Assembly: GCA_029432815.1 (NCBI GenBank)
Contig: JAROBA010000017.1
Coordinates: forward strand, 1 to 64,000
Source: Pontiellaceae bacterium B1224
GTDB lineage: Bacteria > Verrucomicrobiota > Kiritimatiellia > Kiritimatiellales > Pontiellaceae
Length of the DNA stretch: 64,000 nt
Direction of reading: 5' to 3'
The position numbers were made by a program, and so were the translations under genes. Shown one piece after another: positions 1-64,000 of this stretch (positions within the stretch are counted from its first letter, which is position 1; every line of letters starts with the position of its first letter). The notes beneath the pieces are model-generated. The model had not been told where the DNA came from. It saw only the letters and a program-made list of their open reading frames with translations, and ran no database searches.

Positions 1-545
1 TCTAAAACTTATCGCTTTGAACTATAAGGCAACGAATGAATGGAAAGCAGCGAATCCAGATAGGGGGACTCATTTGTGTTTTCCATTCATTCGCTACAAT
101 TTGACCTGCATTCATACCGGAATGTATTAGTCGGTGGTATAAATCGAACAAGCACATCTCTCCTGCTTCCCTTGCGCTCTGAAAACATGCGGGGCGCACG
201 TTGCTATTTTCACCATGCGACAAACCCTGTTTTCACGGGTCGCTCTCGCCTATTCATGTTCATCAACAGTTTTGTCAGGTCCGCTTTAAGGATAAACAGT
301 TTGCCCATGGAGAGAGCTGTTTCTGTTTACCGCAGATGTATCAAGCCGAACCTGCGCTTTGCGCCGGTTTCAGGCCAAAAGACACCTCCACCGCCCGTTG
401 TATCGAAAAAATTAACATGGTAACCCTGTTTTCTCTTGTCTTATTAACCCAGAAGATTAGATTTATAAAAATTCGAACTAGATTCTGAATTCTGACGTTA
501 GCATCAGAGCCTGTTTCGAATCATAAACACGAAAAGGAGAAATAA
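1..545. other. 5' intergenic stretch, no gene recognised
   Basis: Short open frames exist on both strands (for example 76-423 plus), but none has a ribosome binding site, a recognisable domain or a plausible composition. The only functional signal I see is the Shine-Dalgarno AAGGAG near 534-539 that serves the next gene. The stretch just upstream of that gene is AT-rich and probably carries its promoter, but I cannot place -35/-10 boxes. No sigma-54 type -24/-12 site is visible here. Confidence 0.5.
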
Positions 546-1295
546 ATGAAAAAAAGTATTATTATAGGGGCTACCGCAGTAGCCGCTGGGTTGGCGCAAG
601 CAGCAACCATAAACTGGGGAACATCCGTTCAGATGTATAATGCAGCTGATGAAACAGGGTTTGTAAATACATCGGGTGATTTTATCCTCGGTATCAACCC
701 AACAACTACCGCAGATGGAGCTGTTACCCTCAACGGTGTTACATTTGACAACACGGATGTTGGAGAAATCACGAATGGAGTTTCCGGCACTTCCGGCATC
801 ACACTTTCAGCCCTCAGAACAGCGGGTGGTAATTTAGGGCAATATGGAAGTTATGGATCAGGTTCGTTCACGGACGCCGATGCCCAAACACTAGTCAGCA
901 GCGGCATATACCAAGCGTCTACCTGGACTCTTTCCGGTCTGACCAGTGGGCAGGAATATCTGTTGCAGATCATGTCCAACGACGCTCGTAGTAATAAATC
1001 CTCAGAATTCCAGAGCGGTCCTGATACGAACGGAGTCGGCGCCATAATCATGACCTACAGAGACCTTCCAAGTGCAGAGCTGACCGGGGGCTATGTTACC
1101 TCAACCTTCATTGCGGACAGCGAAACTCAGGTATTTTCCATTTACGGCACACGTGACAGCTGGAACGGCCTGGTCGAGAGTACCGCACAAGTTAACGGAC
1201 TTCAGCTGCGTGCGATTCCGGAACCGGCTACCCTAGGCTTGGTTGCAGTCTTCGGAGGAGGCATGTTCTTCATGCGTCGCCGTTTCAAGCGTTAG
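546..1295 (+). CDS. PEP-CTERM sorting-domain secreted protein
   Basis: A 249-residue exported protein. Residues 1-19 form a Sec signal peptide (MKKS, hydrophobic core, cleavage near AQA). The middle is Ser/Thr/Gly-rich beta-type sequence with no domain I recognise. The C-terminus (about 224-249) is a classic PEP-CTERM tripartite signal: PEPATLGL, a hydrophobic helix, then the basic tail RRRFKR. In known systems an exosortase (XrtA family) removes this tail and the protein ends at the cell surface, usually together with an exopolysaccharide. No exosortase gene is in the window, but a large EPS locus lies at 44-64 kb. The start is supported by AAGGAG seven bases upstream. The gene is monocistronic and followed by an intrinsic terminator. 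Confidence 0.9.
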   Translation: MKKSIIIGATAVAAGLAQAATINWGTSVQMYNAADETGFVNTSGDFILGINPTTTADGAVTLNGVTFDNTDVGEITNGVSGTSGITLSALRTAGGNLGQYGSYGSGSFTDADAQTLVSSGIYQASTWTLSGLTSGQEYLLQIMSNDARSNKSSEFQSGPDTNGVGAIIMTYRDLPSAELTGGYVTSTFIADSETQVFSIYGTRDSWNGLVESTAQVNGLQLRAIPEPATLGLVAVFGGGMFFMRRRFKR

Positions 1296-1320
1296 TCTGA
1301 ATCATAAATTCATGACAATC

Positions 1321-1356
1321 ACCGCGATTTCCCAACAGGAGATCGCGGTTTTTTTA
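1321..1356 (+). terminator. Rho-independent terminator after the PEP-CTERM gene
   Basis: Perfect 8-bp stem ACCGCGAT / ATCGCGGT (1321-1328 and 1342-1349) with a 13-base loop, directly followed by seven T residues. Confidence 0.9.
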
Positions 1357-1461
1357 TACTGCACGGGACTGCACTCCCTTCCAGCAACGGCGCAGAGTAC
1401 CGTTCGTAGCGCTGGCATCTTACCTGCCGCCACAAGGGGAAATCATCCGACCCTTCTCGCC
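1357..1461. other. Short convergent spacer
   Basis: Between the terminator and the convergent minus-strand gene. It contains a GC-rich phrase around 1405-1440 of the kind that recurs in other gaps of this window (near 8150, 10760 and 50745). No gene seen. Confidence 0.4.
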
Positions 1462-2088
1462 CTATTCCACCGTAAGCGTTGCGAAGGCGGCACGGTCGTC
1501 GAAAGCACCAAAGCCGATTTTACCGATCGGATAAGTTGCATCGTTCGCGGTCATCAACGGAGTTTCTAAATCGTCTACAAAGACGCTGATCGCTCCGTTT
1601 TCCAGTTGTTGAATCCGAATGGGTGTCCACCCCCTGGAAAGGCGGGCTTCAGGATCTGTTTCCCGATTGATTCGCACCCGACTATCGCCATCGACCCGCA
1701 TAATCACATTATGAACTTTATTATCGGAGTTAGACGAAATATGAGCGTAGTAAAAGTGCGTATCGTCCTGATAGCCGAAGATCAGGCAGATATCGCGATT
1801 AATTACCGAGTCCGGCTCCAGCGTTGCGGCCTCGACGGTGAACTGACCGACAGCTGCGCTCTTGAACAACGCAAACTCTGCAGGACGACGCACGGGCGGG
1901 CGTTGTTCACCGGCGGTGTGAAGGATCAGGCAGGACCGCCTTTCCACCTCACCGGTTTTCCAAAGGTTGGAATTCAACAGGACAAGTTGATCCTGCGCAT
2001 CTGCCAGCTCAAGCGGGGCGGCAACCGCGCCGCCGAGCATCAGCAGGCTTCCAATGATTGGAAGTGTTGCTCTATGCCAGCATGCCAT
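1462..2088 (-). CDS. Secreted concanavalin-like (LamG / 3-keto-disaccharide hydrolase type) domain protein
   Basis: A 208-residue protein with an N-terminal hydrophobic signal (about 7-24, ending VAAP). One beta-sandwich domain follows. The sequence FGYQDDTHFYYAHIS, the later GWTPIRIQ, and the end GKIGFGAFDDRAAFATLTVE are typical of family DUF1080/LamG jelly rolls that bind or cleave glycans. I see no diagnostic catalytic residue, so a binding role is as likely as hydrolysis. It overlaps the end of the aldo/keto reductase gene by 17 bp and is presumably co-transcribed with it. Two copies of the TTCCAANNNTTGGAA palindrome (1958-1972, 2049-2063) lie inside the coding sequence; the second is in the signal-peptide region and is read as LPIIGS. 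Confidence 0.7.
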   Translation of the reverse strand: MACWHRATLPIIGSLLMLGGAVAAPLELADAQDQLVLLNSNLWKTGEVERRSCLILHTAGEQRPPVRRPAEFALFKSAAVGQFTVEAATLEPDSVINRDICLIFGYQDDTHFYYAHISSNSDNKVHNVIMRVDGDSRVRINRETDPEARLSRGWTPIRIQQLENGAISVFVDDLETPLMTANDATYPIGKIGFGAFDDRAAFATLTVE

Positions 2089-3031
2089 CGGTGTACCCCG
2101 GAAGATCCCATGGTTGCGGCAGGCCGCTCGGAATGCTCATGGCAACCATTTTTGAAAAATCGCTGCGCTGTTTTTTATCCAAGGGCTGGAAGTTGGTAGC
2201 CAGCTTCGCATTGGCGTCCACGTGCGCCACCTCACCGGTTCCGATAATCGTCGTGCAAACCCCCGGCAAACTCATTGCATAGCGCATCAGTTCGGTGGGA
2301 TTCTGATCGGAATTACGCACGTGCCGCACGGATTTCATGGCAATCACGCCCATATTCCGTTCAACGGCCATAGGCAGCAATTCATCTTCATAGCGCCCGT
2401 CGGACGGTCGGTTTGCCGGGAATGTGGTGAGCAATGCGTCTGGCTCAAAGGCCGTGATGCATTCCATCAGAATATCCGGCCCACTGTGTCCAGTCACCCC
2501 GAAATAGTTGATCATCCCCTGCTCTTTGGCCTTAACAACGGCTTTAAAAGCGCCTTCTCGAGCTTTGGGGGATGTGTCGCCCTTATTGGGCTGCCAGTTG
2601 TGCATGAGGAATAAATCAAGGTGATCCGTCTGCAGTCGTTTAAGACTCCCTTCCAGCTCTTTCATCAAAGCGTCGTAGGTCTTCTCGCTGCTTTTGGAAA
2701 CCATGAATACCTCGCCTCGGCGCTCTTTCAGTACCGGGCCGATCAGCACTTCACTATCGCCATAGCTGTAGGCGGTATCCCAATAGTTGATCCCTAAATC
2801 GAGCGCCCGGTTCAGGATCTGCGCCGCTCCCTCCGGATTGCCCTCCATTGGTTTGGTAAAAGCACTGCCCAGACCCAGTCCGTAAATTGAAACCTCTGCA
2901 CCGGTTTTTCCCAGAATGCGCCGATCAACCTGCTTTTCCTGCGGTTTCACCTCGGCAGTTGCTGTGCCAGCCAGTCCGGCCAGCCCGCCACCAACCGTTG
3001 TTGCAACAAATCCTCGTCTTGATCCTTTCAT
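2072..3031 (-). CDS. Tat-exported aldo/keto reductase
   Basis: About 319 residues. The N-terminus SRRGFVAT followed by a Gly/Ala-rich hydrophobic stretch ending TATA is a twin-arginine signal, so a folded NADP-bearing enzyme is probably exported. The AKR (beta/alpha)8 barrel shows the Asp/Tyr region WDTAYSYGDSE, the Lys in MVSKSSEKT and the His in FLMHNW of the catalytic tetrad, plus MINYFGVTGHSG. Such Tat-AKRs are common in PVC bacteria, often next to sugar catabolism genes. The substrate is unknown. An ATG six bases further up (3037) sits only one base after GGAGG; the ATG at 3031 has proper spacing and is preferred. It is first in a two-gene unit with the concanavalin-like gene. Confidence 0.85.
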   Translation of the reverse strand: MKGSRRGFVATTVGGGLAGLAGTATAEVKPQEKQVDRRILGKTGAEVSIYGLGLGSAFTKPMEGNPEGAAQILNRALDLGINYWDTAYSYGDSEVLIGPVLKERRGEVFMVSKSSEKTYDALMKELEGSLKRLQTDHLDLFLMHNWQPNKGDTSPKAREGAFKAVVKAKEQGMINYFGVTGHSGPDILMECITAFEPDALLTTFPANRPSDGRYEDELLPMAVERNMGVIAMKSVRHVRNSDQNPTELMRYAMSLPGVCTTIIGTGEVAHVDANAKLATNFQPLDKKQRSDFSKMVAMSIPSGLPQPWDLPGYTDGMLA

Positions 3032-3097
3032 CTGCATACCTCCGTTTGAATGCAGAAATCATACTGTTTAGATCAGATCTCAACAACTTTTAAGGGC

Positions 3098-3128
3098 CAA
3101 AAAAAGGCCGACCCTTTCGGACCGGCCT
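3098..3128 (-). terminator. Terminator of the small minus-strand gene
   Basis: Read on the minus strand, AGGCCGGTCC-GAAA-GGGTCGGCCT forms a 10-bp stem (two G-U pairs) with a GNRA loop, followed by seven T. Confidence 0.85.
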
Positions 3129-3151
3129 GTCTTAACGCATGAAAGGCGGAA

Positions 3152-3400
3152 CTAGCGGCATTTAGCGCGAGCAAAGCCATTCTCAGCTTTTTCCATACGC
3201 GTTACCAGCTCTTCATAACTTCCCGCACAAAGCAGCGTTGCTTTACTGGGCAGGATAATTTCCGCGCGATCCGGGAACAACGCAGAACTGCGGATGCGGG
3301 CACCGGTCATTTCGATCAGACGGCGATTTTCGCACGTTAGCGAGATTCCGGTGGCTTCAGTATAATCTTTTCGTCTAACCGCAAATACTTCTAGAAACAT
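3152..3400 (-). CDS. Small hypothetical protein (82 aa)
   Basis: I do not recognise the family. The frame is supported by a strong ribosome binding site (AAGGAG eight bases before ATG) and its own terminator. The protein is soluble and mixed charge. The middle part (CENRRLIEMTGARIRSS) and the C-terminal helix (YEELVTRMEKAENGF) look like a small alpha/beta fold. It begins MFLEVFAVRRKD, which resembles small regulatory or KTSC-like proteins only vaguely. Monocistronic. Confidence 0.7.
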   Translation of the reverse strand: MFLEVFAVRRKDYTEATGISLTCENRRLIEMTGARIRSSALFPDRAEIILPSKATLLCAGSYEELVTRMEKAENGFARAKCR

Positions 3401-3580
3401 AATTGTCTCCTTCTTGTTGTTTCATCCGATTTCCCGCGAAATTTTTTATTCCGTACTCGGACCATCGGTTAAAAGACCGGTCTTATATAGCCGCTTTTCA
3501 TCGATGTCCACCCCCAAAACAATATTCTTTTCAAGGGTTGTAAATGCCAGGTGCGCCAATTCATTCTATTTGGTGAAGTC

Positions 3581-3650
3581 TTGACGCAACGAATACGTTT
3601 CCCTAATTTCCCCGCTTCATAAGCCCTCTTGTGAAAGCGGGCTTTTTTAA
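3581..3650 (+). promoter_or_regulatory. Promoter and possible attenuator in front of purA
   Basis: TTGACG (3581-3586), a 17-bp spacer and TAATTT (3604-3609) form a good sigma-70 promoter, predicting a start near 3616. Just downstream lie two mutually exclusive helices. CCCGCTTCA (3611-3619) can pair with TGAAAGCGGG (3632-3641). AAGCCC (3621-3626) can pair with GGGCTT (3639-3644), which is followed by a T run and would work as a terminator. purA starts about 75 bp further on. This is the layout of an attenuator, but no ligand domain is recognisable. The competing helices are directly visible; the function is inferred. Confidence 0.5.
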
Positions 3651-3723
3651 TGGTTATCCGAAAAAAGGCGGACAAGTGCGGATCTTCCGATAACCGATAA
3701 TTACTAGCAGGAGTGTTAAAAAC

Positions 3724-5001
3724 ATGTCGAAGACAGTACTTATCGGGTCGCAGTGGGGCGACGAAGGCAAAGGCAAAATCATTGACGTTCTAACCGCAAA
3801 TGCGGACTGGGTGGTACGTTATCAGGGCGGCAACAACGCCGGGCACACCGTCGAGATCGGCGACCAGAAATATGTACTCCACCTCACGCCCTCCGGCATT
3901 CTGCGCGAATCGTGCAAATGCGTCATCGGTAACGGTCTCGTTGTGGACCTGATCGGCCTGATGAACGAGCTGACCGAGCTGGTCGAACGCGGCATTAAAC
4001 TGAAAGACCGCCTCTTTATTTCCGACCGCGCCCACATTGTTCTGCATTACCACAAAGCCCTCGACGGCGCAAAAGAAGGTAATCTGGAAGCAGGCAAAAA
4101 AATCGGCACCACCAAACGCGGCATCGGCCCGGCCTATATGGATAAAGCCGACCGTATCGGCCTGCGCATGGGCGATATTCTCGAAGCAGACTTCCTTGAT
4201 CGCGTCCGCGAGCTGACCATCACCAAAAACGCAATCATCGAATCGATCGGCGGCGAAGCCCTCGACGTGGATCTGGTGGTTTCCGAAATTTCGGAAGCGG
4301 CGGACTATCTCAAACCGTTCATCTGCGACACCATTCCAATTCTTCACAAAGCCGTTCAGGATGACGACGAAATCCTGTTCGAAGGTGCACAGGGCGTTAT
4401 GCTCGACGTCGATTTCGGAACCTACCCCTTCGTGACCTCTTCCAGCACAGGCGCCGGCGGCGCACCGGCCGGCTCCGGCATTCCTCCGGGAGCCATCGAC
4501 CGTTGTGTCGGCATTGTGAAAGCCTATACGACCCGCGTAGGCGAAGGCCCCTTCCCAACCGAGCTGTTCGACGATATGGGCGCACACATTGCCAAGGTCG
4601 GTAACGAATTCGGTGCCACCACCGGACGGCCGCGCCGTTGCGGTTGGTTCGATGCCGTGATTGCCAAATATTCCGCCATGGTTGGCGGCATCAACGAATG
4701 GGCCCTGATGAAACTCGACGTACTTGATGATGTTGAAATCATCAAAGTCTGCGTGGCCTACGAATGCGATGGCGAGCGCATCGACAACGTGCCGGCGTCC
4801 ATCAGCAAGCTCGGACGCTGCAAGCCGATCTTTGAAGATTTCAAAGGATGGAACACCTCGACCACAGAATGCACCTCGTGGGAGGAACTTCCGGAACAGG
4901 CGCAAAAGTATGTTGAATACATCGAAGAAATCACCGGTGTGAAGGTGAGCATTCTCTCGGTAGGCCCGAAGCGCGCCAGCACTATGCTGTTGGATCGTTG
5001 A
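3724..5001 (+). CDS. purA: Adenylosuccinate synthetase
   Basis: A 425-residue cytosolic enzyme, the usual length. It joins IMP and aspartate with GTP to give adenylosuccinate, the first committed step to AMP. The N-terminal GTP loop GSQWGDEGKGK (8-18) carries the catalytic Asp13, and His41 is in QGGNNAGHTV. Other hallmarks are GTTKRGIGPAYMDK, EGAQGVMLDVDFGTYPFVTSS and TTGRPRRCGW. An AGGAG box about nine bases before ATG sets the start. It leads the cluster purA-uppS-cdsA-rseP, but an 83-bp gap with an inverted repeat separates it from uppS. Confidence 0.98.
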   Translation: MSKTVLIGSQWGDEGKGKIIDVLTANADWVVRYQGGNNAGHTVEIGDQKYVLHLTPSGILRESCKCVIGNGLVVDLIGLMNELTELVERGIKLKDRLFISDRAHIVLHYHKALDGAKEGNLEAGKKIGTTKRGIGPAYMDKADRIGLRMGDILEADFLDRVRELTITKNAIIESIGGEALDVDLVVSEISEAADYLKPFICDTIPILHKAVQDDDEILFEGAQGVMLDVDFGTYPFVTSSSTGAGGAPAGSGIPPGAIDRCVGIVKAYTTRVGEGPFPTELFDDMGAHIAKVGNEFGATTGRPRRCGWFDAVIAKYSAMVGGINEWALMKLDVLDDVEIIKVCVAYECDGERIDNVPASISKLGRCKPIFEDFKGWNTSTTECTSWEELPEQAQKYVEYIEEITGVKVSILSVGPKRASTMLLDR

Positions 5002-5007
5002 TCCGGT

Positions 5008-5075
5008 TTTAGGTTTTAAGTGGTTAAGTTTTAAGAACTGGACCCACTTAAAACCTAATATCTTAACACTTAAAA
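5008..5075. repeat. Inverted and heptamer-type low-complexity repeat between purA and uppS
   Basis: A perfect 14-bp inverted repeat, TAGGTTTTAAGTGG (5010-5023) and CCACTTAAAACCTA (5044-5057), separated by 20 bp. The right part (ACTTAAAACCTAATATCTTAACAC) is nearly repeated at 12967-12994, again just before a start codon that lacks a Shine-Dalgarno. It belongs to the low-complexity repeat class described in the findings. Confidence 0.7.
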
Positions 5076-5084
5076 ACTCATCCT

Positions 5085-5816
5085 ATGGATACCAACTTCC
5101 AAGGTCTGGAAAAAATCCCAAAGCACGTTGCCCTCATCATGGATGGCAACGGGCGGTGGGCGCAGGAGCGCGGATTATCGCGGATTGAAGGACATAAGGA
5201 AGGGGCGCAGTCAGTTCGCGCCGTACTGCGCGCGGCCGCTCAGGCCGGCGTGGAATATATTACCGTCTACGCCTTCAGCACCGAAAACTGGAAACGCCCC
5301 CCGGCCGAAATCGACGGGCTTATGAAACTGCTCGTTCATTCGCTGAATGAATATGAGCAGGAGCTGCACGACAATCATATCCGCCTGCTGGTGATGGGCC
5401 AGTTTGAGCGCCTGCCTCTGCCCGTGCGGATACGCCTGCAGAAAACCATCGATGCCACAGCGCATTACACCGACCATACGTTTATTATTGCACTGAGTTA
5501 TGGATCCCGCACCGAGATTGCCGATGCGGCGAAGGCGATTGCTGAAAAAGTGAAGTCGGGTGAAATGAAGCTTAAAGAGGTGAATGAACAGGCCATTTCC
5601 AACCACCTCTATCTGCCGGAGATACCCGACCCCGAGCTGATGATCCGCACCAGCGGCGAACTCCGCTTGAGCAATTTTCTGCTGTGGCAGCTCTCCTACG
5701 CCGAGTTTTACATCACCGAAGATTACTGGCCCGACTTTCGCGAAGAACAGTTTTTCCATGCATTGGAAGCTTTCAACGGGCGGGATCGTAGGTATGGTGG
5801 TGTAAATAAAAAATAG
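5085..5816 (+). CDS. uppS: Undecaprenyl diphosphate synthase (cis-prenyltransferase)
   Basis: 243 residues, typical for the family. It extends FPP with isopentenyl diphosphate to C55-PP, the lipid carrier for peptidoglycan, LPS and EPS. The signature MDGNGRWA (19-26) carries the Mg-binding/catalytic Asp20. The C-terminal block IRTSGELRLSNFLLWQ and the acidic YAEFYITEDYWPDF region are conserved. A degenerate copy of the 15-bp palindrome (5097-5111) forms codons 5-9, read FQGLE, just before the conserved domain. There is no clear Shine-Dalgarno, and the ATG follows an AT-rich repeat. cdsA follows after 13 bp. Confidence 0.96.
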   Translation: MDTNFQGLEKIPKHVALIMDGNGRWAQERGLSRIEGHKEGAQSVRAVLRAAAQAGVEYITVYAFSTENWKRPPAEIDGLMKLLVHSLNEYEQELHDNHIRLLVMGQFERLPLPVRIRLQKTIDATAHYTDHTFIIALSYGSRTEIADAAKAIAEKVKSGEMKLKEVNEQAISNHLYLPEIPDPELMIRTSGELRLSNFLLWQLSYAEFYITEDYWPDFREEQFFHALEAFNGRDRRYGGVNKK

Positions 5817-5829
5817 CGAAGCTCTTTAT

Positions 5830-6699
5830 ATGGATAAAAAACGCATTCTAATAGCACTCTGCATCGCGGCGATCCTAATTCCCGCGTTCAGTCTGGTACC
5901 CAGCCGCTGGCCCGTCGGCCTAGTCGGTATGCTTTTGTTCGCGGGTGTCGGCACCTGGGAATTCTACGGACTGCTGAATGCCGGAGGAATCAAGACCTCC
6001 ACCAAATGGGGTATTGGTAGCGGGTTAATATTTGTTACAGCCACCTGGTTTAATGCACTGGATCAACATCTGACCTACGACGGCTTCGGGGTATCCAATA
6101 ATGCCCTCTGGTGTGTGCTGCTGATCGTCATCCTCTCCAACTTTTTCCGTATCCTCGCCTATCCCGATCTGCGCAAAGGATTGGAAAGCTGCATGGGAAC
6201 CATTCTTGGACTGGTCTATGTCCCCCTGCTCTGGAGCTTTGTGGTTCGCCTGTTCCTGCTGGGCGATCTATCCAAACCGGGCTGGGCCGCGTTCTACGTG
6301 ATTCTCTGCATGAAAATGGCCGACTCCGGCGGCTATTTCTTCGGCACGCGCTTCGGCAAAAATAAACTCGCACCAACCATCTCTCCCAAGAAAAGCTGGG
6401 AAGGGCTCGTGGGCGGCATCGTTTTCTGTGTGATTGTAAATATCGCGTGGTGGATTGTGTCCAAAGGCCACATCAACAGCGCCGTTCCCTTCTCCCTTTT
6501 CCATGCGATCATTCTCGGCTTCCTCTTTCCAATCATTGGAACCGTCGGCGATCTGGTGGAATCCATGTTTAAACGCGCGGTGGACGTGAAAGATTCCAAC
6601 ACCATGGTTTATGGACTCGGCGGCATTCTGGATATGGTGGACAGTATTCTTTTCGCCGCCCCCATGCTTTTTATCTATATCGAACTTTTCCTCAAATAA
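5830..6699 (+). CDS. cdsA: Phosphatidate cytidylyltransferase
   Basis: A 289-residue inner-membrane protein with about eight hydrophobic helices. It makes CDP-diacylglycerol from phosphatidate and CTP for all phospholipids. The conserved C-terminal block is present (KDSNTMVYGLGGILDMVDS, about 260-278). The His and Arg of the usual pattern PGHGGxxDR are here Leu and Met, while the two Asp and the Gly pair are kept. The earlier K/S-rich motif SPKKSWEGLVGG is canonical. It sits between uppS and rseP in the common order, with no dxr between. An 18-bp gap to rseP implies one transcript. Confidence 0.95.
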   Translation: MDKKRILIALCIAAILIPAFSLVPSRWPVGLVGMLLFAGVGTWEFYGLLNAGGIKTSTKWGIGSGLIFVTATWFNALDQHLTYDGFGVSNNALWCVLLIVILSNFFRILAYPDLRKGLESCMGTILGLVYVPLLWSFVVRLFLLGDLSKPGWAAFYVILCMKMADSGGYFFGTRFGKNKLAPTISPKKSWEGLVGGIVFCVIVNIAWWIVSKGHINSAVPFSLFHAIILGFLFPIIGTVGDLVESMFKRAVDVKDSNTMVYGLGGILDMVDSILFAAPMLFIYIELFLK

Positions 6700-6717
6700 C
6701 ACTTCAAGGACCTCCCT

Positions 6718-8136
6718 ATGTTAGAAATTCTCTTCATCATCGTCATGATGATTTTCCTGTTCGGCATCACCATTTTTGTTCACGAGTGGGGACACTTCTA
6801 TGTCGCCAAACGCTGTGGCCTCGTCATTGAAGCCTTCTCCATCGGCATGGGTCCGGCCCTCTGGAAAAAAGAGATCGACGGCATCGTCTATAAAATCGGT
6901 GCCTTCCCCATCGGCGGCTATGTCTCACTCCCGCAGCTCGACCCCGCCGGCATGGAAAAAATCCAGGGCGATAACGACGAAGCCGATCGCGACACCCTGC
7001 CCGAAGTTACCCCCGCAAAAAAGATCGCCGTCGCCGTCGCCGGTCCACTGTGTAACATTATTTTTGCGCTGTTCCTGGCATTCATCGTTACCCTGGCTCC
7101 GCAACAGGAATTTGCATCCGACACCGGCGTTTTCATCGCCGGTGTTGAGTCCGACAGCCCCGCCGCTCAGGCCGGCCTGCAAGCCGGAGATGAAATTCAG
7201 AAAGTAAACGGAAATAAAGTAAGCAGCTGGTACGACACCCGCGTTGAATGCCTGCTTGGCGGAGGCGAAGCTCAGCGGGTTGATCTCACCGTCTTCAATC
7301 CAACAGAAGGCGAACGCACCGTCCAGGTCGATGTAAACCATCCCGACAAATCAGCCATCCTGATGGATGGTGTTTATGAGGCCGCTCCGTGCCAGATCCT
7401 TCAGGTCGTCCCCGACAGCCCCGCCGAACAGGCAGGACTCTTGGCAGACGATGTTCTAATCAGCATCAACGAAACCATGATTCAGGGGACGGAACACTTC
7501 ATTGAAATAGTACAAGGCAGTAAGGGTGAAGAAATCCAGCTGCTGGTAAAACGTGGCGATGAAAACTTAGTGGTTCCCGTAATCCCCGAATACAGCGAGG
7601 AGAACGATCAGGTCATGATCGGCATTCAGTTCGGCGGCGCCCTTTCCCTGCCCTGGACGCTGAAAGGCAATCCATTCGAGCAGATCTACAGCGACGGCTC
7701 TTCGATCTTCCGCTTGCTGAAAGCGCTGGTAACGCCCAGCGAATCCAAACAGGCCGCCAGCGGACTCGGTGGACCGGTGGCTATTTTCACGATGATCTTT
7801 ATTTCGCTTCAGATGAGTATGATCACCGCCATCGGCCTGATCCGCTTTATCAATATCAACCTTGCTGTGCTCAACCTGCTTCCCTTGCCGGTGCTCGACG
7901 GCGGGCATATCTGTTTTGCGCTGTGGGAAATGATTACCAAACGCAAAGTACACCCCAAAGTGGTGGCCACGCTGGTGAACGTATTTGCAATCCTCCTGCT
8001 CACAGCCATGGCATTTCTCTCGTGGCGCGATGTGGACCGCAACTGGAACGTCAGTCGCTTCTTCAAAAAAGCGCCGTTCGAAGAGGTCGAAACCGTCATC
8101 GAAACCGAACAGGCCGAACCGCAAAGCGCCGAATAA
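6718..8136 (+). CDS. rseP: Site-2 intramembrane zinc protease RseP
   Basis: 472 residues. The first helix carries HEWGH (22-26), the zinc site. Two PDZ domains follow in tandem (about 130-215 and 220-300, with SPAAQAGLQAGDEI and SPAEQAGLLADDVL). The C-terminal membrane part has NLLPLPVLDGGH with the third zinc ligand. In E. coli the enzyme cleaves anti-sigma factors and signal peptides in the inner membrane. The Glu-rich C-terminal tail after the last helix is not conserved. AAGGACCTCC precedes the ATG. It is the last gene of the uppS-cdsA-rseP unit. Confidence 0.95.
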   Translation: MLEILFIIVMMIFLFGITIFVHEWGHFYVAKRCGLVIEAFSIGMGPALWKKEIDGIVYKIGAFPIGGYVSLPQLDPAGMEKIQGDNDEADRDTLPEVTPAKKIAVAVAGPLCNIIFALFLAFIVTLAPQQEFASDTGVFIAGVESDSPAAQAGLQAGDEIQKVNGNKVSSWYDTRVECLLGGGEAQRVDLTVFNPTEGERTVQVDVNHPDKSAILMDGVYEAAPCQILQVVPDSPAEQAGLLADDVLISINETMIQGTEHFIEIVQGSKGEEIQLLVKRGDENLVVPVIPEYSEENDQVMIGIQFGGALSLPWTLKGNPFEQIYSDGSSIFRLLKALVTPSESKQAASGLGGPVAIFTMIFISLQMSMITAIGLIRFININLAVLNLLPLPVLDGGHICFALWEMITKRKVHPKVVATLVNVFAILLLTAMAFLSWRDVDRNWNVSRFFKKAPFEEVETVIETEQAEPQSAE

Positions 8137-8320
8137 AACTTCTCTCCCGATCTGGAGGGGCGCGGACCTCCGTGCCTTACACACGCAAGTCCATCGTTTC
8201 CCACGCTCCGCGCGGTGAAACGATCGCTACACCTTTCCAACCATTGGAAAACTGTGACGGAATAGCATCCGCGGTGGATTCGATCATAGGCTGACATCCA
8301 AGTTACTGACACTAAAAAAA
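8137..8320. other. Intergenic spacer with dispersed palindrome
   Basis: 184 bp without a gene. Holds a GC-rich phrase with imperfect self-complementarity (8150-8225) and one perfect copy of TTCCAANNNTTGGAA at 8235-8249 (centre CCA). No terminator with a T run was found after rseP. Confidence 0.5.
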
Positions 8321-8770
8321 ATGGCTAACCAGAGATCCAACAGTCAATCAGATAAAGAGCTTGAGCTTCTCAATTCTCTAGCTGTTCAAATATGGGAAAA
8401 TATCTTCGGCATGCCATTCTTCAAAGCTTATGTCACAAGCAACAGTTATTTATCGTCATGGGAAGATTGCCACCCGGACGGCCGAGAAGGTTTAATCGAG
8501 AGTATAAACGATACTTACGATGTAGATATTTCAGACTACTACGATGAGCCAATTCCAGATGTACTTTTAGTCATTGCGAAAGAAATCACTACGGAAAAAT
8601 GCCCCCATTGTGAAGGCTTCGAAATTGAGCTGCAACGTCCGGGATGCTCCACCATGCTCTTTTTCCCCGTTTTACTGTTTATGTACCTTCGAACAAAGAA
8701 GGGGATACTCTATCGATGTCATAACTGCGGAAAGCGATTTCGACTTCAACTCAGCCAACCTCATCAATAG
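8321..8770 (+). CDS. Hypothetical zinc-ribbon protein with one membrane-like segment
   Basis: 149 residues, family not recognised. The first two thirds are acidic and helical (SWEDCHPDGREGLIESIND). The C-terminal third has a split zinc ribbon, CPHC (about 95-98) and CHNC (about 136-139), with the hydrophobic stretch MLFFPVLLFMYL between the two knuckles. Such an arrangement could be a membrane-anchored rubredoxin-like knuckle. There is no Shine-Dalgarno (the start follows an A-rich run), so the start is uncertain. It stands alone between rseP and the convergent thiC. Confidence 0.6.
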   Translation: MANQRSNSQSDKELELLNSLAVQIWENIFGMPFFKAYVTSNSYLSSWEDCHPDGREGLIESINDTYDVDISDYYDEPIPDVLLVIAKEITTEKCPHCEGFEIELQRPGCSTMLFFPVLLFMYLRTKKGILYRCHNCGKRFRLQLSQPHQ

Positions 8771-8787
8771 AATTTCTTCAACCGTCC

Positions 8788-8809
8788 GGGTCGCCCTTTA
8801 GAGCGACCC
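8788..8809. repeat. GC-rich hairpin between convergent genes
   Basis: Perfect 7-bp inverted repeat GGGTCGC / GCGACCC with an 8-base loop, between the zinc-ribbon gene and thiC. No T run follows on either strand, so it is not a standard terminator. Confidence 0.6.
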
Positions 8810-8820
8810 TCCCAAGAGTT

Positions 8821-10554
<1,734 letters not shown>

Positions 10555-10632
10555 TCGCTTCCCTTCACGGCATAACCCGCGCAGGTTCCAAGGGTTGGAA
10601 TCTCAGTCGGCCGAAGCAAACTCCCCTAGCGA
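10555..10632 (-). ncRNA. TPP riboswitch (THI element)
   Basis: Read on the minus strand, the conserved blocks appear in order: TCGCTAGGGGAG, GCCGACTGAGA, ACCCTTGGAACCTG, GCGGGTTATGCCG and GAAGGGAAGCGA. The ends TCGCT / AGCGA close helix P1. It lies upstream of thiC, the classic target, so thiamine diphosphate should repress thiC. The segment between CTGAGA and ACCTG is a perfect copy of the genome-dispersed palindrome (10586-10600, centre CCC on this strand), although the canonical aptamer also has an ACCCTTTGAACCTG-like sequence at this place. Confidence 0.93.
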
Positions 10633-10764
10633 ACAAAAGAGGAACGCTACTCGTTTGCGTAGGGGTTGCAATGCGAAACCGGAAAAATACCCAATATAGA
10701 CTGAGTCTAAAATTGAGGATTGCGCCAAGAAACTGAGCATCGCCTGTACTCAGTCGCGTAGCGA

Positions 10765-10794
10765 CGTGGGTCCGGCGATCAGAAGCCGGGCCCA
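10765..10794. repeat. GC-rich hairpin in the amidase/thiC gap
   Basis: GTGGGTCCGGC and GCCGGGCCCAC form an 11-bp stem (one G-T pair) with an 8-base loop. No T run. It is similar in style to the hairpins at 8788 and 50743. The rest of the 10633-10840 gap shows no gene and must contain the thiC promoter. Confidence 0.6.
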
Positions 10795-10840
10795 CGGGCG
10801 TCCCGCCCTGAGTCCAGGCTTTATTTACAGCAGAAGCCCG

Positions 10841-11818
10841 CTAGCGAATGGCGCGTTTAATCAGGGTAAAGTAGCCGAGGACCCCGTTGGCGATGCCGCG
10901 GGCTACGCTTTCGCGATAGCTGGCGCTATTCAGCAGGGACTCTTCATCCGGATTAGTCAGGAACCCGCATTCCACCAGCGCGGACGGACACGGGGCTTTT
11001 TTTATGACGGAAAAGCGCGCGCGCCGCAGTCCGCGGTCTTCGCGTTTCGACATATTCACCAGATTGCTCTGAAGCGAGAAGCCCAGAATGGCATTGGCGG
11101 CATCATAGGCATTGTTGCGCTGCGCTTCTTTATCGCCCCCCTGCCCGTAAAAATTCGAGGAATCATAGCCGGCCGCCGAGGTAATGAAGGTTTCCACTCC
11201 ATGAGCCTGAGGGCTGCCGGCTCCGTCGGCATGAATACTGATGAACACATCAGCACCGACTTTAGCGGCATAGGCGGTACGCGCATCCAGCCCTGGCAAT
11301 GTATCGCCGGTGCGTGTCATCCGAACCTTGATATTTTTGGCTTCCAGCAGCTTGCGGACGCGATAGGAAATATCCAGCACCACCTCTTTTTCACGAATAT
11401 TGCTTTTGCTTCCGCTGGCGCCCGGATCGCTCCCTCCATGCCCGGGATCAATCACCACCAGTCGCGGGAGGCGTTTCGGAGCATAGGCATAGGAACGCAG
11501 AATCGGGTCAATTGCCTTTTTGAAATCCACTTCACGAATCGTCCATTCGTTGCCATACTTGCGGCAGGGCTCGTGAAGCCAGATCATGACGCCGTTAATC
11601 CATGCGCGTCGGCTATTGGTTTCCACTTCGAGTTTATTGTATTTGTTTTCTAAAACGATCTTCTTGCCGAAGGCCGACATTTTCATGGAATAGAGCCGTG
11701 AAATATAGGAGAGCCCCACCGTACCGGTCGGAGTTTTGGCATCGACGGTCCGAGTGCTTGCGCACCCCGAAAATAACACAATTTGATAGAAAAACAGCTT
11801 TCTGGTAATTGAATGCAT
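10841..11818 (-). CDS. N-acetylmuramoyl-L-alanine amidase (Amidase_3), lipoprotein
   Basis: About 325 residues. The N-terminus is a lipoprotein signal with lipobox LFSGC. The catalytic domain (about 140-320) shows the zinc ligands in order: VIDPGHGG, REKEVVLD, FISIHADG, and the catalytic Glu in ALVECGFLTNPDEE. It cleaves the amide between MurNAc and the stem peptide in the periplasm, for daughter-cell separation or wall turnover. The preceding 100 residues are an AMIN-like or unknown domain. A TTG three codons upstream is possible, but the ATG at 11818 is preferred. Divergent from the potassium channel gene. Confidence 0.93.
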   Translation of the reverse strand: MHSITRKLFFYQIVLFSGCASTRTVDAKTPTGTVGLSYISRLYSMKMSAFGKKIVLENKYNKLEVETNSRRAWINGVMIWLHEPCRKYGNEWTIREVDFKKAIDPILRSYAYAPKRLPRLVVIDPGHGGSDPGASGSKSNIREKEVVLDISYRVRKLLEAKNIKVRMTRTGDTLPGLDARTAYAAKVGADVFISIHADGAGSPQAHGVETFITSAAGYDSSNFYGQGGDKEAQRNNAYDAANAILGFSLQSNLVNMSKREDRGLRRARFSVIKKAPCPSALVECGFLTNPDEESLLNSASYRESVARGIANGVLGYFTLIKRAIR

Positions 11819-11885
11819 AAAAGCCAAGATACTAAAAATAAATTAGGTTTGGAAAGAGCGGAATCAATCAGGTTTAATCTGTTGC

Positions 11886-12890
11886 ATGAGAAACAAGGTC
11901 ATTAATGAGCAGTTGATGTCCGGCCTGCGCAAAGGAATTGTCGGGATCGGGCTGGTCCTGCTTTTTGGAACCATCGGCTACAAATACATTGAAAACTGGG
12001 GCTGGCTCGATGCGTTCTATATGACCGTCATTACTGTTTCAACAGTCGGAATCACCGAAGTGCACCCCCTTTCCGATGCCGGTCGGCTGTTTACCGTTTT
12101 TCTAATTATCGGCGGGGTCGGCGTCATGGCCTACAGCCTGACCCGTCTGGCTGAATTTATGTTTCAACGCAGCATCACCAATGTTCTGGGGAGAAGAGCC
12201 ATGGAAAAGAAACTGTCCCGCATGAAGAAACACGTCATCATCTGCGGCTATGGCCGAACCGGCAGCCGCGTGGTGGAAGAACTACAGGGGGCGAATAAGC
12301 CGTTTGTGGTGATCGAAGAAAATGAAGAACTGGTAAAACGCATGGAGGAGCTCAACATTCCCTATCTGGTCGGCGATGCCACCGATGAGGATGTTCTCGA
12401 AGATGCCCACATTAGCGATGCCGAATCGCTGGTGGCCGCGCTCGACTCCGATGCGGAAAACCTGTTTCTGACCCTCACGGCCACGGGCCTCTGCAGCAAT
12501 GTGCGGGTAATTGCCCGGGTACACGACCCCGACAACTCCCGAAAATTCCGAAAAGCAGGGGCATCGAGGGTGGTTTCTCCGATCTCTTCGGGCGCCAACC
12601 AGATTGCCCAGCTTCTCACCCGCCCTTCGGTGGTGGATCTTGTTGAACTGGTCGCGATGGATAAAAGTATTGCACTGGAGGTCTTTGAATACTGCATCGA
12701 AGAAGACAGCGAAATGCTCGGGAAAACTTTGGCCGAAGCCCGGGTCCGCCAGACCCTCGGTTCGCTTGTGATTGCCGTGAAGCACCGCGATGGCACCACC
12801 GCCTTCGATCCCGGCCCGCAGACCCGTCTGAATCTCGGCGACATCCTCGTGGCCATCCGCCAATCAGCGGAAGGCGAGCAAACTTTATAG
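11886..12890 (+). CDS. Two-helix potassium channel with RCK domains
   Basis: 334 residues. TM1 is at about 14-32. A pore loop MTVITVSTVGITEVHPLS (about 43-60) and TM2 (about 65-85) follow. Then come an RCK-N Rossmann domain beginning HVIICGYGRTGSRVVEEL and a TrkA-C domain (about 250-334). This is the MthK/Kch-like architecture, so four subunits should form a ligand-gated K+ channel. The selectivity filter reads TVGITE in place of TVGYGD. Relatives with TVGFxEVxPLS exist, but the loss of the second filter glycine makes strict K+ selectivity uncertain. No operon partner. Confidence 0.9.
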   Translation: MRNKVINEQLMSGLRKGIVGIGLVLLFGTIGYKYIENWGWLDAFYMTVITVSTVGITEVHPLSDAGRLFTVFLIIGGVGVMAYSLTRLAEFMFQRSITNVLGRRAMEKKLSRMKKHVIICGYGRTGSRVVEELQGANKPFVVIEENEELVKRMEELNIPYLVGDATDEDVLEDAHISDAESLVAALDSDAENLFLTLTATGLCSNVRVIARVHDPDNSRKFRKAGASRVVSPISSGANQIAQLLTRPSVVDLVELVAMDKSIALEVFEYCIEEDSEMLGKTLAEARVRQTLGSLVIAVKHRDGTTAFDPGPQTRLNLGDILVAIRQSAEGEQTL

Positions 12891-12995
12891 AAACCTGAAA
12901 CTGGAAACCTGAAACCTGAAACCTGAAACCTGATATTTTTATGGATCGATGGAATCGAAGAAAAAACTTAAACCTAATTCTTAAAACTTAACACT
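12891..12995. repeat. Heptamer tandem repeat and AT-rich repeat
   Basis: Directly after the channel stop codon lies a tandem array of AAACCTG (four clean units 12904-12931 and a degenerate one before). It is followed by an AT-rich phrase (12967-12994) nearly identical to the one before uppS. No gene and no terminator is seen. Confidence 0.85.
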
Positions 12996-13003
12996 GGATT
13001 CCC

Positions 13004-13771
13004 ATGGCTCTGCTTGAAACCCGCTATTACGCCCGCTCCATTAACCAATCGATGGGCCTTAACATTATTCTGCCGGAACATTCCGAAGCCTGGCAGGAGC
13101 CGCCCTCCGTACTCTACCTGCTGCATGGCCTCTCCGGGGATCACACCTCCTGGTGCCGCAGTTCCTCGATCGAGCGCTATGCGCGCGACTATAATCTGGC
13201 GATCATTCTGCCCGATGCGCACAAAAGTTTTTATTGCGACATGAAGCATGGTTCCAACTACTGGAATCTTTTCGCGGAAGAACTTCCCATGCTTGTAAAC
13301 CGCTGGTTCAACCTTTCCAATGACTGGAAAAAAACCTTTATTGCCGGTGCTTCCATGGGCGGCTACGGGGCAATTAAACTGGCATTGGGCTGCCCCGGAC
13401 GTTTTTCACATGCCGCAACCCTCTCCGGTGCCCTCGATATTGCTTCGCACATCCACGACGAATGGGACGACTCCCGGCTTCGGACCTTCGGGGCTGTGTT
13501 CGACTCCCTTGAAAAAGTTCCAGCCTCTGGAAACGATCTGATCCATCAGCTCCAAACATTGGAAACGGTACCCGCAACCGAGTTTTATGTAAGTTGCGGC
13601 ACCGAGGATTATCTCTACGAAGATTCAGTCACCTTCCGAAAAACGGCCGAAAGCAAGGGATTGAACCTCACCTATAAAGAATCGCCCGGTGAGCACGACT
13701 GGAATTACTGGGATGCCGAAATCCAGCAGATCCTCGACTGGCTGCCGATTGAGCGGCTGGAGAAAAAATAG
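13004..13771 (+). CDS. Esterase of the S-formylglutathione hydrolase / tributyrin esterase family
   Basis: 255 residues, an alpha/beta-hydrolase. The oxyanion-hole motif LLHGLSGDHTSW (about 39-50), the nucleophile elbow GASMGG (115-120, Ser117), the acid near CGTEDYLYED (about 203) and the His in PGEHDWNYWD (about 232) complete the triad. It fits the EstA/esterase D family. Small acyl esters or deacetylation of sugars are likely substrates. No Shine-Dalgarno is visible. Three palindrome copies (13315, 13518, 13551) lie inside it, read in three different frames (SNDWK, VPASGN, LQTLE). It ends one base before the convergent CNNM gene. Confidence 0.88.
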   Translation: MALLETRYYARSINQSMGLNIILPEHSEAWQEPPSVLYLLHGLSGDHTSWCRSSSIERYARDYNLAIILPDAHKSFYCDMKHGSNYWNLFAEELPMLVNRWFNLSNDWKKTFIAGASMGGYGAIKLALGCPGRFSHAATLSGALDIASHIHDEWDDSRLRTFGAVFDSLEKVPASGNDLIHQLQTLETVPATEFYVSCGTEDYLYEDSVTFRKTAESKGLNLTYKESPGEHDWNYWDAEIQQILDWLPIERLEKK

Positions 13772-14761
13772 TTATTTCTTCGCGATGTAGCGGGCGATGT
13801 CTTCGAGCTGGATGAAACCAACGGGATGGTTGTGAACATCGCAGACCACGGCGCTGTGGCGGGGATTCCGACGCAACCGATAGAAGGCAGATTTCAAGTT
13901 GCGGCTTTCTTCAATTTTCAACGGCTCAACGGCATAAGGCTTTAAGCAATCCGTATCGGCCAGTTTACGGTTGATGACAGAGAACATCGAAATTAGACCG
14001 GTTACAGAATGTTTGTGCATCAGCACTACATACAGAGCATCGCGATTCGACAGCAGTTTTTTCAGGTCGGCCACGGTGGCGGTATCGGGCAGTTGGGGCA
14101 TTTTATGAAAAGGGGTCATCAGCTTCCGCACCGACATTTGATGCATGGAGGTGACGTTATCGACCATACGGTTGAGGTCGGAAGAAATAAACCCTTCCTG
14201 CTCTCCGACGGTGAAATACTCCCGCAAGGCATCGGGCGAGAGCCGGTGAAGATCCCGACCGGCAGACCGCCCGCCTCCGTGTGTCAGGGCTTTAAATACA
14301 TATTTCAGCGGCAGGGTGATCGGCAACAGAAGCACCACTAAGATTCTTAGTAAACCTGACAGCTGATACATCAGCACATCGGCTTTTTTACGGAACAGGT
14401 TTTTCGGGCCGACTTCACCAAACAGGAAGAGCGGAAACATCAGCGTCAGCGTAGCTGCCGTTTCGGCATTCCACGGGAGGAAACCAAACAGCAGGTTTCC
14501 GGCTTCCATTCCGCTGGCAAGATATAAATCGGTGACCTCTTTTGAGAGCAGAAAAGCCGCCAGATTATTGCCAATCAGAATCGTGTACATGAAAATATAC
14601 GGATAACGCAGCATGGCCGTCAGCCATTCCGCCGAACGCCGACGTTCGCGTTTGCGGCGGTGCAGCTTGATGCGGTTGATCATATAGCTCCCGGTTTCAA
14701 CCCCGGAAAAAAGAGCCGAAAACAGGAAACAAGCCACAATAATGAAGAAAGACTGCATCAT
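13772..14761 (-). CDS. CNNM/DUF21 membrane protein with CBS pair
   Basis: 329 residues. The N-terminal DUF21 (CNNM) transmembrane domain begins FIIVACFLFSALFSGVETGSY with about four helices. It includes the conserved FGEVGPKNLFRKKAD. A CBS-domain pair (about 205-329) follows, but the C-terminal CorC_HlyC domain is missing. CNNM proteins are linked to Mg2+/cation export. It overlaps the upstream paralogue by 4 bp (ATGA), so the two are translationally coupled and may form a heteromer. Confidence 0.88.
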   Translation of the reverse strand: MMQSFFIIVACFLFSALFSGVETGSYMINRIKLHRRKRERRRSAEWLTAMLRYPYIFMYTILIGNNLAAFLLSKEVTDLYLASGMEAGNLLFGFLPWNAETAATLTLMFPLFLFGEVGPKNLFRKKADVLMYQLSGLLRILVVLLLPITLPLKYVFKALTHGGGRSAGRDLHRLSPDALREYFTVGEQEGFISSDLNRMVDNVTSMHQMSVRKLMTPFHKMPQLPDTATVADLKKLLSNRDALYVVLMHKHSVTGLISMFSVINRKLADTDCLKPYAVEPLKIEESRNLKSAFYRLRRNPRHSAVVCDVHNHPVGFIQLEDIARYIAKK

Positions 14762-16029
14762 GCCGCCCCTCCGTCATCCGCCGAGTTTAGTTCCAGTAAA
14801 ACGGTTTCGATGCGGTTGGAACGCACCTGCTCCACTGTGAAACGCAGATTACCGATCTGCGCAACATCGCCCGAAACCGGCAACCGTTTGAGCAGCGAAA
14901 CCACCAATCCGCTGATCGTATCCAAGGCAATTCCCTGCATCGCTTTGTCGGGAATAAAACCGATGAACAGATGCCGCCATTCGCGAATACCCAAACTGCC
15001 CTGTAAGCGATAGGTGGTTTCTCCCAGTTGCTCCACTGCCGCCGATTCATGGGCATCGAATTCCCCGACGACCTCTTCCAGCAGATCTTCCAGGCAAATC
15101 GTTCCGGCCAACCCGCCGTATTCATTCACCACACAGACCATCCGCCACCCTTCGGTCAGAAACTCATGGAGCATTTCATCCGCCCTCTTCGTTTCCGGAA
15201 CAAATTTTACGGGACTGGCAAAAACTCCCAATGGACGATCCGGATTCCCGTCCACAAAGAGGTCGCGGACTTCGACCACCCCGACAATGTTGTCTTCCTC
15301 CTCATCGTAGACAGGAATGAGTTCCACCTCCTGCTCAGCCGCCTCAACCATGGCCTCGCCGGCGGGCGCATCGACCCGGCGGAACAGCTGTTTCACGCGC
15401 GGCACCATCAATTCGCGAACGCGCATTTCCGGGAGGCCTACAATATCCTCAACAATCGCCTTTTCCTGATGCCCGAAACTGGAGTCGTGTTGCGTTACCT
15501 CGACCAGCATTTTCAGTTCATTGGAATCAATACGATGGTCATGCTCCCCCTCCGGCTCCATACGGCGGGTAATCTTTTCAAGTAAAATGCGAACCGGCCC
15601 CATAAAATGGAACCAGCAACGTAATGGAAGAGAGTTGAGCCGAACCACACGTTCGGGCATTGCCATTCCAACCGCTTTCGGAAGAATTTCACCAGTCAGA
15701 ATAACCGTCAGCAAAACCACCACCCCGAGCAACGCCTGCCACCAGTCGCCATACCGCGCACCGATGTCCAGCGAAAGTACAGCGCTCATACTGAAAAAGA
15801 GAATATTAACGACCAGATTGCCAAACAAAATGGCAACCAGCAGACCGGAAGGGTTGTCCGTCAGCAGGGCCAGCATTTTCTCAACATTATGCCCATGACT
15901 CCGCAGTTTTTTGACCTGCCCACGGCTTAGAGAAAACAGGGCTGTTTCCGTACCGGAGAAAAAGGCCGAGCATAACAGCAACAGGGCCATTACAGCCAAC
16001 GACAAAAAATGATCTGCTAAAATTTCCAA
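14758..16029 (-). CDS. CNNM/DUF21 - CBS - CorC_HlyC membrane protein
   Basis: 423 residues. DUF21 transmembrane domain (about 8-185, with FFSGTETALFSLSR and ILTGEILPKAVGMA), CBS pair (about 205-330, with VPRVKQLFRR and VVNEYGGLAGTICLEDLLEE) and a C-terminal CorC_HlyC transporter-associated domain (about 340-415). The family exports Mg2+ or other cations; older annotations say hemolysin. It begins with TTG (AAGGA about ten bases before), with no better ATG in range. It is the first gene of a two-gene unit with the shorter paralogue. Confidence 0.9.
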   Translation of the reverse strand: MEILADHFLSLAVMALLLLCSAFFSGTETALFSLSRGQVKKLRSHGHNVEKMLALLTDNPSGLLVAILFGNLVVNILFFSMSAVLSLDIGARYGDWWQALLGVVVLLTVILTGEILPKAVGMAMPERVVRLNSLPLRCWFHFMGPVRILLEKITRRMEPEGEHDHRIDSNELKMLVEVTQHDSSFGHQEKAIVEDIVGLPEMRVRELMVPRVKQLFRRVDAPAGEAMVEAAEQEVELIPVYDEEEDNIVGVVEVRDLFVDGNPDRPLGVFASPVKFVPETKRADEMLHEFLTEGWRMVCVVNEYGGLAGTICLEDLLEEVVGEFDAHESAAVEQLGETTYRLQGSLGIREWRHLFIGFIPDKAMQGIALDTISGLVVSLLKRLPVSGDVAQIGNLRFTVEQVRSNRIETVLLELNSADDGGAA

Positions 16030-16229
16030 GAGGCACGTATCCTTTACTAAGAACGCATATTTAAGCCTTCATTCCCGGAAAATAAAAGCCCTCATACTGC
16101 TATTCGACCCTTCGTGCCGAATACGAATGACAGGTTGGATAATATAATTTCAGACTGTCCGAACGATTTTCTTGCTCGTTGGAAACTTTCCGCTTCAAAA
16201 TTTCAGACGTTCGGATAAGGTGTCTCGAC
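16030..16229. other. Divergent promoter region with 8-bp inverted repeat
   Basis: About 200 bp between the divergent CNNM pair and yjbQ. A perfect inverted repeat TCCGAACG (16158-16165) / CGTTCGGA (16208-16215) flanks the segment just upstream of the yjbQ start and could be an operator. AT-rich sequence ATAATATAATTT lies around 16138-16150. No gene seen. Confidence 0.4.
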
Positions 16230-16628
16230 ATGAAGAAAATTACCCTCCAGACCCGTTCCAGAACCGATTTTGTCAAGATCGACCACCAAGTGGCCGAAAT
16301 CTTGCAAGAGATGGGTCTGCAAGAGGGAGTCCTTATGGTATTTATTCCACATACAACTGCGGGAATTACGATCAACGAGAATGCTGATCCCGACGTGACG
16401 GCCGATATGGAAATGGTACTGGACCGGGTTGTTCCCTGGTCCGGCGGCTATCGCCATTTTGAAGGAAATACTGCCGCGCATGTAAAGGCGAGTATGATGG
16501 GCAGTTCAGCACAGGTGATTGTCTCGAAGGGCCAACTGCAGCTCGGAACATGGCAAAGCCTCTATTTTTGCGAATTTGACGGACCACGCACACGACAGGT
16601 GTGGGTTAAAGGAATTTCAGAAGAATGA
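16230..16628 (+). CDS. YjbQ/UPF0047 family protein
   Basis: 132 residues from the preferred ATG. The frame is open for 17 more codons to 16179, but the conserved family start is MKKITLQT. Hallmarks are IPHTTAGITINENADPDV and LGTWQSLYFCEFDGPRTRQV; the His, Asn, Glu and Gln positions form the active-site pocket of this small trimeric family. Weak thiamine-phosphate synthase activity has been reported for members, and the true role is unclear. It overlaps the TPR lipoprotein gene by 4 bp (ATGA). Confidence 0.9.
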   Translation: MKKITLQTRSRTDFVKIDHQVAEILQEMGLQEGVLMVFIPHTTAGITINENADPDVTADMEMVLDRVVPWSGGYRHFEGNTAAHVKASMMGSSAQVIVSKGQLQLGTWQSLYFCEFDGPRTRQVWVKGISEE

Positions 16629-17782
16629 AGAGTAAAAAAATTGTAAGAATTTCGGTCGGTATCCTCGCCACCTTAATCATATTTGCCGGATGCGGTAAGA
16701 AATCCGGTGAAAAAGAATACAATAAAGCCATATCCGCCTGGGAAGCCGGTGACCTCGTTCGGGCCCGTACGCTGCTGGAAAAGTCGGCAAGAAAAACCTC
16801 TGGCAATGCTCAAAAATCCTCCGTGCTCAATCAGCTTGGCCTGGTTTTGTGGGAACTCGGGGAAGCACAGGCAGCCGCCGATGCTTTCAGCAAATCAGCC
16901 AACCTTTCTGAAACGCTCACCGGGGCCAACCTGAATATGGGCATTGCCCTTTTCAACGCCGGTCGCGTGGATGAAGCAGAAGTGGCGCTGAATAATGTGC
17001 TGGGTGAAAATCCGAAAAATGAAACCGCCCTTGCAGTTCTGGGGCTCATTGAAATGCAAAAGCGTAACTGGGCGGGAGCCTCCACAGAGCTTTCCAAAGC
17101 GGCCACGCTTAATCCCCGCAGTCCGGCAGCACAGAATGCACTGGCACTGGCGGAGCTGCATCAGACCAAAAACAGCGAGCGCGCTCTCACCCGCCTGAAA
17201 CAGATCGTTTCTGCCTATCCGGATTACGCTCCGGCGGCATTTAACCTGGGGTCTATCTATGATTCGTGGCTAAAAAATAACAGTGCGGCCATAAGCTGGT
17301 ACCAACAATACTTAGAAAAGGCCGGCGAAAACGGAAGCCACATTCAGGCGGCAACCGCAGCCATTGCCCGTCTTGGCGGAACGACGTCTTCACCCCCGAC
17401 CGAGAACCGCGCCATTCCGGAAAGAAATCAGGCCGAAGCGGCGCGCTATATGGCAGAAGGTTCCAAACTGCATGGAGCAAAGAAATACGATGAAGCCATT
17501 GCGCAGTATCGCAAAGCCCTTGTAGCTGATCCGAAATATAAAACCGCCTTCTACAACATGGGACTGGCATTCTATGCTCAGGAGAATTACAACAACGCAG
17601 CAACCGCCTGCAACAACGCGCTTAATATCGACCCAACCTTTTCAGATGCGCGCTACATGCTTTCGCTGTCTTATGCGAAACAGAAAAAATGGAATGATGC
17701 CGAACGCGAAGCTCGCGAACTGGCCAAAACCGATAAAACGCGTGGCGAGCAGATGATAGATTATATTTCCAACGCGCGGTGA
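16625..17782 (+). CDS. TPR-repeat lipoprotein
   Basis: 385 residues. Lipoprotein signal with lipobox IFAGC (Cys about 23), then two blocks of tetratricopeptide repeats (about 28-245 and 275-385). They are separated by a Pro/Ser/Asn-rich linker (TTSSPPTENRAIPER). The repeats show the usual A/G/Y spacing (YDEAIAQYRKALVADPKYK). Likely a periplasmic or outer-membrane scaffold. Coupled to yjbQ by an ATGA overlap, though a functional link is not obvious. Confidence 0.9.
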   Translation: MKSKKIVRISVGILATLIIFAGCGKKSGEKEYNKAISAWEAGDLVRARTLLEKSARKTSGNAQKSSVLNQLGLVLWELGEAQAAADAFSKSANLSETLTGANLNMGIALFNAGRVDEAEVALNNVLGENPKNETALAVLGLIEMQKRNWAGASTELSKAATLNPRSPAAQNALALAELHQTKNSERALTRLKQIVSAYPDYAPAAFNLGSIYDSWLKNNSAAISWYQQYLEKAGENGSHIQAATAAIARLGGTTSSPPTENRAIPERNQAEAARYMAEGSKLHGAKKYDEAIAQYRKALVADPKYKTAFYNMGLAFYAQENYNNAATACNNALNIDPTFSDARYMLSLSYAKQKKWNDAEREARELAKTDKTRGEQMIDYISNAR

Positions 17783-17791
17783 ACGGTTCTC

Positions 17792-18349
17792 TTATTTGGG
17801 CGGGAATTTTTTCAGGATCCGAGTCACGGCATCATTCACCACGCTGGTGATCTTTTCCGGATCTGAACTGTTATAAGCTCTGCGCTCGCCGCGCCCGCGC
17901 CAAATCATCTCGTCGTCTGCCGGATTGATGATATCAATCATCAGTTGTGCTTCTTCATAGTCAGAAATCGTACTATTGCTGCTCCAACCAACTGAGCCGG
18001 CACGTCCGGCCGAACCGACCCCCATCCCAAAGCTTACCGCGCTGCCACTACCGTCGATGCGTTGCTGGTAATCCATAAAATATGCCACCCAGCAATCGGC
18101 ATCCGCTTTATCAACTTTAACGAACCCCTTTGCGATGAGATCCCGCTCAACAGCGGAACGAATCCGCTTATCATTCAGATCATTGTCAATTTTCGGGTTT
18201 CCCGTCTGCGGTTGGGGAACATGCTGCCAGGCAAACGATTTAAGGGTTGAAAAATTAAACGACTCATCAAAATCACGCGTCGTCGAAACAGAAGTACATC
18301 CAGACAAAACTCCGGCGGCAGCCAGATAGAGAAAAGAAAAACGGTTCAT
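17792..18349 (-). CDS. DUF4136-domain lipoprotein
   Basis: 185 residues with lipobox VLSGC (Cys18). The rest matches the DUF4136 pattern: FNFSTLKSFAWQ near the start, DLNDKRIRSAVERDLIAKGF, and the C-terminal DEMIWRGRGERRAYNS ... VNDAVTRILKKFPP. Members are outer-membrane or periplasmic lipoproteins of unknown function. Monocistronic and convergent to the TPR gene after 9 bp. Confidence 0.9.
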   Translation of the reverse strand: MNRFSFLYLAAAGVLSGCTSVSTTRDFDESFNFSTLKSFAWQHVPQPQTGNPKIDNDLNDKRIRSAVERDLIAKGFVKVDKADADCWVAYFMDYQQRIDGSGSAVSFGMGVGSAGRAGSVGWSSNSTISDYEEAQLMIDIINPADDEMIWRGRGERRAYNSSDPEKITSVVNDAVTRILKKFPPK

Positions 18350-18411
18350 GAAAAATCTCCATTAGAATTGTAATCATTATAAAACAGAGCCGGCGATTGC
18401 CAAGCTCGTGC

Positions 18412-19275
18412 TTAGCCGAAACGCTTTTTCACATGACCGATCATCAGGCGGTCAATCAGGTGGGCTGGTACAAAACGGGCCGCCAAATCGCCGGCATACG
18501 CCGGAAGAGTCACTTTATAGCGAACCTTCGGTTTGGAAGATTCCAAGGCATGGAAAATCTTTTTCGCCACGGCTTCCGGCGGCAGGCGGAATCGATCTTC
18601 CGACATTCCGCCATTCCGGCGCTTTTCGAAATACTGCTTATAGGCCGCACCGAATTTTGAATCCCTGACGTTCAGCTTTTCTTCTCCCTGCCCCGCGCAG
18701 TTGGTTGAAAACCGGGTCCGGATCGGGCCCGGTTCCACAAGAGAAACCGAAATATGATCCGGTGAAAGCTCCACGCGCTGGGCATCGCTGATGGCTTCCA
18801 ACGCAAATTTTGAGGCGGAATAAATGCCCATAAACGGGAGCGACAAACGGCCCACCACAGAACTGATGTTCACGATGCGCCCATAACCCTGTTTTTGAAA
18901 AACCGGGATCAGTCGATTCGTCAGTTCCTGCAGGCCGAATACATTCACTTCAAATTGTTGCCGCATGGCATCGCGCGATACATCCTGAATTGCACCCGGC
19001 ATTCCGAAACCGGCATTATTCACCACCGCTCCGAGCTTGCCCTCATTTTTCACCAGCACCCATTCAACCGCCGTTGCAATGGATTGACTGGATGTGACGT
19101 CCAGTTTAACCGCCTCAAACCCGGCCTGCCGCAACGAGTCCAGATCGTCCAGTTTGCGTGCCGTCGGGAAAACGTTCCAACCTTTGGAACGCAAAAGCTC
19201 AGCTGTTGCCAGCCCGATTCCAGAAGAGCACCCCGTAATCAGTACTGATTTATTTCCAACCCGTGGAAAACTCAT
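18412..19275 (-). CDS. Short-chain dehydrogenase/reductase
   Basis: 287 residues, classical SDR. Cofactor motif TGCSSGIG (14-21), VVNNAGFG, and catalytic YSASK (about 155) with upstream NISSVVG. The acid-poor ARKLDDL after beta-2 suggests NADP preference. The C-terminal ~45 residues are basic, as in the DHRS/YqjQ-like group. It overlaps the deacetylase gene by 4 bp and is the last gene of the riboflavin operon. The substrate is unknown. Palindrome copies at 18541, 19175 and 19254 are read in three different frames. Confidence 0.88.
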   Translation of the reverse strand: MSFPRVGNKSVLITGCSSGIGLATAELLRSKGWNVFPTARKLDDLDSLRQAGFEAVKLDVTSSQSIATAVEWVLVKNEGKLGAVVNNAGFGMPGAIQDVSRDAMRQQFEVNVFGLQELTNRLIPVFQKQGYGRIVNISSVVGRLSLPFMGIYSASKFALEAISDAQRVELSPDHISVSLVEPGPIRTRFSTNCAGQGEEKLNVRDSKFGAAYKQYFEKRRNGGMSEDRFRLPPEAVAKKIFHALESSKPKVRYKVTLPAYAGDLAARFVPAHLIDRLMIGHVKKRFG

Positions 19276-20003
19276 TCGTAAAGCTCCGAAAGCTTATGAA
19301 AAGTGTAGCCCGAGTTCAGAAGCGTCTGATAGCTGTCGCGGATGGCAATGGCACTTTCCTTACTCCAGACGTGACCGATCACAATCACATACCCGTTTTC
19401 GCGGGACTTATTAACGGCACTGCCCCACATCTTCCGGATGTAATCGCGGTCCTGATTAATATCCAGAAAGACGTGGCGCTCTTCCATGTGCATACCTTCA
19501 TTTTTGGCAACGCGCGGCACCTGCGAGTTGTAGGCCGTTTTGCTATCGAGAAAAAACAGATCGTGAGCTTTACAGAAACGCAACACCTCTTGGATCAGCG
19601 CTTCATTTTCAGTGACTCGCGAACCCATATGATTGTTGATGCCTACGGCCCCGCGGACTGAGCGGAGATTGCTATCCAGAATTTTCTGAACTTCGGCAGG
19701 GGGCGTCACATTCATAATGGCTCCGACTCCCGGATTTTTGTGGGCGTTATACGCCTCCATCGGCTGATGCAGGATAATCTCTTTCCGCTGATCCCGCCCG
19801 ATCGCGATGCAGACTTCCTTCGTCTGTTTCTGGTGAGGCAGAACCGCAATCGTCATGGGAACCGGAATGTCGAGAAACTGCTGTGTCTCCCCCAACGCCA
19901 GCCCGGCATCATCAATCACCAGAAAGATTTTCTTCTGCGGGGCGGCCTGCAAGAGGCCGCTCAAAAGAAATACGATGGCTAGGCTGATTCGGAGTAAATG
20001 CAT
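19272..20003 (-). CDS. Divergent polysaccharide deacetylase family protein
   Basis: 243 residues. Sec signal peptide (about 1-20), then the divergent polysaccharide deacetylase fold (Pfam Polysacc_deac_2, formerly DUF610). Markers are FLVIDDAGL with the metal Asp pair, PMTIAVLPH, EIILHQPMEAY, GINNHMGSRVT and the late VIVIGHVW. In other bacteria the gene sits beside envC-type wall genes, so a periplasmic envelope role is likely. It starts directly after the ribE stop codon and overlaps the SDR gene. Confidence 0.9.
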   Translation of the reverse strand: MHLLRISLAIVFLLSGLLQAAPQKKIFLVIDDAGLALGETQQFLDIPVPMTIAVLPHQKQTKEVCIAIGRDQRKEIILHQPMEAYNAHKNPGVGAIMNVTPPAEVQKILDSNLRSVRGAVGINNHMGSRVTENEALIQEVLRFCKAHDLFFLDSKTAYNSQVPRVAKNEGMHMEERHVFLDINQDRDYIRKMWGSAVNKSRENGYVIVIGHVWSKESAIAIRDSYQTLLNSGYTFHKLSELYE

Positions 20004-20633
20004 TTATTCCCCTGCCAAATTAATACGGTAATCCTGCCCGCCACCGAATTCGAGGATACGCTGCACGTGCTTGCCGAGAATATCGGCCTCCAGATTCACC
20101 TTCGTGCCGACCTTGAATTCCGACATATCGGTTTCCTGAATGGTGTGCGGAATAATGTGCACGACAAAACCGGTGTCTGTCAGCTCGGCCACGGTCAGCG
20201 AAATGCCGTCGATGGCAATCGAACCTTTATAAACCATCAGCATCTGCATATCGCGGGAGGTTTCGATGGTGAATTTCCAGTCGCGGCCGACCTGCTCGAC
20301 CTTCGCGACGGTTCCGGTGTTATCCACGTGACCGGTCACAATATGTCCGCCCAGCGTATCGCCCAGCGCCAGCGCCTGCTCCAGATTCACGATATCGCCG
20401 GGCCTTTTGTCGCCAAGATTCGTTTTATCAAATGTTTCGCCCAGCACATCGAACATCAGTTTATCGCCATCCATCGCCGCAATCGTCAGACAGGTTCCAT
20501 TCACCGCAATGCTGTCGCCCAGCCCGATCGGCTTATCGAACGGACGGTTTGGCACCATGGTGATGCGACCGGCAGTCCCGTCCATTTTGATATCAATAAT
20601 ATTTCCCAAACGCTGCACAATACCTGTGAACAT
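20004..20633 (-). CDS. ribE: Riboflavin synthase alpha chain
   Basis: 209 residues with two lumazine-binding repeats, the first beginning MFTGIVQRLGNI. Repeat motifs GDSIAVNGTCLTI and GSIAIDGISLTVAEL are paired as usual, with GGHIVTGHVDNTG in between. It dismutates two lumazines to riboflavin plus the pyrimidinedione. It starts two bases after the ribD stop codon, so the two are coupled. Confidence 0.97.
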   Translation of the reverse strand: MFTGIVQRLGNIIDIKMDGTAGRITMVPNRPFDKPIGLGDSIAVNGTCLTIAAMDGDKLMFDVLGETFDKTNLGDKRPGDIVNLEQALALGDTLGGHIVTGHVDNTGTVAKVEQVGRDWKFTIETSRDMQMLMVYKGSIAIDGISLTVAELTDTGFVVHIIPHTIQETDMSEFKVGTKVNLEADILGKHVQRILEFGGGQDYRINLAGE

Positions 20634-20635
20634 AT

Positions 20636-21646
20636 CTATCTCTCCGGTTTAGCTTTAATCAGTATGTCGTTCCCGACCTGTTCCAATGATTGGAACTTTA
20701 AATTATTCACGTCAGCAATCAGTCCGCCGGTTTTTCCAAAGTTTGGAAGTCCGTCCGCGCCCATCAGTTTCGGGGCCATAAAGAAGGCGAACTCATCCAC
20801 CAGTCCCGCTTCAATCAGTCCGGCCGCCAATTGCCCTCCGCCCTCGCAGAAAACGTGCATGATGCCATATTGGTCGGCCAGTTCCTTCAGAATTTCTGTC
20901 AAATCCCCGCTGCGAACCAACGTATGGTCCGCCGCTTCATCGTTCCAAACCTTGGAATCTTCAGGAATATCCGTGCCAATGATCACCCGAAAAGGTTTCC
21001 GATCATTGGAAGGCCGCGGCAACAGCGAGGGATTATCGGCCCGCACGGTTCCGGCCCCAACCATAATGGCATCGGACCGCCGGCGCATTTCCTGTACGCG
21101 TTCCCGCGCTTCCGGCCCGGTAATCCATTTGGAATCGCCCCGGCTGTCGGCAATTTTTCCATCGAGCGTCGATGCCAGTTTCAGCGTGACGTACGGCAAC
21201 CCCGTGGTAATTCTTTTTTCAAAGGGAGCAATCAGCTCACGCCCTTCCGCTTCGCAGATACCGGAAACCACTTCAACGCCGGCCTCTTCGAGAAGTTTTA
21301 AACCCCGGCCCGCGTGAGCCGGATTCAGATCAACCACCGAAACCACCACGCGACCGATCCCCTTTTCCAGAATGATGTCGGTGCACGGTGGCGTACGACC
21401 GTGCGTAGAACAGGGCTCGAGCGTGATGTAGAGCGTGGCATTTTTCAGCGAGGTCGCAATCGGCGGCAGCTTTTTCAGACAGTCGCGTTCGGCGTGATCT
21501 TCGCCTGCTTTTTTATGCCAGCCTTCAGCGACGACATAATCTTCCAGCACCAGCACCGCACCCACCGGCGGATTCGGACGCGTCAGTCCCTCGCCCAGCT
21601 TCGCCAGCTCAATCGCCCGCATCATATATTTTTCGTCGTTCGTCAT
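20636..21646 (-). CDS. ribD: Bifunctional riboflavin deaminase/reductase
   Basis: 336 residues. The N-terminal cytidine-deaminase-like domain has the zinc site HAERDC and PCSTHGRTPPCTD. The C-terminal reductase domain has TLDGKIADSRGDSKWIT and FCEGGGQLAAGLIEAGLVDE. Together they carry out the second and third steps from GTP to riboflavin. Four palindrome copies (20681, 20734, 20943, 20998) lie within 330 bp of its 3' half, the densest patch in the window, read in all three frames. Confidence 0.97.
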   Translation of the reverse strand: MTNDEKYMMRAIELAKLGEGLTRPNPPVGAVLVLEDYVVAEGWHKKAGEDHAERDCLKKLPPIATSLKNATLYITLEPCSTHGRTPPCTDIILEKGIGRVVVSVVDLNPAHAGRGLKLLEEAGVEVVSGICEAEGRELIAPFEKRITTGLPYVTLKLASTLDGKIADSRGDSKWITGPEARERVQEMRRRSDAIMVGAGTVRADNPSLLPRPSNDRKPFRVIIGTDIPEDSKVWNDEAADHTLVRSGDLTEILKELADQYGIMHVFCEGGGQLAAGLIEAGLVDEFAFFMAPKLMGADGLPNFGKTGGLIADVNNLKFQSLEQVGNDILIKAKPER

Positions 21647-21653
21647 CTTTTTC

Positions 21654-21725
21654 TAACCATAAAGACACAAAGGACTCAAAGATTCACAAACAGAAACTAT
21701 CTTGGTGTTCTTCGTACCTTCGTGT
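21654..21725. repeat. Low-complexity repeat between ftsY and ribD
   Basis: Inside the operon, the only gap longer than 15 bp is filled by sequence with heptamer-like periodicity (ACCATAAAGACACAAAGG, GGTGTTCTTCGTACCTTCG), whose two halves are partly complementary. It could form a hairpin and separate the expression of ribD-ribE from that of ftsY. Confidence 0.55.
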
Positions 21726-22622
21726 TTAAACCTCATCAGCATCGCTGTTTTCATCAAAAAGGGCGTTCACAAATTCTTCGGGGTTGAAGGGAACGAGGTC
21801 GTCTTCGTCTTCACCGAGGCCGGTGAATAGAATGGGTATATTGAGTTCCGTCTTCACGGAAAACAGGAAACCGGCTTTGGAGGATCCATCAAGTTTCGTG
21901 ACAATGATTCCTGTGAGCGGAACCACTTCGTTAAATTGTTTGGCCTGAATAACGGCATTTTGCCCGAGCGAGGCATCGAGCACCATCCAGACGGCATCTG
22001 GAGCACCGGCGCGGCGCTTGTCCATGGAGCGGCACATTTTCGGGAGTTCGTCCATCAGCGGCGTTTTGGTGTGCATGCGCCCGGCGGTATCGACCAGCAC
22101 GACATCGCATTTTTTTTCGATGGCGGATTCAACCGCATTATACGCAACGCCTGCTGCATCGTGCCCCATTTCTCCGCCCACAAAATCGCAGCCGACTTTT
22201 TCGCTCCAGAGTTTGAGCTGGGAGGAGCCGGCGGCGCGGAAGGTATCGGAACCGCAAAGCATCGGCTTCAATCCCTGGCCGATTGCTCTCTTCGCCAGCT
22301 TGGCGGCGGTGGTGGTCTTGCCGGAACCGTTGATTCCAAGCAGCATCACCACATAGGGCTTGTTGTCGGAAGGCCAGTTGAACTCCGGCGTTTCGCCAAG
22401 TTCTTTCATCAATAGTTCTGTTAGGCGCTCGCGTCGCGTTGCTTTGCGCCGGGGCGATTCCAGCTCATCAACAATATCCATCGTTAGACGAACCGGAACA
22501 TCGGAGCGTAGCAGGATTTCTTCGAGTTCTTCAATATCCAGCTCGTCTATATTGACCTTGGACGAAAAAACCTTACCGATGATGTTGCGTGTTTTCTTAA
22601 GCGCACCCAGCCAACCGGCCAT
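21726..22622 (-). CDS. ftsY: Signal recognition particle receptor FtsY
   Basis: 298 residues, the short form without the acidic A domain. The NG domain shows the P-loop GINGSGKTTTAAKLAK, the DTAGR motif and TKLDG. The segment after it reads DGSSKAGFLFSV where most FtsY have DGTAKGG, so the closing loop is changed at three positions. The protein guides SRP-ribosome complexes to the Sec translocon. It shares one base with nusB (TAATG) and sits inside a riboflavin operon. The C-terminal tail is acidic (DENSDADEV). Confidence 0.95.
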   Translation of the reverse strand: MAGWLGALKKTRNIIGKVFSSKVNIDELDIEELEEILLRSDVPVRLTMDIVDELESPRRKATRRERLTELLMKELGETPEFNWPSDNKPYVVMLLGINGSGKTTTAAKLAKRAIGQGLKPMLCGSDTFRAAGSSQLKLWSEKVGCDFVGGEMGHDAAGVAYNAVESAIEKKCDVVLVDTAGRMHTKTPLMDELPKMCRSMDKRRAGAPDAVWMVLDASLGQNAVIQAKQFNEVVPLTGIIVTKLDGSSKAGFLFSVKTELNIPILFTGLGEDEDDLVPFNPEEFVNALFDENSDADEV

Positions 22623-23080
22623 TACACGCCTCCCTTGGGCTTATAGGTGGTGCGGGCCGGACGGTCGATCTCTTTGCGGATGCGGTCCAGCACACCGTTC
22701 ACAAAACGGCCGGACTGGAAGCTGCTGAAATCTTTCGCAAAGTGGACTGCTTCGTTGATGGAAACGACTGGCGGAACATCTTCGCGATAGAGCATTTCAA
22801 AAAGCGCCACACGCATGACGGTTCGGTCAACCGCCCCCATGCGATCGGAGTTCCAGCGGGTGGCGTATTGCGACAGCTTTTCATCCAGCTCTTTTTTGTG
22901 CTGAACAACGCCTTTGATAATTTCTTCCGCATATTTTTTTTCGCGTTCATTCGGGGTTTTCTCCTCCCAGAAATCCTGCAGTGCGATATCAATCGGCTCC
23001 GGATTAAAATCGAGTTGAAACAAAAACTGAACAATCCATTCGCGTGTTTCGCGACGGCCATTAACTTTTTTCTTCTGCAT
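22622..23080 (-). CDS. nusB: Transcription antitermination factor NusB
   Basis: 152 residues, all-helical NusB fold: RRETREWIVQFLFQLDFNPE at the start, MGAVDRTVMRVALFEMLYREDVPPVVSINEAVHFAKDFSSFQSGRFVNGVLDRI at the end split over the usual helices. It works with NusE at boxA in rRNA transcription. The pair ribH-nusB is one of the most conserved gene neighbours in bacteria; here the gap is 5 bp. Confidence 0.95.
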   Translation of the reverse strand: MQKKKVNGRRETREWIVQFLFQLDFNPEPIDIALQDFWEEKTPNEREKKYAEEIIKGVVQHKKELDEKLSQYATRWNSDRMGAVDRTVMRVALFEMLYREDVPPVVSINEAVHFAKDFSSFQSGRFVNGVLDRIRKEIDRPARTTYKPKGGV

Positions 23081-23085
23081 AAAAT

Positions 23086-23598
23086 CTATCCAAGCTTTTT
23101 GTGAACGCGGGCCGTTTCAATGGCCGCTTCAGCGGCATACCAGCCGCGTGTATTTTCGCCGCCCAGACAACGGGCTTCGGCTTGCGCCCAGGTACGGACG
23201 CCTACAATTTCATTAATGACCGGAATCTGATGCCGGCAGGCAATATCAAGAACGGTCTGGCCGGTGGTATCGATGATCATCTGCGCATGCTGCGTTTCAC
23301 CCTCCACCACCACGCCCAACACGATCAGCGCATCATAACGCTTACTGGCCGCCATTTTTTCAGCGATGACCGGAACCTCATAGGCTCCCGGCACACGCAC
23401 AAGATCGATAGTTTCCGGCTTTGCCCCGTTTTTTTCCAGACATTGGAAAGCCGAGCGGGCGAGCTCGTTGGTCAGTTCGTCGTTAAAGCGGGCGACCACA
23501 ATGCCGAAGCGCATGCCGGACGCATCCAGATTTCCCAGTATTTGATTAGCTCCGACCCCTTCGATCGGATCAATTGATTTAGAGATTCCTTTTCCCAT
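23086..23598 (-). CDS. ribH: 6,7-dimethyl-8-ribityllumazine synthase
   Basis: 170 residues. Condenses the pyrimidinedione from RibD with dihydroxybutanone phosphate from RibBA. Conserved stretches: FGIVVARFND, VRVPGAYEVPVIAEKMA, DALIVLGVVVEGETQH (catalytic His of the GETxH motif), and PVINEIVGVRTWAQAEARCLG. It forms 60-mer or pentamer shells. Starts 11 bp after ribBA. A palindrome variant at 23434 is read FQCLE. Confidence 0.97.
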   Translation of the reverse strand: MGKGISKSIDPIEGVGANQILGNLDASGMRFGIVVARFNDELTNELARSAFQCLEKNGAKPETIDLVRVPGAYEVPVIAEKMAASKRYDALIVLGVVVEGETQHAQMIIDTTGQTVLDIACRHQIPVINEIVGVRTWAQAEARCLGGENTRGWYAAEAAIETARVHKKLG

Positions 23599-23609
23599 AA
23601 ATATTCCTA

Positions 23610-24812
23610 TTAAAGTAAGTGCCCCATTTTGTCGCGTTTAGTGGCGAGGTAAAAATCATTATATTCGCCCGGCTTCAGCACGAGAGGAACGCGCTCCTCA
23701 ACCTCGATGCCATATTTATCCAGCCCGGTAATTTTAGCCGGATTATTGGTGAGCAGTTTGATTTTCTGCATACCGAGATCGTTCAGAATCTGAGCACCGA
23801 TGCCATAGTCGCGCAAATCGGCATCGAAACCGAGATGCTCGTTGGCTTCGACCGTATCCATTCCGTTTTCCTGAAGCTCGTACGCATGCAGCTTTTTTGC
23901 CAGCCCGATTCCGCGCCCTTCCTGCCGCATATAGACAATGGCACCATATCCATGTTCCTGAATGTCATGCATGGCGCAGTGAAGTTGAGCACCGCAATCG
24001 CAACGCATGGAATGGAAAACATCGCCGGTCAGACATTCCGAATGCACACGGACCAAGGGGGTTTTTCCAGACGAGGCATCGCCGCAGACCAGAGCCAAAT
24101 GGTCTTTATTATCGACCTCGGAGCTGTAGAGCTTCAGACGGAACTCGCCGGCATCGGTCGGCATATTGATTTCCCGTTCCATCTTGACCAGTTTTTCATG
24201 GGTGTAACGGTACTTCGTAACCTCCGCAACCGAGGTCATCTTGAGCTGATGTTTTTTCGCAAATTTAACGAGATCCGGCATACGAGCCATGGTGCCGTCA
24301 TCGTTGGTAATTTCGCAGATGACTCCGGCGGGTTTCATACCCGCTGCCTTCATCAGATCAACGGTTGCTTCGGTATGGCCGGCGCGGTCAATAACGCCGC
24401 CCGGCATTGCAACCAACGGAAATACATGGCCGGGGCATAATAAATCTTCAGCTTGCGTTTTTTCATCCACAATGGTGCGGATGGTCATGGCACGTTCTTC
24501 GGCGCTGATACCGGTGGTACAGCCGACGGCATCGACTGAAATGGTGAATGCGGTCTGAAAAACATCACCTTCGTGCGAAACGTTCATGCGGGAAAGACCG
24601 AGGTGGGCGGCACATTCTCCAGTGATCGGCACACAAACCAAACCGCGGGCATGTGTGATCATAAAGTTGACCTGCTCCGCCGTGCAGGTTTCCGCCGCAC
24701 AAATGAGGTCGCCCTCATTCTCACGTTCTTCATCATCGGTAACCAGAACGATTTCGCCGTTTTGAAGTGCTTCGATGACCTCTTCAATCGGATCGAATTT
24801 TGTGTTGCTCAT
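23610..24812 (-). CDS. ribBA: Bifunctional DHBP synthase / GTP cyclohydrolase II
   Basis: 400 residues. The N-terminal DHBP synthase (about 1-205) has DDEERENEGDLICAAE and GHTEATVDL. The C-terminal GTP cyclohydrolase II (about 206-400) has HSECLTGDVFHSMRCDCG with the three zinc cysteines, YMRQEGRGIGL and LTNNPAKI. The enzyme opens both branches of riboflavin synthesis. It is the first gene behind the FMN riboswitch, with GGAGC seven bases before ATG. Confidence 0.98.
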   Translation of the reverse strand: MSNTKFDPIEEVIEALQNGEIVLVTDDEERENEGDLICAAETCTAEQVNFMITHARGLVCVPITGECAAHLGLSRMNVSHEGDVFQTAFTISVDAVGCTTGISAEERAMTIRTIVDEKTQAEDLLCPGHVFPLVAMPGGVIDRAGHTEATVDLMKAAGMKPAGVICEITNDDGTMARMPDLVKFAKKHQLKMTSVAEVTKYRYTHEKLVKMEREINMPTDAGEFRLKLYSSEVDNKDHLALVCGDASSGKTPLVRVHSECLTGDVFHSMRCDCGAQLHCAMHDIQEHGYGAIVYMRQEGRGIGLAKKLHAYELQENGMDTVEANEHLGFDADLRDYGIGAQILNDLGMQKIKLLTNNPAKITGLDKYGIEVEERVPLVLKPGEYNDFYLATKRDKMGHLL

Positions 24813-24827
24813 TTTTGCTCCTGTATA

Positions 24828-24860
24828 TCAAAAAACCCTAAAGACCGTACGCCTTCAGGG
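24828..24860 (-). terminator. Riboswitch-controlled terminator before ribBA
   Basis: On the minus strand CCCTGAAG and CTTTAGGG form an 8-bp stem (one G-U) around a 9-base loop, followed by six T, ending about 16 bp before the ribBA start. Placed directly behind the FMN aptamer, it is the expected expression platform: FMN binding should favour this stem. Confidence 0.85.
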
Positions 24861-24886
24861 TATTTTGTGCATACATAGCTACGCAC

Positions 24887-25009
24887 GATCTTCTCTCATC
24901 CAGACTATACTGTCGGTAGCAGAATTTCACTGCTTCCTGTTGTTCCAAAGATTGGAAAAACTCGCGGACTGTCACCGCCGGTCGGGAATTTCACCCTGCC
25001 CTGAAGATC
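24887..25009 (-). ncRNA. FMN riboswitch (RFN element)
   Basis: All conserved blocks appear in order on the minus strand: ATCTTCAGGGCAGGGTGAAA, TTCCCGACCGGCGGTGACAG, CCGCGAG, CAGTGAAATTCTG, CCGACAGT, AGTCTGGATGAGAGAAGAT. The ends CGATCTTC / GAAGATCG form an 8-bp P1. The variable arm between CCGCGAG and the CAGTGAAATT block is a perfect copy of the dispersed palindrome (24943-24957, centre TCT on this strand), which would make a neat 6-bp hairpin there. It controls the rib operon and, by position, nusB and ftsY. Confidence 0.97.
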
Positions 25010-25059
25010 GATGGAATATGCGCAAGGGAGACCCGCAATTCAAGCGAAATCGACCCCCT

Positions 25060-25440
25060 TCAAGCTGAGCGGAATGATTCGGTCCGATTCGAAGATTTCC
25101 CTTGGACTTTTTTGAGGCGGGCGGATGCCGCCGACACCCCAAACACAGGAGACGCTCCAACCAGCCCCATCATAAGAATCAACCCTGCGGCCGTGCCATA
25201 TGGAAAAATCAGAAGATTGTAGACAACCAAAACATAGCCAAGCATCATGTCCCAGGTCTTGCGGCCACAGATCCCAACGGTTGTCACGATTGAAAGAAAA
25301 AACAGGATTACAAACACGCTGGAAAGTAGTATGGCGACCCACGAGCTCTCATACGCCTGCATCAGATTTAAAGAGAGCAAAACCAGATAGACCACAGAAT
25401 ATACGGCACATAGCACCTGCAGACACCGCATCCAGATCAT
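25060..25440 (-). CDS. Small four-helix membrane protein, unknown
   Basis: 126 residues from the ATG at 25440, with about four hydrophobic helices (VLCAVYSVVYLVLLSLNL, VAILLSSVFVILFFLSIV, MMLGYVLVVYNLLIFPYG, GLILMMGLVGA) and a basic tail. The frame stays open 26 codons further up, but the ATG at 25440 overlaps the upstream stop by 4 bp (ATGA), the pattern of translational coupling. I do not recognise a family. Confidence 0.65.
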   Translation of the reverse strand: MIWMRCLQVLCAVYSVVYLVLLSLNLMQAYESSWVAILLSSVFVILFFLSIVTTVGICGRKTWDMMLGYVLVVYNLLIFPYGTAAGLILMMGLVGASPVFGVSAASARLKKVQGKSSNRTESFRSA

Positions 25441-25730
25441 ACCGGATTCACCTCGTTGCTTTTGTTTGCTTTGCTTTCGGTACTTCTGCTCTCTTGCAGG
25501 ATTACGACTGGAACGCACCCGCCAGACATCTGCGGCTTTAGGGGCGGCATAAATAGAGGTCTGATCGATTCCGGCATGCTGCTTCTGGTATTTATCGTTA
25601 AAAGCAGATTCGCCTTTGGTGCAGGGTTATAGATTTCCAGCAATTCGCCTGTTTCATACATTTCCCACAACGCATTGGTAGAAAAGGTAATAAGACACGC
25701 AGAAACAATAATACGCAACAATCTAAGCAT
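25437..25730 (-). CDS. Small secreted protein, unknown
   Basis: 97 residues. The N-terminal signal (MLRLLRIIVSACLITFSTNA) is followed by a Pro-rich body and a Ser/Lys tail, with no domain recognised. AGGA six bases before the ATG supports the start at 25730, and the open frame extends 16 codons further. Coupled to the following membrane protein by ATGA, so the two probably work together. Confidence 0.55.
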   Translation of the reverse strand: MLRLLRIIVSACLITFSTNALWEMYETGELLEIYNPAPKANLLLTINTRSSMPESIRPLFMPPLKPQMSGGCVPVVILQESRSTESKANKSNEVNPV

Positions 25731-25794
25731 GGTGCATCCTCCAAAAACCCAGCTAGAACGCCACATACCAGTCGGCAATCAGATTTAGTTAACT

Positions 25795-25823
25795 GCTCGA
25801 CCAGTATTTTTTACTAGTCGAGC
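25795..25823 (-). terminator. Hairpin after clpB
   Basis: GCTCGACTAGT and ACTGGTCGAGC (minus strand) form an 11-bp stem with a 7-base A-rich loop eight bases after the clpB stop. It lacks a real T run, so termination may be partial or it may only protect the 3' end. Confidence 0.6.
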
Positions 25824-25830
25824 GCTGCGA

Positions 25831-28407
25831 TCACTGAATCGTCAGTTCCTCATTAACCAGCTGCACCACAATCGGTTCCCCTTCCGGAACAGTACCGGAA
25901 ATAATCTTTCGGGAGATCGGGGTTTCCAGATGCTGTTGAATGAAGCGTTTCAGCGGGCGGGCTCCGTATATGGGATCAAAACCTTCTTTCGCAATGTATT
26001 CCGTGGCCTCGCGACTGATCTCCATGCTCAGTCCCTGTTGCGCCAGTCGCGTTTGAAGTTCTTCAATCAGCAGCCCTACAATACTGGTAATTTCATTCAA
26101 CGTGAGCGGCTTAAACAGCACCGTCTCGTCCACCCGGTTTAGGAATTCCGGACGGAACTGACTCCGCAGCGCACCCATCACTATTTCCCGCACCGATTCT
26201 TCAATATGCCCTTCAGCATCGATCCCTTCCAAAAGGTGGGTCGACCCGATGTTGCTGGTCATAATAATGATCGTATTCTTGAAACTGACCGTCCGACCGT
26301 GTGAATCCGTCAGGCGACCGTCTTCCAATATCTGGAGTAGCACATTGAATACATCCGGGTGCGCTTTTTCAATTTCGTCGAGAAGCACCACCGAATACGG
26401 TTTGCGTCTAACCGCCTCCGACAACTGCCCCCCCTCTTCAAACCCGATATAGCCGGGAGGAGCACCGACGAGTCGCGAAACCGTGTGCTTTTCCATGTAT
26501 TCGCTCATATCGATACGAACCATGTTGTTTTCAGAATCGAAAAGTTCCCACGCCAGCGTTCGCGCCAGTTCGGTTTTCCCAACGCCGGTCGGGCCGAGGA
26601 AAAGAAATGAGCCGATCGGTCGGTTCGGGTTTTTAATGCCGGCCCGCGCCCGCAATACGGAATCGGCCACTGCCTGAACAGCTTCGTTCTGACCGATCAC
26701 CCGTTCATGCAACACATCATCGAGCTTTAATAATTTTTCCCGTTCGCCTTCCAAAAGCTTCGTTACCGGAATTCCGACCCATCGGGCAATCACTTCAGCA
26801 ATTTCCTCTTCGGTCACCTCCTCGCGCAGCAGACTGCCCGTTTCGCGCTCCGCGATGGCCGCTTCCGCTTCCGCGAGCTGTTTTCCAATGGTTGGAATGG
26901 TGCCGTGCCGCAACTTGGCCACGCGCTCCAGATCATATTCACGCTCCGCCCGCTCGGCTTCCTGCCGGGCCAGCTCCAGACTTTCACGTAAACCCCGAAT
27001 CTGATCGATCGATCCTTTTTCAGAATCCCATTGCGCCTTCATGGCATCGGCATCCGCCCGCAAATCAGCCAGCTCCTTGCGCAGAGCCTCGAGCCGCTCC
27101 TTGCTGGCTTTGTCTTTTTCTTTCTTCAGTGCGGTTTCTTCAATTTCCAGCCGCATCACCTTACGGGTAATCTCGTCCAGTTCTGCAGGCAGCGAATCAA
27201 TTTCGGTTCGGATCGTGGCACAGGCCTCGTCCATCAGGTCGATGGCTTTGTCCGGCAGGAACCGGTCGGAAATATACCGATCCGAAAGCACCGCCGAGGA
27301 AACCAGCGCGGCATCCTTAATGCGTACGCCATGGTGCACTTCAAACCGTTCCTTTAATCCACGCAGAATAGAAATCGTGTCCTCCACGCTCGGGACATCC
27401 ACCAGAACCGGCTGGAAACGCCGCTCCAGCGCGGCATCTTTTTCGATATGCAGACGATGCTCATCCAGTGTGGTTGCGCCAATACAATGCAACTCGCCAC
27501 GCGCCAGCATCGGCTTGAGCATATTGCCCGCATCCGATGAGCCCTCGGTCTTACCCGCGCCAACTATCGTATGCAGCTCATCGATAAACAGAATAATCCG
27601 CCCTTCCGATTCCTTAATTTCGTGCAACACCGCTTTCAGCCGTTCTTCGAACTCACCGCGATATTTCGCGCCCGCCATCAACGCTGTCATATCCAGCGCC
27701 CAGATCGATTTATCCTTTAAGCCTTCCGGAACGTCGCCGCGTACAATACGCTGCGCCAGCCCTTCAACAATCGCGGTCTTACCCACACCGGGTTCACCGA
27801 TCAGCACAGGGTTATTTTTGGTTTTACGGGAAAGAATACGGATCACCGAACGGATTTCCGAATCGCGGCCAATCACCGGATCCATTTTTCCGGACCGTGC
27901 CGCATCCACCAGATCCACTCCATATTTGTCCAGCGCTTCATATTGGCCCTCGGGATTATCGGAAGTCACCCGCTGATTTCCACGCACCTTTTCCAAGGCC
28001 TGTAAAACGGCATTCCGATCCACTCCATTTTCTTTCAGCGCTTTAATTTCGTCTGAAAAGACGAGCAGAAGATGCTCCACCGAAACAAACTCGTCCTTCA
28101 GCTTCTTCGCTTCATCGCCCGCTTTCACCAGCAGCTGATTCAGCCGCTGAGTGATATACACCTTGCCCGCCTCCGTTGCTCCGGAAACCCGCGGGCGTTT
28201 TTCCAATTCCTGCTCCAACTGCGCCGTGATCACCGGAACCGAAGCTCCGATGTTTTCAATCAGTCGGGGTGCCAGCCCATTTTCCTGTTCCAGCAACGCC
28301 AGCAATATATGCTCAGCATCCATTTCCTGATGCCCGAACCGCAGTGCTTTCACCTGCCCCTGCTGCATCGCTTCTTTCACTTTCTGTGTCGTTTTATTCA
28401 TATCCAT
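25831..28407 (-). CDS. clpB: ATP-dependent disaggregase ClpB
   Basis: 858 residues, full length. Clp_N repeats (about 1-150), AAA-1 with GEPGVGKT (about 205), the coiled-coil middle domain (about 410-530, rich in Glu/Lys/Arg heptads), AAA-2 with [11 protein letters not shown] (about 608) and the ClpB small domain ending in [15 protein letters not shown]. Lacks the IGF/L loop of protease-linked Clp proteins, as expected for a disaggregase that works with DnaK. A palindrome copy at 26883-26897 is read TIPTIGK at the edge of the middle domain. No CIRCE element seen upstream. Confidence 0.98.
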
Positions 28408-28577
28408 TAGATTTATTCTCCATTAAAAATTTAAGCGTCCTAATGCACCGACTGTGCCAACGCAAAAAACCCTTATTTTCCAGATATTGGAAGTTTCCAA
28501 TCGCCTGGAACCGCGCCATTCCGCCCACTCACCGGGCCATACTGACACAGTGCACTTTGAAGTATTCCACGGAATCT

Positions 28578-29654
28578 ATGGATCAACCTGCGGAAGTTGT
28601 GTACAAAGCACGAATGCAGATTCTGGAACAGATGATCAGTACACAAATCGGGCTTGTGATCGCTTTTATTGCGGTCGCGGCACTGGTGGTTTTAGCCGGC
28701 ATTAAGCTGAGTGTCTATGGCGATGCTCTGGCCGACCGAACCGGGCTCGGAAGCGGATTGGTCGGCCTGGTTTTCCTCGCCGGCGTCACCAGCCTGCCGG
28801 AAGTGGTGGTTTCGCTGACCTCGGTCATTCAGGCAACCGATCCGGCAACCGGTGCCGACATGGCAACTGGAAATATGCTGGGTTCCAATGTCTTCAACCT
28901 GCTCATACTGGCCCTGATGGCCCTGCTTTTTTCAGCAAAATTTAAACCGCATGAAATGAAAACCTCGCATACCGACTCGGCTGTTTACGGCCTGATTATG
29001 CTGGGCATTTTTTCAATTGCCTTTCTTACAGCGCGGTTTGCCAAATTGCAGGTTCCAATCCTTGGATGTTCCTGGCCGGTGCTCGGACTGCCAGTTGCCT
29101 ATGTCTTGATGCTGATGCGTGAGCATCGGCAGCACCAGGCCTCAACTGAAGAACATCTTCCGGAAGAATCCGATCTATCCAGCCAATCGGCTGCGAAGTT
29201 TTATTCCATCCTGACCGGCCTCTGCGGGCTGATTATCGGCGGTGGCGTCATGCTATCCATCCTCGGCGCACGGATGGCGCTTCCGCCGGAGCTCGGCGGA
29301 TTCGGTCTGGAAGCCAGCTTGATCGGCACGCTTTTTCTGGCCATTTCCACCAGCCTGCCGGAACTGGTGATTTCTTTTGCCAGCATACGTCTGGGCTTCC
29401 TTGAAATGGCCGTTGGAAATGTGCTCGGCAGCAATATGTTCAATCTATTGATCATCTTTATTGCCGACACCGCCCTGCGTGGCCATTCCATGCTGCGGCA
29501 GGCTTCTTCCAAACATTGGACGAGCGTCATTCTGATCCTCGCGCTCACCTTCATGGCCGGAGCCCTGCTCCGCACCAAAACACGCACCGCATCCACGATT
29601 ATATCGCTCATGATGATCGGCCTCTACAGCCTCGCCATGACCATCTTCATGTAA
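28578..29654 (+). CDS. Sodium/calcium exchanger family (CaCA) membrane protein
   Basis: About 358 residues, with two inverted Na_Ca_ex halves. The alpha-repeats are AGVTSLPEVVVSL ... NMLGSNVFNLLI and AISTSLPELVISF ... NVLGSNMFNLLI, with the Glu of each SLPE as the ion ligand. About ten membrane helices. The frame is open back to 28269, but that part overlaps the divergent clpB gene and has no coding character. ATG codons at 28578, 28614 and 28632 are all possible and none has a good Shine-Dalgarno. Two palindrome variants (28478, 28495) sit in the short upstream region. Confidence 0.85.
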   Translation: MDQPAEVVYKARMQILEQMISTQIGLVIAFIAVAALVVLAGIKLSVYGDALADRTGLGSGLVGLVFLAGVTSLPEVVVSLTSVIQATDPATGADMATGNMLGSNVFNLLILALMALLFSAKFKPHEMKTSHTDSAVYGLIMLGIFSIAFLTARFAKLQVPILGCSWPVLGLPVAYVLMLMREHRQHQASTEEHLPEESDLSSQSAAKFYSILTGLCGLIIGGGVMLSILGARMALPPELGGFGLEASLIGTLFLAISTSLPELVISFASIRLGFLEMAVGNVLGSNMFNLLIIFIADTALRGHSMLRQASSKHWTSVILILALTFMAGALLRTKTRTASTIISLMMIGLYSLAMTIFM

Positions 29655-29747
29655 ATCGTTTCCCTGAATTGCCTTGATCTAACAGGGCGGATTTCCAATG
29701 ATCGGCCCTTTTGCAACCCATTCCAACCTTTGAAAAAGGAGGACTCC

Positions 29748-30092
29748 ATGCTGGCAGGTGGTGGAATCATCAAATCGACCATGAATAAACGCGGGTTTAA
29801 ACACCGTCGCACCGAAGAACAATTTACGATTCGGGGCGAATATGCGCGTAATCTTCAATATGTCTATTCCAGAGAATATCAGAACAAAGGCGTTCTGGTG
29901 GTTGATCTGGTCTATTACAGTGTCGATATTCTAAGTGAAAAGCTGGTGATTGGTTTATACCGCGAAAACCCGACCATTGAGAACGGAGTCTATGCCAATG
30001 CCGCGCGTTCCATTGATTTACAGAAATTCAATATAGAAACCCTCAACAGAGAACTGGATAAACTTATCCCGCCGATACAGAACCAATTTTAA
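29748..30092 (+). CDS. Small hypothetical protein upstream of dapL
   Basis: 114 residues. AGGAGG six bases upstream fixes the ATG at 29748; an earlier TTG is ignored. The N-terminus is basic (MNKRGFKHRRTEEQF), then a mixed alpha/beta body with VLVVDLVYYSVDILSEKLVIGLYRENP split over two strands. Family not recognised. It ends 18 bp before dapL, so it is likely co-transcribed. Soluble, no motifs. Confidence 0.7.
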   Translation: MLAGGGIIKSTMNKRGFKHRRTEEQFTIRGEYARNLQYVYSREYQNKGVLVVDLVYYSVDILSEKLVIGLYRENPTIENGVYANAARSIDLQKFNIETLNRELDKLIPPIQNQF

Positions 30093-30110
30093 ATAAGGAG
30101 AATGAAGAGT

Positions 30111-31331
30111 ATGAATTATGAAGCACTGTTTGCCGACCGCATCGGGGGAACCCAGTTCGGCAAATCCACCGCAATCTACAAGTTTGAAAAAATCAAGCGC
30201 GCTAAAGCGAAAGCCCGACAACTTCACCCGGACCTTGAAATTCTCGATTTCGGTGTGGGCGAACCCGACCAGATGGCCCCGGCGCCGATCCGCGAAGCCT
30301 TGAAGCTGGAAGTTGATAAAGCGGAAAACCGTGGCTACGCCGATAACGGCGGACCGGAATTCAAAGAGGCTGCTGCCAAATATATGCAGAACTTTTTCGG
30401 AGTTGAGCTGGATCCAGCCACCGAAATCAACCACAGCATCGGCACCAAACCCGCGCTGGCCATGCTCCCGCTTGCATTTGTGAACCCGGGCGATGTCGTC
30501 TTCCAGACGGTTCCGGGCTATCCGGTCATGGCTACCCATTCCAGCTATCTCGGCGCGGAAGTTATCGATATTCCCCTGCTCGAAGAAAACGCCTTTCTTC
30601 CAGACCTTGGAAAAATCGATCCCGCTCTCGCCGAACGCTGCAAGCTGTTTTACATCAACTATCCGAACAATCCAACCGGCGCAGTTGCCACGCCTGAGTT
30701 CTACGACGAGCTGATTGCGTTCGCGAAAAAATATAACATTCTCATCATTCAGGACGCACCGTATGCCACGCTCGTCTATGACAGCGCACGCACCTCGCTG
30801 CTGCAGCGCCCAGGTGCCAAAGATTGCTGTCTGGAACTGCATTCCATGTCTAAAGCCTACAACATGACCGGCTGGCGTCTGGCCTTCTTCTGCGGTGCTG
30901 AATGGGCTGTAAACGCGCTGGCGACCATCAAAGACAACTGCGACAGCGGTCAGTTTAAAGCCATTCAGAAAGCGGCCTGTGCGGGCATTGCCGACGAATC
31001 GCTGGCGGAAGGCATTCGCGTTCATTATGAAACCCGTCTGCGACGCATTGTTGAAGTGCTCCGAGAAGTCGGGTTCGATGCAAACATGCCAGGCGGCACC
31101 TTCTTCCTCTACACGAAAGCCCCCAAGGGTGCTGGCGATATTACCTTCGCCAATGCGGAAGAGGCGTCGCTCTACCTCATCGAAAACTTCGGCATTTCCA
31201 CCGTTCCGTGGGATAACACCGGACCGTTCATCCGCTTCGGTGCCGTTTTCGAATCGGCAGGCGATGCAGATGATGAGCGTGTGCTCAGCGAGCTCTCCGC
31301 CCGTTTGAAAACCGCTGATCTTAAATTCTAA
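30111..31331 (+). CDS. dapL: LL-diaminopimelate aminotransferase
   Basis: About 406 residues, fold-type I PLP aminotransferase. It converts tetrahydrodipicolinate directly to LL-DAP, a short route found in Chlamydiae, plants and other PVC members. N-terminal IGGTQFGKSTAIYKFEKIK, substrate loop DFGVGEPDQM, NYPNNPTGAVA and the PLP lysine in SMSKAYNMTGWRL. The upstream ATG at 30102 lies one base after AGGAG, so the ATG at 30111 (spacing ten) is preferred. Product feeds lysine and peptidoglycan. Confidence 0.93.
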   Translation: MNYEALFADRIGGTQFGKSTAIYKFEKIKRAKAKARQLHPDLEILDFGVGEPDQMAPAPIREALKLEVDKAENRGYADNGGPEFKEAAAKYMQNFFGVELDPATEINHSIGTKPALAMLPLAFVNPGDVVFQTVPGYPVMATHSSYLGAEVIDIPLLEENAFLPDLGKIDPALAERCKLFYINYPNNPTGAVATPEFYDELIAFAKKYNILIIQDAPYATLVYDSARTSLLQRPGAKDCCLELHSMSKAYNMTGWRLAFFCGAEWAVNALATIKDNCDSGQFKAIQKAACAGIADESLAEGIRVHYETRLRRIVEVLREVGFDANMPGGTFFLYTKAPKGAGDITFANAEEASLYLIENFGISTVPWDNTGPFIRFGAVFESAGDADDERVLSELSARLKTADLKF

Positions 31332-31347
31332 ACGTTCGTTATTCCTG

Positions 31348-31374
31348 ATGAGGGGCGGATTATCCGTCCCTCAT
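31348..31374. terminator. Hairpin after dapL
   Basis: ATGAGGGGCGGA and TCCGTCCCTCAT pair over 12 bp (one G-T) with a 3-base loop, 16 bp after the dapL stop. Strong stem but no T run. Confidence 0.6.
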
Positions 31375-31384
31375 TCCGCATAAA

Positions 31385-31430
31385 GGTATATCATCTAAAT
31401 GCCACGATCGTGGTATTTAGATGATATACC
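31385..31430. repeat. 46-bp near-perfect palindrome
   Basis: The 23-base left half starting GGTATATCATCTAAAT is the reverse complement of the right half, apart from one G that would pair with T, and there is no spacer (centre CCACGATCGTGG). It lies 11 bp after the dapL hairpin and about 70 bp before waaA. It could extrude as a cruciform or make a very stable RNA hairpin. Confidence 0.9.
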
Positions 31431-31489
31431 ATTGCTGTTTAAAACGTTGTCATGCCTCTATTTTAAGTTTTGTCTCAAATAAATTTCCG

Positions 31490-31501
31490 TATAATACCGC
31501 G
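31490..31501 (+). promoter_or_regulatory. Perfect -10 box directly before waaA
   Basis: TATAAT at 31490-31495 places the transcription start seven bases downstream, that is at or next to the waaA ATG (31502). No Shine-Dalgarno is present. The -35 region (TTTTGT, spacing 16) is weak. This would give a leaderless mRNA. Confidence 0.45.
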
Positions 31502-32791
31502 ATGCTTTGGATCCTTTATAACCTGCTGTTCCCCGTCGTATTTCTGTTCATGCTGCCGAAATTTATTTCGCGTATGCTGAAGCGAGGCGGCTATGGGCAG
31601 CACTTTGAACAGCGCATTGGACATTTTGGTAGGCAGACGAAAGCCCGGCTCCGGGAGCACCGCCGCATCTGGGTTCATGCAGTCAGCGTCGGGGAAATCT
31701 ATGTGGCGCTTCGCTTTATCAAGGCCTACCGAGCTGCCCATCCCGGTACGCATTTTGCACTGAGTACCACCACTTCAACGGCCTATACTATCGGGCGCAA
31801 AGAGATCGACAACCGCGACGTGCTGTTCTATTTCCCGGTTGATCTCCCACCCGTTATTAAAAAAGTATTGGGCATCATTAACCCGGAGCGCATCGTCCTG
31901 GTGGAAGGTGAATTCTGGCCGAACCTGATTCGGTTGGCTGACAAGCGTGATATTCCGATTTCGTTGGTAAATGGGCGGATGTCGGAACGTTCCTATAAGG
32001 GTTATCTTAAACTGAAATCTCTCACCGCCGATATTCTGCGGCGGATCAATCCCATCTGCGTGCAAGGTGAAGAAGATGCAAAGCGAATGCTGGGGATCGG
32101 AGCTTCGGCAGGCCAGCTTCATGTGATGGGCACTGTTAAATTTGACGTTGCCGAACGCGACCTGCAAGGCGAACGTGCTGCCGCCGATGTCTTGAAACGC
32201 ATTCACGTGCCGGACGATGCAACCGTGTTGCTGGGCGGCTCCACCTGGCCGGGCGAAGAAGATGTGCTGTGCGCGCTGTATAAAAAACTTCGCATCCAAT
32301 ATCCTCGTTTATTCCTCGTGCTGGTTCCCCGGCATGTTGAGCGTTCCGAGGAAGTGATCCAAACGTTGGAAACGCAAAATCTTTCCTATATACGGCGCAG
32401 TCAGCTGGATGATTTCCAGAGGTTGGATTGTCCGGACGTCCTGTTTGTGGATACCACCGGTGAGCTGCGAAACTTCTATTCCGTGGCGGACATTATTTTT
32501 GTGGGAAAAAGTCTGAAGGAACATGGCGGGCAGAATCCAATTGAACCAGCGATGTATGGCAAAGCCGTCGTGGTGGGGCCAAATATGGAAAACTTTCCGG
32601 CGGTCATGGATATTTTTCTCAAAAGTAAAGCAATCGAGCAAGTTGATGGCGAGGAAACGCTGGGCTCCACCGTAGACTCCTTGATACTAAAGGCTCCGGA
32701 ACGCGCTGAACTCGGCGAGCGTGCCGCCTGGGTGGTAGAACAGAATCGCGGTGCCCTTGAGCGTACGGTGGCGCTAATCACAGGAGAATAG
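31502..32791 (+). CDS. waaA: 3-deoxy-D-manno-octulosonic acid transferase
   Basis: 429 residues from the ATG at 31502. An N-terminal membrane anchor (MLWILYNLLFPVVFLFMLP) precedes a GT-B fold. Transfers Kdo from CMP-Kdo to lipid A in the inner membrane. Hallmarks: WVHAVSVGEIYVA (catalytic Glu in the SVGE motif), WPNLI, MSERSYKGYLKLKSL, GSTWPGEEDVL, LVPRHVERSEEV and GGQNPIEPAMYGKAVVVGP. The open frame continues 27 codons upstream across the palindrome, which is unlikely to be coding. Shows that the organism makes LPS. Confidence 0.95.
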   Translation: MLWILYNLLFPVVFLFMLPKFISRMLKRGGYGQHFEQRIGHFGRQTKARLREHRRIWVHAVSVGEIYVALRFIKAYRAAHPGTHFALSTTTSTAYTIGRKEIDNRDVLFYFPVDLPPVIKKVLGIINPERIVLVEGEFWPNLIRLADKRDIPISLVNGRMSERSYKGYLKLKSLTADILRRINPICVQGEEDAKRMLGIGASAGQLHVMGTVKFDVAERDLQGERAAADVLKRIHVPDDATVLLGGSTWPGEEDVLCALYKKLRIQYPRLFLVLVPRHVERSEEVIQTLETQNLSYIRRSQLDDFQRLDCPDVLFVDTTGELRNFYSVADIIFVGKSLKEHGGQNPIEPAMYGKAVVVGPNMENFPAVMDIFLKSKAIEQVDGEETLGSTVDSLILKAPERAELGERAAWVVEQNRGALERTVALITGE

Positions 32792-32852
32792 ATTGGACGG
32801 GGCCCCGGCTTTATGTCAACTTTCTCAATCTTTTAATCAAACGGGATGATTC

Positions 32853-33182
32853 ATGGCAGACACAGATATCTATAAAAATCGCGAACCGTTGCCTATGGGT
32901 AACAAACCCGAAAAAAAGAGACGGCGTCGCCGTTCAGAATCGCAACGTGCCTTTGATGATCATTCACGGAAACGCCGTAGCAGTAATTCCGGACTGCGCC
33001 GCATTCTGCACCTCTCGCGAAAATCCGAAAACGACAAAAAGATCTGGATTGCTGCGGGAATTTTTCTTGTGGCTTTGTTGATTGTCGTTGCGATCTGGCA
33101 GTTCGTGATTGTTGAGTACCAAGTCGAAAAGCAAGAAGGAGCCTTCAGCATCTTTGACGGCGGAAAAGATTCCGTTCGTTAA
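32853..33182 (+). CDS. Small single-pass membrane protein with highly basic N-terminus
   Basis: 109 residues, family not recognised. Residues 20-65 are extremely basic (EKKRRRRRSESQR, SRKRRSSNSGLRR), probably cytoplasmic and able to bind nucleic acid or lipid heads. One transmembrane helix (about 68-90, IWIAAGIFLVALLIVVAIW) and a short external tail follow. Only a weak ribosome site (CGGGATGATTC) is present. It stands between waaA and a convergent M50 protease. Confidence 0.65.
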   Translation: MADTDIYKNREPLPMGNKPEKKRRRRRSESQRAFDDHSRKRRSSNSGLRRILHLSRKSENDKKIWIAAGIFLVALLIVVAIWQFVIVEYQVEKQEGAFSIFDGGKDSVR

Positions 33183-33220
33183 ATAGTTTGAGAGGGGCTG
33201 TATAAGCCCGAGTTTCATAC

Positions 33221-34021
33221 CTATCGGCGGAACAGTTTTTTCAACCGTTCCATGAACGAATCGTTGGAACCACCTCCGCGTGCGTACGGCGGCGGGCTGA
33301 CTTCCACTCCGATGTCAGCCTCCCGATATCCGCTGAAATGATTGGCCTGATGTTCGAACATCACCATCCGCAGCTCCTGCTGACCGGCCATATAGATATA
33401 GCCACCGATAAAGGCCAGCATCAGGCTGGGCCTGAATGGCCCGATAAATCCCAGCAGTTGGAATGGCATACCAAACAGACCGATGATAACAAAAAGGCCG
33501 CAGAAATATTTACCCACCTGAGCTGCGGTACGTGTGGCGTTAAGCCGACCGTTTTTAATCGACAGGCCTGCGCGAAGCACCCGCCCCCCATCCATAGGAA
33601 ATACCGGTAGAATATTGAAAAGAAATAGTACCATATTCAGTCGACCGAGATCATGCGTAATGCTGAATGGAAGGAAAATTAAAGCCAGCACCAGACTGAC
33701 TGCCGGCCCGGCCAGAGCAATCAAAATTTCTTCGCTCGGTTTTGTGGACAGGTTTGCAATTTTTGCAGCACCGCCGAACGGATAAAGCACAATCTCCTGA
33801 ATATAGCCGCCTTTGGCGCGCGCAACCACAGAGTGCCCCAATTCGTGTAAAGCAATGCTCCCAAACAGGCCGATTGCCAAAATCAGAATAATTATCGGAT
33901 TCACTCCTGCCGAAGCAGCCATCAGCGAAACGACGCCGATCAGGATGAGCAGCGAAATGTGCAATCTAAGCGGTATGCCCAGCACGGAACCGAGCAACAA
34001 TGCATTTTTTTCCATTTTCAT
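33221..34021 (-). CDS. M50 site-2 protease, SpoIVFB/Rip-like
   Basis: 266 residues with about six membrane helices. Zinc motif HELGH (59-63) in ALHELGHSVVARAKGG, and the third ligand in LPVFPMDGGRVLRAG. No CBS or PDZ domain remains; the C-terminus is a short Pro/Gly-rich cytoplasmic tail with a basic end. This is the minimal S2P form known from archaea and PVC bacteria, likely an intramembrane regulator protease. Second intramembrane protease in the window besides RseP. Confidence 0.92.
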   Translation of the reverse strand: MKMEKNALLLGSVLGIPLRLHISLLILIGVVSLMAASAGVNPIIILILAIGLFGSIALHELGHSVVARAKGGYIQEIVLYPFGGAAKIANLSTKPSEEILIALAGPAVSLVLALIFLPFSITHDLGRLNMVLFLFNILPVFPMDGGRVLRAGLSIKNGRLNATRTAAQVGKYFCGLFVIIGLFGMPFQLLGFIGPFRPSLMLAFIGGYIYMAGQQELRMVMFEHQANHFSGYREADIGVEVSPPPYARGGGSNDSFMERLKKLFRR

Positions 34022-34109
34022 TCAAAAACCTTGAGAATTCAGAGTCCGACAACCTCTGCCTTTGAAGGTTCAAAAACAAGCGGAAATCGTTCTTTTTCAT
34101 TCACTGACG

Positions 34110-34152
34110 TTGACAGATCCAAGTAAATATCCTTTTATCCGGAAATTCGGAT
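34110..34152 (+). promoter_or_regulatory. Promoter with overlapping operator for the arsR-methyltransferase/ahcY unit
   Basis: TTGACA (34110-34115), 17 bp, TTTTAT (34133-34138). Overlapping the -10 box is an inverted repeat ATCCG-N6-CGGAT (34137-34152), and a wider ATATCC / GGATAT pair surrounds it. An ArsR-type repressor encoded immediately downstream would bind such a site, so autoregulation is likely. I looked for an SAH riboswitch here and found none. Confidence 0.6.
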
Positions 34153-34161
34153 ATATGAATA

Positions 34162-35085
34162 ATGAGCGATATTCTTGATATTTTTAAAGCACTGGCCGAT
34201 GAGGGCCGTCTACGGATTCTGCGGTCGATCGATCAGGCAGAACTTTCGGTGGCGGAGCTGGTCCAGGCCTTGGAAATGCCGCAGTCCACAGTCAGTCGGC
34301 ATCTTAAGCCAATGCGGGAGGCCGGTTTGGTGACTGCCCGACGCGACGGAACCTCCGTTTATTATAATCGCGGAGATTTGTTCCGCGATGCCGCCTTTGC
34401 CCAGATTCTGAATGAACGGCTTAAAGAAATTTCAGTAGCCAACCGTGATGCGGCAGCAGTTGACCGCGTGCTGGATTTCAGACGTAAAAAAAGCCGCGAG
34501 TTTTTCGATCAAATTGCCGGGCGATACGGCTCACTCACAGAACCGGGCGGCGGCTGGCAGGCATTGGCCGCCGGACTGGCAGCGGGCTTTGCCGGGCTGC
34601 GTGTCGCGGATCTGGGATGCGGAGAGGGGGCGCTGGCATTGTTGCTGGCCCGTTTTGCAAAAAAAGTCGTTGCATTTGATCAGTCGGAAAACATGCTTAA
34701 ACTCGTGGCCGAAAGAGCAACCGAACAAAACGTACTCGATCAACTCGACCTGCGGGTGGGGAATCTGGAGAGCCTTACACTTTCCGGTGAAGCATTCGAT
34801 GCCGTCTTTATCAGTCAGTCGTTGCATCACACCTCGAATCCGGAAGAAGTGATTCGTTCGGCGTCGGATGGATTAAAGGTGGGCGGACAGCTCGTGATTC
34901 TTGATCTGGTACGGCATGAGCACGAATGGACGCGTGAAGAGTGGGCCGACCAATGGCTGGGCTTTGAACCGCTCGAAATCCGTGAATGGTTGGGCGGGGC
35001 GGGAATTGAACCGACTGTAATCGATTCGCTGCCGGGCTCCACGCCCGACCTTTCTGTACTCATTGTTGTAGGTATGAAGAAATAA
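34162..35085 (+). CDS. ArsR-family regulator fused to a SAM-dependent methyltransferase
   Basis: 307 residues. Winged helix 1-95 with MPQSTVSRHLKPMREAGLV as the recognition helix region, then a class I methyltransferase (about 105-307) with motif I VADLGCGEGALALLLA and FDAVFISQSLHHTSNPEEV. No arsenic-type Cys cluster is present in the HTH part. Because SAM binds the C-terminal domain and the next gene is S-adenosylhomocysteine hydrolase, the fusion probably senses SAM or SAH and sets ahcY expression. This context is known from other bacteria; the ligand is inferred. 23 bp to ahcY. Confidence 0.9.
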   Translation: MSDILDIFKALADEGRLRILRSIDQAELSVAELVQALEMPQSTVSRHLKPMREAGLVTARRDGTSVYYNRGDLFRDAAFAQILNERLKEISVANRDAAAVDRVLDFRRKKSREFFDQIAGRYGSLTEPGGGWQALAAGLAAGFAGLRVADLGCGEGALALLLARFAKKVVAFDQSENMLKLVAERATEQNVLDQLDLRVGNLESLTLSGEAFDAVFISQSLHHTSNPEEVIRSASDGLKVGGQLVILDLVRHEHEWTREEWADQWLGFEPLEIREWLGGAGIEPTVIDSLPGSTPDLSVLIVVGMKK

Positions 35086-35108
35086 TTTATTAACCAAGGA
35101 GACTTCCA

Positions 35109-36560
<1,452 letters not shown>

Positions 36561-36563
36561 GTT

Positions 36564-36611
36564 TTCCAATCATTGGAAAAAAGAAGGGCGGCTTTCGAGC
36601 CGCCCTTTTTG
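36564..36611. terminator. Bidirectional terminator with dispersed palindrome
   Basis: AAGGGCGGCT-TTCG-AGCCGCCCTT (36584-36607) is a perfect 10-bp stem with a tetraloop, with a T run on the plus side and an A run on the other side, so it can stop ahcY (plus) and the convergent CBM-like gene (minus). A perfect TTCCAATCATTGGAA (36564-36578) lies between the ahcY stop and the stem. Confidence 0.9.
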
Positions 36612-36631
36612 TTTACTACTAGCCCGGTTTA

Positions 36632-37249
36632 CTAATCCGCCATTTGACTTTCCAGCTGTTTAGGATTCTTGGCCTGTTCATCTTTTACATCGCTGTGTTT
36701 GAAGATGATACGGTCCATATTATAGCGCTGGGAGCGACCGGAAATTGTGAGCGTATATTTTTCGCCGGCTTTCAGCTTATAAACCGCCGGCCACTTTTTG
36801 TGCTGCACGTCGAGCTTTTCTGACCAACCCCACCCATCGGCACTGCCGCCATACAGCTTTGTATCAGACGTCAGGATGTCCAGCGGAGTGTTTCCACCAA
36901 CATCGAAGTCTCCTTCCAAGCGCACATAACAATCGTTGCACTTATCAGGGGCCTCGTCTTCCAGCCTTTTATGGCACCGAATCATCAGAGTATAGATTCC
37001 ATCTTTATCCACTGTGAACGTATACTCTAATGGATCCTGAGCAGGCCCGGTGGCCGGTTTATTCCCCGTAAATTCAAAATGACATTCCCCGGTGTATCCC
37101 GCGACCGTCTTTTTTTCCTGCCAGTCACCTTTGGATGATTCGGTGGACTCCGCCTCCATAATCACAAGGCCATCTTTCCCTTTAAATACGGGAGCGGCAA
37201 ACGACGAGCAAACGATGCACACGGTTATTATCGCGATGATTTTTTTCAT
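36632..37249 (-). CDS. Secreted carbohydrate-binding-like beta-sandwich protein
   Basis: 205 residues. Sec signal (about 1-18), then one CBM6/35-like beta sandwich: GLVIMEAESTESSKGDW, PLEYTFTVDKDGIYTLMIR and KLKAGEKYTLTISGRSQRYNMDRIIF. The N-terminal Glu-Ala-Glu and the aromatic positions are typical of sugar-binding modules found beside marine polysaccharidases. It follows the DUF5060 glycosidase gene by 13 bp on the same strand with its own AGGAGAG, so the two form an operon. Confidence 0.8.
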   Translation of the reverse strand: MKKIIAIITVCIVCSSFAAPVFKGKDGLVIMEAESTESSKGDWQEKKTVAGYTGECHFEFTGNKPATGPAQDPLEYTFTVDKDGIYTLMIRCHKRLEDEAPDKCNDCYVRLEGDFDVGGNTPLDILTSDTKLYGGSADGWGWSEKLDVQHKKWPAVYKLKAGEKYTLTISGRSQRYNMDRIIFKHSDVKDEQAKNPKQLESQMAD

Positions 37250-37262
37250 TCAGCCTCTCCTG

Positions 37263-39593
37263 TTATTTTTTTATGACCACAACCCAGTCCTGCGCAGCAT
37301 CGGCGGGAGGCAGGCCCAATGCCTGAACCTCTCCAGCTTTGATCGACTTTACCGATCCGCGTTGCAGATTTCCGCCAGTCCGCGGATTAAACCAAAATAC
37401 ATCGAACGCGCCCGATGCATCGGACAGATCCAACGAAGCCCCCTCGCCCGTTCGAAGATATACCAGGTAGAACGCGTCCGGCTTCGCAAGACAGTAGGCG
37501 CTGTTGTTATTCTCCGGATTTCCAACCAACGCATTGGCATTGATCATTTCCCAGAACGGCACGTTTTCATCCTGAAAGAAATTGAGTGCAATGCGGCTGT
37601 AGTCCCAGGTTTGATCGCGGCTCCGCCAGTTTTCCGCCAGCAGATCATTTTCCGGAAGGCGGTAACCGAAATAATATTCGACGCCGGTACCGCCGGCCAT
37701 CAGGGTTCCCCACAATACTTCCGCACGAATTTCATCAATGGTCGGAACTTTGAGCGGCCGCTTACCCTTATTGATTTCAACCAGCGCCTCAGCCATACCA
37801 GGCCAATCCGGATCCGGCGGGGTACCCGAGCCTGCATTTCCGGCCTCGTCGAACGCCACGATCCACGGATGTCCGGATGCTTCCGACTTCGTGACCCACT
37901 TCAGTGTGTCTTCATGCGTTTTTGCCACATCGCTGTTTTGGATGGAGACCCCGGACAGTGCATCTTCACGACCGACAAACCAGTCATACACCTTGTCCTG
38001 CTGATTCGGGTAGGTGTGCAACACGAGATTATGCCCATAAGGATCGGTGTTCCGAATATAGGAAATCTGCGGATCGAGTTCATCCAGCTCCTGCGTATTT
38101 TCTTCGCCGAGGTTCCAGTTTAATGCGAGGTTATGCCCGAAACGAGCAATCATTTCGCGCAGATAGGCCTCCCGTTCAACGCCGAATTTTCCGCTGTCCA
38201 GAGCATTATTTTTGCCTTGTTCGTTCTTCCCGCGCAGATCGTCATTTTCGGTTTCCTGCAGCTTAAAGTGCAGATACATGCCCTCCGCTGTTCCATGATC
38301 AAAAACAATGCCCCACTGATCCAGTTTTGAGCAATCGAAATGGAGCTTGTCCTCGCGAGCTACATGCGGCCAAACGTTGTCGCCGTCACCACCGGCATTA
38401 TAGGTCAGGAAAGAAAATGCATTCACCCCTTTATCCGACAAGTAGTTTACGGCACCAATCAAGCCCTTCCCCTTGCCGCCCTGCCAGGTCGGATCACCCT
38501 CGTTCCAATCCTTGGAATGAGGTGCAAAGGTTTTCAACGGCACGTTTTTCTTGTTAGCCACTGTGTTGTCAAAGTCGGCGTATCCCAACAGGGTTTCCGG
38601 CGCATCGGCCCCGGCTTTCAGGAACCATTCACCGGAATCCGCATAACGTAAATAGCGGGTTCCAGTATGCTGCAGGCGGCCTTTACCTCGTAAATCGCGC
38701 CCGGACTTATCGGATGCCCCAACGATGAACTCACCTTCAATGCCATCATATTCCGTTCCATCAAAAGCAATTGAATAGTTCCATGTGCCCGCTTTATCGG
38801 GAGAGAGATGCGCACGCCATTTTGTTCCGGACTCGGCCGAGGTTTCCCCGGCATTGCCGTCTGCGGCAAAATAGCCCGGCACCACATATTCAGGCTCTCC
38901 TGATTCATGCACAAAAGTCACATCCATGCGGCGATCAACAAACGGATTTGGTTTGTTATCGAGCTCGTGTGCATACGGCCCGTCCAGCGTCAGCGTCACC
39001 TTATGCCATTTTTTAAGATCCCCCGAAACGACAACCGTTCCATCTCCATCTGGCAATCGTTTCCCATGCAACGGAGCGAGCGCCACCGAATTCACCGTTG
39101 ATTTTGTGGTTGCTGCAACGAGCGGCTCACCGCCATCAACCGGGATAAACTGCAGAAATGCCCAACGTGCCCGGCTCCACTCCTTGCCATCGGCCGAAGC
39201 AATCGCTCCCTTCACCCGAACCATGTCACCATCATGGATCGTCACCTTTTTCCAGACTTTGGAAAAAACGGCTCCCTCTTCATACGTCTCCGTGCTGATC
39301 GGACACGTTACTTTGCCCAGACTGCCGGATTCGATCAGGACCTCAAAACCGGACTGCCCATCATTTTCGCCGACCATCTGGAGAACCACATCGTAGACTC
39401 CATCGCGAAAAGGAAATACCAGACTGGCCGAACCGGTCTGATCCTTATCCGGATTCACAGCCAGCCACTTGCCTTTGTCCTTATAAAAACCGCTCTCGAT
39501 TGAAAAATTAACTGCTGAAATTTTTCCAACCTCTGGAAGCTCCGCCCACACAACCCCGGTCGCCAATACGATCCATGATAGCATTCTTAACAT
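37263..39593 (-). CDS. Secreted DUF5060-type glycoside hydrolase
   Basis: 776 residues. Signal peptide 1-19 (MLRMLSWIVLATGVVWA). Then an N-terminal sugar-binding sandwich (about 25-165), a DUF5060 domain (about 185-285) and a (beta/alpha)8 barrel (about 300-680). The barrel begins GTRYLRYADSGEWFLKAG, has NWNLGEENTQ (probable acid/base Glu) and WIVAFDEAGNAG (probable nucleophile Glu). The C-terminal sandwich has FDVFWFNPRTGG. Relatives act on algal or plant glycans. The ten codons upstream are unlikely because GGGAG precedes the ATG at 39593. Four palindrome copies inside (38503, 39250, 39524 and a degenerate one near 37520). Confidence 0.85.
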   Translation of the reverse strand: MLRMLSWIVLATGVVWAELPEVGKISAVNFSIESGFYKDKGKWLAVNPDKDQTGSASLVFPFRDGVYDVVLQMVGENDGQSGFEVLIESGSLGKVTCPISTETYEEGAVFSKVWKKVTIHDGDMVRVKGAIASADGKEWSRARWAFLQFIPVDGGEPLVAATTKSTVNSVALAPLHGKRLPDGDGTVVVSGDLKKWHKVTLTLDGPYAHELDNKPNPFVDRRMDVTFVHESGEPEYVVPGYFAADGNAGETSAESGTKWRAHLSPDKAGTWNYSIAFDGTEYDGIEGEFIVGASDKSGRDLRGKGRLQHTGTRYLRYADSGEWFLKAGADAPETLLGYADFDNTVANKKNVPLKTFAPHSKDWNEGDPTWQGGKGKGLIGAVNYLSDKGVNAFSFLTYNAGGDGDNVWPHVAREDKLHFDCSKLDQWGIVFDHGTAEGMYLHFKLQETENDDLRGKNEQGKNNALDSGKFGVEREAYLREMIARFGHNLALNWNLGEENTQELDELDPQISYIRNTDPYGHNLVLHTYPNQQDKVYDWFVGREDALSGVSIQNSDVAKTHEDTLKWVTKSEASGHPWIVAFDEAGNAGSGTPPDPDWPGMAEALVEINKGKRPLKVPTIDEIRAEVLWGTLMAGGTGVEYYFGYRLPENDLLAENWRSRDQTWDYSRIALNFFQDENVPFWEMINANALVGNPENNNSAYCLAKPDAFYLVYLRTGEGASLDLSDASGAFDVFWFNPRTGGNLQRGSVKSIKAGEVQALGLPPADAAQDWVVVIKK

Positions 39594-39944
39594 TCGCTCA
39601 CTCCCTTCGTCTGAGTCTCTCAACAGTACGCATAACTCACGGAATTTAGTCTATATTACTGAGGTTTTCTAAACAATTAATCACGGATGTGCATAAAAAA
39701 CGGCACATGAGAGGGGAAGATTCTCATGCACCGTTCGGACATCCCATGATGTCTCTGAGATCAATGATTCATCATAGCCGCTTTTTTTATAACTCGAAAG
39801 TTTCGCTTGCGACCTTCGTGATTTTTTTAAATCATCATGTGATGACTGTAGAACGACGCAACCTGAAAAATATTGTTCTGAAATGCTGACACAAAAAACG
39901 CCCGCAGGTTTCACGGACGTTTTCGCAAATTATTTGGAAAGGAG
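39594..39944. other. Intergenic region, no gene
   Basis: 350 bp. It holds a 7-bp inverted repeat CATGAGA / TCTCATG around 39705-39728 and the terminator at its right end. Short frames are present but lack any coding evidence. It presumably carries the promoter of the glycosidase operon. Confidence 0.5.
39892..39922 (-). terminator. Terminator of the DUF6941-like gene
   Basis: Minus strand AACGTCCG-TGAAACCTG-CGGGCGTT followed by TTTTTTG; 8-bp stem with one G-U pair. Confidence 0.8.
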
Positions 39945-40352
39945 TCAGGCCACCTCAGGCCGCGGCATTTCCCGAACCCGCAGCGGCAGCGATGCCAGCG
40001 CAATGCCATCGATGGTCAAATTAATCTGATAATCTGCAAATTCATCGAATTTCACATTTTGGAAATTAAGGATGAGGTTCACGGCAACAGATCCGATATC
40101 CGCGCCCATTCTGGGGTTCACATCCCCTTCCATGGGTTTGAACACCGGAATGCCATCGGGATTTACCAACTCCAATTTAACCCCATGGCGGCCCTCTTCC
40201 ATTTTATCGAACCGAATACGCAGCGCAATGGCGCAGGCCGGATGCATCACTGGAAGTTTCCCCGCGTAGATTTGATCAAAAGTGCCGAGCAGGTTCAGCT
40301 TCCCATGGTTATCCGTCGCGGCATCGCACAATGCAAATACTTCAATTTTCAT
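39945..40352 (-). CDS. DUF6941-like cytosolic protein
   Basis: 135 residues. Start at the ATG with GGAG seven bases upstream; the frame is open two codons more to a TTG. It begins MKIEVFALCDAATDNHGKLN and continues GTFDQIYAGKLPVMHPACAI, the pattern of a small family found in many phyla with no known function. The all-beta appearance suggests an immunoglobulin-like fold. Monocistronic with its own terminator. Confidence 0.8.
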   Translation of the reverse strand: MKIEVFALCDAATDNHGKLNLLGTFDQIYAGKLPVMHPACAIALRIRFDKMEEGRHGVKLELVNPDGIPVFKPMEGDVNPRMGADIGSVAVNLILNFQNVKFDEFADYQINLTIDGIALASLPLRVREMPRPEVA

Positions 40353-40473
40353 ATCCAATCTCCATAGCTAAACGGTAGGCGATGGTTTCAATGGAAGAAA
40401 GTTAAATAGTCGAAAGTTTGGTATTTACACTTTTCCCCTGGCTGAATTCCCAGTTTCAGCTTTCAAGTTTCAT

Positions 40474-42165
40474 TCAATCCGTAACCGCGCCTTCTGAAGC
40501 CGGCCCGACCAGCCGGGCATATTTCCCGAGCGCACCGGATTTATGTTTCGGGCGTGGTTGTTTCCAGGCATTGGAACGCCGCTCCAGCTCTACTTTTGAA
40601 ATTTTAAGTTCAATCGAGCGTCTGTTCGCATCGATTGAAATGACATCCCCATTCTTCACCAGAGCCAACGGCCCGCCCACAAAAGCTTCCGGCGTGATAT
40701 GCCCGATCACGAAACCATGGCTTCCGCCGGAAAAACGGCCATCCGTAATCAGCGCAACATCATTGCCCAGCCCGCGCCCCATGATGGCCGAGGTCGGCGA
40801 AAGCATTTCGCGCATGCCCGGTCCTCCCTGCGGACCTTCATATCGGATCACAACCACATGGCCTGCTTTTACGGAACCGTCCAGAATTTTCTTCAGCGCC
40901 TGCTCTTCCGAATTATAGACGATCGCCTTACCTTCAAACTGCATTCCCTGTTTACCCGAAATTTTGGCCACGGCACCATCGGGTGCCAAGTTTCCTTTAA
41001 GCACCACCAGGTGACCCTGCTTTTTCACCGGACGACTGAACGGGCGGATGATGTCCTGCTTTTTCGGATAGGGTTTCACTAACGCCAGATTCTGTTTCAG
41101 TGTCTTCCCGGTCACCGTCATGCAATCACCATCGATCAGGCCCTCTTTCATCAGGCGAACCATCAGCGGAGCAACGCCGCCGATGGCAGCGAGATCAGCC
41201 ATCACATACTTCCCACTGGGTTTTAGGTCCGCCAACACCGGAACCTTTTTTCCAACGGCGGTAAAGTCGGCCAGCTTAAGGCGCACCTTGGCAGACTTTG
41301 CCATCGCCAGCAGGTGGAGCACCGCATTGGTTGACCCTCCCAAAGCCATCACCACCGCAATGGCATTCAGGAATGCAGTGCGCGTCATGATGTCTGAAGG
41401 CTTTATGCCCCGTTCAATCAGATGCAGCACCGCCCGGCCGGCCGCATGTGCTTCTTCTGATTTCTCCCGGGAGGCTGCGACCCGTGATGAACTGTTCGGT
41501 AGGCTCATGCCCATGGCCTCGATCGCCGATGCCATCGTGTTGGCCGTGTACATTCCGCCACAGGAACCTTCGCCCGGGATGGCGGCCCGTTCAATTTGGG
41601 TCAGCTCCTGCGAGGTGATTTCTCCCTTGGCATGCTGCCCCACGGCTTCAAAAACAGATACAATATCGATATCCTTGCCGCAATAGCACCCCGGTTTAAT
41701 ACTGCCACCATACACAAAAACCGACGGACGGTTCAGCCGCGCCAAGGCAATCAGGCACCCCGGCATATTTTTATCGCACCCACCGAAAGCCACCACACCA
41801 TCAAACCCTTCACAGGCCGTGACTGCTTCAATGGAATCGGCGATAATTTCACGGGACACCAACGAATATTTCATGCCCTCAGTTCCCATGGAAATTCCAT
41901 CGGATATAGAAATCGTATTAAACAGAACGGATTTGCCGCCGGCCACGGCAACGCCCTTTTCGGCCTCCGCCGCCAACCGGTTAATATGCATGTTGCAGGG
42001 CGTGACCATATTCCAGGTGGACGCAATACCGACCTGCGGTTTTTTAAAGTCGGCATCGCTGAAACCGACGGCACGTAGCATCGCGCGACTTGGAGCGCGT
42101 TCCACCCCATCAACAACGGTTGAAGAAAAGGGACGTTTATCTTTCCCGAATGTTTTTGCACTCAT
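40474..42165 (-). CDS. ilvD: Dihydroxy-acid dehydratase
   Basis: 563 residues, ILVD/EDD family. Iron-sulfur dehydratase of valine, leucine and isoleucine synthesis. Cys ligands in CDKNMPGC and GSCGGMYTANTM, preceded by TPCNMH. Further hallmarks: GGSTNAVLHLLAMA, GGPGMREMLSPTSAIMGRG and TDGRFSGGSHGFVIGH. No leader peptide or T-box is visible. A palindrome variant at 40562 is read SNAWK near the C-terminus. Confidence 0.98.
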   Translation of the reverse strand: MSAKTFGKDKRPFSSTVVDGVERAPSRAMLRAVGFSDADFKKPQVGIASTWNMVTPCNMHINRLAAEAEKGVAVAGGKSVLFNTISISDGISMGTEGMKYSLVSREIIADSIEAVTACEGFDGVVAFGGCDKNMPGCLIALARLNRPSVFVYGGSIKPGCYCGKDIDIVSVFEAVGQHAKGEITSQELTQIERAAIPGEGSCGGMYTANTMASAIEAMGMSLPNSSSRVAASREKSEEAHAAGRAVLHLIERGIKPSDIMTRTAFLNAIAVVMALGGSTNAVLHLLAMAKSAKVRLKLADFTAVGKKVPVLADLKPSGKYVMADLAAIGGVAPLMVRLMKEGLIDGDCMTVTGKTLKQNLALVKPYPKKQDIIRPFSRPVKKQGHLVVLKGNLAPDGAVAKISGKQGMQFEGKAIVYNSEEQALKKILDGSVKAGHVVVIRYEGPQGGPGMREMLSPTSAIMGRGLGNDVALITDGRFSGGSHGFVIGHITPEAFVGGPLALVKNGDVISIDANRRSIELKISKVELERRSNAWKQPRPKHKSGALGKYARLVGPASEGAVTD

Positions 42166-42367
42166 CAGGTATGCCTCCGTAATTTCGGTCAGTCTAGAAG
42201 GCTTTCACGGTGTTGCAACCCATTTTTAAGAGGAATTCCCAGGTTTGGAAAATCGCCTTGCCACGCATTGAAATTTCTCATGTTTGATACCCCTTGGTTC
42301 CAGCACTCTCGACTTACTGGCAAAAAACACCAGAGTTTACAGCACAACGCTCTTTTTTTGAAGCTTC

Positions 42368-42383
42368 TGGCACACTGTTTGCA
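42368..42383 (+). promoter_or_regulatory. Sigma-54 promoter of the micro-protein gene
   Basis: TGGCAC-N5-TTGCA with the GG and GC dinucleotides exactly ten bases apart, matching the -24/-12 consensus. Predicted start near 42394, 24 bases before the ATG of the 30-residue frame. An upstream CTGG-N9-CCAG repeat (about 42319-42335) could bind an activator. I found no other such site in the window. Confidence 0.7.
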
Positions 42384-42417
42384 TGAGACTAGGGACAGCA
42401 CAAGTTAAGGGGTTCAC

Positions 42418-42510
42418 ATGAAAACATGGTCAATAGTTGCAGTGGAAGTCTCGATGGCCCTGACCGGCATTGCGATGATCGGTCTAATGGTACTCGTGGC
42501 ATTGAGTTAA
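42418..42510 (+). CDS. 30-residue membrane micro-protein
   Basis: The frame encodes MKTWSIVAVEVSMALTGIAM and ten more residues ending VLVALS, a single transmembrane helix with one N-terminal Lys and little else. AAGGGG lies about seven bases before the ATG. It sits behind a near-perfect sigma-54 promoter and in front of a long inverted repeat, so promoter, frame and terminator form a complete small unit. No family recognised. Size and topology recall regulatory membrane peptides, which is inference. Confidence 0.6.
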   Translation: MKTWSIVAVEVSMALTGIAMIGLMVLVALS

Positions 42511-42530
42511 TTTAAGGGATATTCTCCCGT

Positions 42531-42587
42531 GGTTCCAATGATTGGAAAAAATCCTCCTCCCGGATTTCCAATCATTGGAACCTTTTT
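42531..42587. terminator. Long hairpin made of two inverted palindrome copies
   Basis: GGTTCCAATGATTGGAAA (42531-42548) and TTTCCAATCATTGGAACC (42565-42582) are perfect 18-bp inverted copies around a 16-base loop, followed by TTTTTATA. Each arm contains one dispersed palindrome. It can terminate the micro-protein transcript. The right arm also contains the last codons of the minus-strand deaminase gene (TTC CAA TGA, Phe-Gln-stop). Confidence 0.85.
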
Positions 42588-43819
42588 ATATACGCGCGGG
42601 CTTCGTCGATGATTTCCGCCTCGCCCTCCACATGCCCGCCCTGCATCAGTATTTTCCCATCGCATATCACCGTATCAATGCAGGTTGAGTCCGCACTGTA
42701 GACCAGATCGTCGATCAGGTTATACCCGGGAACAAGCCGCGGGTTATTCAGATCTATCAGCACACAATCTGCAAGTTTTCCCTCGGCAATTTCGCCACAG
42801 TCCAATCCCAAGGCCGCAGCCCCGTTGCCGGTGGCCATCTTAAACACCGCTTCAGCCGGAAGAACCGTCGGATCGTCGTGGAGCAGTTTGGCCTGCAACG
42901 CGGCGATCTTCATTTCCTCCAGCATGCAAAGATTATTATTTGAAGAGGCCCCATCCGTTCCAAGCGAAAGGTCAACTCCGGCCTGCAGAAGGCGAAGATA
43001 TGGGAAACGCCCCGAAGCCAGCTTCATATTGGAAACCGGATTATGCACTACTTTCACCCGATATCGGGCCAGCAGTTCAATCTCATTATCCGTCACATGA
43101 ATCACATGTGCCGCAATCACATTCGGACCCAGCACACCAATTTTTTCCAACCATTGGACGGGACGCAGACCATGCAGTTGCAGACAGTCGTCCACTTCCT
43201 TCTGTGTTTCTGAAAGATGAATGTGAAACAGAAGACCGTGTTCATCCGCGAAGGCCTTGCCCCATTTCAATGAACTTTCAGAAACGGTGTAAATTGCATG
43301 CAGCCCCAGCGCAAACCCGATCCGGTCGGAATAGGTTTTTGATTCTTCGAAAAGTTTCACCGCCTGCTCGCGCTCAGCGCGAGCCCGCTCTTCATCGTTC
43401 AAATCAATGAAGACCGATGAGAGTACCGCACGCAGTCCCATCTCTTCCACCGCTCGGGCCACGCCGTGGTAATGCCAATACATATCGTTAAAACAGGTGG
43501 TGCCGGACTTAATCATTTCCAGACAGGCCAATCTCGCTCCATGATAAATATCCTCTTCCGAGAGCTTAGCCTCCAGCGGCCAGATATAGTTTGTCAGCCA
43601 GTCGTGCAGCTCCAGATCATCTGCATAGCTGCGCATCAGCGTCATCGACGCATGCGTATGCATATTAACAAATCCGGGAATAATGGCTTTCCCGTTTCCA
43701 TCAACCACCTCCGCGCCCTCAGCCTGAAGCCCCTCTCCCAGTTCACTGAAACGGTTACCTTCAATCCGGACATCAATTTTCGATCCATTCAATTCTACAT
43801 TTTTAATTAATAGACCCAT
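42572..43819 (-). CDS. mtaD: 5-methylthioadenosine / S-adenosylhomocysteine deaminase
   Basis: 415 residues, amidohydrolase superfamily. Metal ligands: HTHASMTLMRSYADDLELHDWL near residue 50 (HxH), His in HIHLSETQKEVDDC, His in IAAHVIHVTD, and Asp in LGTDGASSNNNLCM. The lid motif ...LEEMK matches the MtaD/TrzN-like subgroup that deaminates MTA and SAH to inosyl derivatives. Fits with ahcY 6 kb away as part of SAM by-product recycling. The stop codon lies in the centre of a palindrome copy. Confidence 0.93.
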   Translation of the reverse strand: MGLLIKNVELNGSKIDVRIEGNRFSELGEGLQAEGAEVVDGNGKAIIPGFVNMHTHASMTLMRSYADDLELHDWLTNYIWPLEAKLSEEDIYHGARLACLEMIKSGTTCFNDMYWHYHGVARAVEEMGLRAVLSSVFIDLNDEERARAEREQAVKLFEESKTYSDRIGFALGLHAIYTVSESSLKWGKAFADEHGLLFHIHLSETQKEVDDCLQLHGLRPVQWLEKIGVLGPNVIAAHVIHVTDNEIELLARYRVKVVHNPVSNMKLASGRFPYLRLLQAGVDLSLGTDGASSNNNLCMLEEMKIAALQAKLLHDDPTVLPAEAVFKMATGNGAAALGLDCGEIAEGKLADCVLIDLNNPRLVPGYNLIDDLVYSADSTCIDTVICDGKILMQGGHVEGEAEIIDEARAYIKRFQ

Positions 43820-43925
43820 TCGAATTCCCCAACTATTTAATCCAGATTTATATCAGCTCTTTTAAACGTTAAATTGCCCGGGACGTCCTATCAACCACCA
43901 ACTATCAACCAACAACCGATTTATC

Positions 43926-43940
43926 TTCCAACCGTTGGAA
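43926..43940. repeat. Dispersed palindrome upstream of the kinase/nucleotidyltransferase gene
   Basis: Perfect TTCCAANNNTTGGAA (centre CCG), 41 bp before the start codon. Preceded at 43885-43918 by a low-complexity stretch of CAACCA/CAACTAT words. Confidence 0.8.
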
Positions 43941-43980
43941 AAGAATTGCTTTAATGCAACCTTTATCAAGGAGAATACAT

Positions 43981-45900
43981 ATGAAGCTTTTTGTACCGGG
44001 AAGAATCTGTCTGTTTGGGGAACACTCCGACTGGGCCGGCGGGTATCGACGAATTAATGCAGATATCGAAAAAGGCTCTGCACTCATCGTCGGAACCAAT
44101 CAGGGTCTTTATGCGGATGTCAAACCCCACCCCGACAAACTGATACTGAAAGCGTGCTTCGAAGACGGACGGCGCAAAGGTCCGTTCGAAATTCCGATGG
44201 AACGCGAAGCATTATTGAAAGAAGCCATGAAGGGCGGCTTCACCAGCTATGCCGCCGGTGTTGCTTATCAAATCCTGACGCACTATCGGGTACGCGGTCT
44301 TGAGATCGATAACTACCACACCGATCTGCCCCTCCAGAAAGGGCTCTCCTCTTCGGCAGCCATCTGTGTGCTGGTCGCCCGCGCCTTTAACCGGCTGTAT
44401 GACCTGAAGATGACTGTGCGCGGTGAAATGGAATATGCCTATCTCGGCGAAATCACCACGCCCTCACGCTGCGGGCGTCTGGATCAGGGATGTGCCTACG
44501 GCAACCGCCCTGTTAAAATGATTTTTGATGGAGACCGGTTGGATGTGGAAGAATTGAATGTTCCCCAACCACTCCACTATGTGATCGTCGATCTGAAAGC
44601 GTTCAAAGACACGAAGGAAATTCTGGCGAAGCTGAACCAGTGCTATCCCTTCGCCGAAGACGATGTGCAGAAAAAAGTGCAGGAATATCTGGGGCCGCTC
44701 AATGCCGAGATTAACAGCCGCGCTTCAGAGGCCATCCGTTTAGGCGATGCAGAGACCGTCGGAAAGCTGATGAGCGAGGCGCAGGCAAAATTTGATGAAC
44801 ATCTGCAACCGGCCTGCCCATCCCAGCTCACCTCGCCGGTACTGCATAAACTGCTTGCTTATGAACCGCTTCAGGAATATGTGCTCGGCGGCAAAGGCGT
44901 CGGCTCGCAGGGCGATGGCACCGCCCAGTTTCTCGTTAAAGACGAGGCCGCCCAAAACAAGGTCATCGAGATCATTGAACGCGACCTGAAAATGCCTTGC
45001 ATGAAACTTGATATTGAGTCGGTAAACCGCCTACGCAAAGCCGTCATTCCGGCGGCCGGCTTCGGCAACCAGCTATTCCCGTCTACCAAAACGCTGAAGA
45101 AAGAAATGTTCCCGATCATCGATCGCGATGGACGAGCCAAGCCCGTAATTATGGCCATTGTTGAGCAGGTGCTGGAGGCCGGGATTGAAGAGGTCGGGAT
45201 TATTATTCAGGAGGCGGACCGCGAACTGTTTGAAGATTTCTTCCACAAACATCTGGCTGTGGAGCATGCGAACAAACTTTCAAAAGAAGATCAGCGCTAT
45301 ATGCAACACATCATGGATATCGGGAACAAGGTGACCCTCCTGATTCAGGAATCGCAGGAAGGATTCGGCCATGCCGTGTACTGCGCTAAAGACTGGGTGG
45401 GCAACGAACCGTTTATCCTGATGCTGGGCGACCACCTGTTTGCATCCGATACCGACACTCCCTGCATCCAGCAGCTGATTGAGCTTTATGAAAAGACAGG
45501 ACGAAGTGTCGTTGGCTTGCGAGAAACACCTGCTGAAAAAGTGAAACAGTTCGGCTGTGCTACGGGTGTTTGGGAGGAAACAAATAAACTATCCATCACG
45601 GAATTTGCTGAAAAGCCATCGGTTGAATACGCCAGGGAACATCTGGAAACGCAAAACGTGAAAGATGACCACGTCCTTACCATCTTCGGGCAATACATTC
45701 TGACCCCGCACATTTTCCAACTGTTGGAAGAAAACATCAGCCGGAAAATGCGTGAAGGCGGCGCATTCCAACTCACCTCCTGTCTGGACCGACTACGCCA
45801 GGAAGAAGGGTTTGTCGGTCTGCGCATCAAAGGACGCCGTTTTGACATCGGCAACCCGGAAGACTACCGCCAGACGATTATTGACTATCAGAATTCGTAG
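43981..45900 (+). CDS. GHMP kinase - UTP-type sugar nucleotidyltransferase fusion
   Basis: 639 residues. The N-terminal GHMP kinase (about 1-345) starts with GRICLFGEHSDWAGGYR and has the ATP loop LPLQKGLSSSAAICV and GGKGVGSQGDGTAQF. The C-terminal half (about 348-639) is a GalU-type nucleotidyltransferase with AVIPAAGFGNQLFPSTKTLKKEMFP split over the loop, MLGDHLF, FAEKP and GRRFDIGNPEDY. Together they could phosphorylate a free sugar at C1 and then charge it to UDP-sugar, like plant salvage enzymes or Fkp in the opposite domain order. The sugar is unknown. AAGGAG before ATG 43981 rules out the earlier ATG at 43954. Confidence 0.88.
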   Translation: MKLFVPGRICLFGEHSDWAGGYRRINADIEKGSALIVGTNQGLYADVKPHPDKLILKACFEDGRRKGPFEIPMEREALLKEAMKGGFTSYAAGVAYQILTHYRVRGLEIDNYHTDLPLQKGLSSSAAICVLVARAFNRLYDLKMTVRGEMEYAYLGEITTPSRCGRLDQGCAYGNRPVKMIFDGDRLDVEELNVPQPLHYVIVDLKAFKDTKEILAKLNQCYPFAEDDVQKKVQEYLGPLNAEINSRASEAIRLGDAETVGKLMSEAQAKFDEHLQPACPSQLTSPVLHKLLAYEPLQEYVLGGKGVGSQGDGTAQFLVKDEAAQNKVIEIIERDLKMPCMKLDIESVNRLRKAVIPAAGFGNQLFPSTKTLKKEMFPIIDRDGRAKPVIMAIVEQVLEAGIEEVGIIIQEADRELFEDFFHKHLAVEHANKLSKEDQRYMQHIMDIGNKVTLLIQESQEGFGHAVYCAKDWVGNEPFILMLGDHLFASDTDTPCIQQLIELYEKTGRSVVGLRETPAEKVKQFGCATGVWEETNKLSITEFAEKPSVEYAREHLETQNVKDDHVLTIFGQYILTPHIFQLLEENISRKMREGGAFQLTSCLDRLRQEEGFVGLRIKGRRFDIGNPEDYRQTIIDYQNS

Positions 45901-45905
45901 AATTC

Positions 45906-45944
45906 GGTTTGGTGTTTGGTGTTTGGTGTTTGGTGTTTGGTGTT
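45906..45944. repeat. Heptamer tandem repeat (TTTGGTG)5
   Basis: Five exact tandem units of TTTGGTG immediately after the kinase/nucleotidyltransferase stop codon, followed by a second low-complexity part (ATCAACCGCCAACATCAAAC) up to about 45985. No terminator is visible between this gene and the convergent transferase. Confidence 0.95.
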
Positions 45945-45987
45945 ATTTTTTTACTATCAACCGCCAACATCAAACTCCAAACTGCGT

Positions 45988-47457
45988 TTAATAGGCTCCG
46001 CCGCCGCCACAAACGGCTTTAAAGGTCCGTACGAGAATCACAATATCAAGCCAGATTGACCAGTTGCGAACGTAATACGGGTCCCATTTTTCCATCCCGG
46101 CTGTACCTACATCACTGCGACCGGAAACCTGCCACAAACCGGTTATGCCCGGTTGCACCTTATCCCTCAAAAACTGGACCTGATCCGGCAGATCTTTAAA
46201 GTGGTAATCGGGAAGCGGGCGCGGGCCTACCAATGACATTGTACCCCGGAGCACATTCAGCAATTGCGGGATTTCATCCAGCGACGTTTTACGCAGGAAA
46301 TTTCCAACCTTTGTAATGCGCGGGTCTTTCTTCAGTTTGAAATGCAATTCCCATTCGGCCTTCAGAGCAGGATCTTTCTTCAGTGCTTTTTCCAGGACCT
46401 TTTCGGCATCCGGAACCATGGTGCGGAATTTCGCGGTGCGGAATGTTCCGCCCGTGCGGCCGATACGCGGCTGGAGAAACATCGGATTTTTTCGATCTTC
46501 CAGCCAGATCAACACATAGAGAAACGCCATTAGCGGCGCCCATAGCGGCAGGGTGAACAACACCAATGAGAGATCAATGAAGCGTTTAAAAAGTCGAGCA
46601 AACGGGTTGAGTAGATTCTTCGTAATTTCCAGACCGAGGATACCCTGCAGATCGCGTGGAATCACCCATAGTGAAGGAGCGTCTTCCAAGTCGGGAATCA
46701 GGATCACTTTACGATATACTTCCAGCGGTCCTTCCAGGATTTCGACCACCTGATGTCGGGAACGACGGGTGCCGGTAATAACAATCGCCACGGGAGTTCT
46801 ATGGGTTGTATGATGCAGATTCCCCAGTACAGACACCCCGCTAATCACATTTCCAAGCGGGACATCATCCGTAAAAATGGCGGAAGGGATATATCCCAGA
46901 CTCTTTTCTGCACGCAGTGCATTAAGAATGGTTTCAACCGACCTGCGATCCCCATAGAGAGAAACCGGAACACCCCACTGTCCGATTTTAATCACGATGC
47001 CGCGCGTTATCGATCTTGCCAGCGGAATCAGAATGGCACTCAACAGATAAGTAAATAGAAATACGATACGACTTTTTGAAATATCCACTTTGGTCAAAAA
47101 GGAAATGATCAGAACCACTGTGAACATAATAAAGAGTGCTTTCTGGATCTTACGCAATTCATCCACTACTCCCAGTCCCCAGCCCGGCAGCAGTCGGGCC
47201 AATACAGAGACGACAAACCAAACCGGAGCAATGTAGACCCCGTAACCCAAACTGAACGGAACTTCATTTATCCAGAGCAACAGCAACTTACCGACGCAAA
47301 GCGCCAGAATCACCATCAAGGCATCCGACGCTGCAATTGCACAGGCGTTTAACACAAAACGCCTGTAAAATTTGGGATACTCTCTCCCCGAATCAATATT
47401 GATTACTTTTTTTCTCAACACCACTCCCCAGTAAAAAACCGAAAATAAAATGCCCAT
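45988..47457 (-). CDS. Undecaprenyl-phosphate sugar phosphotransferase (WbaP type)
   Basis: 489 residues. Five N-terminal membrane helices, a CoA-binding-like Rossmann domain (about 150-260, with VPVSLYGDRRSVETIL) and the C-terminal bacterial sugar transferase domain (about 285-489). Core motifs: KRFIDLSLVLFTLPLWAPLM, AKFRTMVPDAEKVL, LRKTSLDEIPQLLNVLRGTM, MSLVGPRPLPDYH and GITGLWQVSGRSD. Initiates EPS or O-antigen synthesis by putting Gal-1-P or Glc-1-P onto undecaprenyl phosphate, with UppS (5.1 kb) supplying the lipid. Last gene of the minus-strand EPS region. Confidence 0.95.
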   Translation of the reverse strand: MGILFSVFYWGVVLRKKVINIDSGREYPKFYRRFVLNACAIAASDALMVILALCVGKLLLLWINEVPFSLGYGVYIAPVWFVVSVLARLLPGWGLGVVDELRKIQKALFIMFTVVLIISFLTKVDISKSRIVFLFTYLLSAILIPLARSITRGIVIKIGQWGVPVSLYGDRRSVETILNALRAEKSLGYIPSAIFTDDVPLGNVISGVSVLGNLHHTTHRTPVAIVITGTRRSRHQVVEILEGPLEVYRKVILIPDLEDAPSLWVIPRDLQGILGLEITKNLLNPFARLFKRFIDLSLVLFTLPLWAPLMAFLYVLIWLEDRKNPMFLQPRIGRTGGTFRTAKFRTMVPDAEKVLEKALKKDPALKAEWELHFKLKKDPRITKVGNFLRKTSLDEIPQLLNVLRGTMSLVGPRPLPDYHFKDLPDQVQFLRDKVQPGITGLWQVSGRSDVGTAGMEKWDPYYVRNWSIWLDIVILVRTFKAVCGGGGAY

Positions 47458-47503
47458 TTCTAGTATATATTACTAGCTCATAGTTTGTCGCAAAAGTTCA
47501 CCA

Positions 47504-49714
47504 TTACGGTTCCATCAACTGGAAAAGGTCTTCTAATGATCCCGATTCCGTTTCAACATCTGCATCCAACTGATTGATTAGATCGCTGGTTTTCAGTTCC
47601 TGAGCTCTGGTCGTTATTTCTTCGGCCTTCGTCAGATCCCCATCGGATATACTATTGGTGAGTTTCTTTTCCAACCATTGGATATTTTTGCGAGACGACG
47701 GGGTGCGCTTAACCGTTTCCATCTGTTGAAAAACTGTTAAAGCCGCAGCATATTGCCCCGACTTCCGAAGCTCTATCCCGAGCATCCACCAATAATGATC
47801 GTTAAACTTCCGATAACGACAAGCCTCGCGAAGAAGGCCGAGGCCCCTCGTTTCCAGATTTTCACCCACAGCCGATTCCTGAATTTCCTCAGCTCCCTGA
47901 CCTCTCTCAGCTATTCTGCTGAGAAACAGCAGACACCGGCCCAGGCCGATCAGGCTCTCCGGATCTTTCGGGTTGTACAGGAGGGCCTGCTCATACCAGC
48001 CGCGCTCTTCCTCTGCCAACCGTATTTTTTCCTCCATATCCAGACAGTACCACCGTTCATTATGCTTCAGTTTTCCCATACCCTGATATGCACGCCAATT
48101 GGTTCGATCCAGCTTCACCGCCCGCTGATACCCTATTTCAGCCTGCCCAACCCGCTCCGGCGAAACCGGTTTAACATCTACCTTTCGATCAGCCAGATGA
48201 CGAAAGATCGAAGACGTCATCGTCTGCATACAGAAAGCGGTTCCCCCCAGAAATGCGATTGACAGCAGCCATGAAAATGCAACAAGCATCCCGGGTTTAA
48301 AGTTGCTGGTTCGTGATTGCCGGGATTCAGGAAGCTCGGAGCTTTGTGACTCATGCAGGTTATCGGGTGCCTGAGAGTTCGCCTCTGCTCGCCCCTCACC
48401 CTTTTGGTTTCCTCGCCTGCTGGCCCGCCGAAGCGGACCAACGGCCAGAGCGGCAAGCAGAGCAAAAACTATAGCGTTCGGGAATACATGCATTTCAAAA
48501 TCGAAGAACGAATGTACCATAGAGCCGGCCACGGCCCCCAGAAACGCAAAGCCGAAAAAGGCATGCCGCGTCTCTTCTGCACGCAGTGATTTTACCAAAA
48601 CCCAGACAGAGCCATATATCCAGGCCAAGGCAAACAACCCGAAACCGATCCATCCAAATTCAGCCGTCAGCTCCAAATATTCATTGTGTGGATGCCCGGT
48701 AACAATTTGATTTCCTTTAAATCGATTCCGGAATTCCGGATAGGCATAGCGAAAGGTTCCCGGCCCAAACCCTGACACAGGAGAAGCACTAATCATATCG
48801 AGTGTATCCATCCATGTCAGAGGACGGAAATCTGGGGAATCACTCCCGACGCCTCCATTCGACTGGGCCTGGAGAAACTGGACCACAGGTGTCATCCGTC
48901 GTTGGAAGGTTTCCGAATAACGCCACGCCCCGAACAGAAGCAGTAGCGAACACAGCGGAACAATAATTACTAAAGCCGCAAAAAGTTTTTTACTGCGCCG
49001 CAGTGCCATCAGACAAACAACCACTCCGATACCGGCAATACTGCCCAACCAGCCAGCCCTGGATTCCGACAGAAAAAGCGGCGGCATGAAAATCAGAAAA
49101 CTGTATCCGGCCAGGATCTTAAGATAGAGGCCTGCCTGGGGTATAAACAGCAATGCCAGACAGAACGGCAGCAGCATCTGCATCAGGTGTGCAAAGTGGT
49201 TCGGGCATATGTACGTCGATGCCAGACGGCCATCATAGTGATCGGTGTAGCGCACGTTCCAAAGTATGGATTCGGGCGATTTGATGTGAACCACCAGCCC
49301 ATACAGAGCCGTGAGCATTACAAAAAAGATCAGCCAGCCCAGCACAATCCGATTGTCCTTGAATGAAGTCAGCTCCTGACCCCAAACGATGTAGGCACCG
49401 ATCACCGCCCCGAAAAACAGCATCCGGACCTTGGCATCAAACGGCATAACTGCCGCCGGAATCAACGTGATTCCCCAAAGAAGGAAGAGCAACCATAAGG
49501 TACTTGAGGTTGGAAGTTTGCGGTTTGAGGTTTGGAATAATTCCGGATTCCGGCACACGGCAGATAACTGCCAGCTCTTTTTTATCAATGCACAGGAAAC
49601 AGCTGCATAGGCCAACAGAAACACCGGCCCCAGTACCCAGGACTTATCCGGCCCGACCACTCCGTAGAACAGAAAACTGCAAATCGTGAGAATAAAAAGA
49701 AGTAGTGCACTCAT
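47504..49714 (-). CDS. O-antigen ligase/polymerase (Wzy_C) with C-terminal TPR
   Basis: 736 residues. About eleven membrane helices (1-430) with the Wzy_C loop GFGPGTFRYAYPEFR and HPHNEYLELTAEFGWIG (conserved His of the ligase family). A Ser/Glu-rich linker follows (about 441-473), then a membrane helix and TPR-like repeats (about 510-700). The linker and a short cytoplasmic loop (about 56-72, PELFQTSNRKLPTSST) are encoded by heptamer-type low-complexity DNA and look like later insertions. Polymerises or ligates lipid-linked repeat units in the periplasm. Overlaps the epimerase gene by 4 bp. Confidence 0.9.
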   Translation of the reverse strand: MSALLLFILTICSFLFYGVVGPDKSWVLGPVFLLAYAAVSCALIKKSWQLSAVCRNPELFQTSNRKLPTSSTLWLLFLLWGITLIPAAVMPFDAKVRMLFFGAVIGAYIVWGQELTSFKDNRIVLGWLIFFVMLTALYGLVVHIKSPESILWNVRYTDHYDGRLASTYICPNHFAHLMQMLLPFCLALLFIPQAGLYLKILAGYSFLIFMPPLFLSESRAGWLGSIAGIGVVVCLMALRRSKKLFAALVIIVPLCSLLLLFGAWRYSETFQRRMTPVVQFLQAQSNGGVGSDSPDFRPLTWMDTLDMISASPVSGFGPGTFRYAYPEFRNRFKGNQIVTGHPHNEYLELTAEFGWIGFGLFALAWIYGSVWVLVKSLRAEETRHAFFGFAFLGAVAGSMVHSFFDFEMHVFPNAIVFALLAALAVGPLRRASRRGNQKGEGRAEANSQAPDNLHESQSSELPESRQSRTSNFKPGMLVAFSWLLSIAFLGGTAFCMQTMTSSIFRHLADRKVDVKPVSPERVGQAEIGYQRAVKLDRTNWRAYQGMGKLKHNERWYCLDMEEKIRLAEEERGWYEQALLYNPKDPESLIGLGRCLLFLSRIAERGQGAEEIQESAVGENLETRGLGLLREACRYRKFNDHYWWMLGIELRKSGQYAAALTVFQQMETVKRTPSSRKNIQWLEKKLTNSISDGDLTKAEEITTRAQELKTSDLINQLDADVETESGSLEDLFQLMEP

Positions 49715-50685
49715 ATTGAATAATAATTTAACGCGTTCTCCACACCGTCACGAAAGGATCGCTTTTCTGTGAAACCCAGCGAACCCTGCAGTGAGGTATC
49801 GCCGCCGCGGGCAAACACGCCCTCCGGCGTGTTCGAGGTGCCCTTCACCTCCGGTTTGAATCCAAGAATATCAGAAGCGGTCTCCACAAAATCAACAAAG
49901 CTTGTGAAAATTCCGGTCGAAAGATTGATCGCGGAGCCGTCATCGACCTGATCCATCGTCTGCAAGACGCCGGAAATACAATCGTCAATATGAATAAAAT
50001 CGCGCATTTGCCGTCCGGTTCCCCATACTCCGATTTCCTTTGCGCCCTGGTTCGCCAGCACTCGTTTACAGATGCTGGGGAATGGATAGGTATCGTCCTG
50101 ATCCTCGCCGTATCCCGAAAACGGACGATAGGACACGGATTTCAGACCATGCTTTTCATAGGCCAGTCGTGCGCAATATTCATGCGTCAGTTTTGCCCAT
50201 CCATAGGTCAGATCCGGCATACCTAGTTTTTCATCAAACGAGATCATATCTTCTTTAAGCAGGACATAATGATCCGGGCGTTGCAAATGAATCGGATAAG
50301 CCGCACTCGAACTGAATACAATGGTCTTTTCCGGCTTTGCCTTTGCAGCCCATTGCCAGTATTCGGCATCAATTGATAGATCATCTGCAACCGCTAAAGG
50401 GTTATTTTCAATCATAGCCCGCCCCCCCACCATGGCCGCTAAGTGAAATGCATAGTCGAAGTCTGTCTCCTGATGCTGTTTAAACCAGTCCCGGCAGTCT
50501 TCTTTGGCATAGTGAAACGAATCAAAATCCAGAGGTTGGAAAAGTGGCCATGCTTCAGGCTCAAGGGCACCGCTCAACGGTTCCATGATATCCACACAGT
50601 GTATTTCATGCCCTTGCGGCAGCAACCTCTGAACAAAGTGCCGGCCGACAAATCCGCATCCACCTGTAATCAGAATTTTACCCAC
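49711..50685 (-). CDS. NAD-dependent sugar epimerase/dehydratase
   Basis: 324 residues, extended SDR. N-terminal ITGGCGFVGRHFVQRL, SSSAAYP and the catalytic YGWAK, then RPFSGYGEDQD and GRQMRDFIHIDDC. Most like GDP-mannose epimerases / dTDP-sugar dehydratase relatives of EPS clusters; the exact sugar is undetermined. It starts with GTG, preceded at four bases by a perfect AGGAGG. Coupled to the ligase gene by ATGA. Confidence 0.88.
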   Translation of the reverse strand: MGKILITGGCGFVGRHFVQRLLPQGHEIHCVDIMEPLSGALEPEAWPLFQPLDFDSFHYAKEDCRDWFKQHQETDFDYAFHLAAMVGGRAMIENNPLAVADDLSIDAEYWQWAAKAKPEKTIVFSSSAAYPIHLQRPDHYVLLKEDMISFDEKLGMPDLTYGWAKLTHEYCARLAYEKHGLKSVSYRPFSGYGEDQDDTYPFPSICKRVLANQGAKEIGVWGTGRQMRDFIHIDDCISGVLQTMDQVDDGSAINLSTGIFTSFVDFVETASDILGFKPEVKGTSNTPEGVFARGGDTSLQGSLGFTEKRSFRDGVENALNYYSI

Positions 50686-50742
50686 AAAACCTCCTTAAAC
50701 CGTTTAATACCAATTTCAGCTTGGTATTATTTCTTTTAGACT

Positions 50743-50789
50743 TGGCAGGCGAGGCGCCCGCGATACGTACCGCAGGCGTCTCGCCTGCC
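50743..50789. repeat. Long GC-rich hairpin in the epimerase/glycosyltransferase gap
   Basis: GGCAGGCGAGGCGCCCGCG and CGCAGGCGTCTCGCCTGCC pair imperfectly around ATACGTAC (at least 16 of 19 pairs). The gap 50686-50872 holds no gene. Phrases of this kind occur in several other gaps here, suggesting a dispersed REP-like family. Confidence 0.75.
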
Positions 50790-50872
50790 CCATAGCAAAA
50801 TCCAACCTAAATTGGCATAAGATAAAAGCGGTGTCCAGCCACCGCACACCAAAGCGGCTAAGCCGCAATGCC

Positions 50873-52513
50873 CTAAAACTTAGATTCTTTTTGTAATCTG
50901 TAAATTCCCCCAAACTCGTCCTCATCAACTATTCCAAACATTGGAAACAGCTCCGTTCCCGTTTCCACCATACGACCATACATGTCCGGGGACCGCACTC
51001 CCATTGATTCCAAGGGTTGGAAAAATGAATTGAAAGCGTATGCATTCCCCCCGTTGTTTCCAAGTTCTTCCTTAATCAGGTCCGCCGATACTTCACTGCT
51101 ATTAATCAAACGGGCCGGGCAGTAATAGTTCAGATAAAAAATAAGTATTGGCTCATAACTTGTCAGAACCAAGTCATCTGCAGTTGAATGCTCAAGTAAC
51201 CAGGCCGACTTCTGAGTATGATAGTCAGAGGATTCAGACATCACCGGGAACAAACCACCAATCAGGTTATGCGAAAAAAGTAACACAATCAGCAACCAAC
51301 TGAATCGGCTCATAGAGCCAAAACTACACCCGTTCATCGTTGTGGCGTTGGCTCTAAGAGGCAATAAAACTCCTGCCAGCAACCAAAACGGAACAAGCGC
51401 CATAATCCACAGCTCGGGACTGCCCGCCTCCGTGCGAATCACCGCAAGGGCGTAAAGCACCAGCCAAACCAGCGAGCAGATAGTCAGTGGTTTGAGGTTT
51501 CGAGCTTTCAGCTCAGGGCCGTCATCTTTGCGCGCCTGCGATCTCCTGCAAAGAGTCACTCCAAACCATAAACACCAAACCAAGATCAGCGATAACGTCG
51601 CAACGCCCGCCCAAGGAATCCATCCTGTCATTTTCGAAGCCATGTAGAATTCTTCATCGAGCATCCGGGAAGGAAAGAGGTTTGAAAGCAGTTCGCGGAA
51701 CCATTCAAACCCAAACAGGAAATTGGCCGAGACCAGATTCTGCCCAAAGGCAATGCCGCCGCGCAACAAGTTCGACAAAGTAACGCCACCCTCTACTGCA
51801 TGATGCTGAGCACCCAGCTCTGAAAAATCCAACCATGGGGAGCAAACCGCATAACCGATCACCACCAGCAGTCCCGTCAGTACTCCATGGAGCAATGCCT
51901 TTTTCCAATCTTTGGATAGCAGATAATACAACGGAATAATCAGCAACAACGGAATCAGGTTCAATAAGTGCACCAGAATTCCCAATGCCGAAACCGCCGC
52001 ACCCCAGCACACGTTACCCCGCAGCACTAAGCACCAAGCACCAAGCACGAACGCACTCGCTAAGATATATGTCTCCGCTTCATTGGCGTACCGCCAGAAA
52101 CCGTAGGAGAAGGCGAGCAGAAGTGTGGTTTGAAGTTTTAGGTTCGGGGTTTGGTGGTCTGGAGAGGCATCGGCCTCGATGCCTTTGGCCGGCGAGGCCG
52201 CCAGCCTTCCAATAAATTGATAAAAAAACAGCAAGCAAACCACCGCCAAAAGCCGGTTAATGAAAATCATGAAGGGAAAGGCATGGCCAGTATAGCCGAT
52301 AGTCTGCGCCGCTCGATACGCACTTCCAAACATTGGAAGTGCCAGCACCCGGTTTACCCCAGTCTGATCTTTAAATGTACCCTGCTCCACCTGCAACGCA
52401 AAATCATACACATCCTCCGCCTCGGAATGATTCTGCGGAGCCGCAATCGAATAGATCACGAACAGAACAACTGCAATGAGCAACGGCATTAATCTGAAAC
52501 TACGAATGGACAC
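50873..52513 (-). CDS. Polytopic membrane protein, GT-C (PMT/ArnT-like) type
   Basis: 546 residues with about eleven hydrophobic helices and an early acidic loop (NHSEAEDVYDFA) as in GT-C glycosyltransferases. The family match is weak and no substrate can be named. The coding sequence has three low-complexity patches: about 114-130 (HQTPNLKLQT), 153-165 from GTGCTTG repeats (LGAWCLVLRG) and 333-343 (PELKARNLKPL). A GTG at 52513 or an ATG at 52492 may be the start; neither has a good ribosome site. Five palindrome copies. It lies downstream of the terminator at 52551-52582, so it has its own promoter. Confidence 0.75.
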   Translation of the reverse strand: MSIRSFRLMPLLIAVVLFVIYSIAAPQNHSEAEDVYDFALQVEQGTFKDQTGVNRVLALPMFGSAYRAAQTIGYTGHAFPFMIFINRLLAVVCLLFFYQFIGRLAASPAKGIEADASPDHQTPNLKLQTTLLLAFSYGFWRYANEAETYILASAFVLGAWCLVLRGNVCWGAAVSALGILVHLLNLIPLLLIIPLYYLLSKDWKKALLHGVLTGLLVVIGYAVCSPWLDFSELGAQHHAVEGGVTLSNLLRGGIAFGQNLVSANFLFGFEWFRELLSNLFPSRMLDEEFYMASKMTGWIPWAGVATLSLILVWCLWFGVTLCRRSQARKDDGPELKARNLKPLTICSLVWLVLYALAVIRTEAGSPELWIMALVPFWLLAGVLLPLRANATTMNGCSFGSMSRFSWLLIVLLFSHNLIGGLFPVMSESSDYHTQKSAWLLEHSTADDLVLTSYEPILIFYLNYYCPARLINSSEVSADLIKEELGNNGGNAYAFNSFFQPLESMGVRSPDMYGRMVETGTELFPMFGIVDEDEFGGIYRLQKESKF

Positions 52514-52550
52514 CGATACACGCTAATTTGTCTGACACCACTATGTAAGT

Positions 52551-52582
52551 AAAAAAGCTCTGAAATACAAAGATTTCAGAGC
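52551..52582 (-). terminator. Terminator of the long EPS operon
   Basis: Minus strand GCTCTGAAAT-CTTTGT-ATTTCAGAGC, a perfect 10-bp stem, followed by six T. It marks the end of the transcript running from about 64 kb to the VanZ-WecG gene. Confidence 0.92.
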
Positions 52583-52638
52583 CCTTCTCCTGATCGTTCA
52601 ACACCCCCGTGCACCAGAATATCCTTACCCCACTGCGA

Positions 52639-55092
52639 TTAACTATTCATCCGCTTCAGGATATGCTTCGCGCGGATCCATTGCTTTAGGGTTTGGAAAA
52701 CAAAACGTGGATTTCCAATCAGATAGCGCCGCCATAGGCGTTTGGGTTCGGTGCACAATCGAAACAGCCATTCCAGTCCTGATTTCATCATCCAGCGAGG
52801 AGCCTGTCGAACATGGCCCGCATGGAAATTGAAAGCCGCGCCTACGGCTAGAATCGCCGCGCAGTTTAATTTCGGTCGAAATTCTGACACCCAGTAATCC
52901 TGCTTCGGTGTACCCAGTCCGCACCAAACGACATCCGGTTCAGCCTCATTAATTCGTTCAGCCACTTCATCCTTCTCCGCATCTTCCAAAGCTCGGAACG
53001 GCGGCGAATACATGCCTGCAATTTTCAATTTTGGAAATTTCACCAGCAGATTATTTTTTAACTCCGCCAGTACTTCATCGGTCGCTCCATAGAAATAGTG
53101 ACTGTACCCTGTAACTTCACTCAACGCGCATAGGTTCAACATTAGGTCGGGGCCATACACCCGCGTTGCGCCTTGAAATCCAAAGTGCTTTGCCAACCAA
53201 ACCAGCGGCATGCCATCCGTTGTGGCCATTCCCGCATCCATCACAATACGGGCCATGTCGGGACGATCATAACATTGCACAACGGTATCGGCCGTACAGA
53301 TATTCACATAATGCTTTTGCCCTGTATCCACCCAGTTAGCTACCCGATCACGGGCACTTTCCATCGTCATGGCAGACAGCGACACACAGCCGGCAGGAAA
53401 ACGATCATACCCCTCTTCATCTTTGTAGGGTTCTATAGATCGTTCATGACGGAACATCGGAAATTTTTTCAGATGTAGAATCTGAGCAAATACCTTCAAT
53501 ACAAACATCGGATTATCGGGAATATATCGTTTCCAAAGCCGCGGCTGTTTAATGCCGCGATGCAGCCACTGCAGCCCTGCATATTTAATCCAGTCCGGCG
53601 CATCTTTTTCCACCCCGGCATTTACATCAAAAGCGTAGCCCACCGGGCAGATAATCTTACACTTTAGCCGGTCACGAATATGATCCATGAAATAAAGTTG
53701 TTTCGGCGTACTGATTCCAATCCAGAAAACGTCCGTGTTTGAAGCATTCACTTCTTCCACAAGCGCATCCTCTTCTTCAGCGGTCAAAGGCCGGAATGGC
53801 GGACAGCAAATTCCGGAAATCTGAATTTTCGGATGCTTTACCTCAAGCACCTCCTTCAGCTTTTCCACAATACCTGGCGCGGCCCCCCAGAAATAATGAC
53901 GCCAACCTTTGTCTTCGCCATACGCACAGGCATCGCGCAGCAGATCCGGACCATAAACCCGCTCAATCTGACGCTGCCCAAACAACCTGCCCAACCAGAC
54001 CAGCGGCATTCCATCCGGCGTATTTAAAACCGACTCATTCAGAATTCGCTGCAATTTTTGTTTTCGTCTGGATTCGACAATGCCTGCCACCCCCATCGCA
54101 GTGGTCATCGCCGGAAGTTTGGTCCAGAGACCGGACGACAATTTAAATATTTCCGATGTCCAATGTCCAATGTCCGATTTGAGGGTCTGCGACACATCTC
54201 CCATTTCTAAAGAGCCAGTTTCATCTTGGCTCGGATACATATACGCCGAGTTTGCAGTCTGCAGTTTGGAGTTAGAAGATGCTCCCGGCTCCATGCTTCC
54301 AGCTTCATGCTCGATTATTTCCCTAAATAATTCGAGGCAATCGTCCATATTCACAGCATCAATGCCAACGCCCAGAATATTGAATCGTCGATCCGCAAGA
54401 GATTTCTTACGAATCACGTAAAGAAGGTTCATTACAGTAAAAATAAAAATACCGATCGAAACTCCGATTAGACTTTCCGCAAAATCCACAAAAGATACGA
54501 CACGGCTTGGAGCAAGCACCTGAAGTAACTCTGTCTGGAGGGACCATAAAAATCCCACAACATACAGAAGCCCAACCCGACCCCAATACGTTTTTTTCAA
54601 TCCAGGGTCGATGGGAAATAAAAAGCAAACTCCAAGTGCTAATCCAAACAGGCCGAATAATCCAATCTGTCCCGCTCGATGCACATCAAATTCCGACAGA
54701 CTTTCTAGATATTGAATGAGGTGTTCATGCAAACTGAACTCCTTAAACATATTCTTACCGTAGACTGTTTTCCAAGCCGCATCAAAATCATCGGTCACTG
54801 AAAGCGATGCTCGGGCCGGATATGATTCTACCGTGCTCTTGGGGAGTAATGTCCCCGCCAAAATAATCAACGCAACAAAGAGAACTGCCCATCCCCCGAT
54901 TCGGTTAAGTATCTTGAGCTGAAGTATATACCCCAACAACATGATCCCAAATATGATCGATAACCCAACAACCGTGGCTTTCGGCAGCAATAAACCGCCG
55001 AGATGTTGCAGTACATGAACAAAGAGGAATAGCCCGATGCTTCCAAGTATTGGAAACAACAGCCTTGCCCACTTCACCAACCACTCATGCAT
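52639..55092 (-). CDS. VanZ-like membrane domain fused to two WecG/TagA/CpsF glycosyltransferase domains
   Basis: About 817 residues. N-terminal VanZ-like part with six helices (1-235). Then two GT26 domains. Domain 1 (about 240-540) has NTPDGMPLVWLGR and FWIGISTPKQL. Domain 2 (about 560-800) has NICTADTVV, ATTDGMPLVWLAK and WCGLGTPKQDYW. The Asp of each (T/P)DG motif is the proposed catalytic base, so both look competent. Domain 1 carries a ~55-residue low-complexity insertion (about 265-320) just before its TTAMGVAG strand. GT26 enzymes add ManNAc(A) or glucose to lipid-linked sugar. The ATG at 55092 overlaps the previous gene by 8 bp; a TTG lies six codons upstream. Confidence 0.9.
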   Translation of the reverse strand: MHEWLVKWARLLFPILGSIGLFLFVHVLQHLGGLLLPKATVVGLSIIFGIMLLGYILQLKILNRIGGWAVLFVALIILAGTLLPKSTVESYPARASLSVTDDFDAAWKTVYGKNMFKEFSLHEHLIQYLESLSEFDVHRAGQIGLFGLFGLALGVCFLFPIDPGLKKTYWGRVGLLYVVGFLWSLQTELLQVLAPSRVVSFVDFAESLIGVSIGIFIFTVMNLLYVIRKKSLADRRFNILGVGIDAVNMDDCLELFREIIEHEAGSMEPGASSNSKLQTANSAYMYPSQDETGSLEMGDVSQTLKSDIGHWTSEIFKLSSGLWTKLPAMTTAMGVAGIVESRRKQKLQRILNESVLNTPDGMPLVWLGRLFGQRQIERVYGPDLLRDACAYGEDKGWRHYFWGAAPGIVEKLKEVLEVKHPKIQISGICCPPFRPLTAEEEDALVEEVNASNTDVFWIGISTPKQLYFMDHIRDRLKCKIICPVGYAFDVNAGVEKDAPDWIKYAGLQWLHRGIKQPRLWKRYIPDNPMFVLKVFAQILHLKKFPMFRHERSIEPYKDEEGYDRFPAGCVSLSAMTMESARDRVANWVDTGQKHYVNICTADTVVQCYDRPDMARIVMDAGMATTDGMPLVWLAKHFGFQGATRVYGPDLMLNLCALSEVTGYSHYFYGATDEVLAELKNNLLVKFPKLKIAGMYSPPFRALEDAEKDEVAERINEAEPDVVWCGLGTPKQDYWVSEFRPKLNCAAILAVGAAFNFHAGHVRQAPRWMMKSGLEWLFRLCTEPKRLWRRYLIGNPRFVFQTLKQWIRAKHILKRMNS

Positions 55093-55720
55093 CTTTATCA
55101 CCTGTAACAATCAAACTCTTGGTCATTCCCAGAAACCGTTCACAAATAAGGTAAGAGCCGGGAAACAACTCTTTCATATCTGCTTTGGTCAGCAGAATGG
55201 CCTGAGCGTCAGCCACCGCCCCCTCGGGCTTTCCCCGCAGTTTCTGAAACGAAAACGGCCAGTGCCGGGCAACAAACAGCTTTCCAGCCTTTGGAAAAAA
55301 CTGCACGAAGGGAAAACAAAGATGCAGTTCTATTGGAAAATACCGGTTCGGCGTTTGAATCCAGTATGCATTTCCCACACGTTGAATTTCTGCCGCCATG
55401 CACCTCTGATCCTCGCGACTCAATAAATGCTCTATGACACTGTTCGAAAAAACCAGGTCAAATTCGCCATCGGAAAACATATGCATATCACAGGCGCTGC
55501 CTTGCACATAATTCAACTGGCCTGGCTTCGGCGGATTCAGGTTAACTGTCGTCACTTCAGCGTTCACCCCAAACGATTTCCAGTTCCAATCCCCGGAACC
55601 GCCGACATCGAGGATACGCGTCGTTGCATTAAGTTTAAAATAACTGAGAAAACGTTGCATGCGCTTTCGACGCATTCGGGCGCTGAACTTCAGCATCTGA
55701 TTCAGCATCATCTGTTTCAT
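55085..55720 (-). CDS. Class I SAM-dependent methyltransferase
   Basis: 211 residues. Motif I ILDVGGSGDWNWKSFG, motif II-like AEVTTVNLNPP, and DLVFSNSVIEHLLSREDQ as motif IV. Type 11-like fold, probably methylating a sugar or lipid-linked glycan. Overlaps the GT4 gene by 4 bp and the VanZ-WecG gene by 8 bp. N-terminus is basic and Met-rich (MKQMMLNQMLKFSARMRRKR). Confidence 0.88.
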   Translation of the reverse strand: MKQMMLNQMLKFSARMRRKRMQRFLSYFKLNATTRILDVGGSGDWNWKSFGVNAEVTTVNLNPPKPGQLNYVQGSACDMHMFSDGEFDLVFSNSVIEHLLSREDQRCMAAEIQRVGNAYWIQTPNRYFPIELHLCFPFVQFFPKAGKLFVARHWPFSFQKLRGKPEGAVADAQAILLTKADMKELFPGSYLICERFLGMTKSLIVTGDKDA

Positions 55721-56916
55721 ACCAAACGCCTTCGCTCAATCACAGTTCCATAAATCGCTTCAAGTTGCCGCGCATTTACGCTTGGCGCAAATTCATTATC
55801 AAACTTCAACCGGGCATTTGCCCGCATTTCATTTGCCATTTTTGAATTTGCCACAATCTGCATAACGGCCACGGCAAGGGCCGCGGCATCACCAGGCATA
55901 AATTTAAATCCGCTTCTTCCGTCATCCACCAATTCAACCGCTCCACCGATATTCGCCGCAATAACCGGCGTGCCTTTGGCATACGATTCCGCAATCGTAC
56001 GACTGCAAGGTTCAAAACGTACCGAAGGCACGATGGTTGCAGCAGCCCGTCCGATGAGTTCATACGTTTCAGAAAGCAACAGTCGTCCCATCATACGAAC
56101 ATGGCCCGTGAGCCTTGAGTGCTCTATGGTATTTGCAATGTTTTGTTCCAGCGGACCGTCACCGATAATAACCAGCCCCGGAACCATGTCGTTTTCCGCA
56201 GTGAGTTTTTTCCAGGCTTCCAACAAAACCGGAAGGCCCTTGTCCTCTGACAGACGTCCGGCCACTACAAAAAAACCGCCTTCCCCGTTTCCCGGTTCAG
56301 GTATAGGAGAAACCGTATTGTGCTTCACGAAAATCCGATCCGGTTTCCAGCCATTGGAAACATATTTATCTTTCACACAGCTCGATACGGCAACATACGC
56401 ATCCACCCGGTTTTTCCATGTTCCACGTATCCGGTGAATCTCCTGCATGGCACTCACCGTGAGAGATGCCGGCAGGCTGCCTCGATAACATCGATGTCGA
56501 ATCCCCGCCCAGGAATGTTTTCCATTCGAACAAGCCTCGCAGATTCCCCCATCACGGAACAAACCCGTCTGCATGCAGAATAAGCGATAGTTACGAAGCG
56601 CCTGAACCACCGGTACGCCGGCATCCCGGGCGGCATCATAAACAGACGGAGAAAGCACCGGGAAAAAATTCTGCACATGCAGAATATCGTAAGCCTTTTT
56701 CTGCAAAAGCTCCCGTACGGTCCGATAACTTTTCCGCGACCAGATCGTATTCACCGCCAGCTGCAGCGCATTCTGCTGCCCCAATTCTTCCACATTATCG
56801 ACAAAAAACGTATCTACCTCATGCCCCAGAGCCCGCAGTGCCTCCACCTCTGCTGCAAAGGAAACCCCCTCACCACCACGGTGCCGGTAATAGTTGTGAA
56901 GCATTAGAACGTTCAT
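55717..56916 (-). CDS. Glycosyltransferase family 4
   Basis: 399 residues, GT-B. Starts MNVLMLHNYYRHRGGEGVSF. A Cys-rich insert (CMQTGLFRDGGICEACSNGK, and HRC) between the domains is typical of one GT4 subgroup and may bind a metal. C-terminal donor site VVAGRLSEDKGLPVLLEA, EPCSRTIAESYAKGTPVIA with the EX7E glutamates. Retaining transferase for EPS side chains. Two palindrome-like copies (56344 and a degenerate one) are the last ones toward the right end of the window. Confidence 0.93.
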   Translation of the reverse strand: MNVLMLHNYYRHRGGEGVSFAAEVEALRALGHEVDTFFVDNVEELGQQNALQLAVNTIWSRKSYRTVRELLQKKAYDILHVQNFFPVLSPSVYDAARDAGVPVVQALRNYRLFCMQTGLFRDGGICEACSNGKHSWAGIRHRCYRGSLPASLTVSAMQEIHRIRGTWKNRVDAYVAVSSCVKDKYVSNGWKPDRIFVKHNTVSPIPEPGNGEGGFFVVAGRLSEDKGLPVLLEAWKKLTAENDMVPGLVIIGDGPLEQNIANTIEHSRLTGHVRMMGRLLLSETYELIGRAAATIVPSVRFEPCSRTIAESYAKGTPVIAANIGGAVELVDDGRSGFKFMPGDAAALAVAVMQIVANSKMANEMRANARLKFDNEFAPSVNARQLEAIYGTVIERRRLV

Positions 56917-58061
56917 ACGATACAGGTAGGGCTCTGTCCTGCCTCCAGTATGGCACCAACGGCTTCAACTACTTCGTCCACAGATATGGACTCGGTGCAC
57001 GTGGCATCCGGGTGATAACACATCTGCTGTGTACAGGGAGAACAGGGGAACGATGATTTATGATGCAGTACACAACTTGGAGTGGAGATGGGATGATACA
57101 GTTCGGGAACGCCTGGGCCGTACAACGCCACACAGGATATACCCAAAAGACTGGCGATATTCATCGGCCCACTGTCCAGTCCAATGAACAGTTTTGACTC
57201 GTATATAATATCAATCAGATGCTGCAGGTTATCCGGAATCAGGACCTCGTGGTCACTGGAGAGTGAAGATCTTATGGTCTCTAGTCTTTCTGCCTCATTC
57301 GGCGCCCCGATCAGAAGAACGTTATCGAGCCTTTCACATAATCCAATCCAACTTTCCTGCTGCCACTTCTTAAATTTTGATCCGCCCCCTGTGTGCACAA
57401 TAACTTTACCTGAAGAACCCCGGATACGGCCTGCCGAGGGTTTCAGTACAGGTAAAGCGATCTGCGTCGGTATATTGCATCCGACGGCCCGGCATAGCGA
57501 AAGATGTAACCGGGTAACATGTTCCAACGGATAATTTCCGACGTTATCCGTAAGGAGTAAACCACGTGTGATTATATTGGAACACATATAGTTGGTCGCT
57601 CCAACCCGCCTACGGCAGCCAGCCAGAAGAAGCAATAATTGGTTTCTCACATCACCTCGTACGTCAAAGCCTATATCGAACCTCAGTTTTCTCAGGGCCC
57701 GAAACTGAACCAGCAAGCGAAAGATCGAATATTTCCCGAGCTGATACTTATTCTCATAATCGGCCCAGGGGATGCGGCAGGCGTGAACCTTTGTGATCCG
57801 TGCATCGTCGTCATACAGTCCGGAAAAGGATGGGGATATCAGCAGATGTATTTCAACCCCCGAAAACGCTTCAAGCAATGGCTCAAACATGACTGCCAGG
57901 TTAGCAACATCACCCAATCCGTAAGGTTCAACGATCAGTATCCGCCGCACATCGCGAGAAGGCTTTCTCAGGACCCAGGTAAAGGGTAGCAGAAGCAGTT
58001 CCAGAACGCGCGCAACGCGCACTTTCTTTCTTGAATACTGAAATCCACCGCTACCCACCAT
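56913..58061 (-). CDS. Glycosyltransferase family 9 (heptosyltransferase-like)
   Basis: About 382 residues. GT9 fold with ILIVEPYGLGDVANLAVM near residue 45, VIVHTGGGSKFKKWQQESW, and the donor part SKLFIGLDSGPMNIASLLGI, VALYGPGVPELYHP. ADP-heptose or another sugar. Cys-rich C-terminus (CSPCTQQMCYHPDATC). The codon before the chosen ATG is GTG. ATG shares one base with the upstream stop (TGATG) and its end overlaps the GT4 gene by 4 bp. Composition is more AT-rich than in the first half of the window. Confidence 0.9.
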   Translation of the reverse strand: MVGSGGFQYSRKKVRVARVLELLLLPFTWVLRKPSRDVRRILIVEPYGLGDVANLAVMFEPLLEAFSGVEIHLLISPSFSGLYDDDARITKVHACRIPWADYENKYQLGKYSIFRLLVQFRALRKLRFDIGFDVRGDVRNQLLLLLAGCRRRVGATNYMCSNIITRGLLLTDNVGNYPLEHVTRLHLSLCRAVGCNIPTQIALPVLKPSAGRIRGSSGKVIVHTGGGSKFKKWQQESWIGLCERLDNVLLIGAPNEAERLETIRSSLSSDHEVLIPDNLQHLIDIIYESKLFIGLDSGPMNIASLLGISCVALYGPGVPELYHPISTPSCVLHHKSSFPCSPCTQQMCYHPDATCTESISVDEVVEAVGAILEAGQSPTCIV

Positions 58062-59191
58062 CACAGATTCTCTTTAAGCAGTTCCAGATATCGCGATTCG
58101 GCCTGTTCAGCTAACTGCAACAGACGTTGCTTATGCCGTTCGCGTTTCGACAGAACCGCCTCATATTTGCGGATGATTTCTTCTGCGGTGCAGGTCTTGC
58201 AGAAAAAGGTGGGAAGTTCCAGAAGTTTGATCATATTCAATCGCGTGTCTCCAGCGATGCAGATAGAAGGCACTCCAAAAGAGGCTGCCGCATAGGCCCC
58301 ATGAATTCTTCCTGTAATCGCGACAGAGGCATGGCCATAAGCCTCCAAATATTCTGGAATATCTTTAGGTAGAATATATCGGCTCTCAAATTCGACGGGA
58401 TAATATTTCCGAGCAAGTTCCAGTTCCATTTCTTCATGAAATACAAATTTAATGGGAATTGAATTTCCTTCAAAATAGGCAACCAGATTTTTCAATACCT
58501 CCATCCACCGGGGATCATGTTCGGCTTGATCAAGATATTCTCGGTTTGAAGCCGTATGAAAATTAAGCAACACATATGAAGGCAGTTCTGGAATTTCCAA
58601 CCGGTGATACCGACGCGCCAATATTGACGGACAAACCAACACTTCTGTTGGGATACCGCTTTGTTCCACCCAGCCCGCAGCGACTTGCTCCCGACAAGTC
58701 ACCACAGCAGCCCGCCCCACATGCCGTCCACAAAACCATATATTAAGTTTTTTCATCCAAAACGAATCAGGGCGACGGGCAAACTTAAAAATGGACCCGA
58801 ACGCAAACGACATATACTGCGGTTTTTTGTATTTCTTAAAAATGCGAGCCAGAATCTGTTCGGCCGGCCAAAAAAAACAATGCAGTCGTTTCCCCATTGC
58901 TAGCCGCGGTCCCGCAGCATTAATCAAATAATCGCACGCCAATAATCTACAGCTACGCAAGGGAATGAAACTCCAGATGGGGAGTACCCATTTAGGTTTT
59001 TTTAACTTCCGCAACCATTGATACTGCTCAAACCACTCTGCGGGCTGATTGTAATTAAAGATAACCCATTCAATATCCTCGTTAGAGGCTTTCTCAAATA
59101 GATACCGCTGACCATCCCGAACAATATCATCCCCTGGATTATAGGAAACGGGCCTGAATTCACTTAAGGTGTATAAAATTCCAATTTTCAT
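58061..59191 (-). CDS. Polysaccharide pyruvyl transferase family protein
   Basis: 376 residues. Begins MKIGILYTLSEFRPVSYNPGDD, and has the family's C-terminal block VAITGRIHGAYAAASFGVPS followed by CIAGDTRLNMIKLL. Adds a pyruvate ketal from PEP to a sugar of the EPS, or acts as a glycosyltransferase in some members. Arg-rich helical tail at the end. AT-rich codon use. Confidence 0.9.
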   Translation of the reverse strand: MKIGILYTLSEFRPVSYNPGDDIVRDGQRYLFEKASNEDIEWVIFNYNQPAEWFEQYQWLRKLKKPKWVLPIWSFIPLRSCRLLACDYLINAAGPRLAMGKRLHCFFWPAEQILARIFKKYKKPQYMSFAFGSIFKFARRPDSFWMKKLNIWFCGRHVGRAAVVTCREQVAAGWVEQSGIPTEVLVCPSILARRYHRLEIPELPSYVLLNFHTASNREYLDQAEHDPRWMEVLKNLVAYFEGNSIPIKFVFHEEMELELARKYYPVEFESRYILPKDIPEYLEAYGHASVAITGRIHGAYAAASFGVPSICIAGDTRLNMIKLLELPTFFCKTCTAEEIIRKYEAVLSKRERHKQRLLQLAEQAESRYLELLKENL

Positions 59192-59193
59192 GA

Positions 59194-60087
59194 TTAACGA
59201 TTACCTGGATTATATTTCCACGTAGGTTTTTCTGTTCTAAATTTCACACGGTATTCACTAGACGCATTCGAATAAATTGAATATTCGAGAGAAGAAGCCT
59301 CAAAATAGCATCCATGGAGTAGTTTTAAAAACAGCCTCCATTTATTCAAAATCCATTTCATAGCTTTGATCCACTGCGGAGAACGGTCTAATAAAAGTTG
59401 ATCCTCATCGCGCGCGACGGGATCCAGGCTGAGGTTATTTCCCGTGTAAGCAAAGACCGATGAATATCGTTTTAAATGCTTTGCTTTGTAGCCAGCCTGA
59501 AGGATACGAACCACAAAATCTTCATCAGCGACCGCTTTGTATTCTTCATTTAAATGAAATCCCGCATCATGAATTTTTTTGCGTAAAAACATGGTGCAGG
59601 AAAACGTGTAAAGATGTCCCGCAGCGATCAACGGCCAATACGGTTTATATGACTTTCTATAACAAATGAACTCACCATCCCCATCGAGTATGAGAAGATT
59701 GCCAAAACAGCAATCCATCGTCGGATCTTTCTCAAACTGTTGAGCCACATAACTCAATGTATTCGGAAGATATTGCTCATCGCAATTCAGCCAGGCCATA
59801 ATATCGACCTCCTCATCTGCACGAGCCCATCCGGCATTAATTGCACTATACATTCCTGCGTCCGGCTCACTAACATAACTGAACAAATAGCTTCCATCGG
59901 CACATTCATTTCTTGCTGCCATGTCCATATACTGAGCTAAATATTCCGGAGTGCCATCTGTGCTGCCTCCATCCTGAATATGGTGATGCACCAGAACATC
60001 AGTCCGACATTGATCCGCCACAGAGGCCATACAGAGCTTAAGCAGATCAACCGAATTATAACTGGGTGTAACGATATAAAATTTCAT
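59194..60087 (-). CDS. Glycosyltransferase family 2
   Basis: 297 residues from the ATG at 60087; the frame is open 58 codons further, but that part overlaps the upstream GT4 gene in another frame and AAAGGAT precedes this ATG. GT-A fold: FYIVTPSYNSVDLLKLCMAS, HIQDGGSTDGTPEYL, SEPDAGMYSAINAG, IMAWLNCDEQY (DXD-like) and an EEYKAVADEDFVVRIL block with the acceptor ED. Inverting transferase, membrane associated by its C-terminus. Confidence 0.92.
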   Translation of the reverse strand: MKFYIVTPSYNSVDLLKLCMASVADQCRTDVLVHHHIQDGGSTDGTPEYLAQYMDMAARNECADGSYLFSYVSEPDAGMYSAINAGWARADEEVDIMAWLNCDEQYLPNTLSYVAQQFEKDPTMDCCFGNLLILDGDGEFICYRKSYKPYWPLIAAGHLYTFSCTMFLRKKIHDAGFHLNEEYKAVADEDFVVRILQAGYKAKHLKRYSSVFAYTGNNLSLDPVARDEDQLLLDRSPQWIKAMKWILNKWRLFLKLLHGCYFEASSLEYSIYSNASSEYRVKFRTEKPTWKYNPGNR

Positions 60088-60094
60088 CGATCCT

Positions 60095-61324
60095 TTATCG
60101 CCCAAAGTTTTTTGAACGCGTAATTGCTTTGTTGTAAACATCAATGTGCTGTTGGGCAATGTGTTCCATAGAAAAACATTGTTCGGTCTTTTTGCGCGCT
60201 TCGAAACATAACCCATCATAGCCCACTGAATCCTGTTCCTTTTTAACGAGTACCCACTCAAGTCCTCGGGCTAGATCCACAGGATCATACGGCTCGGCCA
60301 GATAACCATTCACCTTATGATCCACAACATCCTTTAAGCCCGTCGCATTAAAGGCAACCACAGGAACCCCGCAGGCAAGAGGCTCTGAGGCCGTTTGTCC
60401 AAAGGTTTCCTGCCGGGATGGAACACAGACCACATCAGCACAATTACAAACTTCTGCCATCGCCTCATCCCCCTCGATCCGGCCTAACCAAATGGTCTCC
60501 AGATCGGCAAGCTGTTCCTTGCCATCGCGACCAAATACAACTACCACAAGATCGTCCATATGCTGAAGTAACCGAAGTGCTTCTTGCAATAAATCCCCAC
60601 CTTTGCGCTTGTCTGAAACATTGTATGCCCCGAACAGAATTATTTTTTTTCCTAACGGCAAGCCCAACTTTTCTCGACAGCGAACCTTAGTGTCCTGTGG
60701 AGCAAATGCCTCTAAATTGAGGCTATTAAAGATCGTTTTACTGGGGAGGTGACCAAAAAGGCTACTTTCCTGAGCACATTTAGTCATCCAATTTCCAGGT
60801 GTTATTATCGAGAAATTTAATTGTACAAGGTGCTTTTTTTTTCTCTTCCAGGTTGAACATCGAACAAACTCCATGATTTTCCCTTTAAAGGAATTTGACG
60901 GTTTTTTTTTATACACATCACCATATCTTTGACCATCAACATAATGTTCGCTACCGCATATCGGCCACATATCGTGAAAAGTCCAAACCAAGGGTTTTTC
61001 AATTTTACTTATTTGCCGGATCGATATCATTTCAGCATTTATCCAGTGCAAATGAACTACATCCGCAGCGGATGCGTTGACATAGCCCAGTATAGAAGTG
61101 GGTATAATATTCAGTGACTCCGAACCGAAAAGTTTACTAAAGAGAATATTTATCACTCCGTTCAGCTTTTTTTCCAACCACGTTATCTTTGCTGTTTCAA
61201 GATGGTATGGCCGAAAGAAAATAAATTCTGAATCCACCCCAGTTCTACCCAACGCATTTGAAAGTCGCCGGGCGGCATTACCAGACCCATCATTTGATGC
61301 ATAGTTAAGATGCAATACTTTCAT
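60095..61324 (-). CDS. Glycosyltransferase family 4
   Basis: 409 residues. Begins MKVLHLNYASNDGSGNAARRL, with VVHLHWINAEM and WTFHDMWPICGSEHY in the acceptor half, and PSRQETFGQTASEPLACGVPVVAF with the EX7E donor motif. This WXXHDXWXXXGXC-like subgroup is common in EPS clusters. Shares one base with the GT2 gene upstream (TGATG). Confidence 0.93.
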   Translation of the reverse strand: MKVLHLNYASNDGSGNAARRLSNALGRTGVDSEFIFFRPYHLETAKITWLEKKLNGVINILFSKLFGSESLNIIPTSILGYVNASAADVVHLHWINAEMISIRQISKIEKPLVWTFHDMWPICGSEHYVDGQRYGDVYKKKPSNSFKGKIMEFVRCSTWKRKKKHLVQLNFSIITPGNWMTKCAQESSLFGHLPSKTIFNSLNLEAFAPQDTKVRCREKLGLPLGKKIILFGAYNVSDKRKGGDLLQEALRLLQHMDDLVVVVFGRDGKEQLADLETIWLGRIEGDEAMAEVCNCADVVCVPSRQETFGQTASEPLACGVPVVAFNATGLKDVVDHKVNGYLAEPYDPVDLARGLEWVLVKKEQDSVGYDGLCFEARKKTEQCFSMEHIAQQHIDVYNKAITRSKNFGR

Positions 61325-62280
61325 CAGAACAAATACTCTTTATTCAACTCTTCCGCATGTCGCAAAGAACGTGAGATTATGAATTGCCGAAACTGCCTTA
61401 CAAACATGTAAAGGTTCGCATGAAATATGAGAGATAGGCTCGCAAGAACTGCACTGGGCCCATTCCATCCGGCTTTAATTCCATTTTCCTTTTTCCACTT
61501 ACGTGCATCCTTTAAATTGCCCTGCGATAGGAAACCAAGCAGCAGGTTCACCAAGGAAGCTTCACGATATTTTTTAAAAAGGGAAGGGCTGTCAATATGC
61601 GCGGAAACGAAACTCAATCGCAGTTCTAAAACAGAAACAGCCGAACCATAATCCACCAAATTTTTTCGAGCCAATCCAGCATCATCCAGCTGGTACAACA
61701 TCAATGGATCTGGAATAGCGATAATTGGATATTTTTGGGCTATAACCGTATTCAACGCACCATCCTCATTCGAACTCATGTGCTCCGGGAATCCCCCCTG
61801 CGTAATGAACAGTTCCTTGTGATAGATCGCACAGCTTGGCCGGACGAGTGAAGTGTCGATCAGTTCCCCAACTGCGTAGGACCTGGGTTTGATTCGGTCG
61901 ATGAATCGACCACGCCGATTGAATACATAAGCACCGGTGGTTACTATACATTCAGGATATTCGTTCTCCTTTAATACCTTAACCAGAGCTTCAATTTTTC
62001 CTGGCAGATAAACATCGTCACCATCGAGGAAGGCGATGTAATTCCCCACGGCCTCCTGAATGCCTAAATTACGAGCGGATGCCGCTCCCCCATTTTCTTT
62101 CCTGAAAAAACGAATACGTGCATCTCTGAATTCTTTCACCATCAGTTCGATGGATCCTTCAGAACCATCATCTACAATTATAATATCCAACGTCCTATAT
62201 GTTTGCCTCAGAACCGATTTTACTGCTCGGGAAACATATTGTTGTTGATTATAAAATGTGATGACAACACTGATAAGCAT
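61324..62280 (-). CDS. Glycosyltransferase family 2
   Basis: 318 residues. GT-A motifs SVVITFYNQQQYVSRAVKSV, IIVDDGSEGSIELM, RKENGGAASARNLGI and YIAFLDGDDVYLPGKI (DXD). The C-terminal helices around LLLGFLSQGNLKDARKWKKE are those of the usual EPS chain-extending transferases. Follows a 188-bp gap with a gene remnant. Confidence 0.93.
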   Translation of the reverse strand: MLISVVITFYNQQQYVSRAVKSVLRQTYRTLDIIIVDDGSEGSIELMVKEFRDARIRFFRKENGGAASARNLGIQEAVGNYIAFLDGDDVYLPGKIEALVKVLKENEYPECIVTTGAYVFNRRGRFIDRIKPRSYAVGELIDTSLVRPSCAIYHKELFITQGGFPEHMSSNEDGALNTVIAQKYPIIAIPDPLMLYQLDDAGLARKNLVDYGSAVSVLELRLSFVSAHIDSPSLFKKYREASLVNLLLGFLSQGNLKDARKWKKENGIKAGWNGPSAVLASLSLIFHANLYMFVRQFRQFIISRSLRHAEELNKEYLF

Positions 62281-62294
62281 GGGATTTATGAAGT

Positions 62295-62462
62295 TTATTT
62301 ACATTCTGCCTCATGATCAGAGACGATAGATTCAAGAACCTTTGAATATACAATGTCAGGATCCCCTTTTGTAGACACCAAATATCCATCGTCTCCCAAT
62401 TCATTCCAAGCGTAGACCATCACTATTCGTTCCGAAGTGGTCTGCTCAGGATGATCGGCCCG
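62295..62462 (-). pseudogene. C-terminal remnant of a WbsX/GH99-like protein
   Basis: The gap between the ligase and GT2 genes holds an open minus-strand frame with real protein character. It reads ERIVMVYAWNELGDDGYLVS and then TKGDPDIVYSKVLESIV to a stop at 62295. The AWNE...G.YL pattern is the last part of WbsX / GH99-like proteins, which are frequent in O-antigen clusters. Only some 55 codons remain; upstream the frame closes at TAA (62463-62465), next to the stop of the ligase gene. Most likely a deletion fused the ends, leaving this 3' fragment. An internal ATG at 62420 could still give a 41-residue peptide, but no ribosome site is seen. Confidence 0.65.
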
Positions 62463-62469
62463 TTACTTA

Positions 62470-63984
62470 TTAAACCTCTGACAGCCCATCTTCTTTTTCC
62501 GCCGCAGGCTCTGATAAATTAGATTGGATATCTGCTAAATGCGCATTATAAGCCAAAATCATGGTTCCGAAGAAAATCAGAAAGGGTGCGAGAAAAATTG
62601 AAAACTCTCCGCGAACCAGAAAATAGTCAGATACCAGAGCCACGCAGACCACCCACGTTGTCACAATAATGGCCCAGGTGGCACTGTCGTCTCTGTATTT
62701 CCGAATATGCTTCCATATTTTATTAAGATAGACGGTGGTAAACAAGAGGAATGAGAGAAAGCCGACAACCCCGAAATCAAGGATCAGCTCAAAAAAACCA
62801 TTATGATAATTATGCGTAAAGAAAACATAAAAAGGATCCATACCATGGAACTCACGATAGGAGAGTGAATACATGGTTTCCTCCAATGTCAGCAACATTC
62901 CCTTGCCAAGCATCAGATATTGCGGAATCTCTTCCATGCAGAAACGGTAGACATCCATTCGCCATTCAAATGAACCTTCTCCCGAGCGCATAGCATATTC
63001 ATCAACCCCAATCCCTGGCAGGAATGAGAGCGATCGCTGCACATTAAATGGAAGAGAGCCGACGATAGAATAGATGAGAATGATTCCTGCCATACCGGCG
63101 ATTCCCCAAATTATAAAGCTTCGAACCCGATTTTTGGACAACATGACCGAGGACGCAACGAGCACAAATACTGACAGGACTGAGTAACGACGAAACCCAC
63201 TCAGCATCAAAAGAATAACCCCTAAAAATGCTAACGAGAGTGCCCACCATTTTCTATTAGAGTTGAGAATCACTCCGACGCATATCAGGAAGTAGGAAAG
63301 GTTCACAACCGTCTCATAACGCCCTCCCTTCCCTTGTTCCACATCCTGAATTGCAGATGCAACGCGAGCGGAACTGAAAACAAAAAAATCAGCAAGGGGT
63401 AATAACCCTTGGAAACTTACTACTGCCATCTGAATCACAAAAGGAATCAAACTTCCTATTGCCAAAAAAATAAATAATCGACGAACCTGTTTAGGTGTCC
63501 AGACAATCGTTCTCAGGTACCAGAGGAATAAAAAGCTGAGAATTATCTGAATGTACTGCATTCCCCCGATCATATCACCGCCAAGCTGATACAACCCAAA
63601 ACCACGTATAGATGCTGTAAGTATTAAATTACCTATAAATATAAAAATAAGAATATTAAGCCCGTCACTCCTTGGAATTTCTTTGCTATGCATAAGAAAG
63701 TCCTGCACGAATAGCCCGAGTACGGCAACCTGAAGCAGCATGGCCATCGAAGTACTGTTGATACGGATTCCCGGAACCCCCAAAGCTGCGACACTGGCAA
63801 ATAGGGTTAGAGCAAATACTTTCCTCCGATCACTCATGAACATGGCTATCACTGGAGCCAAGGAAAACATGATGGCAAACAGCATCAATCCCTTGCTCAT
63901 GAGCCACAATAACACCCCCAGAAAACCGGAAACCACAAAGGCGAGCGATGACAAACGCCTTACATCATGTTCAGCAACAGCCAT
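62470..63984 (-). CDS. O-antigen ligase / polymerase family membrane protein
   Basis: 504 residues with about eleven membrane helices. Wzy_C region GFRRYSVLSVFVLVASS and the periplasmic loop FFTHNYHNGFFELILDFGVVGFL, where the His-Asn pair matches the conserved loop of the ligase family. Its AT-rich sequence lacks any palindrome copy. Complete within the window; the ATG at 63984 has no clear ribosome site, and the genes further upstream are outside. Second such protein of the locus, so one may polymerise and one ligate. Confidence 0.9.
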   Translation of the reverse strand: MAVAEHDVRRLSSLAFVVSGFLGVLLWLMSKGLMLFAIMFSLAPVIAMFMSDRRKVFALTLFASVAALGVPGIRINSTSMAMLLQVAVLGLFVQDFLMHSKEIPRSDGLNILIFIFIGNLILTASIRGFGLYQLGGDMIGGMQYIQIILSFLFLWYLRTIVWTPKQVRRLFIFLAIGSLIPFVIQMAVVSFQGLLPLADFFVFSSARVASAIQDVEQGKGGRYETVVNLSYFLICVGVILNSNRKWWALSLAFLGVILLMLSGFRRYSVLSVFVLVASSVMLSKNRVRSFIIWGIAGMAGIILIYSIVGSLPFNVQRSLSFLPGIGVDEYAMRSGEGSFEWRMDVYRFCMEEIPQYLMLGKGMLLTLEETMYSLSYREFHGMDPFYVFFTHNYHNGFFELILDFGVVGFLSFLLFTTVYLNKIWKHIRKYRDDSATWAIIVTTWVVCVALVSDYFLVRGEFSIFLAPFLIFFGTMILAYNAHLADIQSNLSEPAAEKEDGLSEV

Positions 63985-64000
63985 AAGAAAAAAATTCCGT

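What the first reader, a model, noticed from the sequence alone, without database searches (positions are those of the whole stretch)
1958..56358. A highly iterated palindrome, TTCCAANNNTTGGAA, spread through genes, gaps and RNA elements
Twelve fixed bases should occur about 0.004 times in 64 kb, but 20 perfect and about 20 one-mismatch copies are present, roughly one per 1.5 kb. Inside genes it is read in all three frames: FQxLE (uppS, thiC, ribD, ribH, GT genes), SNxWK or SKxWK (esterase, ilvD, glycosidase) and (L)PxxG (clpB, dapL, SDR). Selection or spread therefore acts on the DNA and not on a protein motif. This parallels HIP1 of cyanobacteria but with a different core and a free 3-bp centre. 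It could be a site for a chromosome-structuring protein, a methylase/repair target, an uptake signal or a mobile palindrome. I know of no description for this lineage.
Basis: partly seen in the sequence, partly recalled or inferred. Interest (0 to 1): 0.93.

Follow-up and report, generated by a model that had tools for sequence, protein, structure and literature searches.

The report
Genome-wide 15-base DNA landmark palindrome
In some members of one bacterial class a 15-base two-fold-symmetric DNA word occurs hundreds to thousands of times across the chromosome, built by point mutation; in the densest genome it comes in pairs three helix turns apart about every 3,000 bases, as if an unidentified DNA-binding protein needed a landing mark at intervals.

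Summary
The window holds 21 perfect TTCCAANNNTTGGAA (none in shuffles), its genome 1,177 (reversed control 0). The lineage is, by inference, class Kiritimatiellia, probably Pontiella. In a phylum draw all 256 genomes outside the class have 5 or fewer copies; inside, counts are patchy (0 to 1,339). The centre is not free: 176 of 180 sites have C or G in the middle. Orthologues differ at sites by substitution (0 of 132 alignments with other genomes has an indel), including changes towards F-Q-x-L-E. In the densest genome counted, G117 (3,044 copies; kinship not told), 84 of 93 close pairs are exactly 32 bp apart, 196 of 217 sites lie between genes, and elements repel each other: median spacing 3.1 kb, CV 0.60, below all 2,000 randomisations. 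The window's own genome shows neither strict phasing nor even spacing. Strand symmetry argues against an RNA hairpin. Best reading: a landmark bound by an unidentified dimeric protein, probably architectural. A DNA-uptake signal is a serious rival; a HIP1-like methylation/repair mark is weaker. LysR- and Fur-family binders fail (absent from motif-rich, nearly complete genomes). Binder and function remain unproven.

The parts
1958..1972 (.). perfect site, in CDS 1462-2040(-)
2049..2063 (.). perfect site, 31-bp gap between two genes
6527..6541 (.). perfect site, in CTP_transf_1-family gene 5830-6699(+)
8235..8249 (.). perfect site, intergenic by the crude gene caller, 98 bp after a stop codon
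10586..10600 (.). perfect site, intergenic, 130 bp upstream of the thiC gene call
19175..19189 (.). perfect site, in SDR gene 18412-19194(-)
20681..20695 (.). perfect site, ribD, frame F-Q-S-L-E
20734..20748 (.). perfect site, ribD, frame L-P-N-F-G-K
20943..20957 (.). perfect site, ribD, frame S-K-V-W-N
24943..24957 (.). perfect site inside the variable loop region of the FMN riboswitch 24884-25012(-)
26883..26897 (.). perfect site, in clpB 25831-28407(-)
36564..36578 (.). perfect site, 3 bp after a stop codon, convergent gap
38503..38517 (.). perfect site, in CDS 37263-39566(-)
42533..42547 (.). perfect site, 24 bp after a stop codon; pairs with 42566 at 33 bp
42566..42580 (.). perfect site, at the 3' end of amidohydrolase gene 42572-43819(-)
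43926..43940 (.). perfect site, divergent gap
45715..45729 (.). perfect site, in NTP_transferase gene 43981-45900(+); centre T
50932..50946 (.). perfect site, in CDS 50873-52489(-)
51008..51022 (.). perfect site, in CDS 50873-52489(-)
52324..52338 (.). perfect site, in CDS 50873-52489(-)
55041..55055 (.). perfect site, 29 bp after a stop codon; centre T
5097..5111 (.). variant site (one mismatch: C right after the spacer)
10144..10158 (.). variant site in thiC (C right after the spacer)
13252..13266 (.). variant site in esterase gene
13315..13329 (.). variant site in esterase gene
13518..13532 (.). symmetric double variant TTCCAG...CTGGAA in esterase gene
23434..23448 (.). variant site (TTCCAG)
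28478..28492 (.). variant site (TTCCAG), divergent gap
30598..30612 (.). variant site (TTCCAG)
35104..35118 (.). variant site (CTGGAA), at a gene start
39250..39264 (.). variant site (TTCCAG)
39524..39538 (.). variant site (CTGGAA)
40562..40576 (.). variant site (TTCCAG)
55282..55296 (.). variant site (TTCCAG)
56345..56359 (.). variant site (TTCCAG)

Best explanation
A chromosome-wide DNA landmark of the class Kiritimatiellia. Each 15-bp dyad (TTCCAR-N-S-N-YTGGAA, with A/T-rich flanks in several lineages) is the double-stranded site of a dimeric DNA-binding protein; in array-bearing lineages two or more dimers sit on the same face of the helix, 21-22 or 31-33 bp apart. Copies are made by point substitution and kept by selection (or drive) that acts per length of DNA: in the densest genome sampled one element per about 3 kb is enough, and it goes where it costs least, between genes, or inside a gene when no other element is near. 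Most likely role: anchoring sites for an architectural (nucleoid) protein. Shown: dsDNA-level signal, symmetry, phasing (several lineages), differences between orthologues by substitution only, class restriction within the phylum draw, even spacing in one genome. Inferred: direction of change, that a protein binds, its identity, and the architectural role.
For: Nearly invariant TCC/GGA core, A-to-G tolerated next to the spacer, S centre. Close-pair spacing: 84 of 93 at 32 bp in G117; arrays elsewhere of up to six perfect sites stepping 31/32 or 22 bp with non-conserved spacers. No strand asymmetry: in genes 41 changes that would leave G-U against 40 that would leave A-C. 0 of 132 alignments with other genomes has an indel. 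G117: 196 of 217 perfect sites intergenic by the caller; 100 of 166 gaps hold exactly one element, 2 hold more; neighbouring gaps within 2.5 kb both occupied in 18 of 100 against 37.7 expected; spacing CV 0.60 against mean 0.81 (minimum 0.64) in 2,000 placements; 9 coding elements lie a median 2.8 kb from the next element against 1.0 kb for random coding points.
Against: No binding protein was identified. HU (116 of 117 genomes) and Fis-like HTH_8 (116 of 117) are nearly universal and so carry no information. The window's own genome shows no even spacing (CV 0.96), its close pairs are loose (28, 31, 22 bp), and most of its sites are in genes. G117 carries most of the spacing evidence and its kinship is not told. 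Kb-scale spacing, post-stop position and substitution origin would suit an uptake sequence as well (inference). Same-genus genomes at least 90% complete live with 3 to 6 sites (G003, G018, G014), so the function is dispensable or replaceable.
Confidence: 0.43

Rival explanations
1. A DNA uptake signal: natural transformation takes up fragments that carry the dyad, and recombination of such fragments multiplies and maintains it (molecular drive or selection for sex).
For: Neisserial DUS (PMC2397512: passages seen, section 7 read): about 2,000 copies, majority intergenic, may sit just after stop codons, mean spacing matching conversion-fragment length; similar features here. ComEC present in 112 of 117 relatives; of the 5 without it, 4 have 0 or 1 sites (three of these are 63-87% complete) and the fifth (39 sites) is 59% complete. 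Pairs near foreign-looking genes in motif-poor genomes, judged by eye.
Against: The neisserial DUS is an oriented word and not a dyad, and a single copy is enough; helically phased pairs and arrays are then not expected. ComEC is also present in motif-free genomes, so it does not predict the motif. No alternative motif stood out in 57 kb of motif-poor G018.
Confidence: 0.3
2. HIP1-like mark: a solitary methyltransferase recognises an inner part (for example CCAN5TGG) and methyl-directed repair or a similar bias creates and keeps the outer bases.
For: HIP1 and alternate HIPs are patchy, swap between relatives and track methyltransferases (PMC4390886, abstract and part 1 of its Discussion read). 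Even kb-scale spacing would fit repair marks (inference).
Against: CCAN5TGG outside the full T...A context is not enriched: 155 of 615 copies, with 179 expected in all. Twelve fixed bases, an S centre and helical phasing are not methyltransferase-like. Spacing in the window's genome is random. Methyltransferase genes were not profiled.
Confidence: 0.1
3. Expanded regulon of an ordinary transcription factor (LysR T-N11-A box, Fur 7-1-7 box, NtrC-like enhancer pairs).
For: Dyad size, T-N11-A fit, AAT-S-ATT centre in G117, pair spacing like known tandem operators (recalled for OxyR, Fur, Fis and NtrC).
Against: LysR HTH absent from 12 of 35 and Fur from 9 of 35 motif-rich genomes that are at least 90% complete, including G048 (1,339 sites) and G076 (853), which lack both. 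16 of 18 convergent gaps, which need no promoter, hold a site in G117. HTH_8 is nearly universal and not excluded. Other factor families were not profiled.
Confidence: 0.07
4. A transcription roadblock or boundary element, one per transcription-unit boundary, in genomes poor in intrinsic terminators.
For: G117: median 26 bp after the stop in tandem gaps; at most 1 element per gap in 164 of 166 gaps; terminator-like hairpins in only 7 of 116 tandem gaps.
Against: 19 of 32 divergent gaps hold a site, and occupancy of neighbouring gaps is anti-correlated, so the rule looks per length of DNA and not per boundary.
Confidence: 0.05
5. An RNA or single-strand hairpin.
For: The palindrome could pair. 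Letters flanking the site are more complementary than shuffled in the own genome (first position 73 against 58.9, sd 5.7; second 64 against 52.2, sd 5.8) and in the pooled set L016-L130 (239 against 215.2, sd 6.0; 178 against 149.4, sd 8.6); the two outer spacer letters too in G117 (195 against 190.3, sd 1.3) and the pooled set (220 against 140.9, sd 8.9).
Against: Two narrower sets show no excess at the first flank position (G117 92 against 104.8; f17 9 against 16.0) and the own genome none at the spacer letters (51 against 57.6), so mixed composition may explain the rest; G-U tolerated no more than A-C (41 against 40); pair spacer not self-complementary.
Confidence: 0.03

Closest known systems
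HIP1 and alternate HIPs of cyanobacteria (GCGATCGC and others)
   Same: Genome-wide iterated palindrome, patchy across relatives, function unproven (PMC4390886, abstract and part 1 of the Discussion read).
   Different: 15-bp gapped dyad with S centre, no enrichment of the inner CCAN5TGG by itself, helical pairs, largely intergenic in the densest genome, different phylum.
DNA uptake sequences (DUS/USS) of Neisseriaceae and Pasteurellaceae
   Same: Hundreds to thousands of copies, intergenic excess, post-stop position, kb-scale mean spacing (PMC2397512, passages and section 7).
   Different: Dyad instead of an oriented word; phased pairs and arrays; no uptake evidence.
Nucleoid-protein or enhancer sites read on one helix face (Fis, tandem NtrC sites)
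   Same: Dyads of this size, sites two or three turns apart on one face (Fis and NtrC geometry recalled; PMC7408454 passages mention face-of-the-helix dependence).
   Different: Far stricter consensus and far more copies; protein unknown.
REP/BIME intergenic elements
   Same: Located between genes, often after stops (recalled).
   Different: Not copied sequences: spacers and flanks differ and orthologues differ at sites by substitution.

Membership tests
HIP (highly iterated palindrome) | short palindrome far above shuffle expectation genome-wide | tested here: met
   1,177 against 0 for the reversed control; coding 115 against 4.2
HIP (highly iterated palindrome) | methyltransferase recognising part of the motif in the genome | not tested
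   no methyltransferase profile run; inner CCAN5TGG alone not enriched
HIP (highly iterated palindrome) | short GC-rich word (at least 75% GC for most HIPs in PMC4390886) | tested here: not met
   15-bp gapped dyad, 4 of 12 fixed bases G or C
DNA uptake sequence | hundreds to thousands of copies with intergenic excess | tested here: met
DNA uptake sequence | competence gene present | tested here: met
   ComEC in 112 of 117, but also in motif-free genomes
DNA uptake sequence | raises uptake or transformation | not testable with these tools
   needs experiment
DNA uptake sequence | oriented, non-palindromic word | tested here: not met
   symmetric dyad; the neisserial word is given in PMC2397512, the generality is recalled
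LysR-type (LTTR) box | LTTR protein in every motif-rich genome | tested here: not met
   absent from 12 of 35 motif-rich genomes at least 90% complete
Fur-family box | Fur protein in every motif-rich genome | tested here: not met
   absent from 9 of 35
REP/BIME or other mobile repeat | copies arise by insertion of a repeated sequence | tested here: not met
   0 of 132 alignments with other genomes has an indel (genes only); non-conserved spacers
Nucleoid-protein site | bound by an abundant architectural protein | not testable with these tools
   binder unknown; HU and HTH_8 nearly universal, uninformative
Nucleoid-protein site | same-face helical phasing of neighbouring sites | tested here: met
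   84 of 93 pairs at 32 bp in G117; arrays; own genome loose

The most novel reading that the evidence does not exclude
Kiritimatiellia carry a chromosome-spacing system of a kind I know nowhere else: an unidentified dimeric protein binds phased dyad pairs that selection lays out de novo at about 3-kb intervals, preferring gene gaps, so that the chromosome carries regularly spaced, sequence-coded anchor points, a bacterial counterpart of positioned chromatin landmarks.
Probability: 0.33. Interest if true: 0.95.

Novelty: new variant of a known kind. Interest (0 to 1): 0.88.

Why it matters
Whichever of the readings holds, a 12-base word kept in more than a thousand copies, and found where related proteins differ in sequence (F-Q-x-L-E at three places in aroB of the own genome), means a selection or drive that acts on most of a genome. 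An architectural reading would give a directly readable map of chromosome anchor points with natural near-knock-outs (almost motif-free relatives in the same genus). An uptake reading would be a symmetric uptake signal in an anaerobic lineage. Cultured Pontiella strains exist (PMC7356697, passages), so both are testable.

Tried and rejected
LysR and Fur binders were proposed from site shape (T-N11-A; AAT-N-ATT, recalled) and rejected by gene profile. HU, HTH_8 and ComEC profiles were uninformative because the families are nearly universal. A one-per-gene-boundary (roadblock) model was favoured for a while and dropped when neighbouring gaps proved anti-correlated. Sites in motif-poor genomes were searched for a neighbouring regulator gene; none recurred by eye, several pairs lie by restriction-modification-like or foreign-looking genes (no domain search run). 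Arrays in family f17 likewise showed no shared neighbour by eye. The longest-ORF caller overcalls 'in gene' and was replaced by a scored caller, still crude. No alternative over-represented dyad was seen in 57 kb of motif-poor G018; G054 and G003 samples were chosen around sites and so say little. 'Prevotellaceae' RUG11506 (G126) was set aside: only 11 sites, in 22-bp-spaced repeats mixed with other palindromes. In the orthologue test the fragmentary matches (ribD of G006 and G026, aroB of G020) and weak second matches were dropped; a third gene, an NtrC-like regulator, holds no site. Literature: searches (open-licence PMC only; listings seen) showed no paper that describes this motif. Seen: PMC4390886 (abstract and part 1 of the Discussion), PMC2397512 (passages and section 7), PMC7356697 and PMC7408454 (passages).


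Full report
Observation. The window has 21 perfect TTCCAANNNTTGGAA and 28 one-mismatch copies; shuffles give none and 0.32. A scan of all gapped palindromes of the window puts this dyad and its inner forms at the top. The whole genome has 1,177 copies, the reversed control 0.

Lineage. Equal counts and sizes tie several of them to unnamed relatives of the own genome (for example G124 to G104 and G128 to G116, both labelled Kiritimatiellae), from which I infer the class Kiritimatiellia. In a draw of 387 genomes of the phylum, all 256 outside the class have 5 or fewer copies, and 36 of the 131 inside have at least 14, up to 1,339 (my counts of the rows). Among 117 relatives (the own genome included) 59 have at least 14 copies, 57 at most 7 and one has 13. 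Within the genus counts run from 0 to 1,177; the zeros are incomplete, diverged genomes, but G003, G018 and G014 (94-95% complete) have 3, 4 and 6. They have 245 and 376 copies.

Anatomy. In 649 kb of the own genome there are 180 perfect and 213 one-mismatch copies; 116 of the 213 are A-to-G at the base next to the spacer (or its mirror), while T-C-C/G-G-A hardly varies (8 of 213). The middle base is C or G in 176 of 180. T-CCAN5TGG-A accounts for 460 of 615 CCAN5TGG; the remaining 155 show no excess (179 expected in all). In G117 the site tends towards AAATTTCCAATSATTGGAAATTT and in family f17 to A-tracts one base away on both sides.

Phasing. In G117 (the genome of contigs CAIVKH, 3,044 copies in 6.7 Mb, kinship not told) 84 of 93 close pairs are exactly 32 bp apart, 8 are 33 and 1 is 31. 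Elsewhere arrays of up to six perfect sites, more if two mismatches are allowed, step by 31/32 or 22 bp with unrelated spacers. The loci were chosen by a pair pattern that allows any distance from 15 to 45 bp; within that range 31 and 32 dominate (157 of 189 adjacent distances of 20-44 bp, pooled over all sequence held at that time, with 18 at 21-22). Spacers in G117 are not self-complementary and paired centres not reliably complementary: 57 of 93. The own genome shows only loose clustering: 124 pairs within 300 bp against 71 expected, most often 28, 31 and 22 bp apart.

DNA and not RNA. Relative to the gene strand, the change that would leave a G-U pair and the one that would leave A-C are equally common in genes (41 and 40) and in tandem gaps (7 and 6). 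Flank complementarity shows no excess at the first position in G117 and f17 but is above shuffles in the own genome and in the pooled set, and the outer spacer letters are too in G117 and the pooled set. Mixed composition may cause this; I report it as a result against a clean exclusion.

Origin. Orthologues of ribD and aroB from 22 other same-genus genomes each were aligned at the own genome's six sites: none of 132 alignments has an indel (138 with the own genome). The alignments do not polarise gain and loss. Mismatch number at these sites falls with the other genome's motif density (Spearman -0.63, n = 132, confounded by relatedness). At equal divergence G027 (76 per Mb, 80% identity in ribD) has 4, 0, 1 mismatches and G003 (1 per Mb, 78%) has 5, 4, 4. 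Against the trend, the close and dense G008 (136 per Mb, 89%) has 3, 1, 6 in ribD. The differences include amino-acid replacements to and from F-Q-x-L-E.

Placement. Own genome: 0.21 perfect sites per kb of genes against 0.74 per kb outside; with the second caller 0.18 against 0.64-1.35 by gap type, densest in the first 20 bp after stops. G117: 21 of 217 perfect sites coding (0.06 per kb), 2.8-5.3 per kb in gaps; elements start a median 26 bp after the stop in tandem gaps. Of 166 gaps of at least 60 bp, 100 hold exactly one element, 64 none, one holds 2 and one 6; above 100 bp, length hardly matters. A reason appears: neighbouring gaps within 2.5 kb are both occupied in 18 of 100 cases against 37.7 expected, and element spacing has CV 0.60 (n = 115, median 3.1 kb). 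No one of 2,000 random placements into gaps was as even (mean CV 0.81, minimum 0.64). The 9 elements inside genes sit far from others (median 2.8 against 1.0 kb). In the listed part of G122 contig C5, 1 of 27 gaps is under 1 kb (23% expected), but one long gap makes its CV 0.91. The own genome shows no such rule (CV 0.96). Even spacing is therefore shown for one genome, hinted for a second and absent in the window's own.

Who binds. LysR and Fur families fail the profile: 12 and 9 of the 35 motif-rich genomes that are at least 90% complete lack them, and G048 (1,339 sites) and G076 (853) lack both. HU, HTH_8 and ComEC are nearly universal. The protein, if there is one, was not found.

Judgement. 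A symmetric DNA mark, same-face in array-bearing lineages and kept by selection or drive, is what the data show. I favour an architectural protein (0.43) over an uptake signal (0.30); phasing and arrays favour the first, while position, spacing and patchiness suit both. A methylation/repair mark, an ordinary regulon, a terminator and a hairpin are less likely. As a kind it belongs with the highly iterated motifs (HIP, DUS), but it matches the defining features of neither fully.

Noticed in passing
window 24884-25012 (-): FMN riboswitch whose variable loop region contains a perfect copy of the dyad (24943-24957): the mark lies inside a structured RNA without touching its conserved parts.
   Followed up: partly
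own genome, tandem intergenic sites: The middle base is C 34 times and G 15 times in transcript sense; G117 shows 68 and 60. Unexplained.
   Followed up: no
L209, L210, L211, L212 (G054, G098, G056, G050): Motif-poor genomes hold a few 31/32-bp pairs, some beside restriction-modification-like or foreign-looking genes (judged by eye), as if acquired from motif-rich relatives.
   Followed up: partly
L213-L220 (G126, RUG11506, labelled Prevotellaceae): Sites with 22-bp spacing together with other over-represented palindromes (GTTCCA...TGGAAC), looking like a short tandem repeat family unrelated to this system.
   Followed up: no
G053:C1:1409676-1410500 (-): The ComEC match of this relative is read through three in-frame TAG codons; possible recoding of TAG or a pseudogene.
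   Followed up: no
G117 sample (L171-L190): Terminator-like hairpins follow the stop codon in only 7 of 116 tandem gaps.
   Followed up: no
L223-L225 (G018): The 9-mer TTGCCCTTG and its complement occur 10 times in 57 kb against 1.3 expected; cause unknown.
   Followed up: no
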